Positions 1 through 64,000 of a DNA stretch of 64,000 nucleotides are shown piece after piece. The DNA lies in IMG/VR virus record IMGVR_UViG_3300017917_003822, positions 124,001-188,000 of that record. One strand, 5' to 3'. The notes under the pieces were generated by a model, which was not told the DNA's origin, did no database searches, and saw only the letters and a list, made by a program, of their open reading frames with translations. Each line of letters starts with the position of its first letter. Positions within the stretch are counted from its first letter, which is position 1. Position numbers and translations under genes: made by a program. This DNA is from a virus.

Positions 1-20
1 AAGCCGACTTAGAATAGTAT

Positions 21-2984
21 ATGGCTCAATTTCCAATCAATCCCCGAATAGGGCAAGCTTTTCTAGCAGATTCCAAAATATATGTTTGGAGTGGAACTCA
101 GTGGGTTGCGGCACAGGTTGGAGGGACAGGAGACGGATCATCAGGAACCTCTGGAACTAGTGGAGTTGATGGAAATTTTTATGGATCCTCTGGAACCTCT
201 GGAACCTCCGGGGTTAATGGATCCAGTGGAACAAGTGGTACACCGGGATCTTCTGGAATATCAGGATCTTTCGGAACAAGTGGATCTAGTGGAACATCAG
301 GATCTACCGGAAGTCCAGGATCTTCTGGGTCTAGTGGATCTTCTGGTGCTAATGGTTCGTCTGGAACATCAGGAATTAATGGATCCAGTGGAACAAGTGG
401 CTCGAATGGATCATCAGGAACTTCTGGATCTAGTGGAAGCAGCGGAACTTCAGGCACTAGAGGATCTAGTGGAACTTCGGGTTCTTCGGGAACATCTGGT
501 GCTAATGGTTCTTCAGGAACATCTGGATCTAATGGATCTTCGGGTGTCAGTGGAATTAATGGTATAGATGGAACTTCTGGATCTAGTGGAACTTCAGGTA
601 CTAGAGGATCTAGTGGAACTTCTGGTTCTTCAGGAACATCTGGTGCTAATGGTTCTTCAGGAACCTCTGGTGCTAACGGTTCATCGGGTTCATCGGGAGT
701 TAGTGGAATTAATGGTGTTGATGGAACCTCAGGATCTAGTGGAAGTAGCGGAACTTCAGGTACTGGCGGATCGAGTGGATCTTCGGGTTCTTCCGGAACA
801 TCTGGCTCTAATGGTTCTTCAGGAACATCTGGTGCTAATGGTTCATCGGGATCTTCGGGTGTCAGTGGAATTAATGGTGTTGATGGAACTTCAGGATCTA
901 GCGGTACTTCTGGTGTTAATGGCTCTAGTGGAACATCCGGTTCATCAGGATCGTCAGGAACCAGTGGAATCACCGGATCGTCGGGATCTAGTGGATCTTC
1001 GGGTGTCAGTGGAATTAATGGTGTTGATGGAACTTCAGGATCTAGCGGTACTTCTGGTGTTAATGGATCTAGTGGTACTTCGGGATCTGGTGGATCGAGT
1101 GGAACTTCAGGATCTGGTGGATCTAGTGGAACTTCGGGATCTAGAGGATCTTCAGGAACCAGTGGGACAAGTGGATCCTCAGGGTCTAGTGGAGATTCTG
1201 GCTCTAGTGGAACATCCGGTTCATCAGGATCGTCAGGAACCAGTGGAATCACTGGATCGTCGGGATCTAGTGGATCGTCGGGTGTCAGTGGAGTTAATGG
1301 TGTTGATGGAACCTCAGGATCTAGTGGTACCTCTGGTGTTAATGGATCTAGTGGTACTTCGGGATCTGGTGGATCGAGTGGAACTTCAGGATCTAGAGGA
1401 TCTTCGGGAACCAGTGGAACCAGTGGATCTTCAGGATCTAGTGGAGCTTCTGGATCTAGTGGTACCTCCGGTTCTAGTGGTTTATCAGGATCTAGTGGAA
1501 CTTCGGGATCTAGAGGATCTTCGGGAACCAGTGGAACCAGTGGATCTTCAGGATCTAGTGGATCTTCAGGAGTCAGCGGGGTTAACGGTGTTGATGGTTC
1601 TTCCGGATCCAGTGGAACATCCGGAAGTAACGGAACTCCGGGTTCTTCAGGTTCTTCAGGTTCTTCAGGTTCTTCAGGTTCTTCAGGTTCTTCAGGAACT
1701 TCGGGATCTAGAGGATCCAGTGGAACATCTGGTATAAACGGTTCTTCCGGCTCTTCGGGAACGTCAGGGTCCAGTGGAACATCAGGGACAAGAGGAACTA
1801 GCGGAACATCTGGTATAAGTGGAAACGACGCATCTAATTCAGGGAGATGGGAATATTCAAATTCGATTGCACCGACCAATCCAGGCACCAGCAGATTCTG
1901 TACAAATAGTTCTTCTCTAGGATCTGTTAATGTATTAAGTATTAGTATTTACGACATAAACTCGGTGGATTACACTAAATGGTTTCAAGCATCTGACACA
2001 TTGGAAAACAATGGATATCCGCTTTATTTACAGGTAACCGAGGTTGGATCCAATAGTATTATTGCAATCTTCCAAGTTAAGAAGGTCAATGATAATTCCA
2101 CTTATTTTGATATTGAATTTACTGGAACCCTGGCATTTAACGGAACTCTAAGTGGAGGAAAAATATACACGATTTCGTGGGTCTATAATGGAATAAACGG
2201 ATCTTCGGGAACATCAGGTATTAACGGAACCCCAGGTTCCAGTGGATCATCAGGAACTTCAGGTTCTCGTGGATCCTCGGGAACATCAGGTATTAACGGA
2301 ACCCCAGGTTCTAGTGGATCGTCGGGAACTTCGGGTTCTCGGGGATCTTCAGGAACCAGTGGAATTAGCGGATCCCCGGGATCTAGTGGATCCTCCGGTG
2401 TCAGTGGGGTTAATGGTGTAGACGGATCATCAGGAACCAGTGGAATTAGCGGATCCCCTGGATCTAGTGGATCATCTGGAACTTCTGGAACAAGTGGGGT
2501 TTCTGCAACTATAAATAGTAATGCTGACAACAGGGTAATTACTGGTAGTAACACTGCAGGGCAATTAAATGGTGAATCTGCTTTTACTTTCAATGGAACC
2601 ACCGCATATGTGAATGGAGCTCTTGGTGTAGGTACTGATACACCCACAACGGTTGGTTTAATTAGAGCAACGAACGATGTCGTAGCTTATTATTCCTCCG
2701 ATGAAAGACTGAAGGAAAACAAAGAAATTATCAAGAACCCACTGGATAAGCTAAATGGTCTTTCCGGATATGAGTTTGATTGGATACCTAAAAAGGGAAT
2801 ACATGAAAATGAAGGTAGAGACATCGGTGTAATTGCTCAGGAGGTCGAGAAAGTTTTTCCTCAGTTGGTTCAAACAAGAGATAATGGTTATAAAGCTGTA
2901 AAATACGAAAAGCTAGTGCCCGTTCTGATTGAGGCAATTAAGGAACTTCGAAATGAAATTGAAATTTTGAAGAGAAGAGATTAA
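21..2984 (+). CDS. Collagen-like tail fibre with C-terminal S74 chaperone domain
   Basis: A 987-residue fibre protein. After about 36 N-terminal residues (probably the virion-attachment end) it runs as Gly-Xaa-Yaa triplets, mostly GSS, GTS, GAN and GVN, to about residue 600. A globular insert follows (about 601-723), then a second triplet block (about 724-826), a short tip region, and a C-terminal peptidase S74 / intramolecular chaperone domain from about 890 whose SSDERLKEN motif contains the expected self-cleavage serine. S74 domains trimerise phage fibres and tailspikes and are then cut off. The triplets have almost no proline, so any collagen-like helix would be Ser/Thr/Asn-rich, which also makes it a plausible glycan acceptor for the glycosyltransferases in this window. 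Long antisense frames here are by-products of the repeat. Family confidence is high; the receptor is unknown. Confidence 0.9.
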   Translation: MAQFPINPRIGQAFLADSKIYVWSGTQWVAAQVGGTGDGSSGTSGTSGVDGNFYGSSGTSGTSGVNGSSGTSGTPGSSGISGSFGTSGSSGTSGSTGSPGSSGSSGSSGANGSSGTSGINGSSGTSGSNGSSGTSGSSGSSGTSGTRGSSGTSGSSGTSGANGSSGTSGSNGSSGVSGINGIDGTSGSSGTSGTRGSSGTSGSSGTSGANGSSGTSGANGSSGSSGVSGINGVDGTSGSSGSSGTSGTGGSSGSSGSSGTSGSNGSSGTSGANGSSGSSGVSGINGVDGTSGSSGTSGVNGSSGTSGSSGSSGTSGITGSSGSSGSSGVSGINGVDGTSGSSGTSGVNGSSGTSGSGGSSGTSGSGGSSGTSGSRGSSGTSGTSGSSGSSGDSGSSGTSGSSGSSGTSGITGSSGSSGSSGVSGVNGVDGTSGSSGTSGVNGSSGTSGSGGSSGTSGSRGSSGTSGTSGSSGSSGASGSSGTSGSSGLSGSSGTSGSRGSSGTSGTSGSSGSSGSSGVSGVNGVDGSSGSSGTSGSNGTPGSSGSSGSSGSSGSSGSSGTSGSRGSSGTSGINGSSGSSGTSGSSGTSGTRGTSGTSGISGNDASNSGRWEYSNSIAPTNPGTSRFCTNSSSLGSVNVLSISIYDINSVDYTKWFQASDTLENNGYPLYLQVTEVGSNSIIAIFQVKKVNDNSTYFDIEFTGTLAFNGTLSGGKIYTISWVYNGINGSSGTSGINGTPGSSGSSGTSGSRGSSGTSGINGTPGSSGSSGTSGSRGSSGTSGISGSPGSSGSSGVSGVNGVDGSSGTSGISGSPGSSGSSGTSGTSGVSATINSNADNRVITGSNTAGQLNGESAFTFNGTTAYVNGALGVGTDTPTTVGLIRATNDVVAYYSSDERLKENKEIIKNPLDKLNGLSGYEFDWIPKKGIHENEGRDIGVIAQEVEKVFPQLVQTRDNGYKAVKYEKLVPVLIEAIKELRNEIEILKRRD
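139..1830 (+). repeat. Tandem collagen-like coding repeats, block 1
   Basis: Degenerate 9- and 18-bp units encoding Gly-Ser-Ser / Gly-Thr-Ser triplets. Larger units recur several times, such as a segment ending in V-S-G-I/V-N-G-V/I-D-G, which points to internal duplication of about 100-150 bp modules. Confidence 0.85.
2188..2505 (+). repeat. Tandem collagen-like coding repeats, block 2
   Basis: Second Gly-Xaa-Yaa block between the globular insert and the S74 head. It contains near-identical copies of a roughly 66-bp unit encoding G-I-N-G-T-P-G-S-S-G-S-S-G-T-S-G-S-R-G, and later I-S-G-S-P-G-S-S-G variants. It is distinct from block 1 in having more proline. Confidence 0.8.
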
Positions 2985-3013
2985 TTAAAATGGAAACAAA
3001 ATCCAATAATCTG

Positions 3014-3023
3014 GAATATATAC
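3014..3023 (+). promoter_or_regulatory. Putative late promoter (GAATATATAC)
   Basis: The ATATATA box ends 4 nt before the ATG at 3027, so a transcript started about 6 nt past the box would have almost no leader. Similar boxes lie before many genes here. Confidence 0.45.
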
Positions 3024-3026
3024 ACT

Positions 3027-3440
3027 ATGAAAAATATACTAAGTTTTAAAGATTACGAGCCCTCGGAGGAATATAAGACCGAATCGAGGAGATCACTTAA
3101 TCTGGATAGTGTTAGAAGATCTAAAGAGTATAAGAGAATAATAAAACTTGGATTTGAGGAGGAAACTTCGCATCAACAAGAGATAAACAACACCATGAAG
3201 TTTGTAAGATCCAAACATAAGCAGAAGGAGAAGGGACACGATGATGTCTTTTATACTATACATCCGACTGGAACTGTTAGAAGATATAATCCTATAAAAT
3301 CTGAGGATGTTCCTCAAGGTAACGGTAATGACATCAAAAAATTCATAGAACCTTTTGAAAAGCCTAAAGATTATATAAAGGGATTAAATTATTTATGGCA
3401 GTACCTAAAAAGAAAAGAAGCTAAAAAAGATTTCAGATAA
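3027..3440 (+). CDS. Orphan protein with capsid-targeting-like N-terminus
   Basis: 137 residues, not recognised by family. The N-terminus MKNILSFKDYEPSEEY resembles the short peptide shared by several other proteins in this window (for example at 28717 and 63617), with the pattern Met, basic or acidic residue, I-L-x-F/Y. The rest is basic and Lys/Arg-rich with a C-terminal KRKEAKKDFR tail, which would suit a DNA- or capsid-associated internal protein. It follows the tail fibre and has its own late-type promoter directly upstream. The role as an internal virion protein is inference only. Confidence 0.7.
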   Translation: MKNILSFKDYEPSEEYKTESRRSLNLDSVRRSKEYKRIIKLGFEEETSHQQEINNTMKFVRSKHKQKEKGHDDVFYTIHPTGTVRRYNPIKSEDVPQGNGNDIKKFIEPFEKPKDYIKGLNYLWQYLKRKEAKKDFR

Positions 3441-3451
3441 TACAAGAAACT

Positions 3452-3688
3452 ATGAGTAACGATTGTGGATGCGGAGCAGTAAACATCTCCGATTATATTG
3501 AAAGAAAGCATGACAAGGAAATAAGCCTAATAATAAATAAATGGGTAATAGATAATCTTGGAAGGAAGCTTCTTATACAGGAACCTATCTACGATATATA
3601 TAAAGATATCATAGGATACATAACAAAAAACACTGACGGAAACACGGTCAGGATTTTTTCACATAACATAAAAGAAATACTGGATTAA
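3452..3688 (+). CDS. Small orphan protein
   Basis: 78 residues, function unknown. It begins with a Cys-rich stretch, MSNDCGCGAVNIS, followed by a soluble alpha/beta-looking segment. It starts 11 nt after the previous stop and ends 1 nt before the next start, so it is probably co-transcribed with both neighbours. No transmembrane or catalytic motif is seen; the C-x-C pair is too small for a normal zinc ribbon. Confidence 0.65.
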   Translation: MSNDCGCGAVNISDYIERKHDKEISLIINKWVIDNLGRKLLIQEPIYDIYKDIIGYITKNTDGNTVRIFSHNIKEILD

Positions 3689-3689
3689 T

Positions 3690-4139
3690 ATGTTTTACCC
3701 AAAGCTAGAAAATAGATGCCTAGTCTGCATGAAGGACGAAGAGAATGAAATCGAGGAGGCTCTTTCAAATAAACAACCCTCAGAAATTCTTGATGCACTC
3801 ACCGAATGGTTAAATGAAAAATCATATTGTGTTGAGAAAGTGCAATTGGAAAAATATCTGGCAGACAGAGGAATAGTTATGAAGATCGAGGAAGATGATA
3901 TGGGCGGAGGTTCACCTGGTCCGGCTTTGGCCTCTTTGGGTGATGTTAATGGAATGGGTAATCCAACACCTCCTTCGAACGATGGAACTAATGCTGGTTT
4001 CTATGATGCAACGAAGAGTGGATCTGGGGATAGATTTACGACATTAACTGCTGGTACCCCCGCAGCTAAAAATAAGAAATATAAAAACTATAAATCACTT
4101 CTTTCATATGTAGATTTCATAAAAAAGAGAAAAAAATAA
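3690..4139 (+). CDS. Orphan protein with C-terminal tag-like motif
   Basis: 149 residues, unrecognised. A folded-looking N-terminal half (about 1-75, including C-L-V-C-M) is followed by a Gly/Pro/Ser/Asn-rich linker (about 78-130) and the C-terminal sequence KSLLSYVDFIKKRKK. That end is very like RRVLSYSEFLSSN at the C-terminus of the acidic protein at 28352-28678, and like the N-terminal peptides of several other proteins. A strong terminator lies 20 nt downstream, so this ends the first operon. Function as a virion component is inferred. Confidence 0.7.
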   Translation: MFYPKLENRCLVCMKDEENEIEEALSNKQPSEILDALTEWLNEKSYCVEKVQLEKYLADRGIVMKIEEDDMGGGSPGPALASLGDVNGMGNPTPPSNDGTNAGFYDATKSGSGDRFTTLTAGTPAAKNKKYKNYKSLLSYVDFIKKRKK

Positions 4140-4159
4140 TTTTTTTTAGTATAAAAAAA

Positions 4160-4182
4160 GCCTACCTAGAGTAGGCTTTTTT
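4160..4182 (+). terminator. Intrinsic terminator
   Basis: Hairpin GCCTAC-CTAGA-GTAGGC followed by six T, preceded by an A-run. It ends the operon that finishes at 4139. Confidence 0.85.
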
Positions 4183-4284
4183 GTTGACTTTTTGTCGGGT
4201 TGAATATCACCAATTATGACAATTTGTCCTAGTCTATTGTTTGGAATTGAATTTGATATATTTGAATTAAAAAAAATAAAATAT

Positions 4285-4659
4285 ATGAATTCGAAAAATT
4301 TTTACCAAACGGCTATAAGCTCACTGTTCGAAGGGAAATGCCCCGGAGATAACTTATTTAATAAATTCTTAGAATCAATTGATGATTCATGCAGAATCGA
4401 AAAAAAAGAATCCGGATGGGAATTAAGACTGGCACTCCCTGGGGTTACAAAAAATGAAACCGAAATTAAGGTGGATGGAAATAATCTTATTGTTAACATC
4501 GATTCTAAAAATGGGTGGGTTAAAAAATCTCAAAAGGCTTTTATTCTACCAAGATCAGCTAATCATGAATCTATATTTGCTGAGATGAAGGATGGAATAT
4601 TATCAATATCCATATCTACAAAGAATGATCAGAAATCTAAAAATATTAAAATAAATTAA
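4285..4659 (+). CDS. Small heat-shock protein (Hsp20 / alpha-crystallin family)
   Basis: About 124 residues from the ATG at 4285. The open frame extends upstream to 4216, but that stretch covers a possible TTG / ACAATTTG promoter and gives no family-like sequence, so the internal ATG is preferred. The alpha-crystallin domain is visible: [17 protein letters not shown], the beta-strands [13 protein letters not shown], and the closing motif [10 protein letters not shown] that matches the conserved GxLxI region. Hsp20 proteins hold unfolded clients for DnaK, and this gene sits 4 nt before dnaK, forming a chaperone operon. Family sHsps are usually 140-160 residues, so the N-terminal arm is short. 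Confidence 0.75.
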
Positions 4660-4663
4660 GAAA

Positions 4664-6553
4664 ATGGCAAAAGTAATTGGAATCGATTTAGGTACTACAA
4701 ACTCATGCGTCTCCGTAATAGAGGGGAATTCTCCGGTTGTTATCGTTAACCAGGAGGGAAAAAGAACAACGCCTAGTGTTGTTTCGTTTAGAGAAGGTGA
4801 AATTAAAATAGGTGATCCTGCAAAAAGACAGGCAGTGACAAATCCCAAAAACACTGTTTATTCTGTTAAGAGGTTCATCGGATCTAATTTCGATGAGATT
4901 AAAAAAGAAGCCAAGAAGATGGCTTATACTGTAAAAGCAGGAAGTGATAAAAAGAAGGTGGTTGTTGAGACCACTGAGAAGGAATATGTTCCTCAAGAGA
5001 TATCAGCTATGGTACTTCAGAATTTAAGAAAGACCGCCGAGGATTATTTGGGTGAGGATGTTAGACAAGCTGTTATTACTGTACCTGCATATTTCAATGA
5101 CAGTCAGAGACAGGCAACCAAGGAGGCTGGAGAAATTGCTGGATTAGAGGTTTTGAGAATTATCAATGAACCCACAGCTGCTGCTTTAGCATACGGTCTA
5201 GATAAGGCAGATAGGGACATGAAGGTTATAGTTTATGATTTGGGCGGTGGTACCTTTGACGTTTCTGTTTTGGAAATTGGATCTGGTGTTTTTGAGGTTC
5301 TGTCAACAAATGGAGATACACATCTGGGTGGGGATAATTTTGATGAGAAAATTATCGATTGGATAGTTCAGGAATTTAAAACCGAATCTGGAGTTGATGC
5401 TTCACAAGATCCGATGGCATATCAAAGAATCAGAGAAGCGGCAGAGAAAGTTAAGGTTGAATTATCGTCCTCTATGGAGTCTGAGATCAATTTACCATAT
5501 TTAAGTGCAGATTCCACTGGACCTAAGCACTTTGTCAAGAAACTTTCCAGAGCACAATTTGAGTCTATGACATCTGATCTGGTTCAAAGAACATTAGAAC
5601 CTTGCAAAAAAGCACTATCTGATGCCGGATTAAAAGCGTCCGATATTGACGAGGTTATTTTAGTTGGTGGATCAACAAGAATACCTAAAGTTCAGGAGGA
5701 AGTTGAAAGATTGTTTGGAAAAAAACCTTCCAAGAATGTTAATCCCGATGAAGTAGTTGCTATTGGTGCTGCTATTCAGGGAGGAGTTTTAACTGGTGAG
5801 GTTAAGGATGTTCTTTTACTTGATGTTACTCCTCTTTCTCTCGGTATAGAAACTATGGGTGGTGTATTTACAAAACTGATCGAATCTAATTCGACCATAC
5901 CAATTAGAAAGAGCCAGGTTTTCTCTACTGCGGTTGATAATCAGCCATCGGTGGAAATCCATGTTCTGCAGGGGGAAAGAGCGATGGCATCTGATAATAG
6001 ATCACTAGGAAGATTTCAGTTAACTGACATTCCGCCAGCTCAAAGAGGAGTTCCGCAAATTGAGGTGACTTTTGATATTGATGCAAATGGAATTATTAGC
6101 GTTTCTGCTACGGATAAGGGAACAGGTAAACAACAGAACATTAAGATAGAATCTGGATCTAAGTTATCTGAGGAAGAAATTGAAAAAATGAAATCAGAAG
6201 CACAAGCTAACGAAGCTTCTGACAGAGAAAGATTAAAGAAAATCCAGATTTTAAACGACTCTGATTCTTTAATTTTTCAAATAGAAAGATCACTAAATGA
6301 TTTTGGTGATAAAGTTACTGAGAGCGATAAGGAGTCCGTTAACAAGATCATCTCTGAATTAAAGAATGCCAGAGAGAGTGAGGACGTTGATCTTATCGAA
6401 TCTAAAATGAAGGAATTGTCGGAGGAGATGTCTAAGGTCTCGGCTTCCGTTTATGCCTCACAAGAACAAAGTAACGAAACACAAGAAAATGAACATGCTC
6501 CGGAACCAGAGGATCACGAGGATATTGAGTTTGAGGAGGTTGAAGAAAAATAA
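4664..6553 (+). CDS. dnaK: Chaperone DnaK (Hsp70), full length
   Basis: 629 residues, close to the bacterial length. The nucleotide-binding domain (about 1-380) has the phosphate-1 loop [13 protein letters not shown] near residue 5, phosphate-2 [16 protein letters not shown] near 190, and the adenosine motif [13 protein letters not shown] near 335. The linker [13 protein letters not shown] leads into the substrate-binding domain and helical lid, and the acidic tail ends in EEVEEK. It folds or refolds clients in the cytoplasm with DnaJ (encoded at 21336) and probably Hsp20 (just upstream). A complete dnaK is rare in phages. Codon use matches neighbouring phage genes, so any acquisition from a host is not recent. 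A terminator follows at 6578. No grpE is seen in this window. Confidence 0.97.
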
Positions 6554-6577
6554 GATTTTATAATTCTTTCTATGAAT

Positions 6578-6607
6578 AAAGCCAGGATATCCTGGCTTTA
6601 TTTTTTT
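6578..6607 (+). terminator. Intrinsic terminator after dnaK
   Basis: Perfect palindrome AAAGCCAGGATATCCTGGCTTT followed by A and a run of T that also forms the poly-T of the next promoter. Confidence 0.85.
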
Positions 6608-6632
6608 GTTCCGAGTTTTTATTTTATATTTG
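6601..6632 (+). promoter_or_regulatory. Host-like promoter (poly-T, TTCC, 12 bp, TATATTTG)
   Basis: Poly-T plus TTCC, then exactly 12 bp, then TATATTTG, which fits the Bacteroidota -7 consensus TAnnTTTG. The same layout occurs at 19783, 30993, 34082 and 57650. It drives the glycosylase genes. Confidence 0.7.
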
Positions 6633-6647
6633 TAAAAAAATATAAAA

Positions 6648-7460
6648 ATGCCAGAAGGACCAGAAGTAAGAAGAATGGCCGAAGGATTGGCCAGAAGAAT
6701 AGAAGGTAGAGATTTAGTCTGTGCTGAAGTTCTCGGAGGTAAGTGGTTAAAAAAAGAACCAACCGGAATTAGCGTAATTACGGAAGCTTTAAAATCAGGA
6801 CCAATTAGGGTCGATTCAGTAAACGTCAAGGGTAAAGCTATTTATGTGAAGATTGGTGATATCTTTATGTGGAATACTTTAGGAATGGGTGGAGGCTGGC
6901 GGGATGCCAGAGGAAAACATTCTCATTTTTCTTTATCATTTTCCGATGGTCGTGAAGTTTTCTTCGAGGATATTAGAAGATTTGGTAACATCTCTTTCTA
7001 TATGGGTAGAAATGAAATTGATCATAAATTAAATCAAATCGGACCGGATATGTTAAATGAACATGTTACGTTCGAAGCATTTAATGAGAGGATGCTCAAG
7101 AGACCTAATAAAAATATATGTCAACTCCTGATGGATCAAAGAGTCATATCCGGAGTTGGTAATTATATAAAATCAGAAGCATTATATAGAGCTGGAATAA
7201 ACCCACATTCCACTCCTTCCGAACTAAGTGGAGATCAGATGAAGTCCCTCTATGTTTGGATAAGAACAATTATAAGAACTTCTTATGATCAGGGTGGTGC
7301 CACAATAGCAACCTACACTGATATGGATAATAATAGGGGAAATTTTGTTTTTTCGTTCCATGTCTATAGAAAAGATTTCGATCCTGTTGGAAATCGAGTA
7401 GTTCATGAGATTACCCCTGACGGGAGAATGACTCACTGGGTTCCGTCATTACAAAAATAG
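6648..7460 (+). CDS. Fpg/Nei-family DNA glycosylase, zincless finger
   Basis: 270 residues. The mature N-terminus PEGPEVRRMAEG gives the catalytic Pro2 and Glu3 of formamidopyrimidine-DNA glycosylase/endonuclease VIII enzymes, which remove oxidised bases by beta,delta-elimination. The helix-two-turn-helix lies around 157-185 (MDQRVISGVGNYIKSEALYRAGI). The C-terminal region still ends in a finger-like VYRKDFDP...HWVPSLQK, but none of the four zinc cysteines of bacterial Fpg is present, so it is a zincless finger as described for NEIL1 and mimivirus enzymes. It abuts a second glycosylase gene with no gap, suggesting a two-enzyme repair operon. Confidence 0.88.
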   Translation: MPEGPEVRRMAEGLARRIEGRDLVCAEVLGGKWLKKEPTGISVITEALKSGPIRVDSVNVKGKAIYVKIGDIFMWNTLGMGGGWRDARGKHSHFSLSFSDGREVFFEDIRRFGNISFYMGRNEIDHKLNQIGPDMLNEHVTFEAFNERMLKRPNKNICQLLMDQRVISGVGNYIKSEALYRAGINPHSTPSELSGDQMKSLYVWIRTIIRTSYDQGGATIATYTDMDNNRGNFVFSFHVYRKDFDPVGNRVVHEITPDGRMTHWVPSLQK

Positions 7461-7847
7461 ATGGAAAGAGAAAGATTAATACAGGAGGAATATCTGGACG
7501 ATCCTTGGAAAATGATGGTCTGCTGCATATTATTAAACCAAACAAACAACAAGCAGGTAAGACCCATTTTAAGCTCCGTATTCGAGCTTATACCAAATCC
7601 AATATCTGCTATTAGGTGTGATGTAGAAGTGCTGGCAGCTGTCATAAAAACAACCGGATTTCAGAACTTAAAGGCTTCTCGAATACGGAGGATGAGTCAA
7701 AAATGGCAAGATGGATTTTCCGATGTTATGGATCTTCCGGGGATTGGAAAATACGGCAGAGACTCATGGGAAATATTCATAAACAAAAATCTAGAGACCA
7801 GCCCAACGGACAAGAAACTCATGCTATATTTGGATTTTGTAAGATAA
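7461..7847 (+). CDS. MBD4-like HhH-GPD DNA glycosylase
   Basis: 128 residues, essentially only the catalytic core. It matches the glycosylase domain of MBD4: DPWKMMVCCILLNQTNNKQ near residue 14, the helix-hairpin-helix DLPGIGKYGRDSW at 91-103, and the catalytic Asp at about 117 in SPTDKKL. MBD4 and its relatives remove thymine or uracil from T:G and U:G mismatches, so the likely role is repair of deaminated cytosine or methylcytosine. There is no iron-sulphur cluster motif. The start codon directly follows the stop of the Fpg-like gene, and the two probably form one transcript. Confidence 0.8.
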   Translation: MERERLIQEEYLDDPWKMMVCCILLNQTNNKQVRPILSSVFELIPNPISAIRCDVEVLAAVIKTTGFQNLKASRIRRMSQKWQDGFSDVMDLPGIGKYGRDSWEIFINKNLETSPTDKKLMLYLDFVR

Positions 7848-7875
7848 ATTCCCCGATGGATTTATTTTTTATATT

Positions 7876-7884
7876 GATATATAC
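7876..7884 (+). promoter_or_regulatory. Putative late promoter (GATATATAC)
   Basis: Late-type box just before the GTG at 7889 that is chosen as the endolysin start. Confidence 0.4.
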
Positions 7885-7888
7885 GTAT

Positions 7889-8719
7889 GTGGAATTCAAT
7901 ATTAAACATCTAGATAATAATGAGTATTTTCCAAGCAGAACAACGAAGGACACAATCTACCTGCATCACACTGCAGGATCTCATAGACCAGACTGGACGA
8001 TTGATGCTTGGAACAGAGACAGGTCTGCCACAGGTAACAAAGTAAAAATCGCAACATCTTACGTCATTGGTGGAATTAGCACAAGAACTGATAACAAGGA
8101 ATTTGACGGTAAAATATATGAGGCCTTCGACCCAGTTTACTGGGCACACCATCTGGGGGTAAAATCCAAGAACAACACATTCCTGAATCAGAAAAGCATA
8201 GGTATAGAACTATGTAATTATGGTCCTCTGACAAAAACTTCAGATGGGAGGTTTTTTACTTACGTTAAAACGGAAATCCCAAAAAAATATGTAACTAAAT
8301 TGGATGAGCCTTTCAGAGGTCATCTTTACTATCACTCCTACACAAAGGAACAACTAAAATCACTGGAATTTCTATTGATTGACTTATCTGATAGATTTGA
8401 GATAGATGTTACTAAGGGTCTCAAGAGGGAAATAGAAAGATCAGAATTGGTTATGCCATCAGGTCTCACAGTTAGAGAAAAACAGGTTTGGTTAAATAAG
8501 AACGGGTTTACTGACAGAAGAGGTAAGAAATTATCGGAGGATAATGTCTACGGTCCAAAAACGATTGAGGCCGAAAGTAAAATAGGATTTAATCCACTTG
8601 AATTCAACCAGAATGCTGTTGACGGGTATCCGGGGATATGGTCACATACAAATGTAAGAATAGATAAGAGTGACATATTTCCACAACCTGAGTTACTAGA
8701 TCTGCTTAAAAATATTTAA
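7889..8719 (+). CDS. Endolysin: N-acetylmuramoyl-L-alanine amidase
   Basis: 276 residues from a GTG start at 7889. An ATG at 7856 in the same frame is the alternative, but it lies upstream of the GATATATAC box and adds an unlikely hydrophobic leader. The Amidase_2 domain (about 10-165) has TIYLHHTAGSH with the first zinc histidine, YWAHHLGVKS, and SIGIELCNYG, the usual active-site landmarks. A C-terminal part (about 185-245) with LTVREKQVWLNKNGF and YGPKTIEAESKIGF resembles a peptidoglycan-binding repeat. It cuts the amide bond between MurNAc and the stem peptide at lysis. No signal peptide is seen, so a holin would be needed. Confidence 0.85.
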   Translation: MEFNIKHLDNNEYFPSRTTKDTIYLHHTAGSHRPDWTIDAWNRDRSATGNKVKIATSYVIGGISTRTDNKEFDGKIYEAFDPVYWAHHLGVKSKNNTFLNQKSIGIELCNYGPLTKTSDGRFFTYVKTEIPKKYVTKLDEPFRGHLYYHSYTKEQLKSLEFLLIDLSDRFEIDVTKGLKREIERSELVMPSGLTVREKQVWLNKNGFTDRRGKKLSEDNVYGPKTIEAESKIGFNPLEFNQNAVDGYPGIWSHTNVRIDKSDIFPQPELLDLLKNI

Positions 8720-9021
8720 TCTTTCTTTTTGATTGACTTTTCTTTGAAGGATTCCTTAATGTAGTTTGTTATATCAGATCCTGATTTTTTACCCTCACTT
8801 AGAAATTTATTAAAATTCTCGGACTTCCCCTCCTGATCTAAAAAATCGTGGAAATAAGAAGCTTCGAACATTGCATCGTATACTTGTGGCATCGTCGGAT
8901 CGGTTGAGTGATAATTTCTTGATCTGACTCTATTTTCGTACGAATCCCCAGGAACGTCTATGCTTCCGGGTGAATCGATCCATTCATTTACGAAATTGTG
9001 AAATTTTTTTAGATTTTTCAT
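8716..9021 (-). CDS. Orphan protein with capsid-targeting-like N-terminus
   Basis: 101 residues from the ATG at 9021. The frame stays open to 9099, but the extension crosses a late-type promoter box, so the inner start is used. The N-terminus MKNLKKFHNFVNE ends in V-N-E, matching the [LIV]-N-E pattern of the tag shared with the adenylate kinase and the ATP-grasp protein. The rest is hydrophilic with a Lys-rich end (KEKSIKKKD). It is one of only three minus-strand genes and its stop overlaps that of the endolysin by 4 nt. Function unknown; an internal virion protein is a reasonable guess. Confidence 0.65.
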   Translation of the reverse strand: MKNLKKFHNFVNEWIDSPGSIDVPGDSYENRVRSRNYHSTDPTMPQVYDAMFEASYFHDFLDQEGKSENFNKFLSEGKKSGSDITNYIKESFKEKSIKKKD

Positions 9022-9026
9022 ATAAA

Positions 9027-9036
9027 GTATATATTC
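9027..9036 (-). promoter_or_regulatory. Putative late promoter (GAATATATAC, minus strand)
   Basis: Same box as at 3014 but on the minus strand; it ends 5 nt before the ATG at 9021. Confidence 0.45.
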
Positions 9037-9101
9037 ACCCGGAACATAATTTCGAATCGGGGGTAAAACATCTACATTAATAAAGAACCAAAAGATCATA
9101 A

Positions 9102-10508
9102 ATGATAATTGACATTGAAAACAAAGGTACGTATCTCAGGGTTTCCCACTTTGGACCTGAAGGTGATTTAGCTTTTTTAGAGGTCCCTGTACCTGAAGAT
9201 CAGAGATTCAACTGGGAAAAATGCAGTCCACATGATCCCAAGAGAGATAAGGAATGGACGAATTGGATGGGTGAGCCAGTTAAGAGAGTTAAAACAGACA
9301 GATATGATAAATATCGGCTTGCACAGATTCTTATTGAGGCACCAGAAGAATTAACTAAGCCCTTATGGGAATTTCAGAATCCAAAAAAATACTTTGTCGA
9401 CATCGAGGTAGAGATAACGGAGGATATGGGAGCTGCTCTTGACACAGAGAATGCTAAAAATCGAGTTATCTCTATCGGGATCGCAACAGACAAAAGAAAG
9501 CTTATAGTTCTAGGTCTTGATCCCTTAACCCCCGAACAACAAGCCAGCATTTACAATAAACTTAATGAGTATTTCAAAAGTACTGGTGACGAATGGTCTT
9601 TCAAATACAAGCAATTCGAAACTGAGTATGATATGATGTACACGTTCTTCCGGGAACTTGGTCCTAAAATGCCGGTAATAACTGGATGGAACTGGCTTGG
9701 CTATGACTGGCCTTATCTAATTAATAGAGCAAAAAGGCTTGGGATAGATCCAAAGATAATTTCGCCTAGCGGAGTCCTTTTAGGTAAAGCACAACTTCCG
9801 ATGCATTTACTTATGTTTGACTACCTTGAAATCTATAAGAAGTGGGATCGCGTAATTAAGATCAAGGAAAGCAATAGACTTGATTATGTTGCAGATAAAG
9901 CTGTTGGATTTAAAAAGATAGAATATAACGGTACACTTAAAGATTTATATCAATCCAATTTCGAAGATTTTATTTACTATAACGCAGTTGACTGTGCGCT
10001 GGTTCATTATATAGATCAGAAGCTAAAAACCATGCAAACATTCTTTAAGATAGCTATGATTTCCGGTGTTGAGATCAATCGATGTCTTTCACCAGTTTGG
10101 TCAACCGAGGTTATGATGCTTAGAAAATTCCACGATAGAAAGCAGGTATTTACTTCAGAAAAAAAAGAGGAGGTTCATGTTAAGTTTGCTGGTGGGTATG
10201 TCAAAGATCCGCTAAAGGGACTACATGAATGGGTGGCATGCTATGATTTTGCCTCACTATATCCTAACACTATGGTTCAATGGGGGATTTCACCCGAAAT
10301 CTACAAAGGTAAAAATCTATTAAATCCCAAGGAAGAATGGGTAAAAACAGCTTCTGGTGCATTTTTCGGATCCGCCGAAGAGAATCCAATTCTCAGAACA
10401 ATTATTAAGGATTTGTACTCCAGAAGAAGAAAAACAAAGGACAGAATGCTAGAGTTGGAGCGAGAAATTGACCAACTAAAAAAAGTTTTAGAAAAAGATA
10501 AAAATTAA
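9102..10508 (+). CDS. DNA polymerase family B, N-terminal fragment (T4 gp43-like)
   Basis: 468 residues holding the N-terminal domain, the 3'-5' exonuclease and the first part of the palm. Exo I is FVDIEVEI near 102, Exo II is TGWNWLGYDWPYL near 198, Exo III is YNAVDCALVHY near 295. Polymerase motif A is CYDFASLYPNTM near 382 and supplies the first catalytic Asp. The protein stops in the fingers with a charged helical end (LELEREIDQLKKVLEKDK). Motifs B and C are absent and are found in the separate gene at 24970, some 14.5 kb away. Together the two total about 850 residues, near T4 gp43 (898). The two products must assemble to give an active replicase. No intein-like sequence is seen. Confidence 0.93.
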   Translation: MIIDIENKGTYLRVSHFGPEGDLAFLEVPVPEDQRFNWEKCSPHDPKRDKEWTNWMGEPVKRVKTDRYDKYRLAQILIEAPEELTKPLWEFQNPKKYFVDIEVEITEDMGAALDTENAKNRVISIGIATDKRKLIVLGLDPLTPEQQASIYNKLNEYFKSTGDEWSFKYKQFETEYDMMYTFFRELGPKMPVITGWNWLGYDWPYLINRAKRLGIDPKIISPSGVLLGKAQLPMHLLMFDYLEIYKKWDRVIKIKESNRLDYVADKAVGFKKIEYNGTLKDLYQSNFEDFIYYNAVDCALVHYIDQKLKTMQTFFKIAMISGVEINRCLSPVWSTEVMMLRKFHDRKQVFTSEKKEEVHVKFAGGYVKDPLKGLHEWVACYDFASLYPNTMVQWGISPEIYKGKNLLNPKEEWVKTASGAFFGSAEENPILRTIIKDLYSRRRKTKDRMLELEREIDQLKKVLEKDKN

Positions 10509-10539
10509 CGTACTCTAGAACCTGGATCCAGGATCGGGG

Positions 10540-10555
10540 TTGATATATAAAAAAC
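10540..10555 (+). promoter_or_regulatory. Putative late-type promoter (TTGATATATAAAAAAC)
   Basis: The 16 bases are identical to those at 42295-42310. They are followed by a leader of about 45 nt before the dUTPase gene. Confidence 0.5.
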
Positions 10556-10602
10556 CCGGTGGATTTAGGCCTAGACAATAAACCTAGTCAAAAATCAAAA
10601 AT

Positions 10603-11082
10603 ATGGCAAATATAGACAACCAATGCAAAGATCTTCCCGTTGAGAATGACTACGTGAAGTCCACAAACCACCTGGAAAAATTGATGAACCTTCAGAAAAA
10701 TACGCAAGAAGGTGTTTATGGTTACGATTTTAAAAACCTCACCTTAGGTGAAATTAAGGATTTCTGGTTATGGAATACCAGAGCAATAGATGATGAGATA
10801 TCGGAAGCATACGACGCTTTAGGCGGTGTTTCTAACAACGGAGAAACATCAATCGGAAATGCAGTTTGGAAGCCATGGAAAAGCAATCACAAGAAAGCTT
10901 ACACCATGAAAGTATCGGACCTTTCGGAGGATGATCAGAAAGAACTTAAGATGGAACTTGTTGATATCCAACATTTCCTTTTTAATATGATGATCTCTGT
11001 GGGAATGACTGCGGAAGAACTATTTAACTATTACCTCTCCAAGAATAAGGAGAATATCAGAAGACAAGAAAATAATTACTAA
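10603..11082 (+). CDS. dUTPase, dimeric all-alpha type (dUTP diphosphatase)
   Basis: 159 residues. It matches the dimeric all-alpha NTP pyrophosphatase fold: [13 protein letters not shown] (an E-x-x-E type metal site), KPWKS, then [25 protein letters not shown] with E-x-x-D, and the closing [16 protein letters not shown], which is the typical nucleotide-binding end of dimeric dUTPases. It converts dUTP to dUMP and pyrophosphate, keeping uracil out of DNA and feeding thymidylate synthase (53099). It stands 14 nt before nrdB, so it belongs to a nucleotide-metabolism operon with nrdB and nrdA. The chance that it is a broader MazG-type pyrophosphatase is small. Confidence 0.75.
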
Positions 11083-11096
11083 AAAAACAAAAAACA

Positions 11097-12080
11097 ATGG
11101 AGAATTTTTATCCTTTACCAGAACCGATCCTTCAGGAAAATCCAAATAGATTTGTTCTTTTCCCTATAGAGCATCCGGATATCTGGCAAATGTACAAACA
11201 ACAAGAAGCGTGTATCTGGACAGCAGAGGAAATAGATCTAGCACAAGATCTTAATGACTGGAGAAACAAATTAAACGATGATGAAAGATTCTTTATAAAA
11301 AATGTATTAGCTTTCTTTGCTGCTTCTGATGGAATAGTAAATGAAAATTTAGCTGAAAATTTTGTTTCTGAGGTTCAATATACCGAAGCAAAGTTTTTTT
11401 ATGGGTTTCAGATAATGATGGAAAATATCCATTCTGAAACTTACTCCTTACTAATCGATACCTATATTCAGGATGCCGCTGAAAAAGACAGACTTTTCCG
11501 TGCGATTGATACAATCGATGCTGTTAAGAAAAAGGCTGAGTGGGCTCTTAAATGGATCGAGTCTCCTCACTTTCAGGAGAGGCTTATTGCTTTCGCTGCG
11601 GTTGAGGGAATTTTCTTTAGTGGATCATTCTGCTCTATCTTTTGGCTGAAAAAAAGAGGTCTGATGCCAGGATTATCTTTTTCTAATGAGCTTATATCTA
11701 GAGACGAGGGTATGCACTGTGATTTTGCAGTAATGTTACATAACAACCACTTAGCTAATAAAGTTTCTGAGGAAAGAATCAAAGAAATTATTACCAGTGC
11801 CTTAGAAATTGAGAAGGAGTTTATTATAGAGTCACTGCCTGTTAGACTTATAGGTATGAACTCGGATTTGATGAAACAGTATCTTGAATTTGTTGCTGAT
11901 AGATTACTTGTTGATTTGGGATGTTCTAAAGTTTATAATTCAGAAAATCCTTTTGATTTTATGACAAACATCTCACTACAGGGTAAAACTAATTTCTTCG
12001 AGAAGAGAGTTGGTGAATACCAGAAATCCGGTGTAATGAACAAATCGGAAGATCCTTTTGATTTTGACGGCGAATTCTAA
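11097..12080 (+). CDS. nrdB: Class I ribonucleotide reductase small subunit
   Basis: 327 residues. It is strikingly close to the eukaryote-like R2 type: [40 protein letters not shown] (containing the Tyr used for the radical and a metal-ligand Glu), [26 protein letters not shown] and [15 protein letters not shown] with the remaining iron ligands. The C-terminal DPFDFDGEF is the tail that docks on NrdA. It makes the diferric-tyrosyl radical for deoxynucleotide synthesis. Bacteroidota NrdB proteins are of this type, which fits the inferred host. It lies between dUTPase and nrdA. Confidence 0.96.
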
Positions 12081-12190
12081 ATTTATACCAATCAAATCTA
12101 AACTTTCCTGTGTTATTTTTTAATCCAGGGGAAAGCTAATATTATATTGGCTTTAAAAGAAATTTAATAAAAAAAAAACAAAAAGAAGAA

Positions 12191-14677
12191 ATGCAAGTTG
12201 TAAAAAGAGACGGTTCTAAAGAACCGGTAAGGTTTGAGAAGATTTCTAACAGAATCAGAAAAATGACATATGGTTTAAATGCTGATTATGTTGACGCCAT
12301 GGAGATAGCACAAAAAGTAATTGCTGGTATTTATGACGGAATATCAACCCAGGAATTAGACAATTTAGCTGCAGAAACAGCAGCTTCACTTATTCCTAGA
12401 CACCCCGATTATTCAATTCTTGCTTCAAGAATTGCGGTTTCTAGATTACATAAAACAACAAAGAAAAAATTCTCGGAAACGATCCAAACTTTATATGACT
12501 ACATAGATCCTGAGACGAATCTTCCGGCTGGTTTAATTAATGAAGAAACTTATCAGACGGTAATGAAGCACAAACAAAAATTGGATGGTGCTATCATACA
12601 TGAAAGAGATTTTGAATTTGAATATTTTGGATTTAAAACACTGGAAAAAAGTTACCTATTAAAAACCCACGGTGAGGTCTGTGAAAGTCCTCAGCACATG
12701 TATATGAGAGTTTCAGTTGGTATTTGGGGAGAAGATATCAAGAACGTAATTAAAACTTATGAGCTACTTTCCAATCATATGGCCACTCACGCAACACCAA
12801 CATTATTCAATGCAGGTACTAAAAAACCACAGCTTTCTTCTTGCTTCTTATTGACCGTATCCGATGACTCCATTGCTGGAATTTATAAAACTCTTTCTGA
12901 CGTAGCTATTATTTCACAGAATGCTGGTGGAATAGGTTTAGCTATCCATAATGTCAGAAGTACAGGTTCTTATATCAGAGGAACTAACGGTACCTCAAAC
13001 GGAATTGTACCAATGCTTAAAGTTTTCAACGAAACTGCAAGATATGTAGATCAGGGAGGGGGTAAAAGAAAAGGATCTTTCGCAATTTACTTGGAGCCTT
13101 GGCACTCTGATATTGAGGATTTCTTAGATCTAAGAAAGAATACTGGTAAGGAAGAATTAAGAGCTAGAGATCTTTTCCTAGCATTATGGACTCCTGATCT
13201 TTTCATGAAGAGAGTTAAAGAGGATGGAATCTGGAGTTTATTCTCACCATCTGAAGTTCCTGGTCTTTGGGAAAAATATGGAGATGAATTTGAAAAAGCA
13301 TACACCGAAGCTGAGGAAGCTGGTAAGGCAAGAAAAACCATTAAAGCTAGGGATTTGTGGACAAAGATTATAGAATCACAGATAGAAACAGGAACACCTT
13401 ATATGCTGTATAAGGATGCTGCAAATAAAAAATCAAACCAGAAGAATTTAGGTACCATTAAGAGTTCAAACTTATGTACTGAAATTTTGGAATATACAGA
13501 TAAGGACGAACAAGCAGTTTGTAACTTGGCTTCGATCCCAGTTAACAAGTTCCTAAAATCAACTGATGCTAGAACATCTAAGATTTGCAAAGGAAGATGT
13601 GAGGTTGACCATAATGCTCTTTATGATGTTGCATATCAGATAACATTGAACTTAAATAAGGTTATTGACGTTAACTACTATCCAACTCCTGAGACTAAAA
13701 AATCAAATTTAAGACATAGACCTATTGGTATAGGTATTCAAGGTCTGGCTGATTTGTTTGCAATTATGGGTATTCCTTTTGCATCACCAGAAGCCAAAAG
13801 AATTAACGAGGAAATATTCGAAACTATTTATTTTGCCGCAATGTCAGCCTCAATGTATTTGGCCAAGAGAGACGGTAAATATGAAACTTTCGATGGTTCA
13901 CCATTAAGTCAAGGACAATTCCAATTTAATTTATGGGGATTTGAGGACAAAGACCTTTCTGGAAGATGGGATTGGGACAAATTAAGAAAGGATGTGATGA
14001 AGCACGGAGCTAGAAACTCTTTATTATTAGCTCCTATGCCAACAGCTTCTACAGCTCAGATTATGGGTAACAATGAGGCATTCGAACCTTTCACCTCGAA
14101 CATCTACACTAGAAGAACTCTTAGCGGTGAATTTATATTAGTTAACAAGCACCTAGTTAAGGATTTGATTGCTCTGGATCTTTGGAGCGAAGATATGAAG
14201 AATTTGATCATCTTACATAAAGGATCTGTTCAGAACATACCTCAAATTCCTGAAAATATAAGAGAAACATATAAAACAGTTTGGGAAATAAAGCAGAAAG
14301 ATCTAATTGAGATGTCTGCCGGTAGAGGTAAATTTATTTGTCAATCCCAATCACTAAATTTGTTTATTGAGAATGTTAATTCTGCTAAACTTACTGCTGC
14401 ACACTTCCACTCTTGGGAACTTGGTCTTAAAACGGGAATGTATTATCTAAGAACAAAATCTGCTGTTGATGCTATTGCAGGTTTGGGAATAGACATGGAG
14501 AAAGCTAAGAAAGCTCAGAAACTTGCCGATGAGGGATCTCTGATTCAAGAAAAAAGGGAATCTAAAATAGATCTTGGTATGACTAGCGAAGAACTCAGTA
14601 AAGCTGCAGAAGAAGTTGCATCTGGGATAACATGCAGTCTGGATAACCCCGACGATTGTATAGCATGTGGATCTTAA
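12191..14677 (+). CDS. nrdA: Class I ribonucleotide reductase large subunit
   Basis: 828 residues. The N-terminal ATP-cone ([18 protein letters not shown], about 1-90) gives allosteric activity control. The barrel carries QLSSCFLL (first redox Cys), NLCTEI (the N-x-C-x-E active site near 430), and [18 protein letters not shown]. The C-terminus [14 protein letters not shown] provides the shuttle cysteines re-reduced by thioredoxin or glutaredoxin. It reduces all four NDPs with NrdB. The 110-nt gap after nrdB has a poly-T plus AATCC stretch at 12114-12128, but no well-placed TAnnTTTG, so it is only a possible promoter. Confidence 0.97.
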
Positions 14678-14686
14678 ATATATAGA
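14675..14686 (+). promoter_or_regulatory. Putative late promoter (TAAATATATAGA)
   Basis: ATATATA box about 20 nt before the adenylate kinase ATG, overlapping the nrdA stop. Confidence 0.45.
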
Positions 14687-14699
14687 ATAAAAAACCGAG

Positions 14700-15320
14700 A
14701 TGGAAAATATAGTTAAAAGTTTTAGTGGATTTTTAAATGAAAGAGAATTACCAGACGAACAAGGTGACATCCTAGTTATGCTAGGAGCACCAGGTTCTGG
14801 TAAAGGTACACTTTCCAAAGAACTCCAGGATAAGTATGGAATACATCATATTTCCACCGGAGATCTCATCAGAAAATCTGATGATCCGGAGCTTAAAAAA
14901 ATCATAGACGGTGGTAATTTTTTACCCGATGATATGATGATTAAGATTTTAAGGAAAGAACTTAAAAAAGTGGATGTAACTAAAGGAATAATATTTGATG
15001 GTTTTCCAAGAACTATCAAACAAGCTAAAAGACTTGATTCCATGCTAGGTAAAATGGGTCTTGGTCTTAATCATGCAATCTTTTTGGATCTTCCTGAAGA
15101 AACTGCCAAAAATAGAATCAGAGAAAGAGCTAAGAAGGAGGACAGAAAGGATGACACCAGTGACGAGATCATCAACAAAAGGTTCGATGAATATCACGAG
15201 AAAACATTTCCTCTTTTAGATTTCTACAAGAGAAGCAGAAAACTAATAAAGATTGATGCATCTGAAGGCAAGGAGGGAGTATTAAAATCAGTTTCTAAAA
15301 AACTGGGATTGAAGAAATAG
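14700..15320 (+). CDS. adk: Adenylate kinase with capsid-targeting-like N-terminal peptide
   Basis: 206 residues. The kinase core begins near residue 22 with VMLGAPGSGKGTLS (P-loop), then HHISTGDLIR, IIFDGFPRTIKQA and the lid/core Arg region NRIRERAKKED. The lid is the short type without a zinc site. It interconverts ATP+AMP and 2 ADP, which would help nucleotide supply. Adenylate kinases normally begin a few residues before the P-loop; here about 20 extra residues, MENIVKSFSGFLNE and a short linker, match the tag on other proteins and end in the T4-prohead-protease-like L-N-E. It therefore may be packaged in the head. A late-type promoter lies just upstream, separating it from nrdA. Confidence 0.93.
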   Translation: MENIVKSFSGFLNERELPDEQGDILVMLGAPGSGKGTLSKELQDKYGIHHISTGDLIRKSDDPELKKIIDGGNFLPDDMMIKILRKELKKVDVTKGIIFDGFPRTIKQAKRLDSMLGKMGLGLNHAIFLDLPEETAKNRIRERAKKEDRKDDTSDEIINKRFDEYHEKTFPLLDFYKRSRKLIKIDASEGKEGVLKSVSKKLGLKK

Positions 15321-15337
15321 CTAATAAAACCAAATAA

Positions 15338-15985
15338 ATGGAAAAAACCAGTGGGGATTTTGTAAAATCCTTGAAGGATAAAATTAGCAAACAGAAAAAG
15401 CAGGAGAAATTTCAGAGAAATATATTGCACGATTCCCTTGATTATTTAGTATCGATAATCAAGGGATCTTCGCAAATAGAGCTAAGATCAGTAAAAAATT
15501 TTAAGACCAGCGAGATCTCTTGCTTTTTAAATCTGTATTGCGAATCCGATGATATCCCATCATCAATAGAGTCTCTATTTAATGAGAATAATCTGGACTT
15601 TCGAAAGGTACAACTCGATGAAAAAAAATTTTTATACCTGGTGGACTTCGGTGAAAATATCGTGTCCTCCGGGAGTGAACATAATTGGTTCTTTTTAGAG
15701 TTTTATTTTAAGGGAAAATACATATTTGAATCTAAATTGACCACTAATAGCGACGATCTTTTCTATTCTGTATTCGATAGAAAATATTACGGTATAAAAT
15801 TTTGGGTGTGCGACAATCTAGAATTATCTGTTTATGAATTTCCGATAAGAAATTTTGATAGAAATAAAAATAAAACAAAGGTTGATCTTGACGAGAAATA
15901 TTCTCTTACGATCCTGTTTGATCAGGTTGGAGAGGTAGAAAAAATAAATATTTCCAGAAGAATAGGGAGAAAAAAAGAGAAATGA
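15338..15985 (+). CDS. Orphan protein
   Basis: 215 residues, not recognised. The first 35 residues are Lys/Gln-rich and probably helical (KSLKDKISKQKKQEKFQRN); the remainder alternates short hydrophobic strands with charged turns (FLYLVDFGENIV, WFFLEFYFKGKYIFESKL), suggesting a beta-rich domain. It starts 18 nt after adk and 28 nt before the next gene, so it is probably on the same transcript. No signal peptide, membrane span or catalytic motif is seen. Confidence 0.6.
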   Translation: MEKTSGDFVKSLKDKISKQKKQEKFQRNILHDSLDYLVSIIKGSSQIELRSVKNFKTSEISCFLNLYCESDDIPSSIESLFNENNLDFRKVQLDEKKFLYLVDFGENIVSSGSEHNWFFLEFYFKGKYIFESKLTTNSDDLFYSVFDRKYYGIKFWVCDNLELSVYEFPIRNFDRNKNKTKVDLDEKYSLTILFDQVGEVEKINISRRIGRKKEK

Positions 15986-16012
15986 TACTATAATATCTAA
16001 AACCATAGTTTA

Positions 16013-17293
16013 ATGAGTAAAAAGAATAAAACAAAGAAAAAATCAACGCCTATTAAGATGGCTTCGCCAATTAAGAGTCCGCTGATTATTAAGCCTCAGA
16101 TTTTATCAAAGGAGCAAACAATCAGCCTATGTTTGGTTATGATTGTTAAGGATGAGGAGGACACAATCAGAAGATGTCTTACAGCTGTTGCCCCTTATAT
16201 TAAATATTGGGTTATTGTTGATACCGGATCTTCAGATAACACAATTCAGGTTATCAACGAAACAATGCAGGAATTAAATATTCCGGGTGAACTACACGAG
16301 AGGCCTTGGGTCAACTTTGAAGTTAATAGAACCGAGAGTTTGAATCTGGCTAAAGGTAAATGTGACTATAGATGGATCATAGATGCCGACGATACTTTCT
16401 ATGTGGACCAGCCAGGGCTTAATCCATTTGCTGGACTTGATACAACTCCTGATTGTTATCAAATATCATATAAATTAAATGCCCTCCAATATCACAGAGC
16501 ACAGCTAGTTAGATCAAGCCAGAATTGGGTCTATAAAGGGGTTCTTCACGAATATCTGTTTTTGGATGAGCCTAATGCACAACCAACTCAGGCACAAATT
16601 AATGGATGTCATGTCGTAGCTGACATTTCTCCGCTTAAAAGAGCTTCTAGCTTGGAGGAAAAATACGCTAACGATGCGAAGATACTTGAGGATGCACTAG
16701 TCAAAGAGCCTGATAATGATAGGTATATGTTTTACCTAGCACAAAGTTATAGAGACTCTAGCCAGTTAGAAAAAGCTATAGAAGCTTATAAGAAAAGAGT
16801 TGCTATGGGTGGATGGGAGGAAGAAGTCTACTATTCTCTTTATATGATTGGTAAAATCAGCGAAAAAATGGGTGTTGATGATGAGACCGTTACCAATTTA
16901 TATTCTAAGGCATGGGAGTATAGACCATCCCGATTAGAGGCTGTGTTTCATGTTATGAGAAAGCTCAGAGATCAAAAAAGATATTTGGTTGCTTTTGCTT
17001 ATGGAGACGTTGCTATAAAAACAAAAGGAACCGCTGATATTCTATTCATAGAACCAGAGATCTGGCAATGGAGACTTCTGGATGAGTATTCTCTGGCTGC
17101 TTATTATATAGGAAATCCTGAAATTGCGGTTGAAAAAACATCAGCCATTATAAATGCACCCTTCTTTAAAGATATTGCAATGGAAGAGCAAAATAGGCTT
17201 AGAAAAAATTTATCATTCTATCAGAAAGGTGCACAAGAAAAGGCTAAAAAAATACAAGAAATGCAACAGTTACAGAAGCTACAGGGGAAATAA
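16013..17293 (+). CDS. Family 2 glycosyltransferase with TPR repeats
   Basis: 426 residues. After a Lys-rich start, the GT-A fold (about 35-220) shows SLCLVMIVKDEEDTIRRCL, WVIVDTGSSDNT and the metal-binding DADD in YRWIIDADDTFY near residue 125. The second half (about 220-400) is made of helical TPR-like pairs (DRYMFYLAQSYRDSSQLEKAIEAYKKR). This pairing occurs in bacterial and phage transferases that glycosylate proteins or surface glycans; the TPR part probably binds the acceptor. With the transferases at 32073, 43390 and 45345 it suggests a virion or host-surface glycosylation set. Substrate unknown. Confidence 0.85.
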   Translation: MSKKNKTKKKSTPIKMASPIKSPLIIKPQILSKEQTISLCLVMIVKDEEDTIRRCLTAVAPYIKYWVIVDTGSSDNTIQVINETMQELNIPGELHERPWVNFEVNRTESLNLAKGKCDYRWIIDADDTFYVDQPGLNPFAGLDTTPDCYQISYKLNALQYHRAQLVRSSQNWVYKGVLHEYLFLDEPNAQPTQAQINGCHVVADISPLKRASSLEEKYANDAKILEDALVKEPDNDRYMFYLAQSYRDSSQLEKAIEAYKKRVAMGGWEEEVYYSLYMIGKISEKMGVDDETVTNLYSKAWEYRPSRLEAVFHVMRKLRDQKRYLVAFAYGDVAIKTKGTADILFIEPEIWQWRLLDEYSLAAYYIGNPEIAVEKTSAIINAPFFKDIAMEEQNRLRKNLSFYQKGAQEKAKKIQEMQQLQKLQGK

Positions 17294-17308
17294 AAAGTAT
17301 TTCCGTGA

Positions 17309-17320
17309 GGATATATAGAG
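17309..17320 (+). promoter_or_regulatory. Putative late promoter (GGATATATAGAG)
   Basis: Box 20 nt before the ATG at 17341. It argues against the upstream in-frame GTG at 17305, which it overlaps. Confidence 0.45.
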
Positions 17321-17340
17321 AAAAATATTTTTTTAAAGTA

Positions 17341-17892
17341 ATGAAGCATCTTTTAGAATACGAGAGTTACTCTCCAGTAAATGAATTTGAGGTTAAGGGT
17401 GGAGTTCCGGTTTATAACGAACCAGAATTTGTTAAGAACCCTAAAATGAAACCTGCTATGATGATAAAAACTCCCGAAATTATCTCGGTTGTTGATGATT
17501 TTATCAAAAAGCAAGAAAATGGTGATATTGAATCAATCGCGGTTGTGGCTGATATACCAACTCAGGGAAAGAGAGTACCTACTTACGTTGCAGATGAATT
17601 GGCAGCAGAGAGAAAAAGAATGGCTGCAAGAAAAGCTGCTATCTACGGAAGTAGAATAGAAAGAGCTGATAGACCTGAGGATGAGGATTACACCGACGAG
17701 ATCAATATTTTCGTAGATTCTGAGTTTGTTGTTAAGGGTGTGATTAACAAATTAGGTAAGGATTACGTGATAGGTATACCTGCTTCACATAAGAAAAAAG
17801 CAGAGGCTAGTAAAGATGCTGAGGAATATTACTCTACCTACATCGAGCCTAACCAGATTTTTGAAATTTATTTTACCCCAAAAAATAAATAA
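17341..17892 (+). CDS. Orphan protein with capsid-targeting-like N-terminus
   Basis: 183 residues from the ATG at 17341. The N-terminus MKHLLEYESYSPVNE ends in V-N-E and belongs to the shared tag group. The centre has a charged helical stretch (DELAAERKRMAARKAAIYG), followed by a beta-rich part (INIFVDSEFVVKGVINKLGKDYVIGIP). No enzyme motif is seen. A terminator follows at 17912. The protein could be an internal head or scaffold-associated component, by analogy only. Confidence 0.65.
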   Translation: MKHLLEYESYSPVNEFEVKGGVPVYNEPEFVKNPKMKPAMMIKTPEIISVVDDFIKKQENGDIESIAVVADIPTQGKRVPTYVADELAAERKRMAARKAAIYGSRIERADRPEDEDYTDEINIFVDSEFVVKGVINKLGKDYVIGIPASHKKKAEASKDAEEYYSTYIEPNQIFEIYFTPKNK

Positions 17893-17911
17893 TTGAAAAA
17901 TAGATAAATTT

Positions 17912-17942
17912 AAACCTCCAGTAGAAATATTGGAGGTTTTTT
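17912..17942 (+). terminator. Intrinsic terminator
   Basis: Stem AAACCTCCA / TGGAGGTTT with a 10-nt loop, followed by a T-run. Confidence 0.85.
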
Positions 17943-17963
17943 ATTGAGAACAATTTCTAAAAA

Positions 17964-17975
17964 CACTATATAATA
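17964..17975 (+). promoter_or_regulatory. Putative promoter (ACTATATAATAC)
   Basis: A TATATAAT-like box with TTGAG about 20 nt upstream at 17944, placed 20 nt before the topoisomerase gene. Confidence 0.35.
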
Positions 17976-17994
17976 CTAAACCAATATTAGAAGG

Positions 17995-19782
17995 ATGGAT
18001 AAAGTTAATAAAACAATTGAGGTACTTACAGATTTCGAACACATCATTAAAAGACCGACTATGTATGTTGGTTCGGTTAAGAAAAGTGAAGAAACCCTTC
18101 CGATTATAGGCGACGGTTTCATTAAAGCAGTCACAAAGGAACATTCGATAGGAATGTATAAATTGTTTGACGAGGTCTTTGCTAATTCAGTTGACGAAGC
18201 TAAGAGAATGTCGGTGCCCATGAAAAAAATCACGGTTGAGGTTGATGTCAAGGATAATAAAATATCAATCACAGATACCGGTGATGGATTTACTAACGGT
18301 TCTACTATCAATAAGAAAAGTGGATTAAGTAATATCGAGACCGCTGTTTCTATGCTTAGAGCAGGTTCAAATTTCGACAATGATAACATCAGCGAATCGA
18401 TAGTTGGTACTAATGGTATGGGTGTGAGTTTAGTTAATGCTCTCTCAACCAGATTCGAGATCGAAACAACAAATAGTAAGGAGACATATTTCCAATACTG
18501 GGATTCCTTTATAGCTGGAAGTGCCAAGGTAACTCCAAAAACGAAAAGTAAATCAACAGGAACTAGAGTTTCCTTTGTTCCGAACAGCTCAGTTTTTGAT
18601 GGTTCTAGATGGGACTATTCAACAATCAAATCCTATCTCTGTTTAAAGAAAAGAGTACTTGAGACCGAAGAAAAAACTTCATCTCTTAAGGTGGAATTCA
18701 TTTGGAATGGTAAGTCTGAAATTATCGAATCCGAGCTAAAACCAGATTGGTCACATAAGACAAACATCGGAGAAATATTAGTCTGGGAGAAAAGACCTGA
18801 AGCTGGAACGTTCTCATTTGTAAATAGTGCACTATGTACCGGAATACATCAAAAGATAGTTCAGGATAGAATCAATATTCAGCTCGAAGACACACTAGGA
18901 CACCATTTTTACGACACTTTAATCATTTTGAATCTATCACCTAAGATTGTCCGTTTTGGTGACCAAAACAAGACTAAATTCGTTTCTAAGAGGGAGGAGG
19001 TAGAACCCACAATAGTTAGAAGTTTTGATTCTGCTCTTAATAAGTTTTATAAGAGTGATATTTTTAAGAGAATCAAAAAAGCTGTTGATGATAGAAAGAA
19101 GGACACCGAACTTAAAAAAATAAGAAAGGAAAAGAAATCGATAAGAATAAAGCACTCCAATAAATATTTTCCAGCAACTTCAACTAAGGCGGAGAATCTT
19201 TTTATAGTCGAAGGACTAAGTGCAATGGGATCAATCCTACAGAAAAGAGATCCAAAGAAGGACGGAGTTTATGCACTTAAGGGTAAAATTAAAAATGCTA
19301 GAAGTCTTTCAGATCTTTCTGACAATAGAGAAATTCTTGAGCTTATGCAGATTTTAAATCTGGACCCGGAAGGACAAAATTTAGTGTGTCCATTTGAGAG
19401 GGTAGTGATAGCAACGGATCAGGATCCTGATGGTGCTCATATCACCTCACTTTTAATTAACCTCTTTTATAGCTGGTTCCCATGGATGGTTAAACAAGGG
19501 AGAGTTCATTTTCTAGAAACTCCTTTAGTTACGGTGGGAGATCGAGCTAAGAAATATTACTATTCACTTGATGAGTTTAAAAAGGGAGCCGGTAAAGGTG
19601 AAAAATCTAACGTTAGATATCTTAAAGGTCTAGGTTCACTTTCTCTTGAAGATTGGGATTATGTTATGAAGAACAAGAGAATTATAGCATTGAAGGAAGA
19701 CCCCCAAACCAAGAAGCACTTAGAGATGGCATTCGGTAAATCAGCTAATGAAAGAAAAAAGTGGTTAGGATCCGAGAAATAA
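17995..19782 (+). CDS. DNA topoisomerase II large subunit (T4 gp39/gp60-like)
   Basis: 595 residues. The GHKL ATPase is seen in EVFANSVDEAKRM, ITDTGDGFTNGS and VGTNGMGVSLVNALS (about 55-150). The transducer follows, and the TOPRIM domain starts near 400 with LFIVEGLSAMGSILQ and the metal-binding ATDQDPDGAHITSLLINLFY near 473. It lacks the long C-terminal extension of bacterial GyrB, as in T4. In T4 this subunit is split into gp39 and gp60; here it is one chain. It acts with the medium subunit at 22746 to relax or unlink DNA during replication. Confidence 0.93.
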   Translation: MDKVNKTIEVLTDFEHIIKRPTMYVGSVKKSEETLPIIGDGFIKAVTKEHSIGMYKLFDEVFANSVDEAKRMSVPMKKITVEVDVKDNKISITDTGDGFTNGSTINKKSGLSNIETAVSMLRAGSNFDNDNISESIVGTNGMGVSLVNALSTRFEIETTNSKETYFQYWDSFIAGSAKVTPKTKSKSTGTRVSFVPNSSVFDGSRWDYSTIKSYLCLKKRVLETEEKTSSLKVEFIWNGKSEIIESELKPDWSHKTNIGEILVWEKRPEAGTFSFVNSALCTGIHQKIVQDRINIQLEDTLGHHFYDTLIILNLSPKIVRFGDQNKTKFVSKREEVEPTIVRSFDSALNKFYKSDIFKRIKKAVDDRKKDTELKKIRKEKKSIRIKHSNKYFPATSTKAENLFIVEGLSAMGSILQKRDPKKDGVYALKGKIKNARSLSDLSDNREILELMQILNLDPEGQNLVCPFERVVIATDQDPDGAHITSLLINLFYSWFPWMVKQGRVHFLETPLVTVGDRAKKYYYSLDEFKKGAGKGEKSNVRYLKGLGSLSLEDWDYVMKNKRIIALKEDPQTKKHLEMAFGKSANERKKWLGSEK

Positions 19783-19814
19783 TTTTTTTAGATCGATTTT
19801 TTTAATTACATTTG
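19783..19814 (+). promoter_or_regulatory. Host-like promoter (poly-T, AGATC, 12 bp, TACATTTG)
   Basis: Same geometry as the other four sites with TAnnTTTG; TACATTTG is followed 24 nt later by the ATG at 19839. Confidence 0.65.
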
Positions 19815-19838
19815 CTGTATTAATTTTATACATTGTAC

Positions 19839-20771
19839 ATGGAAAGAAGATATGGTTATTGTTGCATAAATCTATCACTCTCGGAGTCTAAGGAAAAAGT
19901 AACAACAAATAGAGGAATGGTCAAAAAAACATTTTTAGAAAGAGGTCTAGAATATGCCTCCGAGCTTGCTTTAAAGAATGTTATTGATCTCAGGAGAGTT
20001 TTAGAATGGAATGACGACAACAATATAAGGATGTATAGAATGTCCAGTGATATATTTCCTTGGTCTTCCGAATACGAGATAAGTGATCTCCCTGATTACG
20101 ATCAGATTTCATTAATTTTAAAATCTTGTGGAGACTTTGCAAAAAGAACAGACCAGAGAATAACATTTCATCCGTCACCTTATGGGGTTTTAGCTTCTGC
20201 TAACCCTGCCGTTGTTGAAAACGCCATTAAGGAATTGAATCAACACGGTGAGATTTTTGATATGATGGGATTAGATCAGACACATTTCTATCCAATCAAC
20301 ATTCACGTAAACACAACACAGCCATCAAAAGAGGAAGCTGCAGGCAGGTTCTGTTTAAATTTCCAAAGATTGTCTGATTCTGTTAAGAAAAGATTGGTTG
20401 TGGAGGTTGATGATAAAAAATCTCAATATACAGCTGTTGATTTGTTCCATATGATACATAAGCCACTAGGAATTCCAATTACTTTTGATTATTTACATAA
20501 CCAGTGTAATCCATCAATGTATAATGAGGAGGAAGCTTTATCTCTTTGTCTTTCAACTTGGCCAGATGGAATACCAGCAATTACTCATTATTCCGATTCC
20601 AAAAAAATATACGAAGACAACACGGCAAAGGAAGTTGCTCATACCGACTGGATATGGGGAAAGGTCGAAACTTATGGTCTGGATTTCGATATAGAATTTG
20701 AGGTAAAAATGAAAGACAAGGCTCTTTTGAAATTCCTAGAAAAAAAAGATTTTTTATATGAAAAACAGTAA
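19839..20771 (+). CDS. UV damage endonuclease (UvdE/UvsE family)
   Basis: About 310 residues from ATG 19839; a TTG six bases earlier is possible but weaker. It matches the UVDE TIM-barrel: RYGYCCINLSL at the start, MYRMSSDIFPWSSEYE, ITFHPSPYGVLAS, INIHVNTTQPSKEEAAGRFC, LVVEVDDKK, PITFDYLHNQCNPS and ITHYSDSKK, carrying the His, Glu and Asp metal ligands. The enzyme nicks 5' to pyrimidine dimers and other lesions. With the Fpg-like and MBD4-like glycosylases it gives the phage three repair activities. Its 3' end overlaps the next small gene by 14 nt. Confidence 0.9.
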   Translation: MERRYGYCCINLSLSESKEKVTTNRGMVKKTFLERGLEYASELALKNVIDLRRVLEWNDDNNIRMYRMSSDIFPWSSEYEISDLPDYDQISLILKSCGDFAKRTDQRITFHPSPYGVLASANPAVVENAIKELNQHGEIFDMMGLDQTHFYPINIHVNTTQPSKEEAAGRFCLNFQRLSDSVKKRLVVEVDDKKSQYTAVDLFHMIHKPLGIPITFDYLHNQCNPSMYNEEEALSLCLSTWPDGIPAITHYSDSKKIYEDNTAKEVAHTDWIWGKVETYGLDFDIEFEVKMKDKALLKFLEKKDFLYEKQ

Positions 20772-20982
20772 AGAAATAGAGGATTTTGAAAAATCCATTA
20801 ATGGCCCTGAAAATTCAGAGATAAAATACACAATCGATAGGTCGATAGAGGCATCTGTTAGATATGAGTACCTTATCGAGAACTATGGTAAGGAGAAGGT
20901 TGATAGCGTGGTTCCTGATTTTCTTGAATTGTACGATAGTGAAATCTTCTCGGAGATCAAGAAAAAATTAGAGTCTGAGTAA
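20758..20982 (+). CDS. Small orphan protein
   Basis: 74 residues, acidic and apparently all-helical. It overlaps the end of the UV endonuclease gene by 14 nt and ends 2 nt before the next ATG, so it is translationally coupled in this operon. Nothing in it identifies a function. Confidence 0.6.
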   Translation: MKNSKEIEDFEKSINGPENSEIKYTIDRSIEASVRYEYLIENYGKEKVDSVVPDFLELYDSEIFSEIKKKLESE

Positions 20983-20984
20983 TA

Positions 20985-21335
20985 ATGGATAGTCTAGATG
21001 GAGGTGGATTTACATTTGGTGCTGTTGAACCACCACAACATCCACAATACAAAATACTGAGAAAGCACATAGAAAGATCGATACAGGATATTTTTCTCGG
21101 ATCGCTAAGGAATCAGGACGTTGAATTCCTATATGTTTTTGAAACGGAGGAACAAATTGACGGATTTATAAAAAGAACTCTATCATACTGGGAAAAATTC
21201 GAAAAGTATGAGATTTGTAAGGAAGTCCTGGATCTCTCTGTAACACTTAAGGAAAAATGGAAAACTCGAGACGATCTAAGGGAGAGTGAGGGTGTAATAA
21301 GAATAAAGGATATATTCGGATCAACTTTTAAATAA
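20985..21335 (+). CDS. Small orphan of the YEICK paralogue family
   Basis: 116 residues. Its segment FIKRTLSYWEKFEKYEICKEVLDL closely resembles segments in three adjacent small genes at 37741, 38043 and 38255, all with a pattern (Y/F)-E-x-C-(K/S) followed by hydrophobic positions. They look like paralogues of unknown function. Its stop is directly followed by the dnaJ start, so it is in the dnaJ operon. Confidence 0.6.
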   Translation: MDSLDGGGFTFGAVEPPQHPQYKILRKHIERSIQDIFLGSLRNQDVEFLYVFETEEQIDGFIKRTLSYWEKFEKYEICKEVLDLSVTLKEKWKTRDDLRESEGVIRIKDIFGSTFK

Positions 21336-22379
21336 ATGAAAGATTATTATAAAATATTAGGGGTTTCCAGACAAGCCACTCCAGACGAAATCAAGAAAGC
21401 ATATAGAACTTTAGCAATAAAATATCATCCGGATAAAACTGGAAATGATAAGGATGCTGAAATGAAATTCAAGGAGGTCTCTGAGGCATACGAAACTCTA
21501 TCTGACCCGGAAAAGAAATCTTCCTATGACAACCCATATTTTGGAGGTAGCAATGCATTTAATGACATGTTCAGAAATGCTTTCAATGGCAGAAATCCCT
21601 ACCAAAGTGCAGATTTTTCTTCGTTCTTTACTAGAGGAAATCCTGCTCATGAGCCAATGATAAGCAAGGGAAAAAACATTAATATTTATGTTAGCGTCAC
21701 ACTGGAGGAGATGATGAATGGAACAGTTAAGAAGGTTAAGGTCAACCGAAGAGTTCTATGTGATCCCTGCAAGGGTACAGGGGCAGAAAACGGGGAAACT
21801 GTTAACTGTTCAAGTTGTGGAGGTGTTGGTAGAATTAACAAGACGGTACACCATGCATTCGGTGAGGTTGTTATGCAAGAAACATGTAGATCCTGTAATG
21901 GGGTGGGTTCAATAGCAAAATCATACTGTAAGGAATGTTCGGGAGCAGGCACAGTCAGAAAGGAGGAGGAACTTGATATAAACATTCCGAAGGGATCTAT
22001 CAGCGGAGTTTCTTATTTGGTTGTTGGTAAGGGAGACTGGGCAAGATCTCCGTCAAATCCTGGTGATTTGATAGTTAATGTCGAGGAATATGTTCATCCA
22101 GTTTACGTTAGAGATGGGATTAATTTAATACACAATAAATACATTTCATTTAAGGAAGCATGTCTTGGTATCGATGTTGATCTCCCAAATTTAAAGGGAT
22201 CTACGCTCAGAATAAAAATACCACCTGGAACTTCTCCGGGTAAGATACTAAGATTACATGCAAAAGGTCTTCCCGAGTTCAACGGATTTGGGAATGGTGA
22301 CATTCTAGTTAAAGTTCATATATTAATACCTCAGGATCTAACTGAGGAACAAATTAAAGCATTAGATTATTTCGATTAG
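21336..22379 (+). CDS. dnaJ: Chaperone DnaJ (Hsp40), class I
   Basis: 347 residues. The J domain (1-65) has DYYKILGVSRQATPDEIKKAYRTLA and the essential HPD in YHPDKTG. A short Gly/Phe/Asn linker follows, then four zinc-binding repeats CDPCKGTG, CSSCGGVG, CRSCNGVG and CKECSGAG (about 145-205), and the C-terminal substrate domain (ILRLHAKGLPEFNGFGNGDILVKV). It delivers clients to DnaK (4664) and stimulates its ATPase. Bacterial class I DnaJ is about 375 residues, so only the linker and end are trimmed. It lies 15 kb from dnaK and is not in the same operon. Confidence 0.95.
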   Translation: MKDYYKILGVSRQATPDEIKKAYRTLAIKYHPDKTGNDKDAEMKFKEVSEAYETLSDPEKKSSYDNPYFGGSNAFNDMFRNAFNGRNPYQSADFSSFFTRGNPAHEPMISKGKNINIYVSVTLEEMMNGTVKKVKVNRRVLCDPCKGTGAENGETVNCSSCGGVGRINKTVHHAFGEVVMQETCRSCNGVGSIAKSYCKECSGAGTVRKEEELDINIPKGSISGVSYLVVGKGDWARSPSNPGDLIVNVEEYVHPVYVRDGINLIHNKYISFKEACLGIDVDLPNLKGSTLRIKIPPGTSPGKILRLHAKGLPEFNGFGNGDILVKVHILIPQDLTEEQIKALDYFD

Positions 22380-22380
22380 T

Positions 22381-22743
22381 ATGGAGATGTTAATATTTTT
22401 ATTGTTTACTGGATGGAGCATAACATCCGGTATAGTGAACGGATCTCTCCTTGATCCGATAAGAAATTGGGTTTTTGTAAAAGCACCTTTTTTCAGTAAG
22501 CTTTTTACGTGCATTCGTTGTTTGGGTTTTTGGGTTGGATTTTTACTTTTTGGTAGTCTTACTTTCCTTGAGATAATTGGTCCAGTGATTCCTGGACTGG
22601 AATCAGGGTCGATCATTAACTACCTTCTTTTTCCGTTCATACAGAGCGGTAGCGGAATCCTTATTGAGTCGGTAATCATTTTCCTTATGAGAGATAGAAA
22701 GATTGAAATAAACAACTATAACACGCCAGATAAGAAAAATTAA
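22381..22743 (+). CDS. Small integral membrane protein
   Basis: 120 residues with three or four predicted membrane spans (about 2-22, 42-65, 82-100). The motif LFTCIRCLGFWVGFLLFG resembles the C-x-x-C-x-G-F-W motif of phage and bacterial DUF1360-type membrane proteins, whose role is unknown. It begins 1 nt after dnaJ and ends 2 nt before the topoisomerase subunit. A holin function cannot be excluded, but the position among replication genes does not support it. Confidence 0.6.
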   Translation: MEMLIFLLFTGWSITSGIVNGSLLDPIRNWVFVKAPFFSKLFTCIRCLGFWVGFLLFGSLTFLEIIGPVIPGLESGSIINYLLFPFIQSGSGILIESVIIFLMRDRKIEINNYNTPDKKN

Positions 22744-22745
22744 GT

Positions 22746-24155
22746 ATGAACAAATATTTGAATATAACCGACCAGATAAACACACAGTATAGAACGTATG
22801 CACTCTATGTTCTTCAAAGTAGAGGAATTCCTAATTTTTATGATGCACTAACTCCAGTTCAGAGGTTAATTTTAGAAAACTCACCTAGTAAGTTTAATAA
22901 GACAATTGGATTAGTTGGTGAGGTCATTAAAACTGGTCTTTATCACCACGGGGATTCTTCTTTAGCTGGTGCAATCTCTAAGCTAGCAAGACCTTTTGGG
23001 TGTTCCTATGGTATTCTTGAGGGTGACGGATTTTTCGGATCCCCAGTAAATCCAAGTCCTTCCGCTCCGAGATACACCTCAGTTAAAATAAACCAGAAAG
23101 TCAAGGATATTATTTCGAAGAATTATGATCTGAATGAAAAAAACAGTGAGGGTGGTCATGACTGGATTCATGTCGAAGTTCCGCTTGGTCTTTTGACACA
23201 CGTTGTTGGTATTGCTGTTGGGTATAGAAGTAATATACTTCCCAGAAAATTTGAGGATATAGTTGAATACCTTCAGGGCTCACCAAAATTACTTAAACCA
23301 TATTTCAAGGACTTCTCTGGTAAAATAACCAAGTACATGAATGAGGAAAATACATGGTTAATAGAGAGTGGAATTGAAATAGATCAGAATAAAAAGACGA
23401 TAAGAATTTTCGATCTCCCTCCAGTAATGAGATATGATAGCTTCATAAACAAACTGGAGGAGAAACTAGAAAGAACCGGACATGATTATCGTATAGAAAA
23501 TAGATCACAGAGCAAATGTGAATTGATAGTTTCTTTAAGAGGAATAGGTAACTCAGATGCTTTCAAAGATGTTTGTGACGTTGTTTCTAAACTTACCAAG
23601 ATAATTGTAAAGGAGGATATTATTTTTATCAAGGATGGTAACGTGATGGAATTCAGTTCAGTTAAGGAGTATTTGGATCATTTCAGGGGACATTTAGAAT
23701 TTGTCAGGTTAAAAAGATTAATGAGAGACGAGGCTAACCATTCCAGAGAACTTGCTTTTCTGGAGGCTAAACTCAAATTTCTTAATTTCATGGTTGCCAA
23801 AAAAAGAACCAATGATGAGATCTTCAAATTTTTAGGAGATTTTGAGGGTTGGATTTCTGCTAGACTACAGAGAATAGAAGCTGTGAAACTAAGTGCTGAA
23901 CATATTAAACAAACTGAAATAGACATACAGGAGCTTAAAAAGAAAATAGCACAAACTAAGAAGGATATTAAAGAACAGGATAAGGTATACAAATCCCGAA
24001 TGAAGGATATCCAAAAAATGGCCAAAGGTAAAAACACCAGATTCACAAACACAGCACTATTCGAACCTACCCATTCTGACGGTATAGAAATATTCCAGAT
24101 AGTTGAAGAGGAAGAGGAAAATAACGCGGAAGAAATTGAAGAAGATGAAATATAA
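22746..24155 (+). CDS. DNA topoisomerase II medium subunit (T4 gp52-like)
   Basis: 469 residues, similar in length to T4 gp52 (442) and lacking the GyrA C-terminal wrapping domain. It shows the GyrA/ParC core: GIPNFYDALTPVQRLIL, TGLYHHGDSSLAGAISKLARPFG, and SPSAPRYTSVKI with the catalytic tyrosine that forms the covalent DNA link near residue 115. A coiled-coil (about 395-430) precedes an acidic end. It cuts and rejoins DNA with the ATPase subunit at 17995. The two genes are separated by repair and chaperone genes. Confidence 0.93.
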   Translation: MNKYLNITDQINTQYRTYALYVLQSRGIPNFYDALTPVQRLILENSPSKFNKTIGLVGEVIKTGLYHHGDSSLAGAISKLARPFGCSYGILEGDGFFGSPVNPSPSAPRYTSVKINQKVKDIISKNYDLNEKNSEGGHDWIHVEVPLGLLTHVVGIAVGYRSNILPRKFEDIVEYLQGSPKLLKPYFKDFSGKITKYMNEENTWLIESGIEIDQNKKTIRIFDLPPVMRYDSFINKLEEKLERTGHDYRIENRSQSKCELIVSLRGIGNSDAFKDVCDVVSKLTKIIVKEDIIFIKDGNVMEFSSVKEYLDHFRGHLEFVRLKRLMRDEANHSRELAFLEAKLKFLNFMVAKKRTNDEIFKFLGDFEGWISARLQRIEAVKLSAEHIKQTEIDIQELKKKIAQTKKDIKEQDKVYKSRMKDIQKMAKGKNTRFTNTALFEPTHSDGIEIFQIVEEEEENNAEEIEEDEI

Positions 24156-24192
24156 AAATAAAAACGACTAGAATATTTAAATAACAAAAATC

Positions 24193-24963
24193 ATGAAATT
24201 AAGAATTACAAGTATCCCAAATCTAATCTCCTTTCTAAAAAGAATGAAAACTGTTGACCGCAGTGTTATTTTAGAATTAAATGGCGATAAATTATTTTCA
24301 AAGGTTCACACTGCAGATAAATCAGTAATGAAATATTCGAGTGTAGTCTTCAGCGATGTTTTGGAAGGTGAGATTGACTGGAAAGCCGTAAATGCGGACA
24401 GAATTAAAATCGGTATCATTGACATTACAAGACTAATAGAGGCCTTCAAGCACTTCAGACCAGAGGAGGAGGTTCACATTGAGCTTTCCCTAGCAACATC
24501 TGGTGATTCTTGTGTTGCTAATGAGATTAAACTGGTTTCATCTTCACTTAACATTAAATTAAGATGTGCCGATTTAACTTTATTGTCATACGTCGAGGAT
24601 AGTATACTAAATCTTGTACATTCCAAGGAGGAATGGGAGGCTAATTTTAGAATTTATCAATCTGATTTCAGTACAATAATTTCTTTATGTGGTCTAGAAA
24701 CCAATTCGGAGGAGATATTATGTTTTGAGGTGAAGGAAAAGAACGTCCATGCTATTGGTGAATCTTTTAATTATAAATTGAACATAGGATCTTCGGAAAT
24801 TATTTTTGAAAATCCCGAAACAACATCCTCTCCAAATATTTACAAAAATCAACTTTCTTACATGGAGCAGGAAACATGTCAAGTTTATGTGCATGAAAAT
24901 AGATTGGTTCTTGTTTCAGAACAATCATCAACATCAATTGCTATCGGATTAGTAGAAAAATAA
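24193..24963 (+). CDS. Probable DNA polymerase sliding clamp (T4 gp45-like)
   Basis: 256 residues. Length and composition (acidic, beta-rich, repeated hydrophobic strands) fit the trimeric gp45 clamp (228 in T4). The N-terminal MKLRITSIPNLISFLKRM, the internal IKIGIIDITRLIEAFKHF, and the C-terminal CQVYVHENRLVLVSEQSSTSIAIGLVEK resemble clamp strands. It tethers the polymerase to DNA and, in T4, activates late transcription. It lies 6 nt before the C-terminal half of the polymerase, a context that supports the call. Sequence identity to known clamps looks low, so a structural comparison would settle it. Confidence 0.65.
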   Translation: MKLRITSIPNLISFLKRMKTVDRSVILELNGDKLFSKVHTADKSVMKYSSVVFSDVLEGEIDWKAVNADRIKIGIIDITRLIEAFKHFRPEEEVHIELSLATSGDSCVANEIKLVSSSLNIKLRCADLTLLSYVEDSILNLVHSKEEWEANFRIYQSDFSTIISLCGLETNSEEILCFEVKEKNVHAIGESFNYKLNIGSSEIIFENPETTSSPNIYKNQLSYMEQETCQVYVHENRLVLVSEQSSTSIAIGLVEK

Positions 24964-24969
24964 TAGACA

Positions 24970-26118
24970 ATGACTGCAGAGGAAAGAATAGAAATACAGG
25001 AAAAGATCGAAAGCCTGACTTCTCTTAAGAATGAGTTGAAAAACGAGGAACAGGCAATTAAATTGACAATGAACTCCATCTATGGTGCGATTGGTAACAA
25101 CTGGTTTGTTTGTTTCAACCCGGATGTAGCTGAAGCCGTTACTTTGCAGGGTCAGGATCTAATTAAATACTCGGAAAAAATTCTACATAAATATTTTCAC
25201 GAACATTGGCATCTTGACACGGAGCTCCATGAAAAGTTAGGAGTTACTGAGGTAAAGAAAGTAACCAAGCCTCTTGTTATTTATGGAGACACTGATTCTA
25301 ATTATGTTACATTCCAGGAGGTTGTCGATTCGTGTAACTATCAGGGAGATGCGAAGGATTTGATTTTAAAGATTAATGAATATAGACTTAATGAGTATTT
25401 AAGAAAATGCTTCGACATCTACTCTAAAAAATGGAACACTGACAACTATCAGGACTTTGAGCTTGAGACTCTTTCTTTTAATGCTATCTTTTTAGGTAAG
25501 AAAAAATACGTTGCTAACTTAGCTTATGACTCTGGTATTCACACTGATCCTCTTTCACAACTTAAATTTACTGGAGTTGAGATGATAAAGGGTGGGACCC
25601 CACCTTTTGTTAGAGAGAAATTGGTTTATTTAACAAGATTCATATTCTCCCGAGGTAGAAATTTTGACATAAGGGAGTTTGTTAGGGAACTTAAGAATAT
25701 CAAGAAGGAATTCAAAGTACAGGAGCCAAAGAATATATCTGCTTCGGTTAACATTAACAACTACGAAAAGTTTATATTAAATGATACCACTGCTTTTGAG
25801 GTTGCAAAAGCATGTCCGATTCACGTCAGAGCTTCCGGCTATCATAATTTCCTTCTAAATAATTCTAAATACAAGAGCAAATACTCTCTTATCAGAAGCT
25901 CAGAGAAGGTTAATTATTATTTCGTTAAAACAAAATCTGTGGCAGACAATAATGTTTTCGCATACCCTCAGGGAACATTTCCGTACGAGTTTGCCCCACC
26001 AATAGACTATGACGAGCAGTTTACCAAGACTATTCTCGATCCGATTAATAGATTTATTGAAGTAATGGGGTATAATAAGATAAGTCCAAATCTTTTCATG
26101 ATAAACGCTTTATTTTAA
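24970..26118 (+). CDS. DNA polymerase family B, C-terminal fragment (T4 gp43-like)
   Basis: 382 residues. A charged helical start (about 1-32, RIEIQEKIESLTSLKNELKNEE) leads into motif B, KLTMNSIYGAIGNNWF near 35-50, and motif C, VIYGDTDSNYVTF near 110, which holds the second catalytic Asp pair. The thumb follows, ending in ISPNLFMINALF. Exonuclease and motif A are missing and lie in the gene at 9102. The break falls in the fingers between motifs A and B, and both fragments carry charged helical ends that could mediate pairing. It is co-located with the clamp gene. Confidence 0.93.
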   Translation: MTAEERIEIQEKIESLTSLKNELKNEEQAIKLTMNSIYGAIGNNWFVCFNPDVAEAVTLQGQDLIKYSEKILHKYFHEHWHLDTELHEKLGVTEVKKVTKPLVIYGDTDSNYVTFQEVVDSCNYQGDAKDLILKINEYRLNEYLRKCFDIYSKKWNTDNYQDFELETLSFNAIFLGKKKYVANLAYDSGIHTDPLSQLKFTGVEMIKGGTPPFVREKLVYLTRFIFSRGRNFDIREFVRELKNIKKEFKVQEPKNISASVNINNYEKFILNDTTAFEVAKACPIHVRASGYHNFLLNNSKYKSKYSLIRSSEKVNYYFVKTKSVADNNVFAYPQGTFPYEFAPPIDYDEQFTKTILDPINRFIEVMGYNKISPNLFMINALF

Positions 26119-26119
26119 T

Positions 26120-26335
26120 ATGGGATTTAATGTAAGATATCTGCCAGAACTCGAGGTTCTCCTGGAAAGAAGAAAAAAATACGAAACTGATGAGGATTTT
26201 TTATGGGCAGTTGTCGGTAAATCTGATTCGATAGCTGGACCCAATAAATCTGTGGAATATCTTGATTCAATCTACGAGAAAATAAAAAACAAGGAGAAAA
26301 AAGAAGAAATTGAAAAAAGTGGAGAAGACGAATAA
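26120..26335 (+). CDS. Small orphan protein
   Basis: 71 residues, highly charged, with a Lys/Glu-rich helical C-terminus. It starts 1 nt after the polymerase fragment, so it is co-translated with it, and overlaps the following gene by 26 nt. It could be a replisome accessory by position, but nothing in the sequence shows this. Confidence 0.55.
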   Translation: MGFNVRYLPELEVLLERRKKYETDEDFLWAVVGKSDSIAGPNKSVEYLDSIYEKIKNKEKKEEIEKSGEDE

Positions 26336-26606
26336 AAACCGCAACTCTGAATCTTTCGACATATTAAGGGATTCCGAGGACTTCTCGGAATACCGACTCC
26401 TCATGATAGAGGAGGCTGATTTTATCTTATCCAATAAGAAAGAATATATTCAGCAGAGTTTTTTACCTGACGAGATTAAAATAATTAGAATCTGTGCCCT
26501 GATTGATTTCTTTATCTTGGAGGATGAGGATTCCATAGTTGATGATTTATTAAAGCTCGAGGAGGTTATAAGACTAAAAAAATTTATAAATTTAGGGTAC
26601 CTTTAA
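26310..26606 (+). CDS. Small orphan protein with TTG start
   Basis: 98 residues if the TTG at 26310 is used (a GTG at 26319 is the alternative; no early ATG exists). Acidic and all-helical (EEADFILSNKKEYIQQSF, DFFILEDEDSIVDDLLKLEEVIRL). It overlaps the previous gene by 26 nt in another frame. Function unknown. Confidence 0.5.
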   Translation: MKKVEKTNKNRNSESFDILRDSEDFSEYRLLMIEEADFILSNKKEYIQQSFLPDEIKIIRICALIDFFILEDEDSIVDDLLKLEEVIRLKKFINLGYL

Positions 26607-26639
26607 ATCACGCAGGAAGGTAAAACATTCTTCTGGTCT

Positions 26640-26651
26640 TGGATATATAGA
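26640..26651 (+). promoter_or_regulatory. Putative late promoter (TGGATATATAGA)
   Basis: Box 25 nt before the ATP-grasp gene, in the only gap of this stretch. Confidence 0.45.
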
Positions 26652-26675
26652 CTACTAAAATAATAAGAATAATTA

Positions 26676-28133
26676 ATGTCAGGTAGAAAAATACTTAACT
26701 TTTTCTCTTTTCTAAACGAAGCTAAAAGTGAAACCACAAAGGTTATTGTTCTAACAGGTAATGTTAAGGGTAGTAAAACCTCAAGTTCATTTATGGAGGA
26801 GTGCAAGAAAAGAGGGATTGAATGCCACGTTGTTGATGTAAACGATGCAACATTGGAAAAAGTTTATAATGGGCACCTATTAAAAACTGAGGAGGAACAA
26901 ATATTAATAGAACCAAACTCAACGGTTATAGTTCCTAGAAGAGGAGTATTAGAAAACTCCCACACAAAGCAAATACTCCTTTCTTTGGAGGAAGCTAGAT
27001 ATTTCACAGTAAACACTCTGGAATCTATGGAGATGTGTGAAAATAAGTTCATTACATCTCAAATAATGGAAGAACATAATTTACCCGTACCTAGATATTC
27101 CTTAGTACCAAATGAGGATTTCTTGGATAAGGCTCTTGAAGCTGTTGGAGGTAAATTCCCTGTTGTGATGAAGTTACTTTCGGGAACCCAAGGTATCGGT
27201 GTTTCTATTGTTGATTCCTATGCATCACTGAAATCTGTTTATCAAACAATCAGAAAACTTGATGACACCAATGAGATATTGATACAGGAAAAAATAGATT
27301 CCAAATCTGATCTTAGAATACAGGTTATTGTTAAGAAATTCGACCCATTAAATGCAGGTAAAGATAACTGTATAATTCTCGGATCTATGAAAAGAGAGGC
27401 GGTGGAGAAAGATTTTAGGACTAATTATTCATTAGGTGGTAAAGTTTCTAAATTTGACATTCCGGAGGAATTGGTTGATATAGCTTGCAAAGCAGCAAAT
27501 GCAGTTGGATGTCATTGGTGTGGTGTTGATATTATGATAGATGAAAAAACACAAAAACCCTATATATTGGAGGTCAATTCTTCACCAGGGACCGAGGGTA
27601 TATCCAAAGCTATAGGTAAACCTATTGTTGATGATGTTCTTGATTACATTCTGGATAAAGAAAATTGGGCATTTTCAACACTTGAAGTTGGATATTTAGA
27701 AAATGTCAATATACCAGGAATTGGTTATATGGTAGCTAAATTTGATACTGGGAATGGATCTAAATCTTGCACACTCCATGCTGATGAGGTTGAGGAGAAG
27801 GATGACAAACTTATTTGGAAAGTTGGTGACAAAAAATTCGTAAATGATATCGTTGGATATTCTGATGCTGAAATCGGTAAGGATATTCACACTAGACCTA
27901 TGATAGAGATGGACGTTGTTATCAACGGAGTTACTATACCAAAGGTAAAAATTTCGCCGACCGACAGAACTGATAAAAGTACACCATTCTTAGCAAATAG
28001 AGCTTTTATGAGAAAGGCTGGTTTAATAGTTAATCCACACAAGGCATTTGTTATTAGTGATGAGCCAGAAACTAAATACGAAGTTGGTAAAGCTAAAGGA
28101 GAACCTCATGCAGGAATAGAATTTGAAAAATAA
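26676..28133 (+). CDS. RimK-like ATP-grasp ligase fused to aspartic protease, with tag
   Basis: 485 residues in three parts. The N-terminus MSGRKILNFFSFLNE fits the shared capsid-targeting-like peptide, ending in L-N-E. An ATP-grasp ligase (about 20-325) follows, with MKLLSGTQGIGVSIVDS, ILIQEKIDSKSDLRIQVI, GAxWCGVDIMIDE-like GCHWCGVDIMI and YILEVNSSPGTEGISKA, as in RimK-type peptide ligases that add amino acids such as glutamate to proteins. The last part (about 340-485) is an RimB/DUF785-like retropepsin domain with the active-site AKFDTGNGSKSC near 355. In bacteria RimK and such proteases are often neighbours; a fusion in a phage is unusual. Target protein unknown. Confidence 0.85.
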   Translation: MSGRKILNFFSFLNEAKSETTKVIVLTGNVKGSKTSSSFMEECKKRGIECHVVDVNDATLEKVYNGHLLKTEEEQILIEPNSTVIVPRRGVLENSHTKQILLSLEEARYFTVNTLESMEMCENKFITSQIMEEHNLPVPRYSLVPNEDFLDKALEAVGGKFPVVMKLLSGTQGIGVSIVDSYASLKSVYQTIRKLDDTNEILIQEKIDSKSDLRIQVIVKKFDPLNAGKDNCIILGSMKREAVEKDFRTNYSLGGKVSKFDIPEELVDIACKAANAVGCHWCGVDIMIDEKTQKPYILEVNSSPGTEGISKAIGKPIVDDVLDYILDKENWAFSTLEVGYLENVNIPGIGYMVAKFDTGNGSKSCTLHADEVEEKDDKLIWKVGDKKFVNDIVGYSDAEIGKDIHTRPMIEMDVVINGVTIPKVKISPTDRTDKSTPFLANRAFMRKAGLIVNPHKAFVISDEPETKYEVGKAKGEPHAGIEFEK

Positions 28134-28142
28134 TAAAAAAAC

Positions 28143-28355
28143 ATGGAAAATTTAAAACCGTTCAAACAAGTAAATGAATCTGAGCAGTCAGAAAAGACTG
28201 AAAAAATACAGGTGCTTCTATCTAAGGAAGATTTAACTGACTTAGGTAGAAAAATTTCTAAGGAAGCTCTTGCTAAGGGAGAAGCACCAGTTTCAGTTTC
28301 TCATTATGTGAGAAAGCTTATCAGAAAAAATCTTGGTAAAACTACTACAGATTAA
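28143..28355 (+). CDS. Ribbon-helix-helix-like protein with tag-like N-terminus
   Basis: 70 residues. The N-terminus MENLKPFKQVNE ends in V-N-E like the shared peptide. Residues about 20-65 (KIQVLLSKEDLTDLGRKISKEA...SVSHYVRKLIRKNLG) fit one strand and two helices of a ribbon-helix-helix DNA-binding protein. It could be a repressor or a DNA-associated virion protein. It follows the ATP-grasp gene by 9 nt and its stop overlaps the stop of the convergent minus-strand gene by 4 nt. Confidence 0.6.
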   Translation: MENLKPFKQVNESEQSEKTEKIQVLLSKEDLTDLGRKISKEALAKGEAPVSVSHYVRKLIRKNLGKTTTD

Positions 28356-28678
28356 TTCGAAGAAAGAAATTCAGAATAACTAAGTACCCTGCGGATTCCC
28401 TCCGGCGGGGTATTTTTTTGTTCCTCGTCTGAGTCGACATCTTCCGTTTGGTCTTCAACCTCACCCTGATTTGTTTCTTCCTGGTCCGCATCATCGATGT
28501 CTGATTGTGATTCTTCTTCCGTCGATGTTTCCTCTGTGTCTACATCAACACCAGCTTCAAAATCTGTTGTTTCTTGATCAGTTTCGTCTTGGTTATTCCA
28601 TGTACCTTCACCTTCACTTCTTTCTAATTCAGAATTTAATGAATTCTGAGGAGTTTCTAATTCGTCGTTTTCGAACAT
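28352..28678 (-). CDS. Very acidic protein with C-terminal tag-like motif
   Basis: 108 residues, almost entirely Asp, Glu, Gln, Ser and Thr between residues 15 and 90, so probably disordered. The C-terminus GIRRVLSYSEFLSSN matches KSLLSYVDFIKKRKK at the end of the protein at 3690 and the N-terminal tags of others. Acidic small proteins such as T4 gp67 are prohead core components, which is a possible parallel. It is on the minus strand, divergent from 28717, and is expressed from a shared AT-rich promoter region. Confidence 0.65.
   Translation of the reverse strand: MFENDELETPQNSLNSELERSEGEGTWNNQDETDQETTDFEAGVDVDTEETSTEEESQSDIDDADQEETNQGEVEDQTEDVDSDEEQKNTPPEGIRRVLSYSEFLSSN
28384..28418 (+). 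terminator. Intrinsic terminator inside the opposing gene
   Basis: Stem GTACCC-TG-CGG / CCG-GC-GGGGTA followed by seven T on the plus strand. It lies within the 3' end of the convergent minus-strand CDS. Confidence 0.7.
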
Positions 28679-28702
28679 AATATTAATATTTAAAAAGTTT
28701 AT

Positions 28703-28716
28703 GAAATATATATCAC
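28703..28716. promoter_or_regulatory. Putative bidirectional late promoter
   Basis: GAAATATATATCAC reads as an ATATATA box on both strands. It abuts the plus-strand ATG at 28717 and lies 25 nt before the minus-strand ATG at 28678. Confidence 0.45.
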
Positions 28717-29037
28717 ATGAGAAAAATATTAGAATTCGATGATTATCTGGAGGATGATCTCGATCTTAATGACTTTGAAAAATCCCAAATAAGAACCTGG
28801 ATAGGAAAATATGAGAGGTATTTCAATTTTCATGACAGCGGAAATTTCATAGATTCAATAGATCAAATAACAAAAGATGCTGTCCAGCAGCTTGGTATAG
28901 ACAAAAGTAAAACTGATGCCGTCCAGGATTATCTGGAGAGTTTATATGATCTTTCGGATGGGCTTTCCGTTATTATGGCACCCGGACCAGAAATAATTCA
29001 AACTGGAATCGATCAGGTTCAAAGATTCCAATATTAA
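28717..29037 (+). CDS. Orphan protein with capsid-targeting-like N-terminus
   Basis: 106 residues. The N-terminus MRKILEFDDYLEDDLD resembles MKNILSFKDY at 3027 and the other tags, although L-E-D replaces the usual x-N-E. The rest looks helical and acidic (KDAVQQLGIDKSKTDAVQDYLESLYDLSDG). No motif is known. The start codon directly follows the promoter box, so the transcript may be leaderless. Confidence 0.65.
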   Translation: MRKILEFDDYLEDDLDLNDFEKSQIRTWIGKYERYFNFHDSGNFIDSIDQITKDAVQQLGIDKSKTDAVQDYLESLYDLSDGLSVIMAPGPEIIQTGIDQVQRFQY

Positions 29038-29089
29038 ATTGAAACTTTTTTTTAAGCTCGTCTATAAATCATAAATAATCGAGATATTT

Positions 29090-30514
29090 ATGGACTTACT
29101 TTCAGCTTTACAACAAGAGAATACCGTAACCGAGAATGGTATGGTGACTAACTCTAGCTCTCTGAAAAATACACTAGATCTTTTCTTTAGAATAGGTGCT
29201 TTGAGAGCAGCGGACCAACAGGATATAGTAAGACAATTTACTCTAGCTTTTGATGAGTCTCCTCAGGATGCTCTTAGAATCTTATTCTGGGCAAGAGATG
29301 TGAGAGGTGGTGCTGGTGAAAGAAGAGTTTTTAGAATCTGTATGTCTCACTTGGCTGAGAGCAATCCACAATCTCTGATTAAAAATTTACACCTAATCCC
29401 AGAATACGGTAGATGGGACGATCTGCTTGTTTTCGCAGGGACTAAGGTTGAGGATGATGCTTTCGACATAATTAAGACCGCATTATATAGTGCTGATAGA
29501 CTTTGTGCCAAATGGATGCCAAGAAAAGGAACCGTTTCCAATGCACTCAGAAAGTATTTGGGGCTAACTCCGAAGGAATATAGAAAACTTCTTGTCGAAA
29601 CCACTGATGTTGTTGAGCAAAAAATGTGTTCCAATAAATTCAACGAAATCGATTATTCAAAAGTTCCTTCACTTGCTGCCGCTAGATACCAGGCCGCATT
29701 TATTAAGAAGGATTCTGATAGATACACCGAATACTTATTAGAGCTGCGAAAACCAGAAGGTGAAAAAACAGCTAAGATTAATGCTTCCGCGGTCTACCCA
29801 TATGATGTTGTCAAATCTCTAAACAGAGGAGTTTGGGAGGTTGCAAATGAACAATGGAATGCACTGCCTAATTATATGGAAGGATCTAGTGAGATGGTAC
29901 TTCCGGTTGTTGATGTCTCTGGTTCAATGACGTCTCCCGTAAGTAGAGGAGGTACACTTAGCTGTATGGACGTTGCTGTTTCATTGGGTCTTTATATTTC
30001 GGAAAGAAATGATGGTCCTTTTAAAGATCATTTCATTACCTTCTCTGAAACTCCAGAATTACAAAAACTTGGTGGTAATTTAAAGGAAAGGTATTTACAA
30101 CTGCGATCATCTGAATGGGGAATGAGTACTAATTTGATCTCCGTATTTGATCTTATTTTGAATCAAGCAACCAAACATAATGTTCCACAGAACAACATGC
30201 CAACCAAAATTCTAATTCTTTCTGACATGGAATTCAACGAGGCGATAGAAGACGGTGAAAGTGTTTCGGCTATAAAAGCAATCAGATCTAAATATGATGC
30301 TGCTGGATATAAAACACCTGACGTAATATTCTGGAATATACAAAGCAGAAGAGGAAATAATATACCGGTCAGATTCGATGAGAGAGGAACTGCTTTAATC
30401 TCAGGATTCTCACCTTCCATTATGAAGTCACTACTTAATGGAAAATCGATTAGTCCTATGGATATCATGTACGAAACTATAAATTCACCTAGATATGAAA
30501 GTATTAAGGCCTGA
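29090..30514 (+). CDS. Ro60-like TROVE/vWA protein (DUF2828 family)
   Basis: 474 residues. The first half (about 20-250) is helical with RILFWARDVRGGAGERRVFR and LIPEYGRWDDLLVF, typical of the HEAT-like TROVE/DUF2828 region. The second half is a von Willebrand A domain with the MIDAS motif VVDVSGSMTSPV near 282 and a later LSDMEF. Ro60 proteins bind misfolded RNAs and Y RNAs as a ring; DUF2828 proteins share this two-domain plan and are found in phages and hosts, but their RNA partners are largely unstudied. A structured non-coding RNA candidate lies 270 nt downstream (30781-30965). The following small gene overlaps it by 20 nt. Confidence 0.8.
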   Translation: MDLLSALQQENTVTENGMVTNSSSLKNTLDLFFRIGALRAADQQDIVRQFTLAFDESPQDALRILFWARDVRGGAGERRVFRICMSHLAESNPQSLIKNLHLIPEYGRWDDLLVFAGTKVEDDAFDIIKTALYSADRLCAKWMPRKGTVSNALRKYLGLTPKEYRKLLVETTDVVEQKMCSNKFNEIDYSKVPSLAAARYQAAFIKKDSDRYTEYLLELRKPEGEKTAKINASAVYPYDVVKSLNRGVWEVANEQWNALPNYMEGSSEMVLPVVDVSGSMTSPVSRGGTLSCMDVAVSLGLYISERNDGPFKDHFITFSETPELQKLGGNLKERYLQLRSSEWGMSTNLISVFDLILNQATKHNVPQNNMPTKILILSDMEFNEAIEDGESVSAIKAIRSKYDAAGYKTPDVIFWNIQSRRGNNIPVRFDERGTALISGFSPSIMKSLLNGKSISPMDIMYETINSPRYESIKA

Positions 30515-30758
30515 AGCTAGTGAATGTATAAGAGGCGAATCTCTTATTGATGCACTCCTAGATGATGCTGTCATCCAGGCATATAATATAACCGATGATG
30601 AGTATAATAAAATCTGTAGGGAAGCATCGACTGAGGAACTAGATGATTTTTTAGATCCAGTATTTTCATCATCAGGGGTTACATTTTCATCAAGGAAAAA
30701 AGGATTAAAAATAAGAAATAAATATATCGATTATTATCGAAACATTTTTTCAAATTAG
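30495..30758 (+). CDS. Small orphan coupled to the Ro60-like gene
   Basis: 87 residues. It overlaps the 3' end of the TROVE/vWA gene by 20 nt, so its translation is probably coupled. N-terminal two thirds are acidic and helical (ESLIDALLDDAVIQAYNITDDEYNKICREA), the end basic (SSRKKGLKIRNKYIDYYRNIF). It could be a partner of the upstream protein, but this rests only on position. Confidence 0.6.
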   Translation: MKVLRPEASECIRGESLIDALLDDAVIQAYNITDDEYNKICREASTEELDDFLDPVFSSSGVTFSSRKKGLKIRNKYIDYYRNIFSN

Positions 30759-30780
30759 GTATATAATATTATATAAATAA
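30759..30780 (+). promoter_or_regulatory. Putative promoter for the non-coding RNA
   Basis: GTATATAATA followed by TATATAAATAA directly before the first helix at 30781. Both resemble the late-type box. Confidence 0.4.
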
Positions 30781-30965
30781 AGAATCGTTTCAGCAAAGAT
30801 TACAACTATATGACAGCGAATCAGACTTCAATGCCTGATTTAAAAAAAACCGATTCTGAAAAAATACAAGGGATTGTTACAGCACAATACACAACTATTA
30901 TATTTAAGCAATAATTTAGAAAACCAATCCCGCTAATTTAAACCCGGTTCCAACAGGACCGGGTT
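30781..30965 (+). ncRNA. Candidate structured RNA with two bulged-C helices
   Basis: A 290-nt stretch without a convincing gene holds three stem-loops in a row. Helix 1 pairs 30781-30787 with 30851-30857 and, after a bulged C at 30850, 30788-30790 with 30847-30849; inside it is AATCAG/CTGATT (30819-30824, 30835-30840). Helix 2 pairs 30870-30876 with 30925-30931 and, after a bulged C at 30924, 30877-30878 with 30922-30923. The third is the terminator. The two main helices have the same plan: 7 bp, bulged C on the 3' strand, then A-U pairs. The neighbouring Ro60-like gene makes a Y-RNA-like partner plausible. A 34-codon frame (30810-30914) also crosses it. Confidence 0.45.
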
Positions 30966-30968
30966 TTT
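30941..30968 (+). terminator. Intrinsic terminator
   Basis: Stem AACCCGGT / ACCGGGTT with nine-base loop, then a T-run. It ends the non-coding RNA candidate. Confidence 0.85.
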
Positions 30969-30992
30969 ATTTGATCGTAAAAATCATAAATA

Positions 30993-31025
30993 TTTTTTTT
31001 AATCCGAGGTACTTTCTTATATTTG
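30993..31025 (+). promoter_or_regulatory. Host-like promoter (poly-T, AATCC, 12 bp, TATATTTG)
   Basis: Full match to the shared layout with TATATTTG at 31018-31025, 25 nt before the gene at 31050. Confidence 0.75.
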
Positions 31026-31049
31026 TGAAACAAAAAATAAAATATAATT

Positions 31050-31379
31050 ATGGAAAAACCAAAAATTAATTTTAAGGAACTTGCTGAATCTTTTAAGAAA
31101 TTTTTCAGTAATTTAGGTAAGGTAGTTGTTATTTTAACTTCTATCGCATCGGGCTACGCAGCTGCAGAAATCTATCACAGATATGAAATGTCAATATCTG
31201 TTCAGAAAATGCAGACTCCTAGAGAGGGTGAGGAAATATCAGCTTTTGCAAATAACGAGGTGTTAATTATCATGGATAGTAAATCTGGGAGATATACATC
31301 CTATACAAAGGATGCAGCTATCGAGATCTCCAATGTTGTTATCAAGAACCACATTTTAAATAACAAGAGCAATAAGTAA
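31050..31379 (+). CDS. Single-span membrane protein
   Basis: 109 residues. A membrane span at about 23-42 (VVVILTSIASGYAAAEIYH) separates a basic N-terminal segment from a soluble C-terminal domain of about 65 residues. It shares its last base with the start of the lytic transglycosylase gene, so the two are translated together. It may anchor or accompany that enzyme, or be a superinfection or lysis factor; the sequence alone does not decide. Confidence 0.6.
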   Translation: MEKPKINFKELAESFKKFFSNLGKVVVILTSIASGYAAAEIYHRYEMSISVQKMQTPREGEEISAFANNEVLIIMDSKSGRYTSYTKDAAIEISNVVIKNHILNNKSNK

Positions 31380-31900
31380 TGTTTAGAGCCATATTTACAC
31401 TTCTTGGTGCATTTATGTTGGCCACACTTACTTTCTTTTATTTTGAAACCAGTGAGTTAGTAATTATGGAGGAAACTAGGGTAAATGGTGAACCGATAGA
31501 TTCCAGTTCACCACCTAGTCTCCAGATGTACCATTACATTGAGAAGTATGCCAATGAGTATGATATCCCAAGGGATTATGCTTACGGTATAGCCTGGAAG
31601 GAAACACGATATCGTGGTCCATTTCAGTGGGAATATAACCACGCTCAAACAAGCTATGCTGGAGCGGTGGGACCTATGCAAATTATGCCATCTACTGCAA
31701 ATATGATGTGGAGAGGTAAAAAAATTTCTAGATCGGAGCTTAAAAATAACATAGAATTAAATGTTAAAACTAGTATGAAGCTTCTACGTCATTTAAAAAA
31801 CAGATACGGGAACTGGAAAATAGTTTTCGGTGCTTATAATACTGGACGTCCGATGGTCAACCAGTATGCGATAGATGTTTATAATTTTAAAGCAAATTAG
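31379..31900 (+). CDS. Membrane-anchored lytic transglycosylase (SLT)
   Basis: 173 residues. An N-terminal hydrophobic segment (about 2-22) serves as signal anchor. The SLT lysozyme-like domain (about 50-165) shows IPRDYAYGIAWKETRY with the catalytic Glu, AGAVGPMQIMPSTANMMW (the G-x-M-Q motif) and VFGAYNTGRPMV (the A-Y-N motif). It cleaves the MurNAc-GlcNAc bond with formation of a 1,6-anhydro product. It is the second peptidoglycan enzyme here besides the amidase at 7889, and may act in DNA entry or lysis. It is driven from the host-like promoter at 30993. Confidence 0.88.
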   Translation: MFRAIFTLLGAFMLATLTFFYFETSELVIMEETRVNGEPIDSSSPPSLQMYHYIEKYANEYDIPRDYAYGIAWKETRYRGPFQWEYNHAQTSYAGAVGPMQIMPSTANMMWRGKKISRSELKNNIELNVKTSMKLLRHLKNRYGNWKIVFGAYNTGRPMVNQYAIDVYNFKAN

Positions 31901-31906
31901 AACCAA

Positions 31907-31987
31907 ATGGTTAAACTTTTTCTAATATTATGTGTGGTGGTCATATTTTTATGGCTAGTGAGTCCCGACGAAAAAAAGAATCCCTGA
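31907..31987 (+). CDS. 26-residue membrane micropeptide
   Basis: MVKLFLILCVVVIFLWLVSP followed by DEKKNP: one hydrophobic span and a short charged tail. It starts 6 nt after the transglycosylase stop and its last codons overlap the terminator stem, so it would be the last gene of that operon. It may be a small spanin- or holin-like helper, but this is only suggested by size and place. Confidence 0.45.
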   Translation: MVKLFLILCVVVIFLWLVSPDEKKNP

Positions 31988-32003
31988 TGGATTCTTTTTG
32001 TTT
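31973..32003 (+). terminator. Intrinsic terminator
   Basis: Stem AAAAAGAATCC / GGATTCTTTTT with a 5-base loop, followed by further T. Confidence 0.85.
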
Positions 32004-32072
32004 TTAGTGATATAATTAATTTGGGAGTTATTTTTTATTTCAATCCCCTCTTATAAATTCTTAAAAATATTA

Positions 32073-32999
32073 ATGAAACCAACTAAAGCACTTTATGTGG
32101 ATTGGCATTTACCCAAAAAGTTCCAGGGTAAAAATAGGCCATCCAAGAGACCCTGGGAAATAGCTATGGTAATCAGAACAACATTTTTTTCCAGAGAAAT
32201 GAATAATCTATCCCCTATTTTATATTGCGATCAGGATATGTATGATTATTATGAGTCGATAGATTTACTTAAGCATTTCGATGAGGTGTATCCCATTCTA
32301 CCCACTGACTTATCATTTAATGATTTTAATCCATCGATATTTTGGGCCGCTGGTAAATTTCTTGCTATGCAGCACTGCAAGGATAATTTTTTAATGATTG
32401 ATTTAGATGCAGAGATTAGATTTAAACTAGATTTTGAAGAATGTGATGTTTTCTGTGCTCATAGGGAGGAAGTTTCTGAAGGAGATTTGTGGTTTTATCC
32501 AAACCCTGAATATCTCGATACTAAAAATTATTTAGCTGAAAGACACAATATTTCTTGGTCTAATATGGCTTATAATACTTCGGTTCTGTGTTTTAAAAAT
32601 CTTGACGATGCTAAGGAATACGCTAATTCAGCTCTTGATTTTATTAAAAGTATAGATTCCATAAACCCAGCTTTCGAGAGAGTTGCTTATATACTTTTGG
32701 CAGAGCAAAGATTTCTTTATGAGTATTGCAGATCAAAAAATCTTGATGTTAATGTGCTCATAAACGGGAAGTACATTCCGACAGGAGCAAAAAGTGGGGT
32801 TTCTCCATTCGTTGATTCAAATTTGGAAGAAGTTGCAGAGAGAGGGTTTTTGCATGTATGGGGATTTAAAAACGAAATGGCAAAAGACAAAGACACTGAG
32901 GATTCTTTTTTTGGCTCTCTGATGTCATCAAGACTAAATCTAAGAGATGATATTGTTAATTCAGTTTCAAAAAATTACGAGCTTTATATGGATAAATAA
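32073..32999 (+). CDS. Putative glycosyltransferase (GT-A-like)
   Basis: 308 residues. The segment KDNFLMIDLDAEIRFKLDF near 105-122 has a D-x-D type motif after a hydrophobic strand, as in GT-A nucleotide-sugar transferases, and SVLCFKNLDDAKEYANSAL and the late HVWGFKNEM also fit such enzymes (glycosyltransferase-like capsule proteins). No membrane span or signal is seen. Assigned by fold-level resemblance rather than a strong family match. It precedes the tmRNA gene and stands alone between two terminated units. Confidence 0.55.
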   Translation: MKPTKALYVDWHLPKKFQGKNRPSKRPWEIAMVIRTTFFSREMNNLSPILYCDQDMYDYYESIDLLKHFDEVYPILPTDLSFNDFNPSIFWAAGKFLAMQHCKDNFLMIDLDAEIRFKLDFEECDVFCAHREEVSEGDLWFYPNPEYLDTKNYLAERHNISWSNMAYNTSVLCFKNLDDAKEYANSALDFIKSIDSINPAFERVAYILLAEQRFLYEYCRSKNLDVNVLINGKYIPTGAKSGVSPFVDSNLEEVAERGFLHVWGFKNEMAKDKDTEDSFFGSLMSSRLNLRDDIVNSVSKNYELYMDK

Positions 33000-33037
33000 T
33001 ATCCATATAAGTGAAACAAAAAAAGAAACTGATAGTT

Positions 33038-33051
33038 TAATATATAAATAT
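33038..33051 (+). promoter_or_regulatory. Putative late promoter of the tmRNA gene
   Basis: TAATATATAAATAT ends directly before the first G of the tmRNA acceptor stem. Confidence 0.45.
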
Positions 33052-33522
33052 GGGGCTGACCAGGTATTGATTGGCAGAATTGGTTCTTTGAGATGCAGGC
33101 AGAGTTAGTATTGGAAACTCTTTAATAACCTATACAAAGCTTTAAACGGCAAAACAAATGTTTGGGATGCTATCAACGCGTTTGGTGCTCCCGTAGCTGA
33201 AGTTGAGTACGCAGTAGCTGCTTAACCTCCGGGCCTCACTTGCCTAGAAACAGAAAGGTGAAAGAAAATCCAGATGGCTCCCTTAATAGTCTTGGCTGAC
33301 CAAGAGCATCTGACCGTAATCGGTCTATACAGGGGGCGAAAGAGTGCGGGTAGCAGGGGCAGGCCCGTCTAAAATAACTAGTTGCCGACCAGGTTGTTTG
33401 GAAGTTTGGTTCCCACATATATCAAATTTCATATTTTGCTAATTTAGAAAAATTAGCTAAGCCTGTGAATGAGTCCTTAGGGTTAACTGAGCAAGACGGC
33501 GGTTCGATTCCGCCCAGTTCCA
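33052..33522 (+). ncRNA. ssrA: tmRNA (transfer-messenger RNA)
   Basis: 471 nt. The 5' end GGGGCUG (33052-33058) pairs with CAGUUCC (33515-33521), followed by discriminator A; CCA is not encoded. The T-arm is GGCGG-TTCGATT-CCGCC (33498-33514). Helix P2 pairs 33095-33100 with 33461-33466. Pseudoknot 1: GAGTT/AACTC (33102-33106, 33116-33120) with loop bases 33108-33114 pairing to CCTATAC (33129-33135). The tag frame most likely resumes at GGC 33148 (preceded by TAAAC, like the E. coli UAGUC) and stops at TAA 33223-33225: 25 codons, starting GKTNVWD and ending EYAVAA. The usual tag is about 8-15 residues, so this one is long. It rescues stalled ribosomes with SmpB and marks the product for ClpXP. 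No smpB is seen in the window. Confidence 0.93.
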
Positions 33523-33525
33523 CTG

Positions 33526-33553
33526 AAAGTTCCGGTAACACCGGAACTTTTTT
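33526..33553 (+). terminator. Intrinsic terminator of the tmRNA gene
   Basis: Stem AAAGTTCCGG / CCGGAACTTT with loop TAACA and following T, starting 3 nt after the mature 3' end. Confidence 0.9.
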
Positions 33554-33560
33554 AGTTTAG

Positions 33561-33572
33561 CGATATATAATT
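33561..33572 (+). promoter_or_regulatory. Putative late promoter (CGATATATAATT)
   Basis: Box 20 nt before the ATG at 33592, just after the tmRNA terminator. Confidence 0.45.
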
Positions 33573-33591
33573 TAAAAATAAAACAAATCTT

Positions 33592-34017
33592 ATGACCACA
33601 TTTATTGTAATTTTAATTTTAGCTTCTCTTGCTATTGGAATTTACTTTTTCTTTAAGGAAGAACCTAAAAAGAGCCCAATCAAAAGTAATAATGGAAGTA
33701 CCTGGACCGGTTGGTCAGGATCTGGTTCTCCGGCTGGATCTGGTTCAACATCTGGTTCAGCTAAACCTCTCGGAAAAATTGAAACTCCAAAGGCACCTAA
33801 AGTAGAATCGGTAACCGAAGGGACCATTAAGGAAGAACCTAAACTAGAAACAACAGAGGTTGTTAGCGAGGAACCTAAATCAGAAATGATTGAGACTGTT
33901 AAAGAGGAGCCTAAAAAAAAGAAAACGTACAAGAAAAGAGATCCAAAAAAACCAGGTGCTAAGAGAGGTAGAAAACCTAAAAATAATAACGGAAACGATC
34001 AGCTTCTACTTAGCTAA
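33592..34017 (+). CDS. Membrane-anchored protein with basic AT-hook-like tail
   Basis: 141 residues. A membrane span (about 3-22, FIVILILASLAIGIYFFF) is followed by a Gly/Ser/Trp linker, then repeated acidic units (K-E-E-P-K) and a strongly basic end KKTYKKRDPKKPGAKRGRKPKN. The KRGRKP motif is like the AT-hook core that binds AT-rich minor grooves. It may tether DNA, such as the phage genome, to the membrane; this is inference. It is a single-gene unit with its own promoter and terminator. Confidence 0.6.
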   Translation: MTTFIVILILASLAIGIYFFFKEEPKKSPIKSNNGSTWTGWSGSGSPAGSGSTSGSAKPLGKIETPKAPKVESVTEGTIKEEPKLETTEVVSEEPKSEMIETVKEEPKKKKTYKKRDPKKPGAKRGRKPKNNNGNDQLLLS

Positions 34018-34040
34018 TTATAATATAAAAATCAATTCAA

Positions 34041-34074
34041 AAATCTTATTCACACAGGAATAAGATTTTTTTTT
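34041..34074 (+). terminator. Intrinsic terminator
   Basis: Stem AAATCTTATTC / GAATAAGATTT with six-base loop and T-run. Confidence 0.85.
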
Positions 34075-34081
34075 ATGCAAA

Positions 34082-34115
34082 TTTTTTTTTAATCCGGAAC
34101 AAGTCCATATATTTG
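34082..34115 (+). promoter_or_regulatory. Host-like promoter (poly-T, AATCC, 12 bp, TATATTTG)
   Basis: TATATTTG at 34108-34115 exactly 12 bp after AATCC. The apparent TTG start at 34113 of the next frame is part of this box and is rejected. Confidence 0.75.
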
Positions 34116-34136
34116 TGTAAAATAATAAATTCAAAA

Positions 34137-34613
34137 ATGAGACTAAGAAGAATTCGAAAAAAAATTAAAGTTTTTTTAGCAAGAACTTCAAGAATGTTCA
34201 CTCGGGGGGTTTATGGGAAAAGAATTCCCAAAAGTAAACAGGAAAGGGTGTTACTGAAAATAGTTAGAACCTTATTGAATACTCCGGACAGTAAAGTCTA
34301 CTGCTTGCCAGCCAGTTCAAGAATATACATACATCCGAAGGACAAGAAGTACATAATTGTATTCGATTATGATGGTATTAAAATAAGTAATCACAGATTC
34401 TTTTTTAACACTTCCATAAAATATAGAATCGGTGAGGAGATGGTTAATGCAGCAAAGGAGAGAATGGAGAGGGATTTAACAAAGCTTAATCAGGAAATAT
34501 CATATAATGAGGAAAACTTTTTAGACGAGGTTTATTCCAATTTCAAGAGAGCCAAGGAGAGATCAACCTCATCAACTATGGATCCTATTCATAAAATACT
34601 AACCGATATTTAA
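34137..34613 (+). CDS. Basic orphan protein
   Basis: 158 residues from ATG 34137. The start is very basic (MRLRRIRKKIKVFLARTSRMFTRGVYGKR); the middle contains a beta-like YIIVFDYDGIKISNHRFFF. Nucleic-acid or ribosome binding is possible from charge. Its stop is directly followed by the methylglyoxal synthase start. Driven by the host-like promoter, so it is probably an early gene. Confidence 0.6.
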   Translation: MRLRRIRKKIKVFLARTSRMFTRGVYGKRIPKSKQERVLLKIVRTLLNTPDSKVYCLPASSRIYIHPKDKKYIIVFDYDGIKISNHRFFFNTSIKYRIGEEMVNAAKERMERDLTKLNQEISYNEENFLDEVYSNFKRAKERSTSSTMDPIHKILTDI

Positions 34614-34988
34614 ATGAGAATAGCTGTAATTGCACACGATAACAAGAAGGCAGATATGGTTGCCTTTATTATGAAGAGGCTTGATTTCTTTTCTAAGGTT
34701 CAAATAGTTGCTACTGGAACAACCGGACAACACATAGAGCACGCAGGCTTGGATGTTGACTTAAAAAAATCTGGACCTAAGGGAGGTGACGCACAAATAG
34801 CCAGTGAGATAGTTGAAAATAAAATTCAGGGTGTTCTGTTCTTTATAGATCCTTTAACATCACATGCTCACGAGGTTGATGTACAGATGCTTCTTAGACT
34901 GTGTAATGTTTATAATATACCAATAGCTACTAATTATGCTACAGCTAAACTACTAGTAAAATCAATAAAAAATAACAGGGAAGAATAA
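34614..34988 (+). CDS. mgsA: Methylglyoxal synthase
   Basis: 124 residues, slightly shorter than the E. coli enzyme (152) because both ends are trimmed. The family residues are all seen: IAVIAHDNKKADM (His8, Asp9), VATGTTGQHI (phosphate-binding), SGPKGGDAQIA with Asp59 in the position of the catalytic base, and FFIDPLTSHAHEVDVQML with the second His and Asp. It turns dihydroxyacetone phosphate into methylglyoxal and phosphate. This gene is unusual in a phage; it could relieve phosphate limitation, alter host carbon flow, or poison competitors. It is followed with a 1-nt overlap by a metallophosphoesterase. Confidence 0.88.
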   Translation: MRIAVIAHDNKKADMVAFIMKRLDFFSKVQIVATGTTGQHIEHAGLDVDLKKSGPKGGDAQIASEIVENKIQGVLFFIDPLTSHAHEVDVQMLLRLCNVYNIPIATNYATAKLLVKSIKNNREE

Positions 34989-35683
34989 TGAGAATAGTAT
35001 TTATTTCAGATACACATACACAACACGCACACTCGGGATTAAATAAAATGCTGTCTGATATACTTGACGAAAACCCGGAATCTGTGTTGGTTCATTGTGG
35101 TGACATTTCTTCCAGAGGTAGAATACAAGAGGTTACTGATTTTCTGGATTGGTTTAATGGATTAGGATTTAAATATAAAATATTCATTGCGGGGAATCAT
35201 GATTTTCTTTTCGAGGATGATCCCGAGATGATAACGGATCTTTTGTCAACTAAATATAAAAATTTAATATATCTTAATGATAGTGGAGTAGAAATTGATG
35301 GAATTAAATTCTGGGGAAGCCCGGTCACTCCTAGATTTTTTAATTGGGCTTTTAATAGAGACTCCGATATTCAATACCACTGGTCAATGATTCCGTATGA
35401 CACCAATGTTCTAATTACACATGGACCTCCGTATGGCATTTTAGATTTTACACAGAGAGACAGAAAACCTGTGGGTTGTCATTATCTTAGGAGAAGACTC
35501 TTTGATTTGAAGGATTTGAAGATTCATGCGTTTGGACATATTCATGAGGCTTTTGGTAGTCAGGTGGGAGATACTGAGGATGATTTTTCCGAAGAATCTC
35601 TTAATAATATACATTTTGTTAATGCTAGCTATCTTAATTTAGATTATAGACCGGTGAATAGACCGATCTGTATCGATATATGA
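34988..35683 (+). CDS. Calcineurin-like metallophosphoesterase
   Basis: 231 residues. The five metal motifs are seen in order: ISDTHTQH (D-x-H), LVHCGDISSRG (G-D), FIAGNHDFLF (G-N-H-D), VLITHGPPYG (H) and HAFGHIHEAFG (G-H-x-H). Such proteins hydrolyse phosphomonoesters, phosphodiesters or nucleotides; the substrate is not shown. It overlaps the methylglyoxal synthase stop by 1 nt and shares its transcript, so a link with phosphate release is possible. Similar proteins are common in large phages. Confidence 0.85.
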   Translation: MRIVFISDTHTQHAHSGLNKMLSDILDENPESVLVHCGDISSRGRIQEVTDFLDWFNGLGFKYKIFIAGNHDFLFEDDPEMITDLLSTKYKNLIYLNDSGVEIDGIKFWGSPVTPRFFNWAFNRDSDIQYHWSMIPYDTNVLITHGPPYGILDFTQRDRKPVGCHYLRRRLFDLKDLKIHAFGHIHEAFGSQVGDTEDDFSEESLNNIHFVNASYLNLDYRPVNRPICIDI

Positions 35684-35746
35684 TAATTTTTTAATTTGTA
35701 AAGTGAAATAATTCCATAAAAAACAGTAAAACATATAAACCAAACA

Positions 35747-36541
35747 ATGAAAACATTTTACAAACCTTCGGAGGCAATCAAATGGACAAAAGAGCGTCTC
35801 TATAATCATGGTTATGTTGTTAAAACTGAAAAGTGGCAAGGTATAGAATCACCCGATGATATGTGGGAAACCATGAACCACTCATTTCAGTTCTTTATTC
35901 CTCATACAATAGAAGAACTAGTGGATGAGGTTAAACCTAATCTTCCATGGGCAGACGATCATTTCGAGGAGAGAGTTGGTAGACTCCCAGTAAATCCTCC
36001 ACCTTCACACACCTACTGGCCATTCGCTAGAAAGAACAACGAGCAATTTGGGGGTAATACAAAATTCTCTCACACATACCCAGAGAGAATCTGGCCAAAA
36101 AGAGCCCCAATAGATAACGAAACGGGAAAGGTCGCAAAGAAACCTCTGAAAGGAATCCGGTACGAATATGGAGATTTTGGAGATGTTGTTGATCTAATGG
36201 AGAAAGAACCATTTACCAGACAGGCATTTTTACCTATATGGTTTCCCGAAGATACTGGAACAGTACACGGTGAGAGAGTACCTTGCACTATTGGATATCA
36301 CTTTATGAGAAGAGGCGAGAATCTTCATATGGTTTATTATATTAGATCTTGCGACTATGTTAGGCATTTTAGAGATGATGTTTATATGGCATGCAAGAAG
36401 CTTATGTGGATGTTGGATATTCTTAAAAAAAGAGATTCTAAAAACTGGGCAAAGGTTAAACCTGGTTATTTTGCTATGCACATTACGTCATTGCACTGCT
36501 TCAATAGCGAAAAAGGTATTTTAAAACAATCAAAAGTATAA
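35747..36541 (+). CDS. Divergent thymidylate-synthase-fold enzyme
   Basis: 264 residues. The C-terminal half has VPCTIGYHFMRRGENLHMVYYIRSCDYVRHFRDDVYMA, which matches the thymidylate synthase plan: catalytic Cys at 180 in P-C-x-x-G-Y-H-F (compare P-C-H-Y-G-F in the enzyme at 53099), and R-S-x-D followed by an F-x-x-D/N segment. The N-terminal half (to about 150) is unlike ordinary thymidylate synthases. Related phage enzymes include dUMP or dCMP hydroxymethylases that make modified bases, so this could be a nucleotide hydroxymethylase. The true thymidylate synthase is separate, which supports a different substrate. Confidence 0.6.
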   Translation: MKTFYKPSEAIKWTKERLYNHGYVVKTEKWQGIESPDDMWETMNHSFQFFIPHTIEELVDEVKPNLPWADDHFEERVGRLPVNPPPSHTYWPFARKNNEQFGGNTKFSHTYPERIWPKRAPIDNETGKVAKKPLKGIRYEYGDFGDVVDLMEKEPFTRQAFLPIWFPEDTGTVHGERVPCTIGYHFMRRGENLHMVYYIRSCDYVRHFRDDVYMACKKLMWMLDILKKRDSKNWAKVKPGYFAMHITSLHCFNSEKGILKQSKV

Positions 36542-36542
36542 T

Positions 36543-36725
36543 ATGGAACAGAATCTTTTAGACTTGGTAATAAAAGTAGTCAAAATAACTCCCAATGATT
36601 CAGAATTGGGGAGCAGAATAAGAAGAATTATGATGATCACAGATAACGGCGAGAAAGAAGTTGCTGCTGAGGAGATTTTAGAAAATCTTAATATCAATAT
36701 TAACGGGAATCAAAATGGCAAATGA
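36543..36725 (+). CDS. Small orphan protein
   Basis: 60 residues, helical, with an Asn-rich end. It starts 1 nt after the TS-like gene and overlaps the following gene by 11 nt. No recognisable motif. Confidence 0.5.
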   Translation: MEQNLLDLVIKVVKITPNDSELGSRIRRIMMITDNGEKEVAAEEILENLNININGNQNGK

Positions 36726-37002
36726 ATTTAAAATATCTACCGAGTTTAAGAGCATCAATGAACCATCGGATAGTCTAAAGACACACTACTCCAACTTATA
36801 TAAAAGAAACCAGGATAAGTTTATTAGGAGATCTAAGTTGGAGATTTCTCATCTGGGTGAGGAGTTCGAATACGAAGGTAAGACTTTAAAGTTAATAGGG
36901 TCAATTGACTCCAATTTGATGATTGTTGTAGATGTTAATGAAAATAAATATTATAGAATTCATTCCGATATCGTTACTGACGGAATATTAAATAAGAGTT
37001 AA
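36715..37002 (+). CDS. Orphan protein with possible tag
   Basis: 95 residues. The N-terminus MANEFKISTEFKSINE ends in I-N-E and may be a looser member of the tagged group. The second half is strand-rich (FEYEGKTLKLIGSIDSNLMIVVDVNENKYYRIH), resembling a small beta-barrel. Overlaps the previous gene by 11 nt. Function unknown. Confidence 0.55.
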   Translation: MANEFKISTEFKSINEPSDSLKTHYSNLYKRNQDKFIRRSKLEISHLGEEFEYEGKTLKLIGSIDSNLMIVVDVNENKYYRIHSDIVTDGILNKS

Positions 37003-37004
37003 TT

Positions 37005-37229
37005 TTGCTAGAATTTTATATAAAATCAACGGATCCAAGATCACATATTCAACTATGCGAGCTGATCTCTTTAACTGGGATGGAAATCCTGAGTGATTCA
37101 TTCGGTGATCCCCCATATGAGGATTATTATGGGATGTTTCATGTCAAAGGGTCGGAGGAAGACTTTGAGCTCATCTCAGAGTTTCCTGATCTCATAATAG
37201 GAATACCATCAGATAAAATAGTCCGATAA
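37005..37229 (+). CDS. Small orphan protein with TTG start
   Basis: 74 residues using the TTG at 37005, 2 nt after the previous stop. The sequence alternates short strands and helices (LEFYIKSTDPRSHIQLCELISL, DFELISEFPDLIIGIP), suggesting a compact ferredoxin-like fold. Function unknown. Confidence 0.5.
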   Translation: MLEFYIKSTDPRSHIQLCELISLTGMEILSDSFGDPPYEDYYGMFHVKGSEEDFELISEFPDLIIGIPSDKIVR

Positions 37230-37248
37230 TAATATTTGAACTTTTTTT

Positions 37249-37270
37249 AATCCCCTTTAGGGGATTTATT
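37249..37270 (+). terminator. Weak terminator-like hairpin
   Basis: Stem AATCCCC / GGGGATT with loop TTTA, but only TTATT follows, so termination may be partial. Confidence 0.5.
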
Positions 37271-37281
37271 GTGATATATAG
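37271..37281 (+). promoter_or_regulatory. Putative late promoter (GTGATATATAG)
   Basis: Box right after the hairpin and 52 nt before the gene at 37333. Confidence 0.45.
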
Positions 37282-37332
37282 TCTCGTAAAGATCTTTTGG
37301 GAATCGGGCAATAAATCCAAAAGAAATAGGAA

Positions 37333-37716
37333 ATGCAAGAAAAAGACGTAACGCAGACTTTATTAATGAAACAAATACTAGACGAACTGTCTAGACTTAA
37401 ATCCAATATGCCGAATGGCGAGATAAAACACTTGCAGGATGGCATAGAGGGGCTTAGACAGGATCAGAAATCACTTAAGGACGACATTTCGGACATCAAG
37501 AAGAAGTTGTTAGATCCGGATGACGGTGTTATCGTTAAAGTTAATGAGAACACTAAATTCAGAATACAGGAGGAGGACAGATATGAGGACTACCTTCAGT
37601 TTAATAGTGATGTAAAGGAACTTAAGTCATGGCAAAGTGGCGTGAATAAAGCGTTATGGATACTGTTTGCTGCTATAATAGGTATTGGCCTCAAGGTAAT
37701 ATTCGGAGTCGGTTAA
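37333..37716 (+). CDS. Coiled-coil protein with C-terminal membrane anchor
   Basis: 127 residues. A coiled-coil (about 30-60, GEIKHLQDGIEGLRQDQKSLKDDISDIKKKL) is followed by a charged linker and a C-terminal membrane span (about 106-126, ALWILFAAIIGIGLKVIFGV). The plan resembles XhlA-type phage lysis proteins and other tail-anchored phage proteins. A holin or lysis-accessory role is possible, with the amidase and transglycosylase elsewhere in the window. A late-type promoter lies upstream, which suits such a role. Confidence 0.6.
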   Translation: MQEKDVTQTLLMKQILDELSRLKSNMPNGEIKHLQDGIEGLRQDQKSLKDDISDIKKKLLDPDDGVIVKVNENTKFRIQEEDRYEDYLQFNSDVKELKSWQSGVNKALWILFAAIIGIGLKVIFGVG

Positions 37717-37740
37717 ACCCCATTAAAAACAAAATAAACC

Positions 37741-38028
37741 ATGGAATCGGGATCATTTAAGGAGTTCATGGATCTAAGGAACCAAAATAACCAATATCTA
37801 GGTGATTTAATCTACAAAAAAGTCAGACATGCTATTTTGTATAACCTAGATTCAGCTGTTTTATTCACCATGTTTCCAACGGAAACTGAAACATCCGCTC
37901 AGGGTGTTGTGTTCACCCTCAATAAGGATCAATTCCCCCAATTTTTAGACGGTTATCTGAAGAGGTGTGAAAACGAGGAGATGTACGAGATCTGTTCGGA
38001 GATTCTAGATCTTAGAGAGCTCTGTTAA
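37741..38028 (+). CDS. Small orphan of the YEICK paralogue family
   Basis: 95 residues. The C-terminal FLDGYLKRCENEEMYEICSEILDLREL resembles FIKRTLSYWEKFEKYEICKEVLDL of the protein at 20985 and the two genes that follow. It is first in a run of three such genes, suggesting tandem duplication. Function unknown. Confidence 0.55.
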   Translation: MESGSFKEFMDLRNQNNQYLGDLIYKKVRHAILYNLDSAVLFTMFPTETETSAQGVVFTLNKDQFPQFLDGYLKRCENEEMYEICSEILDLRELC

Positions 38029-38042
38029 TTTAATCAAAGATA

Positions 38043-38255
38043 ATGCGGATGAGACAAGATGAGAGAAGATTTTACGAACAAGCTCTTGCTGATTATTCCA
38101 ACATAATCAGAAGCGGTGGAAACTCATTAGACCAGATAGAGGAATGCATAAGTGTGCTGGAAAGATTTGAGGATTATGAAAAATGTAAGGACCTACTCGA
38201 AATTTTAAGAGCATACAGATCTAAAAACAACAAGGAAGAAGATAACTTAAAATAA
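38043..38255 (+). CDS. Small orphan of the YEICK paralogue family
   Basis: 70 residues, reduced to the shared core: ISVLERFEDYEKCKDLLEILRAY. All-helical and charged. Its last base is the first of the next gene, so they are coupled. Function unknown. Confidence 0.55.
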   Translation: MRMRQDERRFYEQALADYSNIIRSGGNSLDQIEECISVLERFEDYEKCKDLLEILRAYRSKNNKEEDNLK

Positions 38256-38518
38256 TGGAAAGGAAACTCAATAGATTAATTTTCGAAAATGCTATCATCA
38301 GTATGGAAAAATATGGGAGAGAAAGTATGATGTCACCCAGAGTTTTTAATAAAAGGAATGATATTAAAAAATCACTTTTGGCCTACTATGAATCCACTGA
38401 GGAATTTGAAAAATGTAAATTTATCAAAGAGTTCTTCGAAGATTTGGATAGGGTTGCTGACGAGTTAAAAACTAGAGATTTTATAGGAGCAACTGGAGAA
38501 TTTGAAAGAATATCTTAA
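38255..38518 (+). CDS. Small orphan of the YEICK paralogue family
   Basis: 87 residues with the shared core LLAYYESTEEFEKCKFIKEFFEDL, the Cys retained. Third of a tandem run. A terminator hairpin follows at 38549. Function unknown. Confidence 0.55.
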   Translation: MERKLNRLIFENAIISMEKYGRESMMSPRVFNKRNDIKKSLLAYYESTEEFEKCKFIKEFFEDLDRVADELKTRDFIGATGEFERIS

Positions 38519-38548
38519 ATTCTGGAGATTGTATGGTATTAATATACG

Positions 38549-38582
38549 AGGTTTCGGAAATATTTCTGAAACCTTTGTTTTG
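38549..38582 (+). terminator. Intrinsic terminator
   Basis: Stem GGTTTCGGAAA / TTTCTGAAACC followed by TTTGTTTTG. Ends the paralogue operon. Confidence 0.7.
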
Positions 38583-38624
38583 TTGATAGATATAAAAAAA
38601 GATTATAACCTTAAACAACATTAA

Positions 38625-40199
38625 ATGAAGTTTGAAGACTTAACTCCAGAGAACATCTATGAGATTTCAGCAATATACTGGAATCGGGATTTGAGCTGGG
38701 ATGAGAGAATGGAAAGCCTAAGAAAATACTTAGGAAAATCCGAAAGAACAATACAAAGCTGGATATCCAAGCTTGGGATAACGGAAAAGGCTTTACAGGA
38801 ATCCCCACAACTAATAAAAGCCAGAGAGAAAAAATTCGACAAAAAGAAGAAAAGATTTATAATTACCTGGGCTCAGAATGATACACCAATTCATGAAGCC
38901 TTTGTGTCTAACATGGAGGCATATGCCAATTTTCTAGACGCTGATATACACGTAATCGCGGGAAGATATAAAAATCCAACCTCGGTTTTTGCTGATGCTG
39001 AGTATGACACTTGGTCCCCACGAATAGAAAAATATCTGGATGCCAATAGGCATGAGGTACATAAACACATGTGGATCATGTCTGATATAAAGATCCAGCC
39101 CACTGCTGTCGATCCTATGACTGGTCTTCAGGGTATGAGCGGAATCAATTCATGTGTATTCGGTTCACCCAAGGTTCACATGGAAACCATCCCGGTTTTG
39201 GATGGGAATATGCCTAAATTGATGATGACGACTGGATCATGCACGGTTAAAAATTATACTGATTCCAAGTCTGGTAAAAAGGGTGAATTTCACCACTCGC
39301 TTGGATTTGTTATTATAGAAATTAAGGATAAGTCAACATTCTTTGCAAGACAAGTTACCGCAACGGATGATGGAGATTTCCATGATTTGTATTATAAAAC
39401 ATCATACAATCCAGATTCGGGAGAAAGCGAAGTAACTAAGATTGATTCGGTTGCAGCTGCTGTTTTAGGCGATCTTCACTATGGTCAGCATGACGAGAGG
39501 GTGATCTCTAAAACCCTCGATATGTTTAAGATAATAAAACCGGATAATGTTGTTTTACATGACGTATTTGACGGTCTTTCAATAAATCATCATGAATCCA
39601 AAGATCCGTTTATTCAATTCCAGAGAGAGATGGACGGAACAAATTCACTCAGAAGAGAAATTAATGATATGCTTGATGGTCTGGGATCTTTTGTTGATTA
39701 TAACGTTACTATAGTTAGAAGTAATCATGACGATTTCTTGGATAGATGGTTAAAAGGAACGGATTGGAGAAAAGCGTCGACACTAAAAAATTCCATAGAA
39801 TATATGGAGTACAGTGCTCTTCTTTTAAAAGGTGAAGCCCCTAAAGGTGTCATACCATATTTAATCAATCAAAAATACCCGGCATTTAAAACTCTTGGAA
39901 GAAGTGACAGTTTTGTCGTAAATGGATGGGAACTTGGTCAGCATGGTGATATAGGATCCAATGGTAGCAGAGGTTCTCTTCTGCAATTTAGAAAACTAAA
40001 CACCAAAATAATCGTTGGTCATTATCACTGTCCAGGGAGAAAGGACGGAGCTTTAGCTGTTGGTACATCAACAAAATTAAGAGTCAATTATAATTTAGGA
40101 CCTAGCGGATGGTTACAATCACATGTTATCATTCATCATGACGGTAAGGCCCAACACATTAACTTTATTAAAGGAGAGTATACAACTCTAATCCCCTAA
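38625..40199 (+). CDS. HTH plus metallophosphoesterase-like protein (T5 A1-like)
   Basis: 524 residues. Residues about 15-50 (WNRDLSWDERMESLRKYLGKSERTIQSWISKLG) fit a helix-turn-helix. The C-terminal half has phosphoesterase motifs: VLGDLHYGQHDERV (D-x-H), LHDVFDGLSINHHE, VRSNHDDFLDRW (N-H-D), WELGQHGDIG and IVGHYHCPGR (G-H-x-H). The layout resembles large phage proteins related to T5 A1, which is needed for early host DNA breakdown and transfer; resemblance is by motif order only. A nuclease or phosphodiesterase acting on DNA is likely. Confidence 0.6.
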   Translation: MKFEDLTPENIYEISAIYWNRDLSWDERMESLRKYLGKSERTIQSWISKLGITEKALQESPQLIKAREKKFDKKKKRFIITWAQNDTPIHEAFVSNMEAYANFLDADIHVIAGRYKNPTSVFADAEYDTWSPRIEKYLDANRHEVHKHMWIMSDIKIQPTAVDPMTGLQGMSGINSCVFGSPKVHMETIPVLDGNMPKLMMTTGSCTVKNYTDSKSGKKGEFHHSLGFVIIEIKDKSTFFARQVTATDDGDFHDLYYKTSYNPDSGESEVTKIDSVAAAVLGDLHYGQHDERVISKTLDMFKIIKPDNVVLHDVFDGLSINHHESKDPFIQFQREMDGTNSLRREINDMLDGLGSFVDYNVTIVRSNHDDFLDRWLKGTDWRKASTLKNSIEYMEYSALLLKGEAPKGVIPYLINQKYPAFKTLGRSDSFVVNGWELGQHGDIGSNGSRGSLLQFRKLNTKIIVGHYHCPGRKDGALAVGTSTKLRVNYNLGPSGWLQSHVIIHHDGKAQHINFIKGEYTTLIP

Positions 40200-40204
40200 T
40201 CAAT

Positions 40205-40771
40205 ATGAAATATAATCTTATAGCCGGAGTGGACGAAGTTGGCAGAGGATGTCTCTCTGGGCCGGTTGTTGCAGCAGCTGTTATCTTGCCCGAGGGTTTC
40301 AGTGATCCCCGAATTAAGGACAGCAAATTGATAAAAAGTCCTAAAAAAAGGGAAGAGATAGCCAGGGTTATTAAGGAGAATGCTATTTCTTGGGGAATTG
40401 GTGCTAGTTCACCGCAGGAAATTGACCAGATGAATATTCTACAAGCGACATATTTAGCTATGAGAAGAGCCATCGATTCATGTTCAAAAACACCAGATTT
40501 CTTGTATGTGGATGGCGATAAATTCATAGGACATAACGGAATTCCCTATGAATGTGTAATTAAAGGTGACTCTAAAATATTGCAAATTTCTGCTGCTTCG
40601 ATACTTGCTAAAGTTCACCGCGATCAACTGATGCAAACTTTAGATTCCGAATATCCCAAATATTTGTGGTCAAGAAACGTTGGATATGGAACTGCGGACC
40701 ACATCAAGGCTATTAGAGAGATAGGAATAACTAAACACCACAGAAAAACATTTTGTCAAAATTTTATATAA
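40205..40771 (+). CDS. rnhB: Ribonuclease HII
   Basis: 188 residues, normal length. The family signature AGVDEVGRGCLSGPVVAAAVIL gives the first acidic pair, DSKLIKSPKKREEIA the following conserved DSK motif, VDGDKF the third Asp, and AASILAKVHRD the fourth. It cuts RNA at RNA-DNA junctions, removing primers and misincorporated ribonucleotides. In T4 a different enzyme (Rnh) does this, so the phage has a host-like version. It starts 5 nt after the metallophosphoesterase-like gene. Confidence 0.95.
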   Translation: MKYNLIAGVDEVGRGCLSGPVVAAAVILPEGFSDPRIKDSKLIKSPKKREEIARVIKENAISWGIGASSPQEIDQMNILQATYLAMRRAIDSCSKTPDFLYVDGDKFIGHNGIPYECVIKGDSKILQISAASILAKVHRDQLMQTLDSEYPKYLWSRNVGYGTADHIKAIREIGITKHHRKTFCQNFI

Positions 40772-40772
40772 T

Positions 40773-41090
40773 ATGCAAGAAGAAAAAGATTTCCCGTTAG
40801 AAGGACAGATCCCAGACGAGGCTACAGAGATGAAGATTTTGGGCATAGAAGAATTTAAACAGGCTGAATGGGTTTTTCAGTTTGATGACGATGAACCTGT
40901 TATCATAGCTTGGAGCAACGATGAATCCGAAGCTGGCGAACTTTCTTTCGTATTGAAAGCAAATTCTGGAACCAATATTGTTTTCCAATCACCCGATGGT
41001 AAAAAAACACTCAGATTATTCCCTAGAGAGATGAGCGAAGAAACCAGAAAAAAAAGAGAACAAAGATATAGAGGAAATGACACAGTCTAA
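40773..41090 (+). CDS. Orphan protein
   Basis: 105 residues, acidic N-terminal part and basic end (REMSEETRKKREQRYRG). It starts 1 nt after rnhB and overlaps the next gene by 14 nt. The middle is strand-rich (WVFQFDDDEPVIIAWSND, ELSFVLKANSGTNIVFQS). Function unknown. Confidence 0.55.
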   Translation: MQEEKDFPLEGQIPDEATEMKILGIEEFKQAEWVFQFDDDEPVIIAWSNDESEAGELSFVLKANSGTNIVFQSPDGKKTLRLFPREMSEETRKKREQRYRGNDTV

Positions 41091-41337
41091 AGATAAACCT
41101 AATAAACCGACAACCTTACAAAGCCTGATAAATTCAGTTAAGTATATGGATATGAACGGAATCGAGCTTACCCATAAGGGGTTGCTTACTATGTTGGAGA
41201 ATTCAATCGACGATGAAATGGAAATGATTGGGGAAGCATGGTATAATGGGTATATTTCAGGATCTAGAAAAGGTGATAACGTGTCTGAATCTGAAGTTTC
41301 TGGTTCTGATTATTATCACGAGAGATATATGGGTTAA
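41077..41337 (+). CDS. Small orphan protein
   Basis: 86 residues, overlapping the preceding gene by 14 nt. The centre (TLQSLINSVKYMDMNGIELTHKGLLTMLENSIDDEMEMIGEAWYNGY) resembles the small helical phage proteins that include a G-Y-x-x-G end. Function unknown. Confidence 0.5.
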   Translation: MTQSKDKPNKPTTLQSLINSVKYMDMNGIELTHKGLLTMLENSIDDEMEMIGEAWYNGYISGSRKGDNVSESEVSGSDYYHERYMG

Positions 41338-41338
41338 T

Positions 41339-41803
41339 ATGAAGTACGTTTCAATAAATATCACTTCGCTCAATAATATTGATAGTGTATCTGACGTTAT
41401 TTCCATGGGAATTATGTTTGGTGATACCGATTCATCTAATAGTGAATATCTTGAGTTTAATATTATACATGAAGATTATTTTCTAAAACACTCCGAGATT
41501 GAGGGAAGTATAGAAAAATTAAGAGATCTTATTAGTAGCGAAAGAATATCTTGTTATTTTGAAAATCTTATTAGCTATCTGGAAATGCATCTATTTGATA
41601 GATCAATATTAACTGGAGATAATATACAGGTAGTTACCTCACGCTGCGAGAATAAAATGGATATTCTAAGATCAGTATTCGTGAATTATGATCTGGAGAT
41701 TTTCAACATTCCAAGTTGTGTCGGCCACATAGGTAGCACAACTAGAGAAATGTGCGAGAATCAGGGTAAGTATTTTGAAAAATTCTACAGAATATCCAGA
41801 TAA
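41339..41803 (+). CDS. Orphan protein
   Basis: 154 residues from ATG 41339; the frame is open further upstream, but only in antiphase overlap with the previous gene. Contains three or four Cys and a strand-rich start MKYVSINITSLNNID. Next to 41845 it forms a pair of hypothetical genes. Function unknown. Confidence 0.55.
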   Translation: MKYVSINITSLNNIDSVSDVISMGIMFGDTDSSNSEYLEFNIIHEDYFLKHSEIEGSIEKLRDLISSERISCYFENLISYLEMHLFDRSILTGDNIQVVTSRCENKMDILRSVFVNYDLEIFNIPSCVGHIGSTTREMCENQGKYFEKFYRISR

Positions 41804-41819
41804 ATTGAAATTTATTTTG

Positions 41820-41829
41820 GTATATAGGT
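41820..41829 (+). promoter_or_regulatory. Putative late promoter (GTATATAGG)
   Basis: TATATA box 16 nt before the ATG at 41845. Confidence 0.35.
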
Positions 41830-41844
41830 AAAAAATACTACTAA

Positions 41845-42291
41845 ATGAAATCGGATTATTTTTTAAATGTTGAGCTAATTTCTAAAAGAAGGCTTACACA
41901 GAAGGATCTGGAGGAGTTTAGAAATTCCATAGAATTAAATGACGAGTTTTTAAGCTTCTGTATGCTTTTTTCAAAGCACTCCGAGATAAATTTCTCGGGA
42001 CATCTTGAGGTTTATATCGAGGATCAACCCTTCGAGACTGATTTATTACTGGATGTTGAAAGCATAATTGATGTTATTGAGGATTTTATACCTGGAGGCT
42101 GGGACGATGATTCTAAAGTTGAATGGATATCAGAACTCCCACCAAGCACAACTTATGTTTGGTTCAAGGAAGGTAATAGCTGGAAATCTCTTAGTAGAGA
42201 ACACGAAAGAGGTTTTTTAGGAGAGGATGAGGAATGGGACGATGATGATTACCCAAATTACGATGACAGAGATTTTAGTGAGGATTATTAA
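41845..42291 (+). CDS. Orphan protein with acidic tail
   Basis: 148 residues. The last 30 are almost all Asp, Glu and Tyr (GEDEEWDDDDYPNYDDRDFSEDY). The rest is a mixed alpha/beta domain (NVELISKRRLTQKDLEEF). Acidic tails are common in DNA mimics and in metal-binding or scaffold proteins; nothing here decides. Unknown. Confidence 0.55.
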   Translation: MKSDYFLNVELISKRRLTQKDLEEFRNSIELNDEFLSFCMLFSKHSEINFSGHLEVYIEDQPFETDLLLDVESIIDVIEDFIPGGWDDDSKVEWISELPPSTTYVWFKEGNSWKSLSREHERGFLGEDEEWDDDDYPNYDDRDFSEDY

Positions 42292-42294
42292 TTG

Positions 42295-42310
42295 TTGATA
42301 TATAAAAAAC
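42295..42310 (+). promoter_or_regulatory. Putative late-type promoter (TTGATATATAAAAAAC)
   Basis: Identical in 16 bases to the site at 10540. About 100 nt of leader follow, containing the palindrome at 42312 and a GGGTC...GGCCC hairpin. Confidence 0.5.
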
Positions 42311-42311
42311 T

Positions 42312-42332
42312 GTATTGAAAGGTGCCTTTCAT
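42312..42332 (+). repeat. Left copy of a 21-bp inverted repeat
   Basis: GTATTGAAAGGTGCCTTTCAT. It is itself a near-perfect palindrome, and it matches the reverse complement of 43311-43331 with two single-base differences. Together the two copies bracket one gene. Confidence 0.6.
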
Positions 42333-42411
42333 ACTTAGTGTCCCGGGTCAATTAAGGCCCTAGAGTTATTCAATTTTGAGTAGCAAAGGGATTTTAAAAA
42401 AAAGGTAAAAA

Positions 42412-43299
42412 ATGAAAAACAACAGAAGACTGGTCTTAAATAGTAAAGACCAAAAACCAGAAGCTTGGGTTGCCGTATCCAACAACAGACAAAAAATCTA
42501 CGGCTCAGATAACGATCTAGTTTATCTTGAAGACGGACAGGAGTTCCAAATAGAACTCTTTAATCCCACACAAATTTCCTATCTAGCAAAAATCTACCTA
42601 AATGGTAAGCTCATCAGTAGTTCAGGATTAGTTATTAAACCTGGACAGAGATACTTTTTGGATAGACACATCGACGAAAAGAAAAAACTACTTTTCTCAA
42701 CGTACGATGTTGATGATGCTCCAGAAGTTAGGAAAGCAATCAAAAACAATGGAAAGATTAAGGTTGAGTTTTATCCCGAGGTGTTTATTAGCAACTCTTG
42801 GATCAATAGCGGTACCACTTACGTTCCGTATAACCAACAATGGGGTGGTAATAATCTAACCATTCCAAATAATCCAATAACATGGGCAACAACATTTGGT
42901 AGGACAAACACCTATTTTTCGGGTGACTTGAACACTAAGACCACAACTAATCTTAACTACACTTCGACAAATACCGGAGGGATTACGTTCAGCACCGCAA
43001 ATTCAATATCTGGAAATTCAGTAGCATTCAACTCGAATACAGGAGAGATTAAATGCTCAACTGCAGGATCATTTGAAACTGGTAGAATAGAGAAGGGTGA
43101 AAAATCGGACCAAACATTTGGAAGCGATTACGGTTCATACTCATCAATTTGGAGTTATTGTTCCGAATACACAATCATGCCAAGATCCGTTAAGCCAGTC
43201 GAGGTTTCTGAAATCAGATCATATTGTACCGGCTGTGGAACTAGAATGAAAAAGAAAACATGGAAATTCTGCCCTAACTGCGGGGAATCTCTAGAATAA
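42412..43299 (+). CDS. Zinc-ribbon protein with Asn/Thr-rich centre
   Basis: 295 residues. Residues 1-105 form a beta-rich domain (VYLEDGQEFQIELFNPTQISYLAKIYLNGKLISSSGLVIKPGQRYFLDR) of a type seen in several large DNA viruses, where its role is unknown. A low-complexity Thr/Asn/Gly region follows (about 140-225), and a C-terminal zinc ribbon CTGCGTRMKKKTWKFCPNCG with two C-x-x-C pairs. The abundant expression elements around it (long leader, late-type promoter, flanking palindromes) suggest a regulated, perhaps structural, protein. I cannot name a function. Confidence 0.6.
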   Translation: MKNNRRLVLNSKDQKPEAWVAVSNNRQKIYGSDNDLVYLEDGQEFQIELFNPTQISYLAKIYLNGKLISSSGLVIKPGQRYFLDRHIDEKKKLLFSTYDVDDAPEVRKAIKNNGKIKVEFYPEVFISNSWINSGTTYVPYNQQWGGNNLTIPNNPITWATTFGRTNTYFSGDLNTKTTTNLNYTSTNTGGITFSTANSISGNSVAFNSNTGEIKCSTAGSFETGRIEKGEKSDQTFGSDYGSYSSIWSYCSEYTIMPRSVKPVEVSEIRSYCTGCGTRMKKKTWKFCPNCGESLE

Positions 43300-43310
43300 T
43301 TTAATTTCGT

Positions 43311-43331
43311 ATAAAGGCACCTTTTCAATAC
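43311..43331 (+). repeat. Right copy of a 21-bp inverted repeat
   Basis: ATAAAGGCACCTTTTCAATAC, reverse-complementary to 42312-42332 with a small difference; also partly palindromic. Confidence 0.6.
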
Positions 43332-43389
43332 AATTTACGAAATTTTATCAACAAATAACACTATAAATTCTTATTAAAAGAAAAATTAA

Positions 43390-45342
43390 GTGAGAATAGC
43401 CTACATAGTACCACATCTTTCAACCGGTGGGATGCCTGAATATCTCAGAAATAAGATAGAAAAGTTAAGAGAAGTTTCCGATGTTTGGGTTTTTGAAAAA
43501 TTTAAAGAACCGGTCTATAATACCATTCGTTTAAGAATTGAGAAAATAATAGGTGAGGAGAGGATAATAACATGGGGAAAGGATCAAACTGGATCTTTCT
43601 TGAATAAGATTTTTGAAATAAATCCTGACATTATTCATTTTGAGGAACCATGCGAACAATTTGTCGATGATTTCCTTCTCGATGTAATATATTCAGGTGA
43701 TAGAAAATATAAAATATTTGAGACCCTTCATGACTCCTCGATTAAACCGGAGGAGAAAAGATACCTTCCTGATAAGTTTATCGTTGTTAGTCCATGGCAG
43801 GTTTATTTACTTAAAGACCTTGGTGTCCCGATTGAGATTATTGAACACGAGCTTAGTGAAAAAATTCTACCGTCGAGAGAAGAATGTATGAATCAACTTG
43901 GGTTGGATCCCAATAAAAAACATGTTGTTCAGATAGGTATTTTTACCCCAAGAAAAAATCAGAAGGAAACATCTGAAATTGCTAGATTTTTACCTGACGT
44001 TCAATTCCATTTTGTTGGTACATTGGCCGATAATTATGCTTGGTATTGGGAACCGATAGTTAGAGGTCTTCCGCCAAATTGTAAAATATGGGGTGAAAGA
44101 GATGATGTTGATCTTTTTTATAAGGCATGTGATCTCGTCATATTTCCATCAGTAGAATTGTTTAATGACAAGGAGACAAGTCCACTAGTAATTAGAGAAA
44201 CCATCAACATCGGAACCAAATTACTACTAAGAAACTTACCTGTTTATGTTGGAATGTATCAGGAATCTGATAATGTCACATTTATGAAAAACACAGCAAT
44301 TGAAAATGCTAATCTAATAAAAAGTACACTAAATATGGAACTCACCGGAACAAATAACAGAAACTTAGAAATCAGATTTAATCCCGAAAATAATGAGATT
44401 TCATTCTCCTTTTTGAGAAATGATTTGGTAGGTAACTTCTGGATCTCAGTTAAGGATGTTGATTCAAACGCATGTATCTATGCTTTCCAAATAAATTTGG
44501 AAGGTCCATGGCAGAATTTCTGGTGCATTCCGATACCTAAAGAATTTTATGATTTCGGCGGTGACAAGAATTTCACTGGATTCAAATTAGAAATTTATGT
44601 GGATAAAATGGATTCTTCTCCACTCATTTCTGAGAATTTCATAATCAAGAAAAGGATTAATAAAAAGATGATACCTAGCAACCCTTTTATAAATTTCGAT
44701 CCAGTTTTCGTTAACTACTCTCAATTTTTTATCGACGGTATCTATAATTTATTCTTTGCTGGACAGAGAATAAAAACAGCTATCGACATTGGTGCTAATG
44801 TTGGTCTTTTTACTGAATGGGTGCTTGATAGATTCGGCAGTGATACGGAGGTGATCTCGGTGGAACCTAACGAAACCGCAGCAAGGGCTTTCCAGGAGAT
44901 TCATAAAGATAAGAATAATGTGAGATTAGCAAAATATGCTCTTTCGGACAAATCGGGTGAATTCATAGAGATGCTGGTAAACCCGGACAACAGCTTGATT
45001 TCAAGTATAGAAGGGACAGGTGAAGGATACAGTGAAAGGCAAACCGCTGAAACCATCACCCTGATGGATCTGATGGAGAAATATAACATGACAGGGGCTG
45101 ATCTATTAAAAGTTGACATAGAGGGAGCTGAATATCAGATGTTTGATGCTGTGACTTCGGATGATCTAAGAAGATTTAAGAATCTCCTGATAGAATTCCA
45201 TAATAATGATGGTCGAGCGACACAGCTTATTAAGAAAATCAGGGAGGCTGGATTTTATATCGATCTGAGAGATGATGACACTAGATACACAACGGACGAG
45301 AATAATGATAGAGGTACAATATTCGCAACAAGAATAGATTAA
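43390..45342 (+). CDS. Glycosyltransferase fused to FkbM-type methyltransferase
   Basis: 650 residues from a GTG start. The N-terminal half (about 1-330) is a GT-B glycosyltransferase of GT4 type: MRIAYIVPHLSTGGMPEYLRN, VVSPWQVYLLKDLGVP, KHVVQIGIFTPRKNQKE and VIFPSVELFNDKETSPLVIRETI. A linker domain follows. The C-terminal half (from about 463) is an FkbM methyltransferase: AIDIGANVGLFTEWVL (SAM binding), VEPNETAARAFQE and LLKVDIEGAEYQMF. Such a fusion can transfer and then O-methylate a sugar. It precedes the heptosyltransferase-like gene by 2 nt, so the two probably act together. Confidence 0.88.
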   Translation: MRIAYIVPHLSTGGMPEYLRNKIEKLREVSDVWVFEKFKEPVYNTIRLRIEKIIGEERIITWGKDQTGSFLNKIFEINPDIIHFEEPCEQFVDDFLLDVIYSGDRKYKIFETLHDSSIKPEEKRYLPDKFIVVSPWQVYLLKDLGVPIEIIEHELSEKILPSREECMNQLGLDPNKKHVVQIGIFTPRKNQKETSEIARFLPDVQFHFVGTLADNYAWYWEPIVRGLPPNCKIWGERDDVDLFYKACDLVIFPSVELFNDKETSPLVIRETINIGTKLLLRNLPVYVGMYQESDNVTFMKNTAIENANLIKSTLNMELTGTNNRNLEIRFNPENNEISFSFLRNDLVGNFWISVKDVDSNACIYAFQINLEGPWQNFWCIPIPKEFYDFGGDKNFTGFKLEIYVDKMDSSPLISENFIIKKRINKKMIPSNPFINFDPVFVNYSQFFIDGIYNLFFAGQRIKTAIDIGANVGLFTEWVLDRFGSDTEVISVEPNETAARAFQEIHKDKNNVRLAKYALSDKSGEFIEMLVNPDNSLISSIEGTGEGYSERQTAETITLMDLMEKYNMTGADLLKVDIEGAEYQMFDAVTSDDLRRFKNLLIEFHNNDGRATQLIKKIREAGFYIDLRDDDTRYTTDENNDRGTIFATRID

Positions 45343-45344
45343 TA

Positions 45345-47669
45345 ATGAGAATAGCTCAAGTAACACCAGGCAACATACCAATTCCAACTAAGGGGTGGGG
45401 TGCTGTTGAAAAAATAATATGGGAGTATACCAAGGTTTTGAGAAATCTAGGTCACGAGGTTGAAGTACTTTATGCTGATGATGTTATACCCGGTGAGTGG
45501 GATGTTGTTCATGTTCACATGGCAAATTTAGCCTTGATCTTAAAGGAGAGAGGTATACCATATGTTTTCTCGCATCACGATCATCACGCATATCATTTCG
45601 GTAAGAACTCGGATGTTTATAAACAGAATTTAGAGGCAATAAAAGGGTCACAACTTTCTTTTGTTCATGCTAAATATCTGGTTGAATATTTTGGTTCACC
45701 TAAGAATCTCAGATATTTGAATCACGGAGCAAATACTAAGGATTATGGATTTTTTGACAGATCCAGAAATGTAGAAGAAGGTAATATTAGACTTCTGATG
45801 ATGGCAAACAATGGGCTTGGTGGAAATCATATGTATGACAGGAAGGGATTTATTCCTGGGGTAGAAGCTGCAAGATTACTTGGATTACCTATCACCATAA
45901 TTTGTCCTAAATCCGGTAATTACGATCTTATCTCTAGCATTAGTCCATATGATAAGATGAATGTTCTATATGATTTAGAATATGAGGATACGCTAACTGA
46001 GATGTCAAATCACGAGATATTCCTTAATCCCTCTATGTTAGAAGCAGGACATCCAAATCTAACAGTAACCGAGTCTATCGCCAGAGGGGTACCTGTAGTC
46101 GGAACAGCGGAGGAGGAGATACCGGGGATCAGAAGAATACCACTTCCAACAGATTTAACCGTTGATGTCAATGATCTTGTTGATGGAATCTCTGAAGTCA
46201 TATCCAAATACCCGTCATATGTTCTCGAATGCAGGGATCAGAGAGAAATTTATTCCTGGGAGGTTGTGGTGTCCAGGATGTTAATGGACTACACAAATCA
46301 TTTGAATATAAGTCAGAAAAGTCTTCTTCTTGACAGCTATAAATCAACAACCAAGAGAGAAGTTTCAAAAACACCTCATAGCGGGATCTATTCCTGGTTT
46401 AAATCTAGACCTTTCTTGTATAAGTCAACGAAGACTAATTATGGAACTTCCGTTTCTTTTATTGACAAAATCACTGGTGAAATCATACATAAATGCAATT
46501 TCCCGACAGAACCTAGATCCTGGATACGTGCCATCTTTCCATCGGATAGGTATATTGATTGGAAAATAGTTGTTAGAGAAGGGGCAAAAATAATACATGA
46601 GAATGAGATGGATCTCCGAAATCATCACGTTCTGGTTAGAGGAGCCAACTCGGAGGACTATCAAAAACTAATTGAGTTTACCAATCTAACTCATTGTATA
46701 CTAACCGTTGATTCTGATAGTGATCTTCCATTTTTTAAATTAAAAGAAAACACAAACGATCATTATTATCTTGAGTTAAATATGAGCCAGATTTTGGACT
46801 TCTTCATAGAGAAGCCTAAGGTACAAAAAAGAACTCTGATAAACTTATCTCCTGAGTCTCTAGGTGACAATATTGCGTTCGTCCCATATGCAAACGAATA
46901 TGGTAAAAAAATTGGGGAGATAGTGGATGTTCACTGTAAGTATGCATTCCTATTTGATGGAGTTTATGAATACATTAACTTTATTGACAACCCGGATTCT
47001 CAAAAATACACAGACTATATTAACATCGATTATCTTTTCGATGTTCCGCTTCAGAGAGGATTCTCCGACCAATTGCTTCTAAATTATGAGGAGATTCGTC
47101 CAAGGGTAAAAGAACCTTCAGGTCAACCACAAAAAATTACCGGGAAATATATCTGTTTTTCCATGCACAGTACTGCTCAGGCTAAGCATTGGAATAATAA
47201 CAATTCTTGGTCTAAATTGTGTGATGAGCTTAAAAAGGTTGGTCTTAAGGCAGTTTGTATCGACAGACATTACTCGTTTGGCATAGAGGGTCATTGGAAC
47301 GAGATACCATCCAACTGCATAAATATGACTGGAGGAGACCTGAATAGTATGTCATTACTCATTCAAAATTGTGAGTTTTTCATAGGATTATCAAGCGGAT
47401 TGTCTTGGTTGGCACATGGTCTAGGTAAGAAAGTCGTTATGATCTCCGGGGTAACATCCAAAGATAATGAGTTTACCAAAGATTGCATCAGATTGCACAG
47501 AGAAGATGTTTGTAATTCGTGTTTCAATAAACCAGATCAATATAAGTTCGACAAGGGAGATTGGCTTTGGTGTCCTGTTCACAAAGGAACGCCAAGAGCT
47601 TTTGAATGCACAAAGAAGATCTCAGCCAAACAGGTTATGGATTCACTGAAAGCAAATAAGTGGATATAG
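45345..47669 (+). CDS. GT4 domain fused to iron-finger heptosyltransferase-like domain
   Basis: 774 residues. The N-terminal part (about 1-330) is a GT-B transferase (GAVEKIIWEYTKVLRNLGHEV, EIFLNPSMLEAGHPNLTVTESIARGVPVV). The C-terminal part (about 500-774) resembles the bacterial autotransporter heptosyltransferase family (TibC-like): ENTGSWPG-type GEIVDVHC, FIGLSSGLSWLAHGLGKKVVMISG and the iron-finger DVCNSCFNKPDQ...KGDWLWCPVHKGTPRAFEC with Cys723, 726, 743 and 755. Those enzymes add heptose to serines of beta-helical adhesins. The Ser/Thr-rich tail fibre at 21 is a plausible acceptor. It lies 2 nt after the other large transferase. Confidence 0.85.
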   Translation: MRIAQVTPGNIPIPTKGWGAVEKIIWEYTKVLRNLGHEVEVLYADDVIPGEWDVVHVHMANLALILKERGIPYVFSHHDHHAYHFGKNSDVYKQNLEAIKGSQLSFVHAKYLVEYFGSPKNLRYLNHGANTKDYGFFDRSRNVEEGNIRLLMMANNGLGGNHMYDRKGFIPGVEAARLLGLPITIICPKSGNYDLISSISPYDKMNVLYDLEYEDTLTEMSNHEIFLNPSMLEAGHPNLTVTESIARGVPVVGTAEEEIPGIRRIPLPTDLTVDVNDLVDGISEVISKYPSYVLECRDQREIYSWEVVVSRMLMDYTNHLNISQKSLLLDSYKSTTKREVSKTPHSGIYSWFKSRPFLYKSTKTNYGTSVSFIDKITGEIIHKCNFPTEPRSWIRAIFPSDRYIDWKIVVREGAKIIHENEMDLRNHHVLVRGANSEDYQKLIEFTNLTHCILTVDSDSDLPFFKLKENTNDHYYLELNMSQILDFFIEKPKVQKRTLINLSPESLGDNIAFVPYANEYGKKIGEIVDVHCKYAFLFDGVYEYINFIDNPDSQKYTDYINIDYLFDVPLQRGFSDQLLLNYEEIRPRVKEPSGQPQKITGKYICFSMHSTAQAKHWNNNNSWSKLCDELKKVGLKAVCIDRHYSFGIEGHWNEIPSNCINMTGGDLNSMSLLIQNCEFFIGLSSGLSWLAHGLGKKVVMISGVTSKDNEFTKDCIRLHREDVCNSCFNKPDQYKFDKGDWLWCPVHKGTPRAFECTKKISAKQVMDSLKANKWI

Positions 47670-47673
47670 AACT

Positions 47674-47687
47674 AAATATATAGAGGA
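47674..47687 (+). promoter_or_regulatory. Putative late promoter (TAAATATATAGAGG)
   Basis: Box 16 nt before the nuclease ATG at 47703. Confidence 0.45.
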
Positions 47688-47702
47688 AAATATAACTATT
47701 AA

Positions 47703-48296
47703 ATGAAAAGAATTTTATTTATTTTTCTACTTCTTCCTCTGATATCCTTCTCCCAGATTTTAAGGGATTCGGTTAGAGTAAAAAACGAGATCTATGAGGT
47801 GATTTACAGTGAAAAATTGGAACAACCCAGATGGATCAGATACGCCGTTCAATGTCCAAACGGAACAGCTTCTAGATCTGGAATGGACTTCTATACCAAT
47901 GACACGATAAAAACTTCTAGTCACGAAGATTATGTAAAAAATGTTTATGATAAGGGGCATTTAGCACCAGCCGCTGATTTTAATTGTACCAGAGAGCTAC
48001 TATACAAGACTTTTAGCTATTTAAACTGCGCTTTACAGAATCAGTATCTCAACAGAGGAGTTTGGAGAATGTTGGAGGAGTATGAAAGAGAATTAGCTAA
48101 GAAGGAACCAGTTATAGTGGAGATAGAGGTAGTTTTCGACTCAAATTCATTAAAACTGCCTACCGGGGCAACAGTTCCTAATGGATTCTATAAAACAATT
48201 ATTCTGGAGAGGTCCAAAAAAACCATTAAATATTATTTTCCAAACGAAGCTCCAAAGAAGGCCAGGTTCTTTGACTATGAAATATCGAAGAAATAA
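47703..48296 (+). CDS. Secreted non-specific DNA/RNA endonuclease
   Basis: 197 residues. Signal peptide about 1-19, MKRILFIFLLLPLISFSQ, ending in the S-F-S-Q typical of Bacteroidota. The NUC-family core has YDKGHLAPAADFN with the catalytic His at 86 (usual motif D-R-G-H, here D-K-G-H), and CALQNQYLNRGVWRMLE with the metal-binding Asn. These are Serratia-type nucleases that cut DNA and RNA. In the periplasm or outside the cell it could degrade DNA released from lysed hosts, block entering rival genomes, or thin viscous lysate. It has its own late-type promoter. Confidence 0.85.
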   Translation: MKRILFIFLLLPLISFSQILRDSVRVKNEIYEVIYSEKLEQPRWIRYAVQCPNGTASRSGMDFYTNDTIKTSSHEDYVKNVYDKGHLAPAADFNCTRELLYKTFSYLNCALQNQYLNRGVWRMLEEYERELAKKEPVIVEIEVVFDSNSLKLPTGATVPNGFYKTIILERSKKTIKYYFPNEAPKKARFFDYEISKK

Positions 48297-48313
48297 GAAA
48301 CTTAACCAAAAAA

Positions 48314-48325
48314 AGATATATAATA
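48314..48325 (+). promoter_or_regulatory. Putative late promoter (AGATATATAATA)
   Basis: Box 18 nt before the ATG at 48344. Confidence 0.45.
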
Positions 48326-48343
48326 AAAATAAAAAATATAAAC

Positions 48344-48805
48344 ATGGAAAACAAAATAGCTTCATTTGAAGAGTTTAAAAAAAGAGCCGCAAACGTTACT
48401 GAAGAAAATGCAGAGATGGCTCAGGATAATCATCAACACGAGGGGAACGACCACGAAGGTCATCAACACTATATGTTCTTTCAAAATCTAGCATCAATTA
48501 AGCATCACATTGAGGAGATTCTAAAAATGAATCCAGATCAGATAGATGCTTTATTAAAAGATGGACACGATTGGGCATCTGATCATATTGCAACTTCCAA
48601 AGATGATATTCAAGAAGTTGCTGAGTGGCTTAGAAATGAAACTGAAGGAGCACACGATAATCACGATGAAGAGGAGGAGGTTGAAACTTCGGTAGTTATC
48701 GAAACACCAGAGGGTGGAGAGGAAGAAGAGAGCGACGAAGAGGAGGAAGACGATGATGAAGAGGAAGAGACTGAGGAAGAGGAATCAGAGGAGGAAGAAG
48801 GGTAA
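48344..48805 (+). CDS. Acidic His-rich protein with tag-like N-terminus
   Basis: 153 residues. MENKIASFEEFKKRAAN resembles the shared N-terminal peptide. A His-rich stretch (DNHQHEGNDHEGHQHYMF, about 29-47) could bind metal. A helical middle (LASIKHHIEEILKMNPDQIDALLKDG) leads to a tail of almost only Glu and Asp (about 120-153). Acidic, tagged proteins such as T4 gp67 belong to the prohead core, so that role is a fair guess. It has its own promoter and a strong terminator at 48837. Confidence 0.65.
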   Translation: MENKIASFEEFKKRAANVTEENAEMAQDNHQHEGNDHEGHQHYMFFQNLASIKHHIEEILKMNPDQIDALLKDGHDWASDHIATSKDDIQEVAEWLRNETEGAHDNHDEEEEVETSVVIETPEGGEEEESDEEEEDDDEEEETEEEESEEEEG

Positions 48806-48836
48806 TTAAAAACCACAAATATCAATATATCACAGG

Positions 48837-48860
48837 GGGCAGATTAATCTGCCCTTTTTT
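48837..48860 (+). terminator. Intrinsic terminator
   Basis: Palindrome GGGCAGATTAATCTGCCC followed by six T. Confidence 0.85.
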
Positions 48861-48907
48861 ATTGAAACTAATTTAAAACCATTCCATATGATATTAAAAA
48901 TCACATT

Positions 48908-49540
48908 ATGAAGGTAGAATTTGCTGAATCATTTGGGGATTCAATTAAGAGACTAATCAGAAGGGAAACTTGGTGGTACAAGACATACTCAACTCTTAGA
49001 TACGATCTCCCACACTTTTTCAAAAACATATATCTATTCAGAAAGAATCTTTGGAACCACAGATGGTGGGATTATCGATTCACACTCGATCTTATGAAGA
49101 CCTCATTGGAAATAATGGAGAAGGGTATGCACAACGGACTGGAGGTACATGAATCTAGGGATAAGAAAATTGCCAAAATGCAAAGGGTTATCCAGATACT
49201 AGATAATATCCAGAAGGATTCCTATATAGAAATGGCAGAATCGGAATTGGGTGATCTTGTGATGAGAGACTGGGAATTTGAGGATATCCCAGATAAACCT
49301 GGATTTTCTAGATTGGTTGATAATGAAACCGAGGCAGAAAAGAAACACAACAGAAGGGTTTTTAGTAGGGCAAGAAAACTGGAAGAATCCGAATGGAATG
49401 AATTGTGGGATATTCTGAAAGGACCTGACCATAGGAAATTCAAAAAGCATTTGAAGACTCTAAGTGAGGAGGAGAGAAATAAAGATTCCGTTTATTATGA
49501 ATGGTTTGATGGATCTGGGTTAAACGGATGGTGGGATTGA
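48908..49540 (+). CDS. Orphan phage protein
   Basis: 210 residues, Trp- and Arg-rich N-terminal half (RRETWWYKTYSTLRYDLPHFFKNIYLFRK, WNHRWWDYRFTLDLM), charged helices afterwards. Proteins of this look, with a repeated W-W-D-Y-x-x pattern, occur in large phages without known function. Its stop overlaps the next start (TGATG), so the pair is translationally coupled. Confidence 0.6.
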   Translation: MKVEFAESFGDSIKRLIRRETWWYKTYSTLRYDLPHFFKNIYLFRKNLWNHRWWDYRFTLDLMKTSLEIMEKGMHNGLEVHESRDKKIAKMQRVIQILDNIQKDSYIEMAESELGDLVMRDWEFEDIPDKPGFSRLVDNETEAEKKHNRRVFSRARKLEESEWNELWDILKGPDHRKFKKHLKTLSEEERNKDSVYYEWFDGSGLNGWWD

Positions 49541-50166
49541 TGAACAAAGTTAAGTACACAGAGAAACAAATTCAGGATGCTTTAGAAAAGCATTATGATA
49601 AGAGTGGAATAAAGTACACAGTCAGTAATTTATATCTGTTTAAGTACAATTGGGAAACTGATTTTCTCGTTGTCCAGAAGGCTTCCAAATACTGCTACGA
49701 AATAGAAATAAAAACTAGCAGAGCGGATTTCTTTAATGATTTCAAGAAAACAGAGAAACACACGATACTTAAAGAGGGTACACACCAGGTAAAAAAATAT
49801 CGTTATAAATATGACCCGGTGACTAAAAGAAACACCCCGGACCATTATTACGAGACTCAGGAATGGAAATTCAGGCCCAATAGATTCTATTATTGCGTAC
49901 CTGAAGATCTAATAAAACCTGAAGAGGTTCCTGATTATGCAGGTCTGATGTATATTAACGATACAAATAAAATCCGAATAGTAAAGGAAGCAACATTTCT
50001 ACATAAAGAAAAACTTGAGTTAATTAAGCCTCTCTGTGACAAGTTTTATTACTACTGGAAAAATGCAAGATCTGCCAATCTTATACTCGAGAAAAAGATT
50101 AATGAATACAAAGAAACTTACAATATAAGCGAATCTAAAAAACCTAAAAAATTCAAAGAAAAATGA
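49540..50166 (+). CDS. PD-(D/E)XK nuclease-like protein (MmcB-like)
   Basis: 208 residues from ATG 49540 (an earlier ATG at 49528 is less likely as it lies inside the previous gene). The key segment DFLVVQKASKYCYEIEIKTSRADFFNDFKKTEKH near 43-75 fits a D...E-x-K core with the S-R-A-D-F-x-x-D-x-K-K-x-x-K-H continuation of MmcB and related DNA-repair nucleases. RFYYCVPEDLIKPEEVPDYAGLMYI also recurs in that family. A role in DNA processing or repair is likely; substrate unknown. Starts and stops overlap both neighbours. Confidence 0.7.
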   Translation: MNKVKYTEKQIQDALEKHYDKSGIKYTVSNLYLFKYNWETDFLVVQKASKYCYEIEIKTSRADFFNDFKKTEKHTILKEGTHQVKKYRYKYDPVTKRNTPDHYYETQEWKFRPNRFYYCVPEDLIKPEEVPDYAGLMYINDTNKIRIVKEATFLHKEKLELIKPLCDKFYYYWKNARSANLILEKKINEYKETYNISESKKPKKFKEK

Positions 50167-50921
50167 TCTGGAACCTTCTAATCAAAAACACAACTCCCTA
50201 CAAAGGAAAACTTAAAGTTAAATTTGAAAAATCACCGTATTACATAGGTTCTTCTTCAGGCAAGTTAAATAAAGTACATCTGAATCTGGGGTTCACTAAA
50301 TTGGTATCCAGAATGATGCCATTCCAAAATTTGGATGGATGGATGGCCGACCCTAAGAAAATCGAGACGATAGAAAAATACACCGGAGGAAAGATAGCTT
50401 CGCATGTTGTTGATAATAGACCTTCCGATGAATTCACTTTACACAATTCATTTCTAACATCCGACAAAAAATATATCGGTGATATAGAGAGGGCCTGGTG
50501 GTATTACACTTCGAATTTGGTCGTGTGCGATGATTACCCACATGGTGTTGCAATAAAAGTTAATCCGGATCTTTTTAAAGGTAATCATAATCCAGTAGAT
50601 TCATACTCAGCTTCATATATCGAGGGGTATTACGGGTACACACACAGGGGTGGATCACTATTTAAAATAGGAGACAGATTATTTGATGCTGACTATGTAC
50701 CAGTTGAAAGTGACTATCCCGAGTGGCAGTGGGCTGGTTGGCAAATAAAATATGATGAATCTCTCAAGAAAGCAAAGAAGGAGAATGATGAATTCACGAT
50801 CAAATATCTCGTTGAGGATGGGGTTGGTTCATTTATACCATTCAGGCTAAGAGGGAGAAAGGAAATAGAAAATCTCGAAGAAGCATTACAAGCAGCAATA
50901 AACCTATCAAAATACCTTTAA
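50163..50921 (+). CDS. Orphan protein
   Basis: 252 residues. It overlaps the nuclease-like gene by 4 nt (ATGA). Many aromatic residues (ERAWWYYTSNLVVCDDYPHG, YIEGYYGYTHRGG) suggest a soluble, folded domain. No family recognised. It ends with the first base of the next gene. Confidence 0.55.
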   Translation: MIWNLLIKNTTPYKGKLKVKFEKSPYYIGSSSGKLNKVHLNLGFTKLVSRMMPFQNLDGWMADPKKIETIEKYTGGKIASHVVDNRPSDEFTLHNSFLTSDKKYIGDIERAWWYYTSNLVVCDDYPHGVAIKVNPDLFKGNHNPVDSYSASYIEGYYGYTHRGGSLFKIGDRLFDADYVPVESDYPEWQWAGWQIKYDESLKKAKKENDEFTIKYLVEDGVGSFIPFRLRGRKEIENLEEALQAAINLSKYL

Positions 50922-51670
50922 TGAAAACTACGGCAATATCCAGAAGAGCATATCAGAAGTATCTGTCAGCTGTCAAGTTGAGCAGCTCCGGTGAGTGGTG
51001 CAAGATAATTAGTAATGATGAATCAAATTCACCAGAACCCTACGCTATTGAAGAATTTATAAACCTTCTATTGGTTGATGATGAGTTTTATTCAAAATGG
51101 GGTGATGATTGTTGTGATGAACTAACCTATGAGGAGAGATATAAGTATTGGTTCGCCAATAATTATGAAACAGGAATGGAATATTACGAGGGGATTGTTC
51201 CAGATTTTGATAATAGTTATTATAGACCCACTCCCAAAAGAAAATTAAGAGAATCCATCACCGAGAAGTACATTGATTTTATATTAAATGAAATGATACC
51301 GTCGGTAATGAGAGTGGAGTTACCTTCACCACAAGAAGACGGAAAGCATCTGTGGGTTAAATTAGGTCCTGTTGTTTACATGGATGTTAAGCTGGATGTT
51401 ATTGAGAGGTACACTAGGTCCGTTTTATTAAGGCTTTCTTTTGACAGATATGAGATTGATCAATTATTTTTTATTCCAATAGAATCTGCACCAACCAGAA
51501 TCAGAGATAAATTTTACAGTAAAATCTCAAGGATAGCTTATCAGGCTTTTCTAGATGACGACAGACGTGATGACGTGAAGAGAATGTATGAGGAGAAGTC
51601 TAGAAAAATATTTTCCTCCATAGGGGATGTCGTTTCGAAAATGAATGACCATAAAAAAGCACAAGAATGA
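50921..51670 (+). CDS. Orphan protein
   Basis: 249 residues. Acidic middle with C-C pair (WGDDCCDELTYEERYKYWF) and a C-terminal helix-rich domain (SRIAYQAFLDDDRRDDVKRMYEE). Overlaps the preceding gene by 1 nt and the following micropeptide by 4. No recognised motif. Confidence 0.55.
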   Translation: MKTTAISRRAYQKYLSAVKLSSSGEWCKIISNDESNSPEPYAIEEFINLLLVDDEFYSKWGDDCCDELTYEERYKYWFANNYETGMEYYEGIVPDFDNSYYRPTPKRKLRESITEKYIDFILNEMIPSVMRVELPSPQEDGKHLWVKLGPVVYMDVKLDVIERYTRSVLLRLSFDRYEIDQLFFIPIESAPTRIRDKFYSKISRIAYQAFLDDDRRDDVKRMYEEKSRKIFSSIGDVVSKMNDHKKAQE

Positions 51671-51753
51671 AGTTGATAAGAGGGTTTTTATTTATAGCCG
51701 GTATTATAATTAACAGGCTTAAGAGAAAAAGAAAATCCGTTTGGGATTTATGA
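51667..51753 (+). CDS. 28-residue membrane micropeptide
   Basis: MKLIRGFLFIAGIIINRLKR followed by KRKSVWDL: one short hydrophobic segment and a very basic end. The ATGA overlap with the previous stop supports expression. Function unknown. Confidence 0.45.
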   Translation: MKLIRGFLFIAGIIINRLKRKRKSVWDL

Positions 51754-51777
51754 TAAATTTAAAAAATTAAATACAAT

Positions 51778-51969
51778 ATGGACAGGGAAGAATCAATAAA
51801 AGAAAAACTCAAAGAACTCATTGATGAAATGGAGGAGGTCTGGGGAGAATTAGAGGGATTCGAGGTACGTCTCGAACATCCGATTGTAGAAGGTCAAAGG
51901 CAGTCTTTTGCTAATATAAAGGAGTTTAATATACTATACTTGAAAAGAGAATCGATTATTGTGGATTAG
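51778..51969 (+). CDS. Small orphan protein
   Basis: 63 residues, acidic helical first half (EKLKELIDEMEEVWGELEGFE) and a strand-like end. 24 nt after the micropeptide. Function unknown. Confidence 0.5.
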   Translation: MDREESIKEKLKELIDEMEEVWGELEGFEVRLEHPIVEGQRQSFANIKEFNILYLKRESIIVD

Positions 51970-52015
51970 TGGATCAATTCCTAAAGATATCTAAAGTAAA
52001 ACACAAACAACAAAC

Positions 52016-52462
52016 ATGAAGAAAAATTCAAAAAAATCGCTGGAGCTTTTAAATTTCGAAGGACCAGTTTTGCTTGCAGTTAAAGATTCGGATGGAATCA
52101 AGATACTGGATCAGTGGAAGAAGGAGGTTGCACACTTAACGGTGGAGGAGCTTAGACAGTTTATGAATGGCGGGATCACTATAACGGATTCCGAAGGAAA
52201 AACTTGGAATTATACAAAAGAACATGAAGGTGCAAAATCTTCGGATGCTGATATTCAGAGATTTCTGAGTACTGATGGAATTGAACCGATAAAAGAACAA
52301 GTAAGGATCTCATTTTCTTCTGACGATAAGGATTATGATTTTGAATCAGTTCTCAATACACAGAGCGGTTATGAATTTGTTAGTTGCGAGAAAATAGAAA
52401 ATCTAACCAATCCGAATTGGCCTAAATGGTCAATTATTGTAAACTATAAAAGAAACTTATAA
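52016..52462 (+). CDS. Orphan protein
   Basis: 148 residues with an N-terminal Lys/Ser-rich run, then a domain with VLLAVKDSDGIKILDQWKKEVAHLTVEELRQFMNGG and NYTKEHEGA. No family recognised. It sits 12 nt before the gene with the thymidylate-synthase-like N-terminus. Confidence 0.55.
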   Translation: MKKNSKKSLELLNFEGPVLLAVKDSDGIKILDQWKKEVAHLTVEELRQFMNGGITITDSEGKTWNYTKEHEGAKSSDADIQRFLSTDGIEPIKEQVRISFSSDDKDYDFESVLNTQSGYEFVSCEKIENLTNPNWPKWSIIVNYKRNL

Positions 52463-52473
52463 ATTCATATGCG

Positions 52474-53115
52474 ATGGAAGATTTAGATAAAAAATACCAG
52501 TCTCTTTTGCAAGATGTTCTTAATAATGGGGTAACAGAGGAGAAACTTTTAGAAATAAAAGAATACTCAGAGAAACAAATTGAGAAAATTAGACAAGAGG
52601 AAGAAAATGAAATCAGGAGGAAAAATTCAGTAAAAAATAAAACTAAATTATCTCAGCTTACATCAGATGATAGAATTTTAGGGATAAGAATTTCATGGAA
52701 TGATGATTCTAAAGGAGTTAAGATAGATGAATTAGGTAATAGTTGGTCTGTTGATATAATTGGGTATTGTGATGTTAGAGGGTATGAGGATAAGAAAAAG
52801 AGAAAAAGTGACTATCATAGAATATCAATTAGTCATAAAAAAGAAGCGTTTGGCCACGCAGTATCACTGACTGATGAGGAATCAGAAAATCCATATTTAC
52901 TAGTTATTGATACTATGGGAAATGGGTACGATTCTTTTTTCACTTTATCACCTGAGACTTGGGAAGAAGATTTAATGAAGGCTTTAATCGACCAAAAAGA
53001 ATGGAGAATTAGACAGCATCATAGAGAAATTTCAATCTTAAGAAAAAAAGTTGGAGCTTTCTTAAAAAGTAAAAATAAAATCAATAAATTCATAAAGAAT
53101 GAACAATCTAGATAA
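52474..53115 (+). CDS. Orphan protein with N-terminus copied from thymidylate synthase
   Basis: 213 residues. The first 21 residues (MEDLDKKYQSLLQDVLNNGVT) are 14/21 identical to the start of the thymidylate synthase beginning 17 nt before this gene ends (MNNLDKQYQALLQDILDNGVT), so a partial gene duplication is likely. The remainder (Lys/Glu-rich helix to about 60, then a strand-rich domain to about 165 and a basic end) is unrelated to thymidylate synthase and unrecognised. Codon use is more AT-rich than in the flanking phage genes. Confidence 0.6.
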   Translation: MEDLDKKYQSLLQDVLNNGVTEEKLLEIKEYSEKQIEKIRQEEENEIRRKNSVKNKTKLSQLTSDDRILGIRISWNDDSKGVKIDELGNSWSVDIIGYCDVRGYEDKKKRKSDYHRISISHKKEAFGHAVSLTDEESENPYLLVIDTMGNGYDSFFTLSPETWEEDLMKALIDQKEWRIRQHHREISILRKKVGAFLKSKNKINKFIKNEQSR

Positions 53116-54319
53116 ACAATACCAAGCACTTCTTCAAGACATTCTTGATAATGGGGTAACAAAACAAGACCGTACAGGAACGGGAACAATCTCAGTATTT
53201 GGAAGACAAATCAGACATAAAATGTCAGAAGGGTTTCCACTTCTTACAACTAAGAAAATGCCATTCAAAACCATCGTAACAGAACTTCTTTGGTTCTTAC
53301 GAGGTGATACAAACATCAAATACTTGGTTGATAATAATTGCCATATTTGGGATGGAGATGCTTATAAGAATTATTGCAAATCATTTGAAAATCAATCAAT
53401 TTTGGATAAGTATTCGTTTGATACAGACCCAATCACAATAGAGATGTTTGTTGAGAAAATCAAAACAAATAATGAGTTTGCTAAAAAGTGGGGTGAATTA
53501 GGTCCAATTTACGGTAAGCAATGGAGAAGTTGGGTAAGAGGTGTTGATTATGATGTTGATTATGAAAATGGAATACAGGATGAAATAGACCAAATAACAA
53601 ACTTAATCAACGACCTTAAAACAAATCCAGACTCAAGACGATTAATGGTTAATGCTTGGAATGTTGGAGAATTAGACCAAATGGTTCTTCCACCTTGTCA
53701 TTATGGATTTCAAGTTTATACAAGAGAGTTGAGTGATAGTGAAAGAGCAAAATTATACGAACAGAAAACAAATGTAGACACTTCTTTCTTTCCTGTTCTT
53801 AGAGAAACATTAGATTTTCACAACATTCCAACCAGAGCAATCTCTTTAATGTGGAATCAACGTTCAGTAGATACATTCTTAGGTTTACCATTTAATATTG
53901 CATCGTATGGGCTATTGCTTGAAATTATTGCAAAGGAAGTAAATATGGTTCCTGATGAATTGATTGGTAATTTAGGTGATGTTCATTTATATTCAAATCA
54001 TATTGAACAAGCAAAAGAGCAAATTGGTCGAGAGCTTACATGGGAAGAAAAAATCCAATGGGTAATGAAGAACACTGATGTCGAGCTTGAGAACCTGTAC
54101 ATAACTGAAGCAGCTGCTGCTTTAGAAGCAACAACTAGGTGGCCATACCCTCTACCAACATTAAAAGTCAGTTGGTATATCGATAATTGGAATACTCCAG
54201 AAGCTAAAGAAGTTAGGAAAAACGAGTTTGACGCTTATATAAGACAAATGAGGACTAGTGATTTCATTCTTGAAAATTATAAATCACACCCAGCAATTAA
54301 AGCACCTTTAAGCAATTAA
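53099..54319 (+). CDS. thyA: Thymidylate synthase
   Basis: 406 residues, longer than the usual 264 by internal inserts. Family motifs: GVTKQDRTGTGTISVFG, GFPLLTTKKMPFKTIVTELLWFLRGDTNI, GPIYGKQWRSW, SRRLMVNAWN, LPPCHYGFQVY with catalytic Cys200, NQRSVDTFLGLPFNIASYGLL and DVHLYSNHIEQ. It methylates dUMP to dTMP using methylenetetrahydrofolate. Codon use differs from neighbours (CGT and CGA for Arg rather than mostly AGA), which suggests fairly recent acquisition from a bacterial host. It overlaps the preceding gene by 17 nt. Confidence 0.97.
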   Translation: MNNLDKQYQALLQDILDNGVTKQDRTGTGTISVFGRQIRHKMSEGFPLLTTKKMPFKTIVTELLWFLRGDTNIKYLVDNNCHIWDGDAYKNYCKSFENQSILDKYSFDTDPITIEMFVEKIKTNNEFAKKWGELGPIYGKQWRSWVRGVDYDVDYENGIQDEIDQITNLINDLKTNPDSRRLMVNAWNVGELDQMVLPPCHYGFQVYTRELSDSERAKLYEQKTNVDTSFFPVLRETLDFHNIPTRAISLMWNQRSVDTFLGLPFNIASYGLLLEIIAKEVNMVPDELIGNLGDVHLYSNHIEQAKEQIGRELTWEEKIQWVMKNTDVELENLYITEAAAALEATTRWPYPLPTLKVSWYIDNWNTPEAKEVRKNEFDAYIRQMRTSDFILENYKSHPAIKAPLSN

Positions 54320-54332
54320 ATTAATTTTAAAT

Positions 54333-55229
54333 ATGGAAACATTAAACATCGAAAGAGATACAATATCTCTTGAATTCAGAGATGATGAATTCTTAAACAC
54401 AGCATTTAAAATAAAAATGCAAAGCCCTCATGGAACAATATCCTACTTGGTACCGACTTTGGATGATGCTGGAAATATGTCATTAAATGTTCAGCATAGA
54501 ATGGTCGAGGCATCCGGATATGAAACATCTTCAACCACATCAAAGGAATCTTTAGCTGATCTTTCGAGATTTAATATAGATGCGGAAGGCGAGATCATCA
54601 AAGCGATAGATAACGAGTCACTCATCACATCTCAAAGAAGACTAAAATCAATCTATTACGATCTCGGAAAAAAATCCAGGATGGGCTCGTATGGAAAGTG
54701 GAAATCATTCCTAAACAAGCATCTGGGTATCGATTTCCCGCTGTATGTTTCTGACGATGAAGATATTTGCAAGAAGATATTTTTACTGAGTAATCTGATT
54801 GCAGCTGGATCCAGAAGAGGTCCCGCTAATTTCATAATAGTTTCTGGTGGTATGTGGGCCAGGATAGCTCTGGACCCCTCATGTGTAATCTACGAGAATA
54901 ACAACGATTCTGTCCCTTTTATTCGTCCGGTTGGCAATATTGCAAATAAAATTAACGTCTTTGTAGATTCGTCAACATCTTTCAACAATGGTCTAATCAT
55001 AATGGGAATTAAGACTGAATCCCCATACCCTGGAGTTTTATTTGGCCAGTATTCCAGAGAGGTTTTAAAAATTGACAGCTACGATCCATTTAGCTTTTTA
55101 CCCAATGTTGAATATAAGCTGATTGAAAGATATGCTTTAAGAGATTTTGGTGACCCCGAAAAATGCTATTATACAAACGAAATATTAAATGAAAAGAAAC
55201 CTCTCTGGAGAAGATTGATCGGTGCTTAA
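54333..55229 (+). CDS. Possible capsid-like protein (gp23-like C-terminal region)
   Basis: 298 residues. The segment RRGPANFIIVSGGMWARIALDPSCVIYEN and the later INVFVDSSTSFNNGLIIMGIKT and GVLFGQYSREVLKIDSYDPFSFLPNVEYKLIERYALRDFG recall the end of T4-type major capsid proteins, where R-G-x-G-N-F-I-I-V-S and Y-V-D precede a similar stretch. No prohead cleavage motif is obvious. It may be a capsid vertex or minor capsid paralogue. The match is weak and the main head genes are not in this window, so this call is tentative. Confidence 0.4.
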   Translation: METLNIERDTISLEFRDDEFLNTAFKIKMQSPHGTISYLVPTLDDAGNMSLNVQHRMVEASGYETSSTTSKESLADLSRFNIDAEGEIIKAIDNESLITSQRRLKSIYYDLGKKSRMGSYGKWKSFLNKHLGIDFPLYVSDDEDICKKIFLLSNLIAAGSRRGPANFIIVSGGMWARIALDPSCVIYENNNDSVPFIRPVGNIANKINVFVDSSTSFNNGLIIMGIKTESPYPGVLFGQYSREVLKIDSYDPFSFLPNVEYKLIERYALRDFGDPEKCYYTNEILNEKKPLWRRLIGA

Positions 55230-55290
55230 TTGAAACTTAAATGCACACTGGACTTATAATAGAGTGAAGGAAAAACAAATTAAATAATCA

Positions 55291-56400
55291 ATGAGTAAGA
55301 AGAATCAAGAAACAAGCAAGGAATTTTTAAGGGAGTATTTAAATGGATATTCCCCAGTTGCACAGGAAACTGAGGGTCAAAAGATCTGGATCGACTACGT
55401 AAAGGACCTGGTGGGGTTTAGTAATGTTAAGATGGATGCTTATGGTACGGCCTACGCAATAAAGTTTGGTGACCAGCCAGATTTATCATACAGATTTGGT
55501 GAAAGGTATAAAGTTGTAATAGAAGCACACTGTGACGAGATTGCTTGGATCGTAACTTACATAGAGAAGGACGGATTTCTGAGGGTAAAAACCCACGGTG
55601 GATCCGACAACATGATCGCACCATCAAAAACTGTGTTGGTCCACACCCACAACGAAACCAAAGTTAAGGGTGTCTTCGGTTCACCTGCCATTCACGTTAG
55701 AGAAAAAAGAACGGAGATGGGCACTGAGGTGCATGATCTGTGGATAGATCTTGGAGTGGATTCCGATGAGAAAGTAAAAGAGCTTGGTGTTGAAGTTGGT
55801 AACATCGTAACATTCGATACTCAATTTGACGAGATTGGAGATTACTATGTTGGAAGATCATTAGACAACAAGATAGGCGGGTATATCATTGCGGAGACTT
55901 TAAAGAATCTAAAGGATGAGAAACTGCCATACGATCTTTATGTTGTAAATGCGGTGCAAGAGGAAGTTGGATTATTTGGAGCCCGATTAATTGCACAGAC
56001 AATCAAACCTGATATTGCTCTGGTTCACGATGTGTGTCACAACACAAATCACCCTAAAATGAACAAAGCTAAGGACGGAGACATCAAAGGTGGTGAGGGT
56101 CCTTGTTTGGAATACACCGCTCAGAACCACAGAAAAATCATCAAGATGTTCAAGGAAGTTGCTTCAATGAATGAAATTAAGTTACAGAACACAATCGGTT
56201 CTTACGGTAACGATACAGTTTCTTTCTTCCTAGAAAATATACCGACCGCTATCGTTGCTTCCCCGTTGAAATATATGCACACGACAGTTGAGATGGTTCA
56301 CAAAAGGGATGTTGAAGATGTCATTAGGTTGTTTACTCACACCCTAAGAGAGATCACACCGGAATGGATAGATTCCGTCAAATATCCGAAAATCCAATAA
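55291..56400 (+). CDS. M42-family metallo-aminopeptidase
   Basis: 369 residues. The two-metal site of the M42 (glutamyl aminopeptidase/deblocking) family is visible: VVIEAHCDEIAWIV, VGRSLDNKIGGYII, VVNAVQEEVGLFGARL with the catalytic Glu-Glu, ALVHDVCHNTNHP and KYMHTTVEMVHKRDVE with the last metal His. It removes N-terminal residues from peptides in the cytoplasm. Its phage role is unclear; it could process peptides or supply amino acids for virus production. Full-length, so probably active. Confidence 0.88.
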   Translation: MSKKNQETSKEFLREYLNGYSPVAQETEGQKIWIDYVKDLVGFSNVKMDAYGTAYAIKFGDQPDLSYRFGERYKVVIEAHCDEIAWIVTYIEKDGFLRVKTHGGSDNMIAPSKTVLVHTHNETKVKGVFGSPAIHVREKRTEMGTEVHDLWIDLGVDSDEKVKELGVEVGNIVTFDTQFDEIGDYYVGRSLDNKIGGYIIAETLKNLKDEKLPYDLYVVNAVQEEVGLFGARLIAQTIKPDIALVHDVCHNTNHPKMNKAKDGDIKGGEGPCLEYTAQNHRKIIKMFKEVASMNEIKLQNTIGSYGNDTVSFFLENIPTAIVASPLKYMHTTVEMVHKRDVEDVIRLFTHTLREITPEWIDSVKYPKIQ

Positions 56401-56411
56401 TATTGAAATAG

Positions 56412-56975
56412 ATGATAATACTTAAAGGAAAAAGGAAGGGTATGGTTCATACCATGAATATTGAATGGAGACACATTAGAGCTGTCTTTTTTCCCAGAGG
56501 GTTCCATGAAAAATATGGGTATCTTGGTTCCGTTCCCTACCAAAATGATAGACCCTATTTTAAAGCCATATACCCATTGGTACTCTCCATGGACTATGAA
56601 GCCAAGCCAAAATGGTGTCCAAGATGGTTCCTGAGATTTCTTCATTTATTTGGAAGCGACAATTCAGTGGTTAGAGTTAGAAACTTCTATCTCCATGGTC
56701 TATCAAAGAAGCTAACTAAGGGAATATTTTTCTGGGACTGGAAAACCAAATGGACCGATTATGATCTCCGAATTAGCATCAGCGGACCAGAACATCTTCA
56801 GAATTTAGCGGACGCCATCGAGAGCCAGTTCTACCGAGAAGGATATAGGAATGAGCTGCTGGAAAAAATAAAAGATCTAGCTCCTGATATGGAAATATAC
56901 AACACGTCAACTAGCAATCTGAAAAAAATTCTTGCAGATTTAAGAGGTGACGACGTTGACGATGACCAATTTTAG
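56412..56975 (+). CDS. Orphan protein
   Basis: 187 residues, Trp-, Arg- and Tyr-rich (NIEWRHIRAVFFPRGFHEKYGYLG, WCPRWFLRFLHLFGSD), followed by a helical acidic end. It starts 12 nt after the peptidase gene. An ATG at 56442 or 56454 could also serve. No family recognised. Confidence 0.55.
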   Translation: MIILKGKRKGMVHTMNIEWRHIRAVFFPRGFHEKYGYLGSVPYQNDRPYFKAIYPLVLSMDYEAKPKWCPRWFLRFLHLFGSDNSVVRVRNFYLHGLSKKLTKGIFFWDWKTKWTDYDLRISISGPEHLQNLADAIESQFYREGYRNELLEKIKDLAPDMEIYNTSTSNLKKILADLRGDDVDDDQF

Positions 56976-57014
56976 AGCTCTTTAAGGAGACTATTTGAAA
57001 AATAATATCAATCC

Positions 57015-57458
57015 ATGGAAAAAAGAAAAAGAGGCGTTATAGCCGGTAATTTCGATGTTATACACCCGGGTTACATCCTAATGTTTAATGAGTGCAAGAA
57101 AAACTGCGAACATCTCTACGTTCTTCTTCATGAAGATCCTAGTTTAGAAAGACCGGAGAAATTAAAACCAGTCCTATCGGTTGACGAGAGAATGTCCATA
57201 CTGGAATCTCTGAGACAGGTACATAGGGTTATAACATACAGGAGAGAATCTGATCTGTATGAAATACTGAGACAGCTTTCCCCCGAGGTTAGATTTCTGG
57301 GTGATGATTATATAGGGAGAGGATTTACAGGGGACGATTTACCGATTGATATTCATTATCTCAACCGAGATCATGGGTGGTCAACGACGAAATATAAGAA
57401 TTTAATAGCTGATAGCGTTAGGAATAATTCCTATCAGGAAACAAAGGATCCGGTTTAA
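57015..57458 (+). CDS. Cytidylyltransferase-like nucleotidyltransferase
   Basis: 147 residues. The start VIAGNFDVIHPGYILMFNECKK matches the GTFDLLHxGHxxxL motif of glycerol-3-phosphate cytidylyltransferase and relatives, except that the second His of H-x-G-H is Tyr here. EDPSLERPEKLKPVLSVDERMSIL and RDHGWSTTKYKNLI (the (I/S)-S-T-x-x-R-like motif) complete the family pattern. Such enzymes make CDP- or ADP-activated compounds, including activated sugars such as ADP-heptose, which could feed the transferase at 45345. The missing His may weaken catalysis. Confidence 0.75.
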   Translation: MEKRKRGVIAGNFDVIHPGYILMFNECKKNCEHLYVLLHEDPSLERPEKLKPVLSVDERMSILESLRQVHRVITYRRESDLYEILRQLSPEVRFLGDDYIGRGFTGDDLPIDIHYLNRDHGWSTTKYKNLIADSVRNNSYQETKDPV

Positions 57459-57630
57459 TTTCCGGATCTTTTTTATTTTTCATATACTCGATCGCAGTTT
57501 GCCCCAGTTGATCCATCAATCCCGGAAGTTTATACCCATTAAGTTGCTCGTCAGAAGATTTACCAACCCCGGGATTCATCGCTTCAAGTCTCTTTGCGAT
57601 ATAATCTAAATATTCTTTGCTTGGTTTCAT
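57418..57630 (-). CDS. Small orphan protein on the minus strand
   Basis: 70 residues. Helical start (KEYLDYIAKRLEAMNPGVGK) and a Pro/Asp/Lys-rich end. It has a late-type promoter just upstream on its strand and its 3' end overlaps the convergent gene by 41 nt. Function unknown; the third minus-strand gene of the window. Confidence 0.55.
   Translation of the reverse strand: MKPSKEYLDYIAKRLEAMNPGVGKSSDEQLNGYKLPGLMDQLGQTAIEYMKNKKDPEIKPDPLFPDRNYS
57447..57474 (+). terminator. Intrinsic terminator
   Basis: Stem GATCCGG / CCGGATC with loop TTTAATTT and six T. The stem spans the stop codon of 57015-57458 and lies inside the convergent gene. Confidence 0.85.
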
Positions 57631-57633
57631 AAA

Positions 57634-57643
57634 CTATATAACC
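57634..57643 (-). promoter_or_regulatory. Putative late promoter (GGTTATATAG, minus strand)
   Basis: Box four nt before the ATG at 57630. Confidence 0.4.
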
Positions 57644-57649
57644 AAAATA

Positions 57650-57681
57650 TTTTTTTTAACCGAAAATCTACCCTATATTTG
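57650..57681 (+). promoter_or_regulatory. Host-like promoter (poly-T, AACC, 12 bp, TATATTTG)
   Basis: TATATTTG at 57674-57681, 12 bp after AACC; 33 nt before the gene at 57714. Confidence 0.75.
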
Positions 57682-57713
57682 CTAAAAATTAAAAAACTAG
57701 GAAAAATAAATCA

Positions 57714-58163
57714 ATGGAATACTCGCAGTTCGCTGAGATCATACTCAGATTAAAGAAACACTCTGAAAATGTAGATAAGGCATATAAACTCAAAATAGAT
57801 CTGATTGACTTTAATGATGATCTGAATAGAATTATTGATATTCTTATTAAGGAGATTTACGGTGAGGAGGGATATGATTGGTTCACCTGGTTCTGTTACG
57901 AGAATGATTTTGGAGAGAAAGATTGGAGCGGATTACCTTGTTACAGCATGGTTGACGGCAAGATGATTAAAATACACGAGGTTGGAGAAGTTAGGTTTGG
58001 TGCACATGATGAGAATGGGAATCCGATATGTCACTCAATAGAGTCAACCTGGGAATATCTAGAAAAGAACTATAATAAAAGGAGGGAAACCCCATGGGAA
58101 AACATAGAAAAAAATTTCGAAAAGATCAAAAAAAATAAGTCCAATGAGACGGGTAGAAAATAG
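57714..58163 (+). CDS. Orphan phage protein
   Basis: 149 residues with DWFTWFCYENDFGEKDWSGLPCYSMVDGKMIKIHEVGEVR near 60-100. This type of sequence, with two conserved Cys and W-x-W elements, recurs in large phages without known role. Its end overlaps the AAA+ gene by 20 nt. It is the first gene after a host-like promoter, so probably early. Confidence 0.6.
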   Translation: MEYSQFAEIILRLKKHSENVDKAYKLKIDLIDFNDDLNRIIDILIKEIYGEEGYDWFTWFCYENDFGEKDWSGLPCYSMVDGKMIKIHEVGEVRFGAHDENGNPICHSIESTWEYLEKNYNKRRETPWENIEKNFEKIKKNKSNETGRK

Positions 58164-59145
58164 AGAAAGTTTACTAAGAATAATAAAACAAAAAGCAAAT
58201 ATGTTAAGAGAAGAGCTAGAACACCCTAACACAGAAGTAACTGAAATCGAGATGGATGACAATTTTGAAAAGATAGATTTTCATCAATGGTCCATAGTTG
58301 GTGACGGTACATTTTTACCCTCGCCAGAAACAACCAGAACTCTAGTACCGGGAATGTACGATCCACACTATAGCAACAGAGCAGGTGAATGGGGTTTAAG
58401 AAGACAGAGAATTAATACCGACGAACTCTACGAACTTCCAACCAAGGAGATCCAGGTTATATTATCGGATTTAAAAAGCTTCTGGAAAAAGAAAGACATC
58501 TACAAGAAATATAAGCTGATGCACAAAAGAGGGATTTTACTTTATGGTGATCCCGGATGTGGTAAATCTGGAATACTACAGCTCTGTATGAAACATATTA
58601 TTGAGGATCTATCCGGACTGGTTATCAATTTAAAGGACGATGAGGCGGTGAGAGGTTATATTGACATCATTCCTAAATTAAGACAGATAGAACCTGAAAG
58701 ACCTCTGGTTGTAATTATTGAGGATATTGATGCTATTGCTGGGGACAGCAGCTATATAACATCTCAGCTCTTAAATCTATTGGATGGAGTAAAACAGATT
58801 GAAAATGTTGTTTACATAGCAACAACAAACTACCCGGAAAAGTTGGCAGAGAGAATCACCAACAGGCCATCCAGATTTGACAGAAGATACCTTATTGAAC
58901 CTCCAACCAGAGAGGTTAGACTATCATATCTTAAAAATAAGATAGGCGAGGAAGCTAAAATTGATTTTGAAACATGGGTGGATGACACTGAGGGCATGTC
59001 AATGTCACATTTAAAGGAGCTTTTCATTTCCGTCTTCCTTCTTGACAACAAGTATGATGATGCAATAGCTAATTTGAGAGAACTTAAGAAGTCTCCAAGA
59101 ACTAAGAAACAAAAATCCATGGGATTCGACCGAGATAGAACATAA
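58144..59145 (+). CDS. AAA+ ATPase (FtsH/BCS1-like core)
   Basis: 333 residues. Walker A ILLYGDPGCGKSGIL near 131-145, Walker B LVVIIEDIDAIAG near 190, the sensor IATTNYPEKL and arginine-finger region RPSRFDRRYLIEPP are all present, then a small helical lid. The N-terminal 100 residues are unrelated to known AAA N-domains and contain FHQWSIVGDGTFLPSPETTRT. Such phage ATPases may remodel protein complexes; the substrate is unknown. It ends 1 nt before the HAD gene. Confidence 0.85.
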   Translation: MRRVENRESLLRIIKQKANMLREELEHPNTEVTEIEMDDNFEKIDFHQWSIVGDGTFLPSPETTRTLVPGMYDPHYSNRAGEWGLRRQRINTDELYELPTKEIQVILSDLKSFWKKKDIYKKYKLMHKRGILLYGDPGCGKSGILQLCMKHIIEDLSGLVINLKDDEAVRGYIDIIPKLRQIEPERPLVVIIEDIDAIAGDSSYITSQLLNLLDGVKQIENVVYIATTNYPEKLAERITNRPSRFDRRYLIEPPTREVRLSYLKNKIGEEAKIDFETWVDDTEGMSMSHLKELFISVFLLDNKYDDAIANLRELKKSPRTKKQKSMGFDRDRT

Positions 59146-59146
59146 T

Positions 59147-59638
59147 ATGAAAGTTATATTTTTAGATTTTGATGGAGTTCTTAATGTGATCCCACAGGGG
59201 CATGATGATTTTGGTGGAATATTCCACCCGGAATTTGTACAAAACCTGGAAAGGATCATAGAGGAAACTGGGGCCAAGTTAGTCATCAGTTCATCCTGGA
59301 GACATATGGGTTTGGAGAGACTCCACCAAATGTGGGAACTTCGAGGATATCCAGGAGAAATAATCGGAACAACTCCCGATCTTTGGAGAGGGGTTGAAGA
59401 TGAAGAATTTCACGAAAAGATGGAAAGAGGTCATGAAATACAAGCAATCCTCGATCAATACTATCAAATAACAAATTATGTTATCCTTGATGACGATGAT
59501 GATATGCTACCAACTCAACGAGGTAATTTCGTTAGGACTTCTAATAACATTAATCATCCTGATTGCATAGATATCGGTTATGGACTAACCAAAGAATGTG
59601 CAAATCGAGCAATAAGAATTTTAAATAGACAAATATGA
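59147..59638 (+). CDS. HAD-superfamily phosphatase-like protein
   Basis: 163 residues. Motif I KVIFLDFDGVLNV (D-x-D), motif II LVISSSWRH with the Ser, and a C-terminal acidic motif VILDDDDDML fit the HAD fold without a large cap domain. It is a paralogue of the protein at 61765 (see the shared SS-W and EETGA segments). Similar phage proteins are annotated as phosphatases or nucleic-acid-repair-type HADs. Function not known here. Confidence 0.8.
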   Translation: MKVIFLDFDGVLNVIPQGHDDFGGIFHPEFVQNLERIIEETGAKLVISSSWRHMGLERLHQMWELRGYPGEIIGTTPDLWRGVEDEEFHEKMERGHEIQAILDQYYQITNYVILDDDDDMLPTQRGNFVRTSNNINHPDCIDIGYGLTKECANRAIRILNRQI

Positions 59639-59874
59639 AAAATGCATTTTATTTTTTACTAGGACTTTCACTGATTGTTCTAACATCAGCAACTACAGCA
59701 AGTATTATGACGGTGACACCTGCAAAGCCAAAGTCAGTAATTGTTTTCAGTAGTTATTCGACTGCGGATGTTCGTGATCAAATTAGAGCCAGCAGTAATT
59801 TAGGCTATATTGTTAAATCATGTAACGCAAATTCTGCTGGTGGATTATGGTTAGTTGTAATGGAAAAATATTAA
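59635..59874 (+). CDS. Small secreted or membrane-anchored protein
   Basis: 79 residues. An N-terminal hydrophobic segment (about 3-23, AFYFLLGLSLIVLTSATTAS) is either a signal peptide or anchor; the remainder is a small soluble domain (KSVIVFSSYSTADVRDQIRASSNLGYIVKSC). Overlaps the HAD stop by 4 nt. Function unknown. Confidence 0.55.
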   Translation: MKNAFYFLLGLSLIVLTSATTASIMTVTPAKPKSVIVFSSYSTADVRDQIRASSNLGYIVKSCNANSAGGLWLVVMEKY

Positions 59875-59878
59875 GAAT

Positions 59879-60106
59879 ATGACAGAAGAATTTATTAAAG
59901 AAGCAAAGAATTTCAGAAGACAAATGAAATGGGTTTCTATTATGTGTTGGGTTGCTACATTAGCTTTCATTACACTACCATTTAAAAATCCGAATGCTGA
60001 TTATGATTGGGTTCTTGTTCCAGTTGGAGCGGTCATATTTTCAATCATCTACTTTAGCATGGATTCAAATATCAAAAAATACGAGGAGCTGAAGAAAAAT
60101 GAATAG
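59879..60106 (+). CDS. Small two-span membrane protein
   Basis: 75 residues with spans at about 18-34 (WVSIMCWVATLAFITLPF) and 44-61 (WVLVPVGAVIFSIIYF). Overlaps the next start by 8 nt. The two-span layout suits holins or superinfection proteins, but nothing more is seen. Confidence 0.5.
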   Translation: MTEEFIKEAKNFRRQMKWVSIMCWVATLAFITLPFKNPNADYDWVLVPVGAVIFSIIYFSMDSNIKKYEELKKNE

Positions 60107-60365
60107 TAAACAAACATATACCCGAGGAAGCGTTATTGTCGAGAACATCAAGATTGGAGACATTCACTATGAATATGAGTATGGTGTAGTTATTAAGTCG
60201 GAAGTTATCACTCTCCCTGTTCTTAATGAGGATGGACAATACCAATGGAAAAATAAGGTTTTAAGTACCGGTAAGATCATAGATTACATGGTTCATACAA
60301 AATATCAACACTATTCACCAAACTTATATGACTATGAGGCATATAAGGTAAAAGTACAAATATGA
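60099..60365 (+). CDS. Small orphan protein
   Basis: 88 residues, strand-rich (GSVIVENIKIGDIHYEYEYGVVIKSEVITLPVL). Overlaps both neighbours by a few bases. No family recognised. Confidence 0.5.
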   Translation: MNSKQTYTRGSVIVENIKIGDIHYEYEYGVVIKSEVITLPVLNEDGQYQWKNKVLSTGKIIDYMVHTKYQHYSPNLYDYEAYKVKVQI

Positions 60366-60679
60366 TGGAAGATAAAAATTCACCGCATAAAATTAAAGTC
60401 GAGAAGCAAATCTATTGGGGGAGAAACAATAGTCCAATTAATTGGAAGGATATCAAGCATCTTCAGCTGGAAGACGATGATGTAATCCGTTCGGAATGGG
60501 TTGAAGATGACAATTTTGATTATCACGGTTATTGGCATACTGAAATTACCCGAATGGTTGAGGAAACCGACGAAGAATTTGAAAAACGTATCACCAGAAA
60601 CAAAAAAAGTGCTGAAGAAATGAAGCAGCGAAGATACGAGAGCTATCTAAGACTTAAAAAAGAGTTTGAGAATGATTAA
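60362..60679 (+). CDS. Small orphan protein
   Basis: 105 residues, charged; ends in a helix EEMKQRRYESYLRLKKEFEND. Overlaps the previous gene by 4 nt and the next by 8. Function unknown. Confidence 0.5.
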   Translation: MMEDKNSPHKIKVEKQIYWGRNNSPINWKDIKHLQLEDDDVIRSEWVEDDNFDYHGYWHTEITRMVEETDEEFEKRITRNKKSAEEMKQRRYESYLRLKKEFEND

Positions 60680-60980
60680 GGAAAGTAATGAAAATATTTT
60701 ATGTGCTGCCATATGGTTAAAAGAAACTGAAAGAGCACATCATAGACCGATTAACACACCAGGTGGTGTTGTTGTTAGTGGTTTTAGACATGGTCATTGC
60801 ATATCATCTATAGTCTCACTTACTGGAAGGAGACTGCATGAACACGGGGACCATGTACAAGGATTTTTAACCAATAAAAATAGGTTTGTTGATAGAAGAG
60901 AAGGTGCTGAAATTTGGATTAAGAATGGAGGTACACTAAAATATTCGACTGACGAACTATATTCCGAAGATTTGTATTAA
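60672..60980 (+). CDS. Widespread phage protein of unknown function
   Basis: 102 residues from ATG 60672; a TTG at 60666 is the other choice. The sequence ILCAAIWLKETERAHHRPINTPGGVVVSGFRHGHC and the end VQGFLTNKNRFVDRREGAEIW...SEDLY match a protein seen in many phages and prophages, in which G-F-V/V-x-G-x-R-H-x-x-C and Q-G-F-L-T-x-x-N-R-F-V-D-R are conserved. Its biochemical role is unknown. Confidence 0.7.
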   Translation: MIKESNENILCAAIWLKETERAHHRPINTPGGVVVSGFRHGHCISSIVSLTGRRLHEHGDHVQGFLTNKNRFVDRREGAEIWIKNGGTLKYSTDELYSEDLY

Positions 60981-61271
60981 ATGAAAACACCGGAAATAAT
61001 ACAAGAAGGGTGGGTTAAATTCTCACGATTCAATTGCACTGAAGGATGTATTGATATTTGGTATGGTGATTGTGCTCATAACCCTAATAACAAAATCGAA
61101 CCGAAATGGAGTTTAAACTCCTTTGCAACATTCATTAGATTAAATGGTGAAGGTGAATGGGTTCCAAATGAATACAGAACAGGAATAAAAGGTTTCACTG
61201 GAGAAATGTGTGAAGTTTCAACCTCTCAAGAAATTTGGGATGAATTGTCAAAATATAATTACAAAGAATAA
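60981..61271 (+). CDS. Small orphan protein
   Basis: 96 residues with three Cys and several Trp (FSRFNCTEGCIDIWYGDCAHN). Starts directly after the previous stop and ends with the first base of the next gene. Unknown. Confidence 0.5.
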   Translation: MKTPEIIQEGWVKFSRFNCTEGCIDIWYGDCAHNPNNKIEPKWSLNSFATFIRLNGEGEWVPNEYRTGIKGFTGEMCEVSTSQEIWDELSKYNYKE

Positions 61272-61765
61272 TGGAAAATAGAACTTATCGAATGTATGGG
61301 TTAGTCCCCTATAATATAAGTCCGATACAGCAAGGTATCCAATTTGGACATGCAGTTGTTGAGTATGGCTTAGAGTTTGGTAGCACTCCAGCTTATCAAA
61401 AATGGGCAAGAGAGGATAAAACATTTATCATTCTAAATGGAGGAACCACCAACATGAGATATGATGAGGACAATCATATTGGTTCTTTAAACAACCACAG
61501 GCAACTGTTGTTCGATAATGGAATCCAATTCAGTAGCTTCTTTGAGCCGGATTTGGGCGACCAATTAACTGCGGTGGTTTTCTTGGTGGATGATAGAGTT
61601 TTTGATAAAAAGACTTGGCCGGATTATGATGGACCTCTCTATATTGACGGAACCCCTGAATACACCGAATACTGGCATTGGAAAATGGAATTTGATGAAT
61701 CGGAAGCGGAAGCTGATCGAATCATATTTCTAAGAGAATTTTTAAAACAATTTAGATTTGCATAA
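61271..61765 (+). CDS. Peptidyl-tRNA hydrolase 2-like protein
   Basis: 164 residues. NISPIQQGIQFGHAVVEYGLEFG near 14-36 recalls the Pth2 motif Q-x-x-H-A, and TFIILNGGTTNMR plus FSSFFEPDLGDQLTAVVFLVD match the later strands of the Pth2/phage PTH2-like fold. Pth2 frees tRNAs from peptidyl-tRNA, which would fit the phage tmRNA as a translation-rescue partner. Resemblance is moderate, and catalytic activity is not shown. Overlaps both neighbours by 1 nt. Confidence 0.5.
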   Translation: MENRTYRMYGLVPYNISPIQQGIQFGHAVVEYGLEFGSTPAYQKWAREDKTFIILNGGTTNMRYDEDNHIGSLNNHRQLLFDNGIQFSSFFEPDLGDQLTAVVFLVDDRVFDKKTWPDYDGPLYIDGTPEYTEYWHWKMEFDESEAEADRIIFLREFLKQFRFA

Positions 61766-62328
61766 TGAAGGTGATATTTCTAGATAATGATGGAGTAATT
61801 TGTCTCCATAATAATTGGGGTGGGCGTTCAAAAAAATGGAAAAAGTTTAAAAAACTTAATCCTGATGCAATCAACGATAAATCCGCACCAGTTGATGTTA
61901 GATTTGATGATTTCGACAAAAAGGCTATTAAGATATTAAATAACATACTCGAAGAAACCGGTGCTGAAATCGTAGTAAGCTCAGATTGGAAACTCCACGC
62001 AAGCCTGGAAGAGCTTGGTGAATATTACGAAGCACAGGGGATCATCAAAAAACCGATTGCGATAACACCAAATCTTGGGGATTTTGATCCGGGCGCTAAT
62101 GATCTATTCATGTGGAAAAGATGGCTGGAAAAAAAGAGAATCCTGGAGATTCAGGAGTACCTGGAAAGAAATCCTGATATAACTCACTGGGTTGCTGTGG
62201 ATGATTTAAACATGAGCCCAGCATCAAACGGGGGATATGGTCTTGAGAATTTTGTACTGACACCCAGATCAACCGAGGGCATAAAACAACTAGGAATAAA
62301 AGAATCAATAATTAAACACTTAAATTAA
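61765..62328 (+). CDS. HAD-superfamily phosphatase-like protein, paralogue of 59147
   Basis: 187 residues. MKVIFLDNDGVICL gives D-x-D, VVSSDWKLHASLEELGEYYEAQG aligns with the paralogue at 59147, and HWVAVDDLNM is the acidic metal motif. Both appear in the same region with six small genes between, suggesting a duplication that brackets the accessory cluster. Substrate unknown. Confidence 0.8.
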   Translation: MKVIFLDNDGVICLHNNWGGRSKKWKKFKKLNPDAINDKSAPVDVRFDDFDKKAIKILNNILEETGAEIVVSSDWKLHASLEELGEYYEAQGIIKKPIAITPNLGDFDPGANDLFMWKRWLEKKRILEIQEYLERNPDITHWVAVDDLNMSPASNGGYGLENFVLTPRSTEGIKQLGIKESIIKHLN

Positions 62329-62334
62329 AGAATT

Positions 62335-63090
62335 ATGTTTACATTTTTTAAAAAATTATTTAGAAAGAGATCTTTAGCAGAAAGGGAACAAGCACACCTT
62401 TTTGGTAATTCTTCTACCTCCGATGGGTTGGATAGATCTTTCCTTTTTGATTTTAAAAACTATCAATCAGGTTACAGAGATAATAGCAATATTACGGTGG
62501 GCACTTTTCTAATGAGCGGCAGCACTACAGGTGGCGATAACGATAGTAACGACGTGAAGAAAGAGACCAAGAGAAAAATAGAGGTTAAACCAATAGATGT
62601 TCTGAATGAGTTGGAAACTATTCCGACCCCTTGGAATCTGTCCAATCTGGATGACAAGATCTCTATACTGGAATATAAAAGGGATCTAATTACACAGAAG
62701 TACTCAAGAAGAGAGGTTGAAGCGATGATAGAGCGTCTGCAGAACAGAAAAAAATGGCATAAATTTAAAGACTTCTTCACAGGATTCCAAAACACAACCG
62801 ACGAAAAGATCGAGGATCTGTTGGACAAATACGATCTTGTAATGAAAACATCGGATCTTTTTGTACCAGAGTTTCCTGACGAGGCCATAAATATCATGAA
62901 GAGCTACAGTGACAATATGATGAAGCTTTGTAAAAAGAAACCAGTTTTCTATGTCATAGCAGAACCAGATAAATTCAAAAAAGCCTGGGAGAAAAGAGAT
63001 CCAATCTTGCTGGTGCAAAGTCCATTTGGGTTCTATTGGCAGATACTTGGTGCATGGGATAAGGAAATGATACTTTTGGGTGAACTATAA
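62335..63090 (+). CDS. Orphan phage protein
   Basis: 251 residues. A Lys-rich start (MFTFFKKLFRKRSLAEREQ), a Gly/Asn/Asp linker near 60-75, then a helical domain (NLDDKISILEYKRDLITQKYSRREVEAMIERLQNRKKW) and a C-terminal domain with PVFYVIAEPDKFKKAW...DPILLVQSPFGFYWQILGAWDKEM. Phage proteins with this C-terminal shape are common and unknown. Ends with the first base of the next gene. Confidence 0.55.
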   Translation: MFTFFKKLFRKRSLAEREQAHLFGNSSTSDGLDRSFLFDFKNYQSGYRDNSNITVGTFLMSGSTTGGDNDSNDVKKETKRKIEVKPIDVLNELETIPTPWNLSNLDDKISILEYKRDLITQKYSRREVEAMIERLQNRKKWHKFKDFFTGFQNTTDEKIEDLLDKYDLVMKTSDLFVPEFPDEAINIMKSYSDNMMKLCKKKPVFYVIAEPDKFKKAWEKRDPILLVQSPFGFYWQILGAWDKEMILLGEL

Positions 63091-63596
63091 TGAAGAATCA
63101 ATTTGATGATGCATTCTACCCTCTAATATGGGCACACGTACAACAATATCAAAGGTGCGTCAGTGAATACGGGGGGAAGGAAAGAATAACAAAAAAGGTC
63201 AAGGAGTCATTAAACTCGTGTGTTCAGAAATGGTCAGATTTACCAGCAACAATGGCTTCCTCCAGCGTTATTGAATTCTTTAATTCAAAATTTCCTCATC
63301 TCGATCCTGCCAAGATAACGTGGCACCAGAAATACCTTGTTGGCAGAGATGATAAAAAGAGAGGGATGATAGTGTGGGAACACACAACCCCATTAAATAT
63401 ACTTCTCAAGGAACTGATAACAAAGAAAAATCAGAGGGAGATAAATGAATGTATGAATTCATATTCGGGGGTTTGTTTAATTACCAGGGAGGAGGATGAT
63501 AGGTTAAATGCTAGTGGATTTAGATGTGTAAGGCCTGGAGGCTGGGAAAAATGCTACAGTGATTGTGGGATTGAAGTCATCAAGTTGGATATATAA
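63090..63596 (+). CDS. Orphan phage protein
   Basis: 168 residues. PLIWAHVQQYQRCVSEYGGKERIT near the start and a late VKESLNSCVQKWSDLP. Contains six Cys. No recognised family. Stops 20 nt before the last gene. Confidence 0.55.
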   Translation: MKNQFDDAFYPLIWAHVQQYQRCVSEYGGKERITKKVKESLNSCVQKWSDLPATMASSSVIEFFNSKFPHLDPAKITWHQKYLVGRDDKKRGMIVWEHTTPLNILLKELITKKNQREINECMNSYSGVCLITREEDDRLNASGFRCVRPGGWEKCYSDCGIEVIKLDI

Positions 63597-63598
63597 TG
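63587..63598 (+). promoter_or_regulatory. Putative late promoter (GGATATATAATG)
   Basis: Box overlapping the stop codon of the previous gene and ending 18 nt before the ATG at 63617. Confidence 0.45.
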
Positions 63599-63616
63599 TA
63601 AATAAAAGATCATAAG

Positions 63617-63988
63617 ATGGAACACATTTTACCATACGAAGCAATCAACGAAGGTGCAGCAGCACTCCCAGCGATGCCTTCTTTTCTCAAATCAGCTGGA
63701 GCTAAACCTACATATGTTCAATACGGAGGTCCGAGAAAAACAAATCAACCACCAAATGCCTGGGAACTAAGGGTACCAGCACCATCCGGGGTTAGCAAGG
63801 AAGAATGGGTAATTACTTTCTTTCCGGACGGATCTTTTAACACAGGGGCAGGATCACAAAAGAATTTTTTAAGAAGTAGCGGTGAATGGAAAGCTGATGC
63901 ATCATCGGATTTTATTTTCGGAACTAAAGCTATCAAGGGGGTTTCTATGAAATTCAACTCGTATATGAGATTGACTCCACTAAATTAA
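63617..63988 (+). CDS. Orphan protein with capsid-targeting-like N-terminus
   Basis: 123 residues. The start MEHILPYEAINEGAAALPAM ends its tag in I-N-E followed by an Ala/Gly-rich stretch, as expected after a prohead-protease cut. The rest is strand-rich (WELRVPAPSGVSKEEWVITFFPDGSFNT). It is a member of the tagged group with late-type promoter. Function unknown; internal virion protein is inferred. Confidence 0.65.
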   Translation: MEHILPYEAINEGAAALPAMPSFLKSAGAKPTYVQYGGPRKTNQPPNAWELRVPAPSGVSKEEWVITFFPDGSFNTGAGSQKNFLRSSGEWKADASSDFIFGTKAIKGVSMKFNSYMRLTPLN

Positions 63989-64000
63989 GAGGCTAATCAT

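What the first reader, a model, noticed from the sequence alone, without database searches (positions are those of the whole stretch)
3027..63988. Shared N-terminal peptide ending in (I/L/V)-N-E on many unrelated proteins
Several proteins with different folds start with the same type of short sequence: MENIVKSFSGFLNE (adenylate kinase), MSGRKILNFFSFLNE (ATP-grasp/protease), MKNLKKFHNFVNE, MKHLLEYESYSPVNE, MENLKPFKQVNE, MEHILPYEAINE, with looser cases MKNILSFKDY, MRKILEFDDYLED, MENKIASFEEF and MANEFKISTEFKSINE. T4 internal proteins carry an N-terminal capsid-targeting sequence cut by gp21 at [LI]-x-E. The match suggests a tag that sends enzymes into the virion, including a kinase and a ligase-protease. 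Such a systematic system of tagged cargo has not, to my knowledge, been described outside T4-like coliphages.
Basis: partly seen in the sequence, partly recalled or inferred. Interest (0 to 1): 0.82.

Follow-up and report, generated by a model that had tools for sequence, protein, structure and literature searches.

The report
Capsid-packaging tags in a huge phage
About one in nine proteins of this huge bacterial virus seems to start with the same kind of short, removable address label, very like the one phage T4 uses to load proteins into its head, so the genome text alone may reveal which proteins the virus carries into its host.

Summary
All ten peptides are in the window: seven look like true tags, two are uncertain, one is rejected. 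The window lies in a 270.6-kb virus record. A tag model trained only on three relatives scores 37 of 319 proteins as tagged (about 1 expected by chance; two hits look false). The tag, hydrophobic-xx-[FY]-xx-[FYW]-spacer-[ILV]-x-Glu, has its fixed residues where mutation tests in T4 placed capsid targeting (positions 4, 7) and cleavage (8, 10). The record has a gp21/S77-type prohead protease and a gp23-type capsid protein whose predicted cut site HSLNE|S is identical in 75 of 75 close relatives; tags often end alike (NE|S/A/G). Tagged genes share a promoter-like motif with virion genes; eight chaperone and DNA-metabolism genes checked lack it. The protease tail carries 13 YSEYLAE-like repeats. 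Best reading: a T4-like capsid-targeting propeptide, greatly expanded in a clade of huge, probably Bacteroidota-infecting phages. Packaging, cleavage and delivery are inferred, not shown. Such signals are known in T4-like phages and P1, and propeptides in giant phages, so this is a new variant of a known kind.

The parts
14700..14741 (+). tag MENIVKSFSGFLNE on adenylate kinase (ORF 14700-15320)
   Evidence: model score 14.8; orthologs in G001, G004, G007 all tagged; Pfam ADK starts at residue 27 and PDB matches at residues 21-26 in the 60 rows shown
26676..26720 (+). tag MSGRKILNFFSFLNE on RimK-like ATP-grasp protein (ORF 26676-28133)
   Evidence: score 15.9; three tagged orthologs; RimK Pfam 8e-34, Zn_protease below cut-off
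8983..9021 (-). tag MKNLKKFHNFVNE on a 101-aa protein (ORF 8716-9021)
   Evidence: G001 and G004 orthologs start at this Met with tags scoring 18.8 and 15.5
17341..17385 (+). tag MKHLLEYESYSPVNE on a 183-aa protein of unknown function (ORF 17341-17892)
   Evidence: score 7.2; orthologs 16.5 and 14.7; no Pfam match over cut-off
28143..28178 (+). short tag MENLKPFKQVNE on a 70-aa protein (ORF 28143-28355), just behind the ATP-grasp gene
   Evidence: score -0.3; two orthologs carry variants, G007 ortholog lacks the extension; no promoter-like site of its own
48344..48403 (+). tag MENKIASFEEFKKRAANVTE on a 153-aa protein (ORF 48344-48805)
   Evidence: score 12.2; two tagged orthologs
63617..63652 (+). 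probable short tag MEHILPYEAINE on a 123-aa protein (ORF 63617-63988)
   Evidence: score -4.3, no ortholog in G001, G004, G007; GATATATAA upstream
3027..3056 (+). aromatic core MKNILSFKDY without a clear cut site (ORF 3027-3440); uncertain
   Evidence: score 10.6; orthologs 1.7, -1.4, 7.6
28717..28755 (+). aromatic core MRKILEFDDYLED without a clear cut site (ORF 28717-29037); uncertain
   Evidence: score 10.3; orthologs 9.9, 14.2, 7.7
36715..36762 (+). MANEFKISTEFKSINE, judged not a tag
   Evidence: score -1.8; three orthologs below -4; no promoter-like site
14677..14685 (+). late-promoter-like site AATATATAG before the adenylate kinase gene
17310..17318 (+). late-promoter-like site GATATATAG
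26642..26650 (+). late-promoter-like site GATATATAG before the ATP-grasp gene
9027..9035 (-). late-promoter-like site AATATATAC before the 101-aa gene
48315..48323 (+). late-promoter-like site GATATATAA
63588..63596 (+). late-promoter-like site GATATATAA
3015..3023 (+). late-promoter-like site AATATATAC before the 3027 ORF
28705..28713 (+). late-promoter-like site AATATATAT before the 28717 ORF

Best explanation
The peptides are capsid-targeting propeptides of the T4 type. Late in infection some 30-40 different proteins are made with a 12-30-residue N-terminal label. The aromatic-rich part ([ILV]xx[FY]xx[FYW]) docks on the prohead core; the phage's gp21/S77-type protease then cuts after the Glu of [ILV]-x-E, often N-E|S/A/G, and the released protein stays in the head and is presumably ejected into the host with the DNA. 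Labelled proteins include an adenylate kinase, a RimK-like ATP-grasp enzyme, a nucleotidyltransferase-like protein, two transglycosylase-domain proteins and many unknowns; those beside the capsid gene (g049-g051) are more likely core or scaffold parts. Shown by sequence: the tag, its conservation, the protease, the matching capsid-protein site, the shared promoter-like motif. Inferred: core docking, cleavage, packaging, delivery, lateness.
For: Enrichment at true N-termini with shuffled and internal controls, and in LR756500, which was not used in training (38 of 514 vs 7 of 1310 internal Met). Tagging follows orthologs: G001 22 of 25 vs 6 of 168 untagged, G004 22/27 vs 7/173, G007 10/15 vs 4/118 (partly circular, these genomes trained the model). 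Around the capsid gene, orthologs of g055 48/48, g050 62/63, g049 48/63, g045 49/58 are tagged, while ten intermixed or adjoining families (g040, g041, g043, g044, g046, g048, g052, g053, g054, g057) are 0 of 32-75 each (three of these contigs were in training). Predicted P1 Glu kept in 32 of 33 ortholog pairs of 13 families picked for a clear site. Residue after NE in tags: S 27, A 11, G 9 of 84, vs S 8%, A 4%, G 6% of 1028 internal NE. Protease: phrog_207 4e-37, PF03420 over cut-off. Capsid protein PF07068 2e-42 with HSLNES in 75/75. GATATATA: 42 of 48 sites lie 8-80 nt before a start; tagged 15/37 vs untagged 27/282; same trend in G001, G004, G007. Of ten untagged proteins with the motif that were scanned, five matched a virion family (sheath, portal, head closure, tail fibre, protease) and five matched none. 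None of eight Pfam-named chaperone and DNA-metabolism genes picked from the window has RATATATA within 80 nt. T4 CTS: residues 4 and 7 target, 8 and 10 serve processing (PMC9026906, passages), the same columns.
Against: No virion proteome for this uncultured phage. Some model hits lack a clear [ILV]xE after the core (g110, g139, g241, g307, g308, g317), and two (g044, g128) are contradicted by their orthologs. Related cultured phages PTm1, pT24 and MaF61 show no such set. In LR756500 the matching capsid stretch reads HELYENAY, not NE|S. Depletion of further [ILVM]NE sites in mature tagged proteins is weak: 35 observed vs 36.3 expected, against 326 vs 253.6 in other proteins. The T4-residue pattern is not significant in G007 (3/256, p 0.29) nor in T4 itself (4/250, p 0.07). 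About half the tagged genes have no site of their own (15/37 GATATATA, 22/37 RATATATA); co-transcription of the rest was not tested. Four untagged window genes without known virion role (g119, g138, g145, g151) also have GATATATA.
Confidence: 0.86

Rival explanations
1. The label is mainly a core-assembly and protease-substrate element: tagged proteins build or fill the prohead core and are degraded or kept as inner structure, with no delivery into the host. (Not exclusive of the best explanation.)
For: Tags sit on proteins next to the capsid gene that look coiled-coil by eye (g049-g051); the protease carries 13 YSEYLAE-like repeats at a 14-aa period, 10-15 in 60 of 60 orthologs.
Against: Several tagged proteins are recognisable enzymes (adenylate kinase, ATP-grasp, transglycosylase-domain), unlikely as mere filler; the kinase is complete without its first ~20 residues.
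Confidence: 0.25
2. The label sends proteins to another place, such as a membrane or a replication compartment, and its Glu end is coincidental.
For: A short amphipathic-looking N-terminus could bind membranes; no localisation data exist.
Against: Tag ends match the capsid-protein cut site and its following residue; tagged genes share the promoter-like motif with virion genes; T4 CTS columns coincide.
Confidence: 0.06
3. A 5' gene cassette (promoter plus first codons) was copied in front of many genes by recombination and has no protein-level role.
For: Promoter-like motif and tag often go together.
Against: Tags vary in sequence and length while [FY]xx[FYW] and the Glu stay fixed; the motif also precedes untagged virion genes.
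Confidence: 0.03

Closest known systems
T4 capsid-targeting sequence of IPI, IPII, IPIII (10-19 aa propeptides cut by gp21)
   Same: Short N-terminal peptide on unrelated proteins, aromatic residues three apart, aliphatic-x-Glu end, gp21-type protease and gp23-type capsid protein. The strict pattern taken from this phage picks out 3 of 250 T4 proteins and 0 of 1581 internal windows: IPII, IPIII (names recalled) and gp61.1 (annotation). IPI (recalled) matches the core only.
   Different: About 30-80 tagged proteins per genome by the model instead of a handful; spacer of 0-10 residues between aromatic core and cut site; enzymes among the labelled proteins; protease fused to a repeat tail; another promoter-like word (GATATATA against TATAAATA in T4).
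Phage P1 DarB capsid-targeting signal
   Same: N-terminal signal that loads a protein into a head and can carry a reporter (PMC9024508, passages).
Giant-phage propeptides (SPN3US, phiKZ)
   Same: Head proteins cut after Glu by a prohead protease; propeptides proposed to target (PMC5694885, passages).
   Different: Several propeptides over 100 residues (one of 20); A-x-E sites in SPN3US, S/A/G-x-E in phiKZ; eight of about 50 SPN3US head proteins processed.
Sphingomonas phage PAU N-terminal set MK[TSG][IL]xxL[YF]E
   Same: 21 of 282 proteins fit M-x(1-4)-[ILV]xx[LIV][YF]E (2 of 1068 internal Met); 18 of the 21 begin MK[TSG] and 13 lie at 100-121 kb near the protease and capsid genes; they include genes annotated 'scaffolding' and 'internal capsid protein'.
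   Different: Different consensus, with a possible L-[YF]-E cut; found here by inspection. Paper search for PAU (listing) and passages of PMC5646251 did not show it.

Membership tests
T4-type capsid-targeting sequence | Short N-terminal peptide shared by otherwise unrelated proteins | tested here: met
   37 of 319 proteins vs about 1 expected
T4-type capsid-targeting sequence | Aromatic residues at the targeting positions (4 and 7) and aliphatic/Glu at processing positions (8 and 10) | tested here: met
   [FY]..[FYW][ILVM].E in 10 of 319 N-termini vs 20 of 3375 internal windows, p 1.3e-4; other tags have a spacer between the two parts; T4 positions from passages of PMC9026906
T4-type capsid-targeting sequence | gp21-type prohead protease in the same genome | tested here: met
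   PF03420 over cut-off, phrog_207 4e-37
T4-type capsid-targeting sequence | gp23-type capsid protein with an N-propeptide ending at the same kind of site | tested here: met
   PF07068 2e-42; HSLNES in 75 of 75, but HELYENAY in LR756500; cleavage itself not shown
T4-type capsid-targeting sequence | Peptide necessary and sufficient for packaging a foreign protein | not testable with these tools
   needs a cultured phage
T4-type capsid-targeting sequence | Cleavage after Glu and presence of the mature protein in virions | not testable with these tools
   no virion proteome
SPN3US/phiKZ-type propeptides | A-x-E (or S/A/G-x-E) cut sites | tested here: not met
   tags and capsid protein end in [ILV]-x-E, often -NE
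Peptidase S77 (T4 gp21) | Profile match over curated cut-off | tested here: met
   29.2 vs 27 bits; catalytic residues not tested

The most novel reading that the evidence does not exclude
The label works by mimicry of the core: its [FY]xx[FYW][ILV]xE unit imitates the 14-residue YSEYLAE repeats of the protease-scaffold fusion, so any protein can be built into the core like one more scaffold repeat and freed by the same cut. If so, the ejected proteome of huge phages can be read from sequence, 30-80 proteins per genome, enzymes included.
Probability: 0.4. Interest if true: 0.82.

Novelty: new variant of a known kind. Interest (0 to 1): 0.72.

Why it matters
If right, the cargo that huge uncultured phages carry into cells can be predicted directly from genomes: up to 81 of 535 proteins in one relative. 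That would give a list of early-acting proteins of unknown function, and a natural, sequence-readable packaging code for phages probably of Bacteroidota, like the one used to load foreign proteins into T4 heads.

Tried and rejected
Chance or composition: rejected by shuffles and internal controls. The 36715 peptide as a tag: rejected. g128 and g044 as tags: rejected on their orthologs, though both stay in the count of 37. T4-style motif TATAAATA in this phage: 7 of 37 sites before starts, 1 of 37 tagged genes. The same label in PTm1, pT24, MaF61 and PAU: at or near chance with the trained model; PAU has another set. With the T4-residue pattern: S-PM2 1 of 159 (p 0.26), P-SSM2 5 of 274 (p 0.004), KVP40 4 of 339 (p 0.03), T4 4 of 250 (p 0.07). 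Lak-A1, one 13.9-kb stretch read with TAG as Gln: no such label seen among the ORFs listed (whole genome not scanned). ATP-grasp protein sought in eight named phages: no match at E 0.001; that search had no positive control. An ADK print-out gave nothing because of the small-locus gene caller; the ADK orthologs of three genomes were read instead. No structure prediction was run. Gene calls are from a simple script, not a published caller, and miss genes (S-PM2 159 called, 270 features annotated; MaF61 152 called, 195 annotated). PAU, PTm1, LR756500, pT24, MaF61, P-SSM2, S-PM2 and KVP40 were read mostly in abutting 20-kb pieces, so genes across joints are missed; only 400 of 462 kb of LR756500 and 160 of 168 kb of MaF61 were read.
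Full report
WHAT WAS CHECKED. The ten peptides are in the window as written. The window is positions 124001-188000 of a 270,629-base IMG/VR virus record. With window 12191-16000 as query, the DNA matches in the phage collection are Tenacibaculum and Cellulophaga phages and uncultured phages, 10 records. The capsid protein matches 34 records, best LR756500 (462 kb) and Lak phages; 23 of the 34 are phages of Prevotella, Tenacibaculum, Chryseobacterium or Flavobacterium. Bacteroidota as host group is therefore likely but inferred.

ENRICHMENT. With simple gene calls (319 genes), [ILVM]..[FY]..[FYWVI].{0,12}NE occurs in the first 24 residues of 19 of 319 proteins, against 9 of 2687 internal windows and a shuffled mean of 1.4. 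A small position-specific model trained only on three relatives (G001, G004, G007) scores 37 of 319 above 4 and 26 above 8; shuffled expectations are 0.9 and 0.1, internal-Met controls 2 and 0 of 1041. Two of the 37 (g044, g128) look false by their orthologs. The training relatives give 33/282, 81/535 and 28/256 above 4, with internal Met 5/1075, 5/1790 and 4/848. LR756500, not used in training, gives 38 of 514 called genes in the 400 kb read, with 7 of 1310 internal Met. PTm1 3/284 (internal 7/842), PAU 6/282 (4/959), T4 1/250 (1/791), pT24 2/277 (0/1153) and MaF61 0/152 (5/930) are at or near chance. The model by design does not admit residue 1 as the first hydrophobic position, which excludes the T4 MKT form. 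With the plain T4-residue pattern [FY]..[FYW][ILVM].E the N-terminal excess is significant in G000 (10/319, p 1e-4), G001 (8/282, p 0.003), G004 (21/535, p 3e-10) and LR756500 (21/514, p 3e-12), nominally in P-SSM2 and KVP40, and not in G007, T4, S-PM2, PAU, PTm1, pT24 or MaF61.

CONSERVATION. Orthologs of tagged proteins are mostly tagged and of untagged ones mostly not: G001 22/25 vs 6/168, G004 22/27 vs 7/173, G007 10/15 vs 4/118. Near the capsid gene in up to 75 viral contigs, tagged families are tagged (g055 48/48, g050 62/63, g045 49/58, g049 48/63), ten intermixed or adjoining families score 0 each, and others are in between (g042 36/56, g056 26/47, g051 13/34, g058 6/29, g047 3/61). 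In 13 families chosen for a clear site, the tag changes in sequence and length, identity goes from 0.37-0.46 in the bins at -20 to -3 to 0.52-0.59 beyond the cut point, and the predicted P1 Glu is kept in 32 of 33 pairs. A natural case without the tag: the G007 ortholog of the 28143 protein begins about where the others' tag ends. The adenylate kinase matches solved kinases from its residues 21-26 onward in the 60 rows shown of 99, aligned to residues 2-4 in many of them, so the tag is an extension.

PROTEASE AND CAPSID. The one PF03420 match of the record at E 0.001 lies in a 649-residue protein at 46011-47960, phrog_207 head maturation protease 4.3e-37. Its C-terminal half has 13 copies of Y-x-x-Y-[LVI]-x-E at a 14-residue period; 60 of 60 orthologs of at least 450 residues have 10-15. 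A 'prohead core scaffolding protein and protease' is also annotated in PTm1. Next to it is the capsid protein (PF07068, 2.1e-42); its predicted propeptide end HSLNE|S is identical in the 75 homologs found among 80 loci, which were the closest of 177. In LR756500 the matching stretch reads HELYENAY. In tags with NE in residues 8-30, four genomes, score above 6, the next residue is S 27, A 11, G 9 of 84, against 8, 4 and 6 per cent of 1028 internal NE. In PAU the mature capsid protein was N-terminally sequenced and given as 520 of 585 residues (PMC5646251, passages including the table); a cut after LME64 would give 521, so agreement is to one residue, not exact.

PROMOTER-LIKE MOTIF. GATATATA occurs 48 times; 42 sites lie 8-80 nt before a start on the coding strand; tagged genes have it in 15/37, others in 27/282, opposite-strand control 1/37 and 4/282; G001 16/33 vs 22/249, G007 13/28 vs 26/228, G004 35/81 vs 36/454. 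The motif was found by looking upstream of the tagged genes, so its link to tags in this record is not blind; the relatives are the test. As a check, TATAAATA in T4 gives 21 of 32 sites before starts. Of the 27 untagged genes with it, ten were scanned: five matched sheath, portal, head closure, tail fibre and protease families and five matched no named family; four window genes of unknown role have it too (g119, g138, g145, g151). In the window, 8 of the 10 reported ORFs have an RATATATA site within 80 nt (four of them GATATATA); the two without are 28143, just behind the ATP-grasp gene, and the rejected 36715. None of HSP70, Fpg, ribonucleotide reductase, gyrase-B-like, DnaJ, gyrase-A-like, thymidylate synthase and RNase HII genes, which I picked, has one. 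That it is a late promoter is inferred; no expression data exist.

MECHANISM. A review of T4 head work states that IP propeptides are 10-19 residues, that 10 residues of IPIII suffice for incorporation, that targeting lies mainly in residues 4 and 7 and processing in residues 8 and 10, and that the cut releases the mature fragment from the core (PMC9026906, passages). The tag columns [FY]xx[FYW][ILV]xE coincide. I conclude that the label docks proteins on the prohead core and is cut off by the protease; docking, cutting, packaging and ejection are inferred.

LABELLED PROTEINS. Named by profile: adenylate kinase, RimK-like ATP-grasp, a nucleotidyltransferase-like protein (g045, just over cut-off), two proteins with transglycosylase SLT domains (g233, g310), a weak phosphoribosyltransferase match below cut-off (g308). 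Most others scanned match nothing over cut-off.

NOVELTY. Capsid-targeting sequences are known in T4, CTS-like sequences in related phages, in P1, and longer propeptides in giant phages. Searches for prior reports in Bacteroidota or huge phages listed none by title or abstract start, and term look-ups in two jumbo-phage overviews gave 0 for 'capsid targeting' (PMC7824862) and 0 for 'targeting sequence' (PMC13282480). The library is open-access only and most papers were seen as listings. Hence a new variant of a known kind: many more labels, varied spacer, enzymes among them, another phage lineage.

Noticed in passing
33052-33523 +: A tmRNA gene (tag peptide EVEYAVAA) in the phage.
   Followed up: no
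54333-55229 +: A second, shorter Gp23-family protein (PF07068, 7.9e-9), far from the head gene cluster and next to thymidylate synthase; perhaps a vertex protein.
   Followed up: partly
whole record, e.g. 26642, 17310: GATATATA as a likely late-promoter word of this clade; 42 of 48 sites lie before gene starts.
   Followed up: yes
record 46011-47960 (outside the window): Prohead protease with a tail of 13 YSEYLAE-like repeats at 14-aa spacing, kept in 60 of 60 orthologs.
   Followed up: yes
L155, L170-L180 (phage PAU): 21 of 282 PAU proteins start with a different shared peptide, mostly MK[TSG][IL]xxL[YF]E, 13 of them at 100-121 kb near the head genes.
   Followed up: partly
52474-53115 and 53099-54319 +: The ORF before thymidylate synthase begins with nearly the same 20 residues as the synthase (MEDLDKKYQSLLQDVLNNGV / MNNLDKQYQALLQDILDNGV), suggesting a partial duplication.
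   Followed up: no
4664-6553 and 21336-22379 +: Phage-encoded HSP70 (DnaK-like) and DnaJ.
   Followed up: no
record 256125-257406 and 253149-255220: Two runs of three genes with similar starts (MEKEFxPYEQAL..., and ...[IV]LPT...).
   Followed up: no
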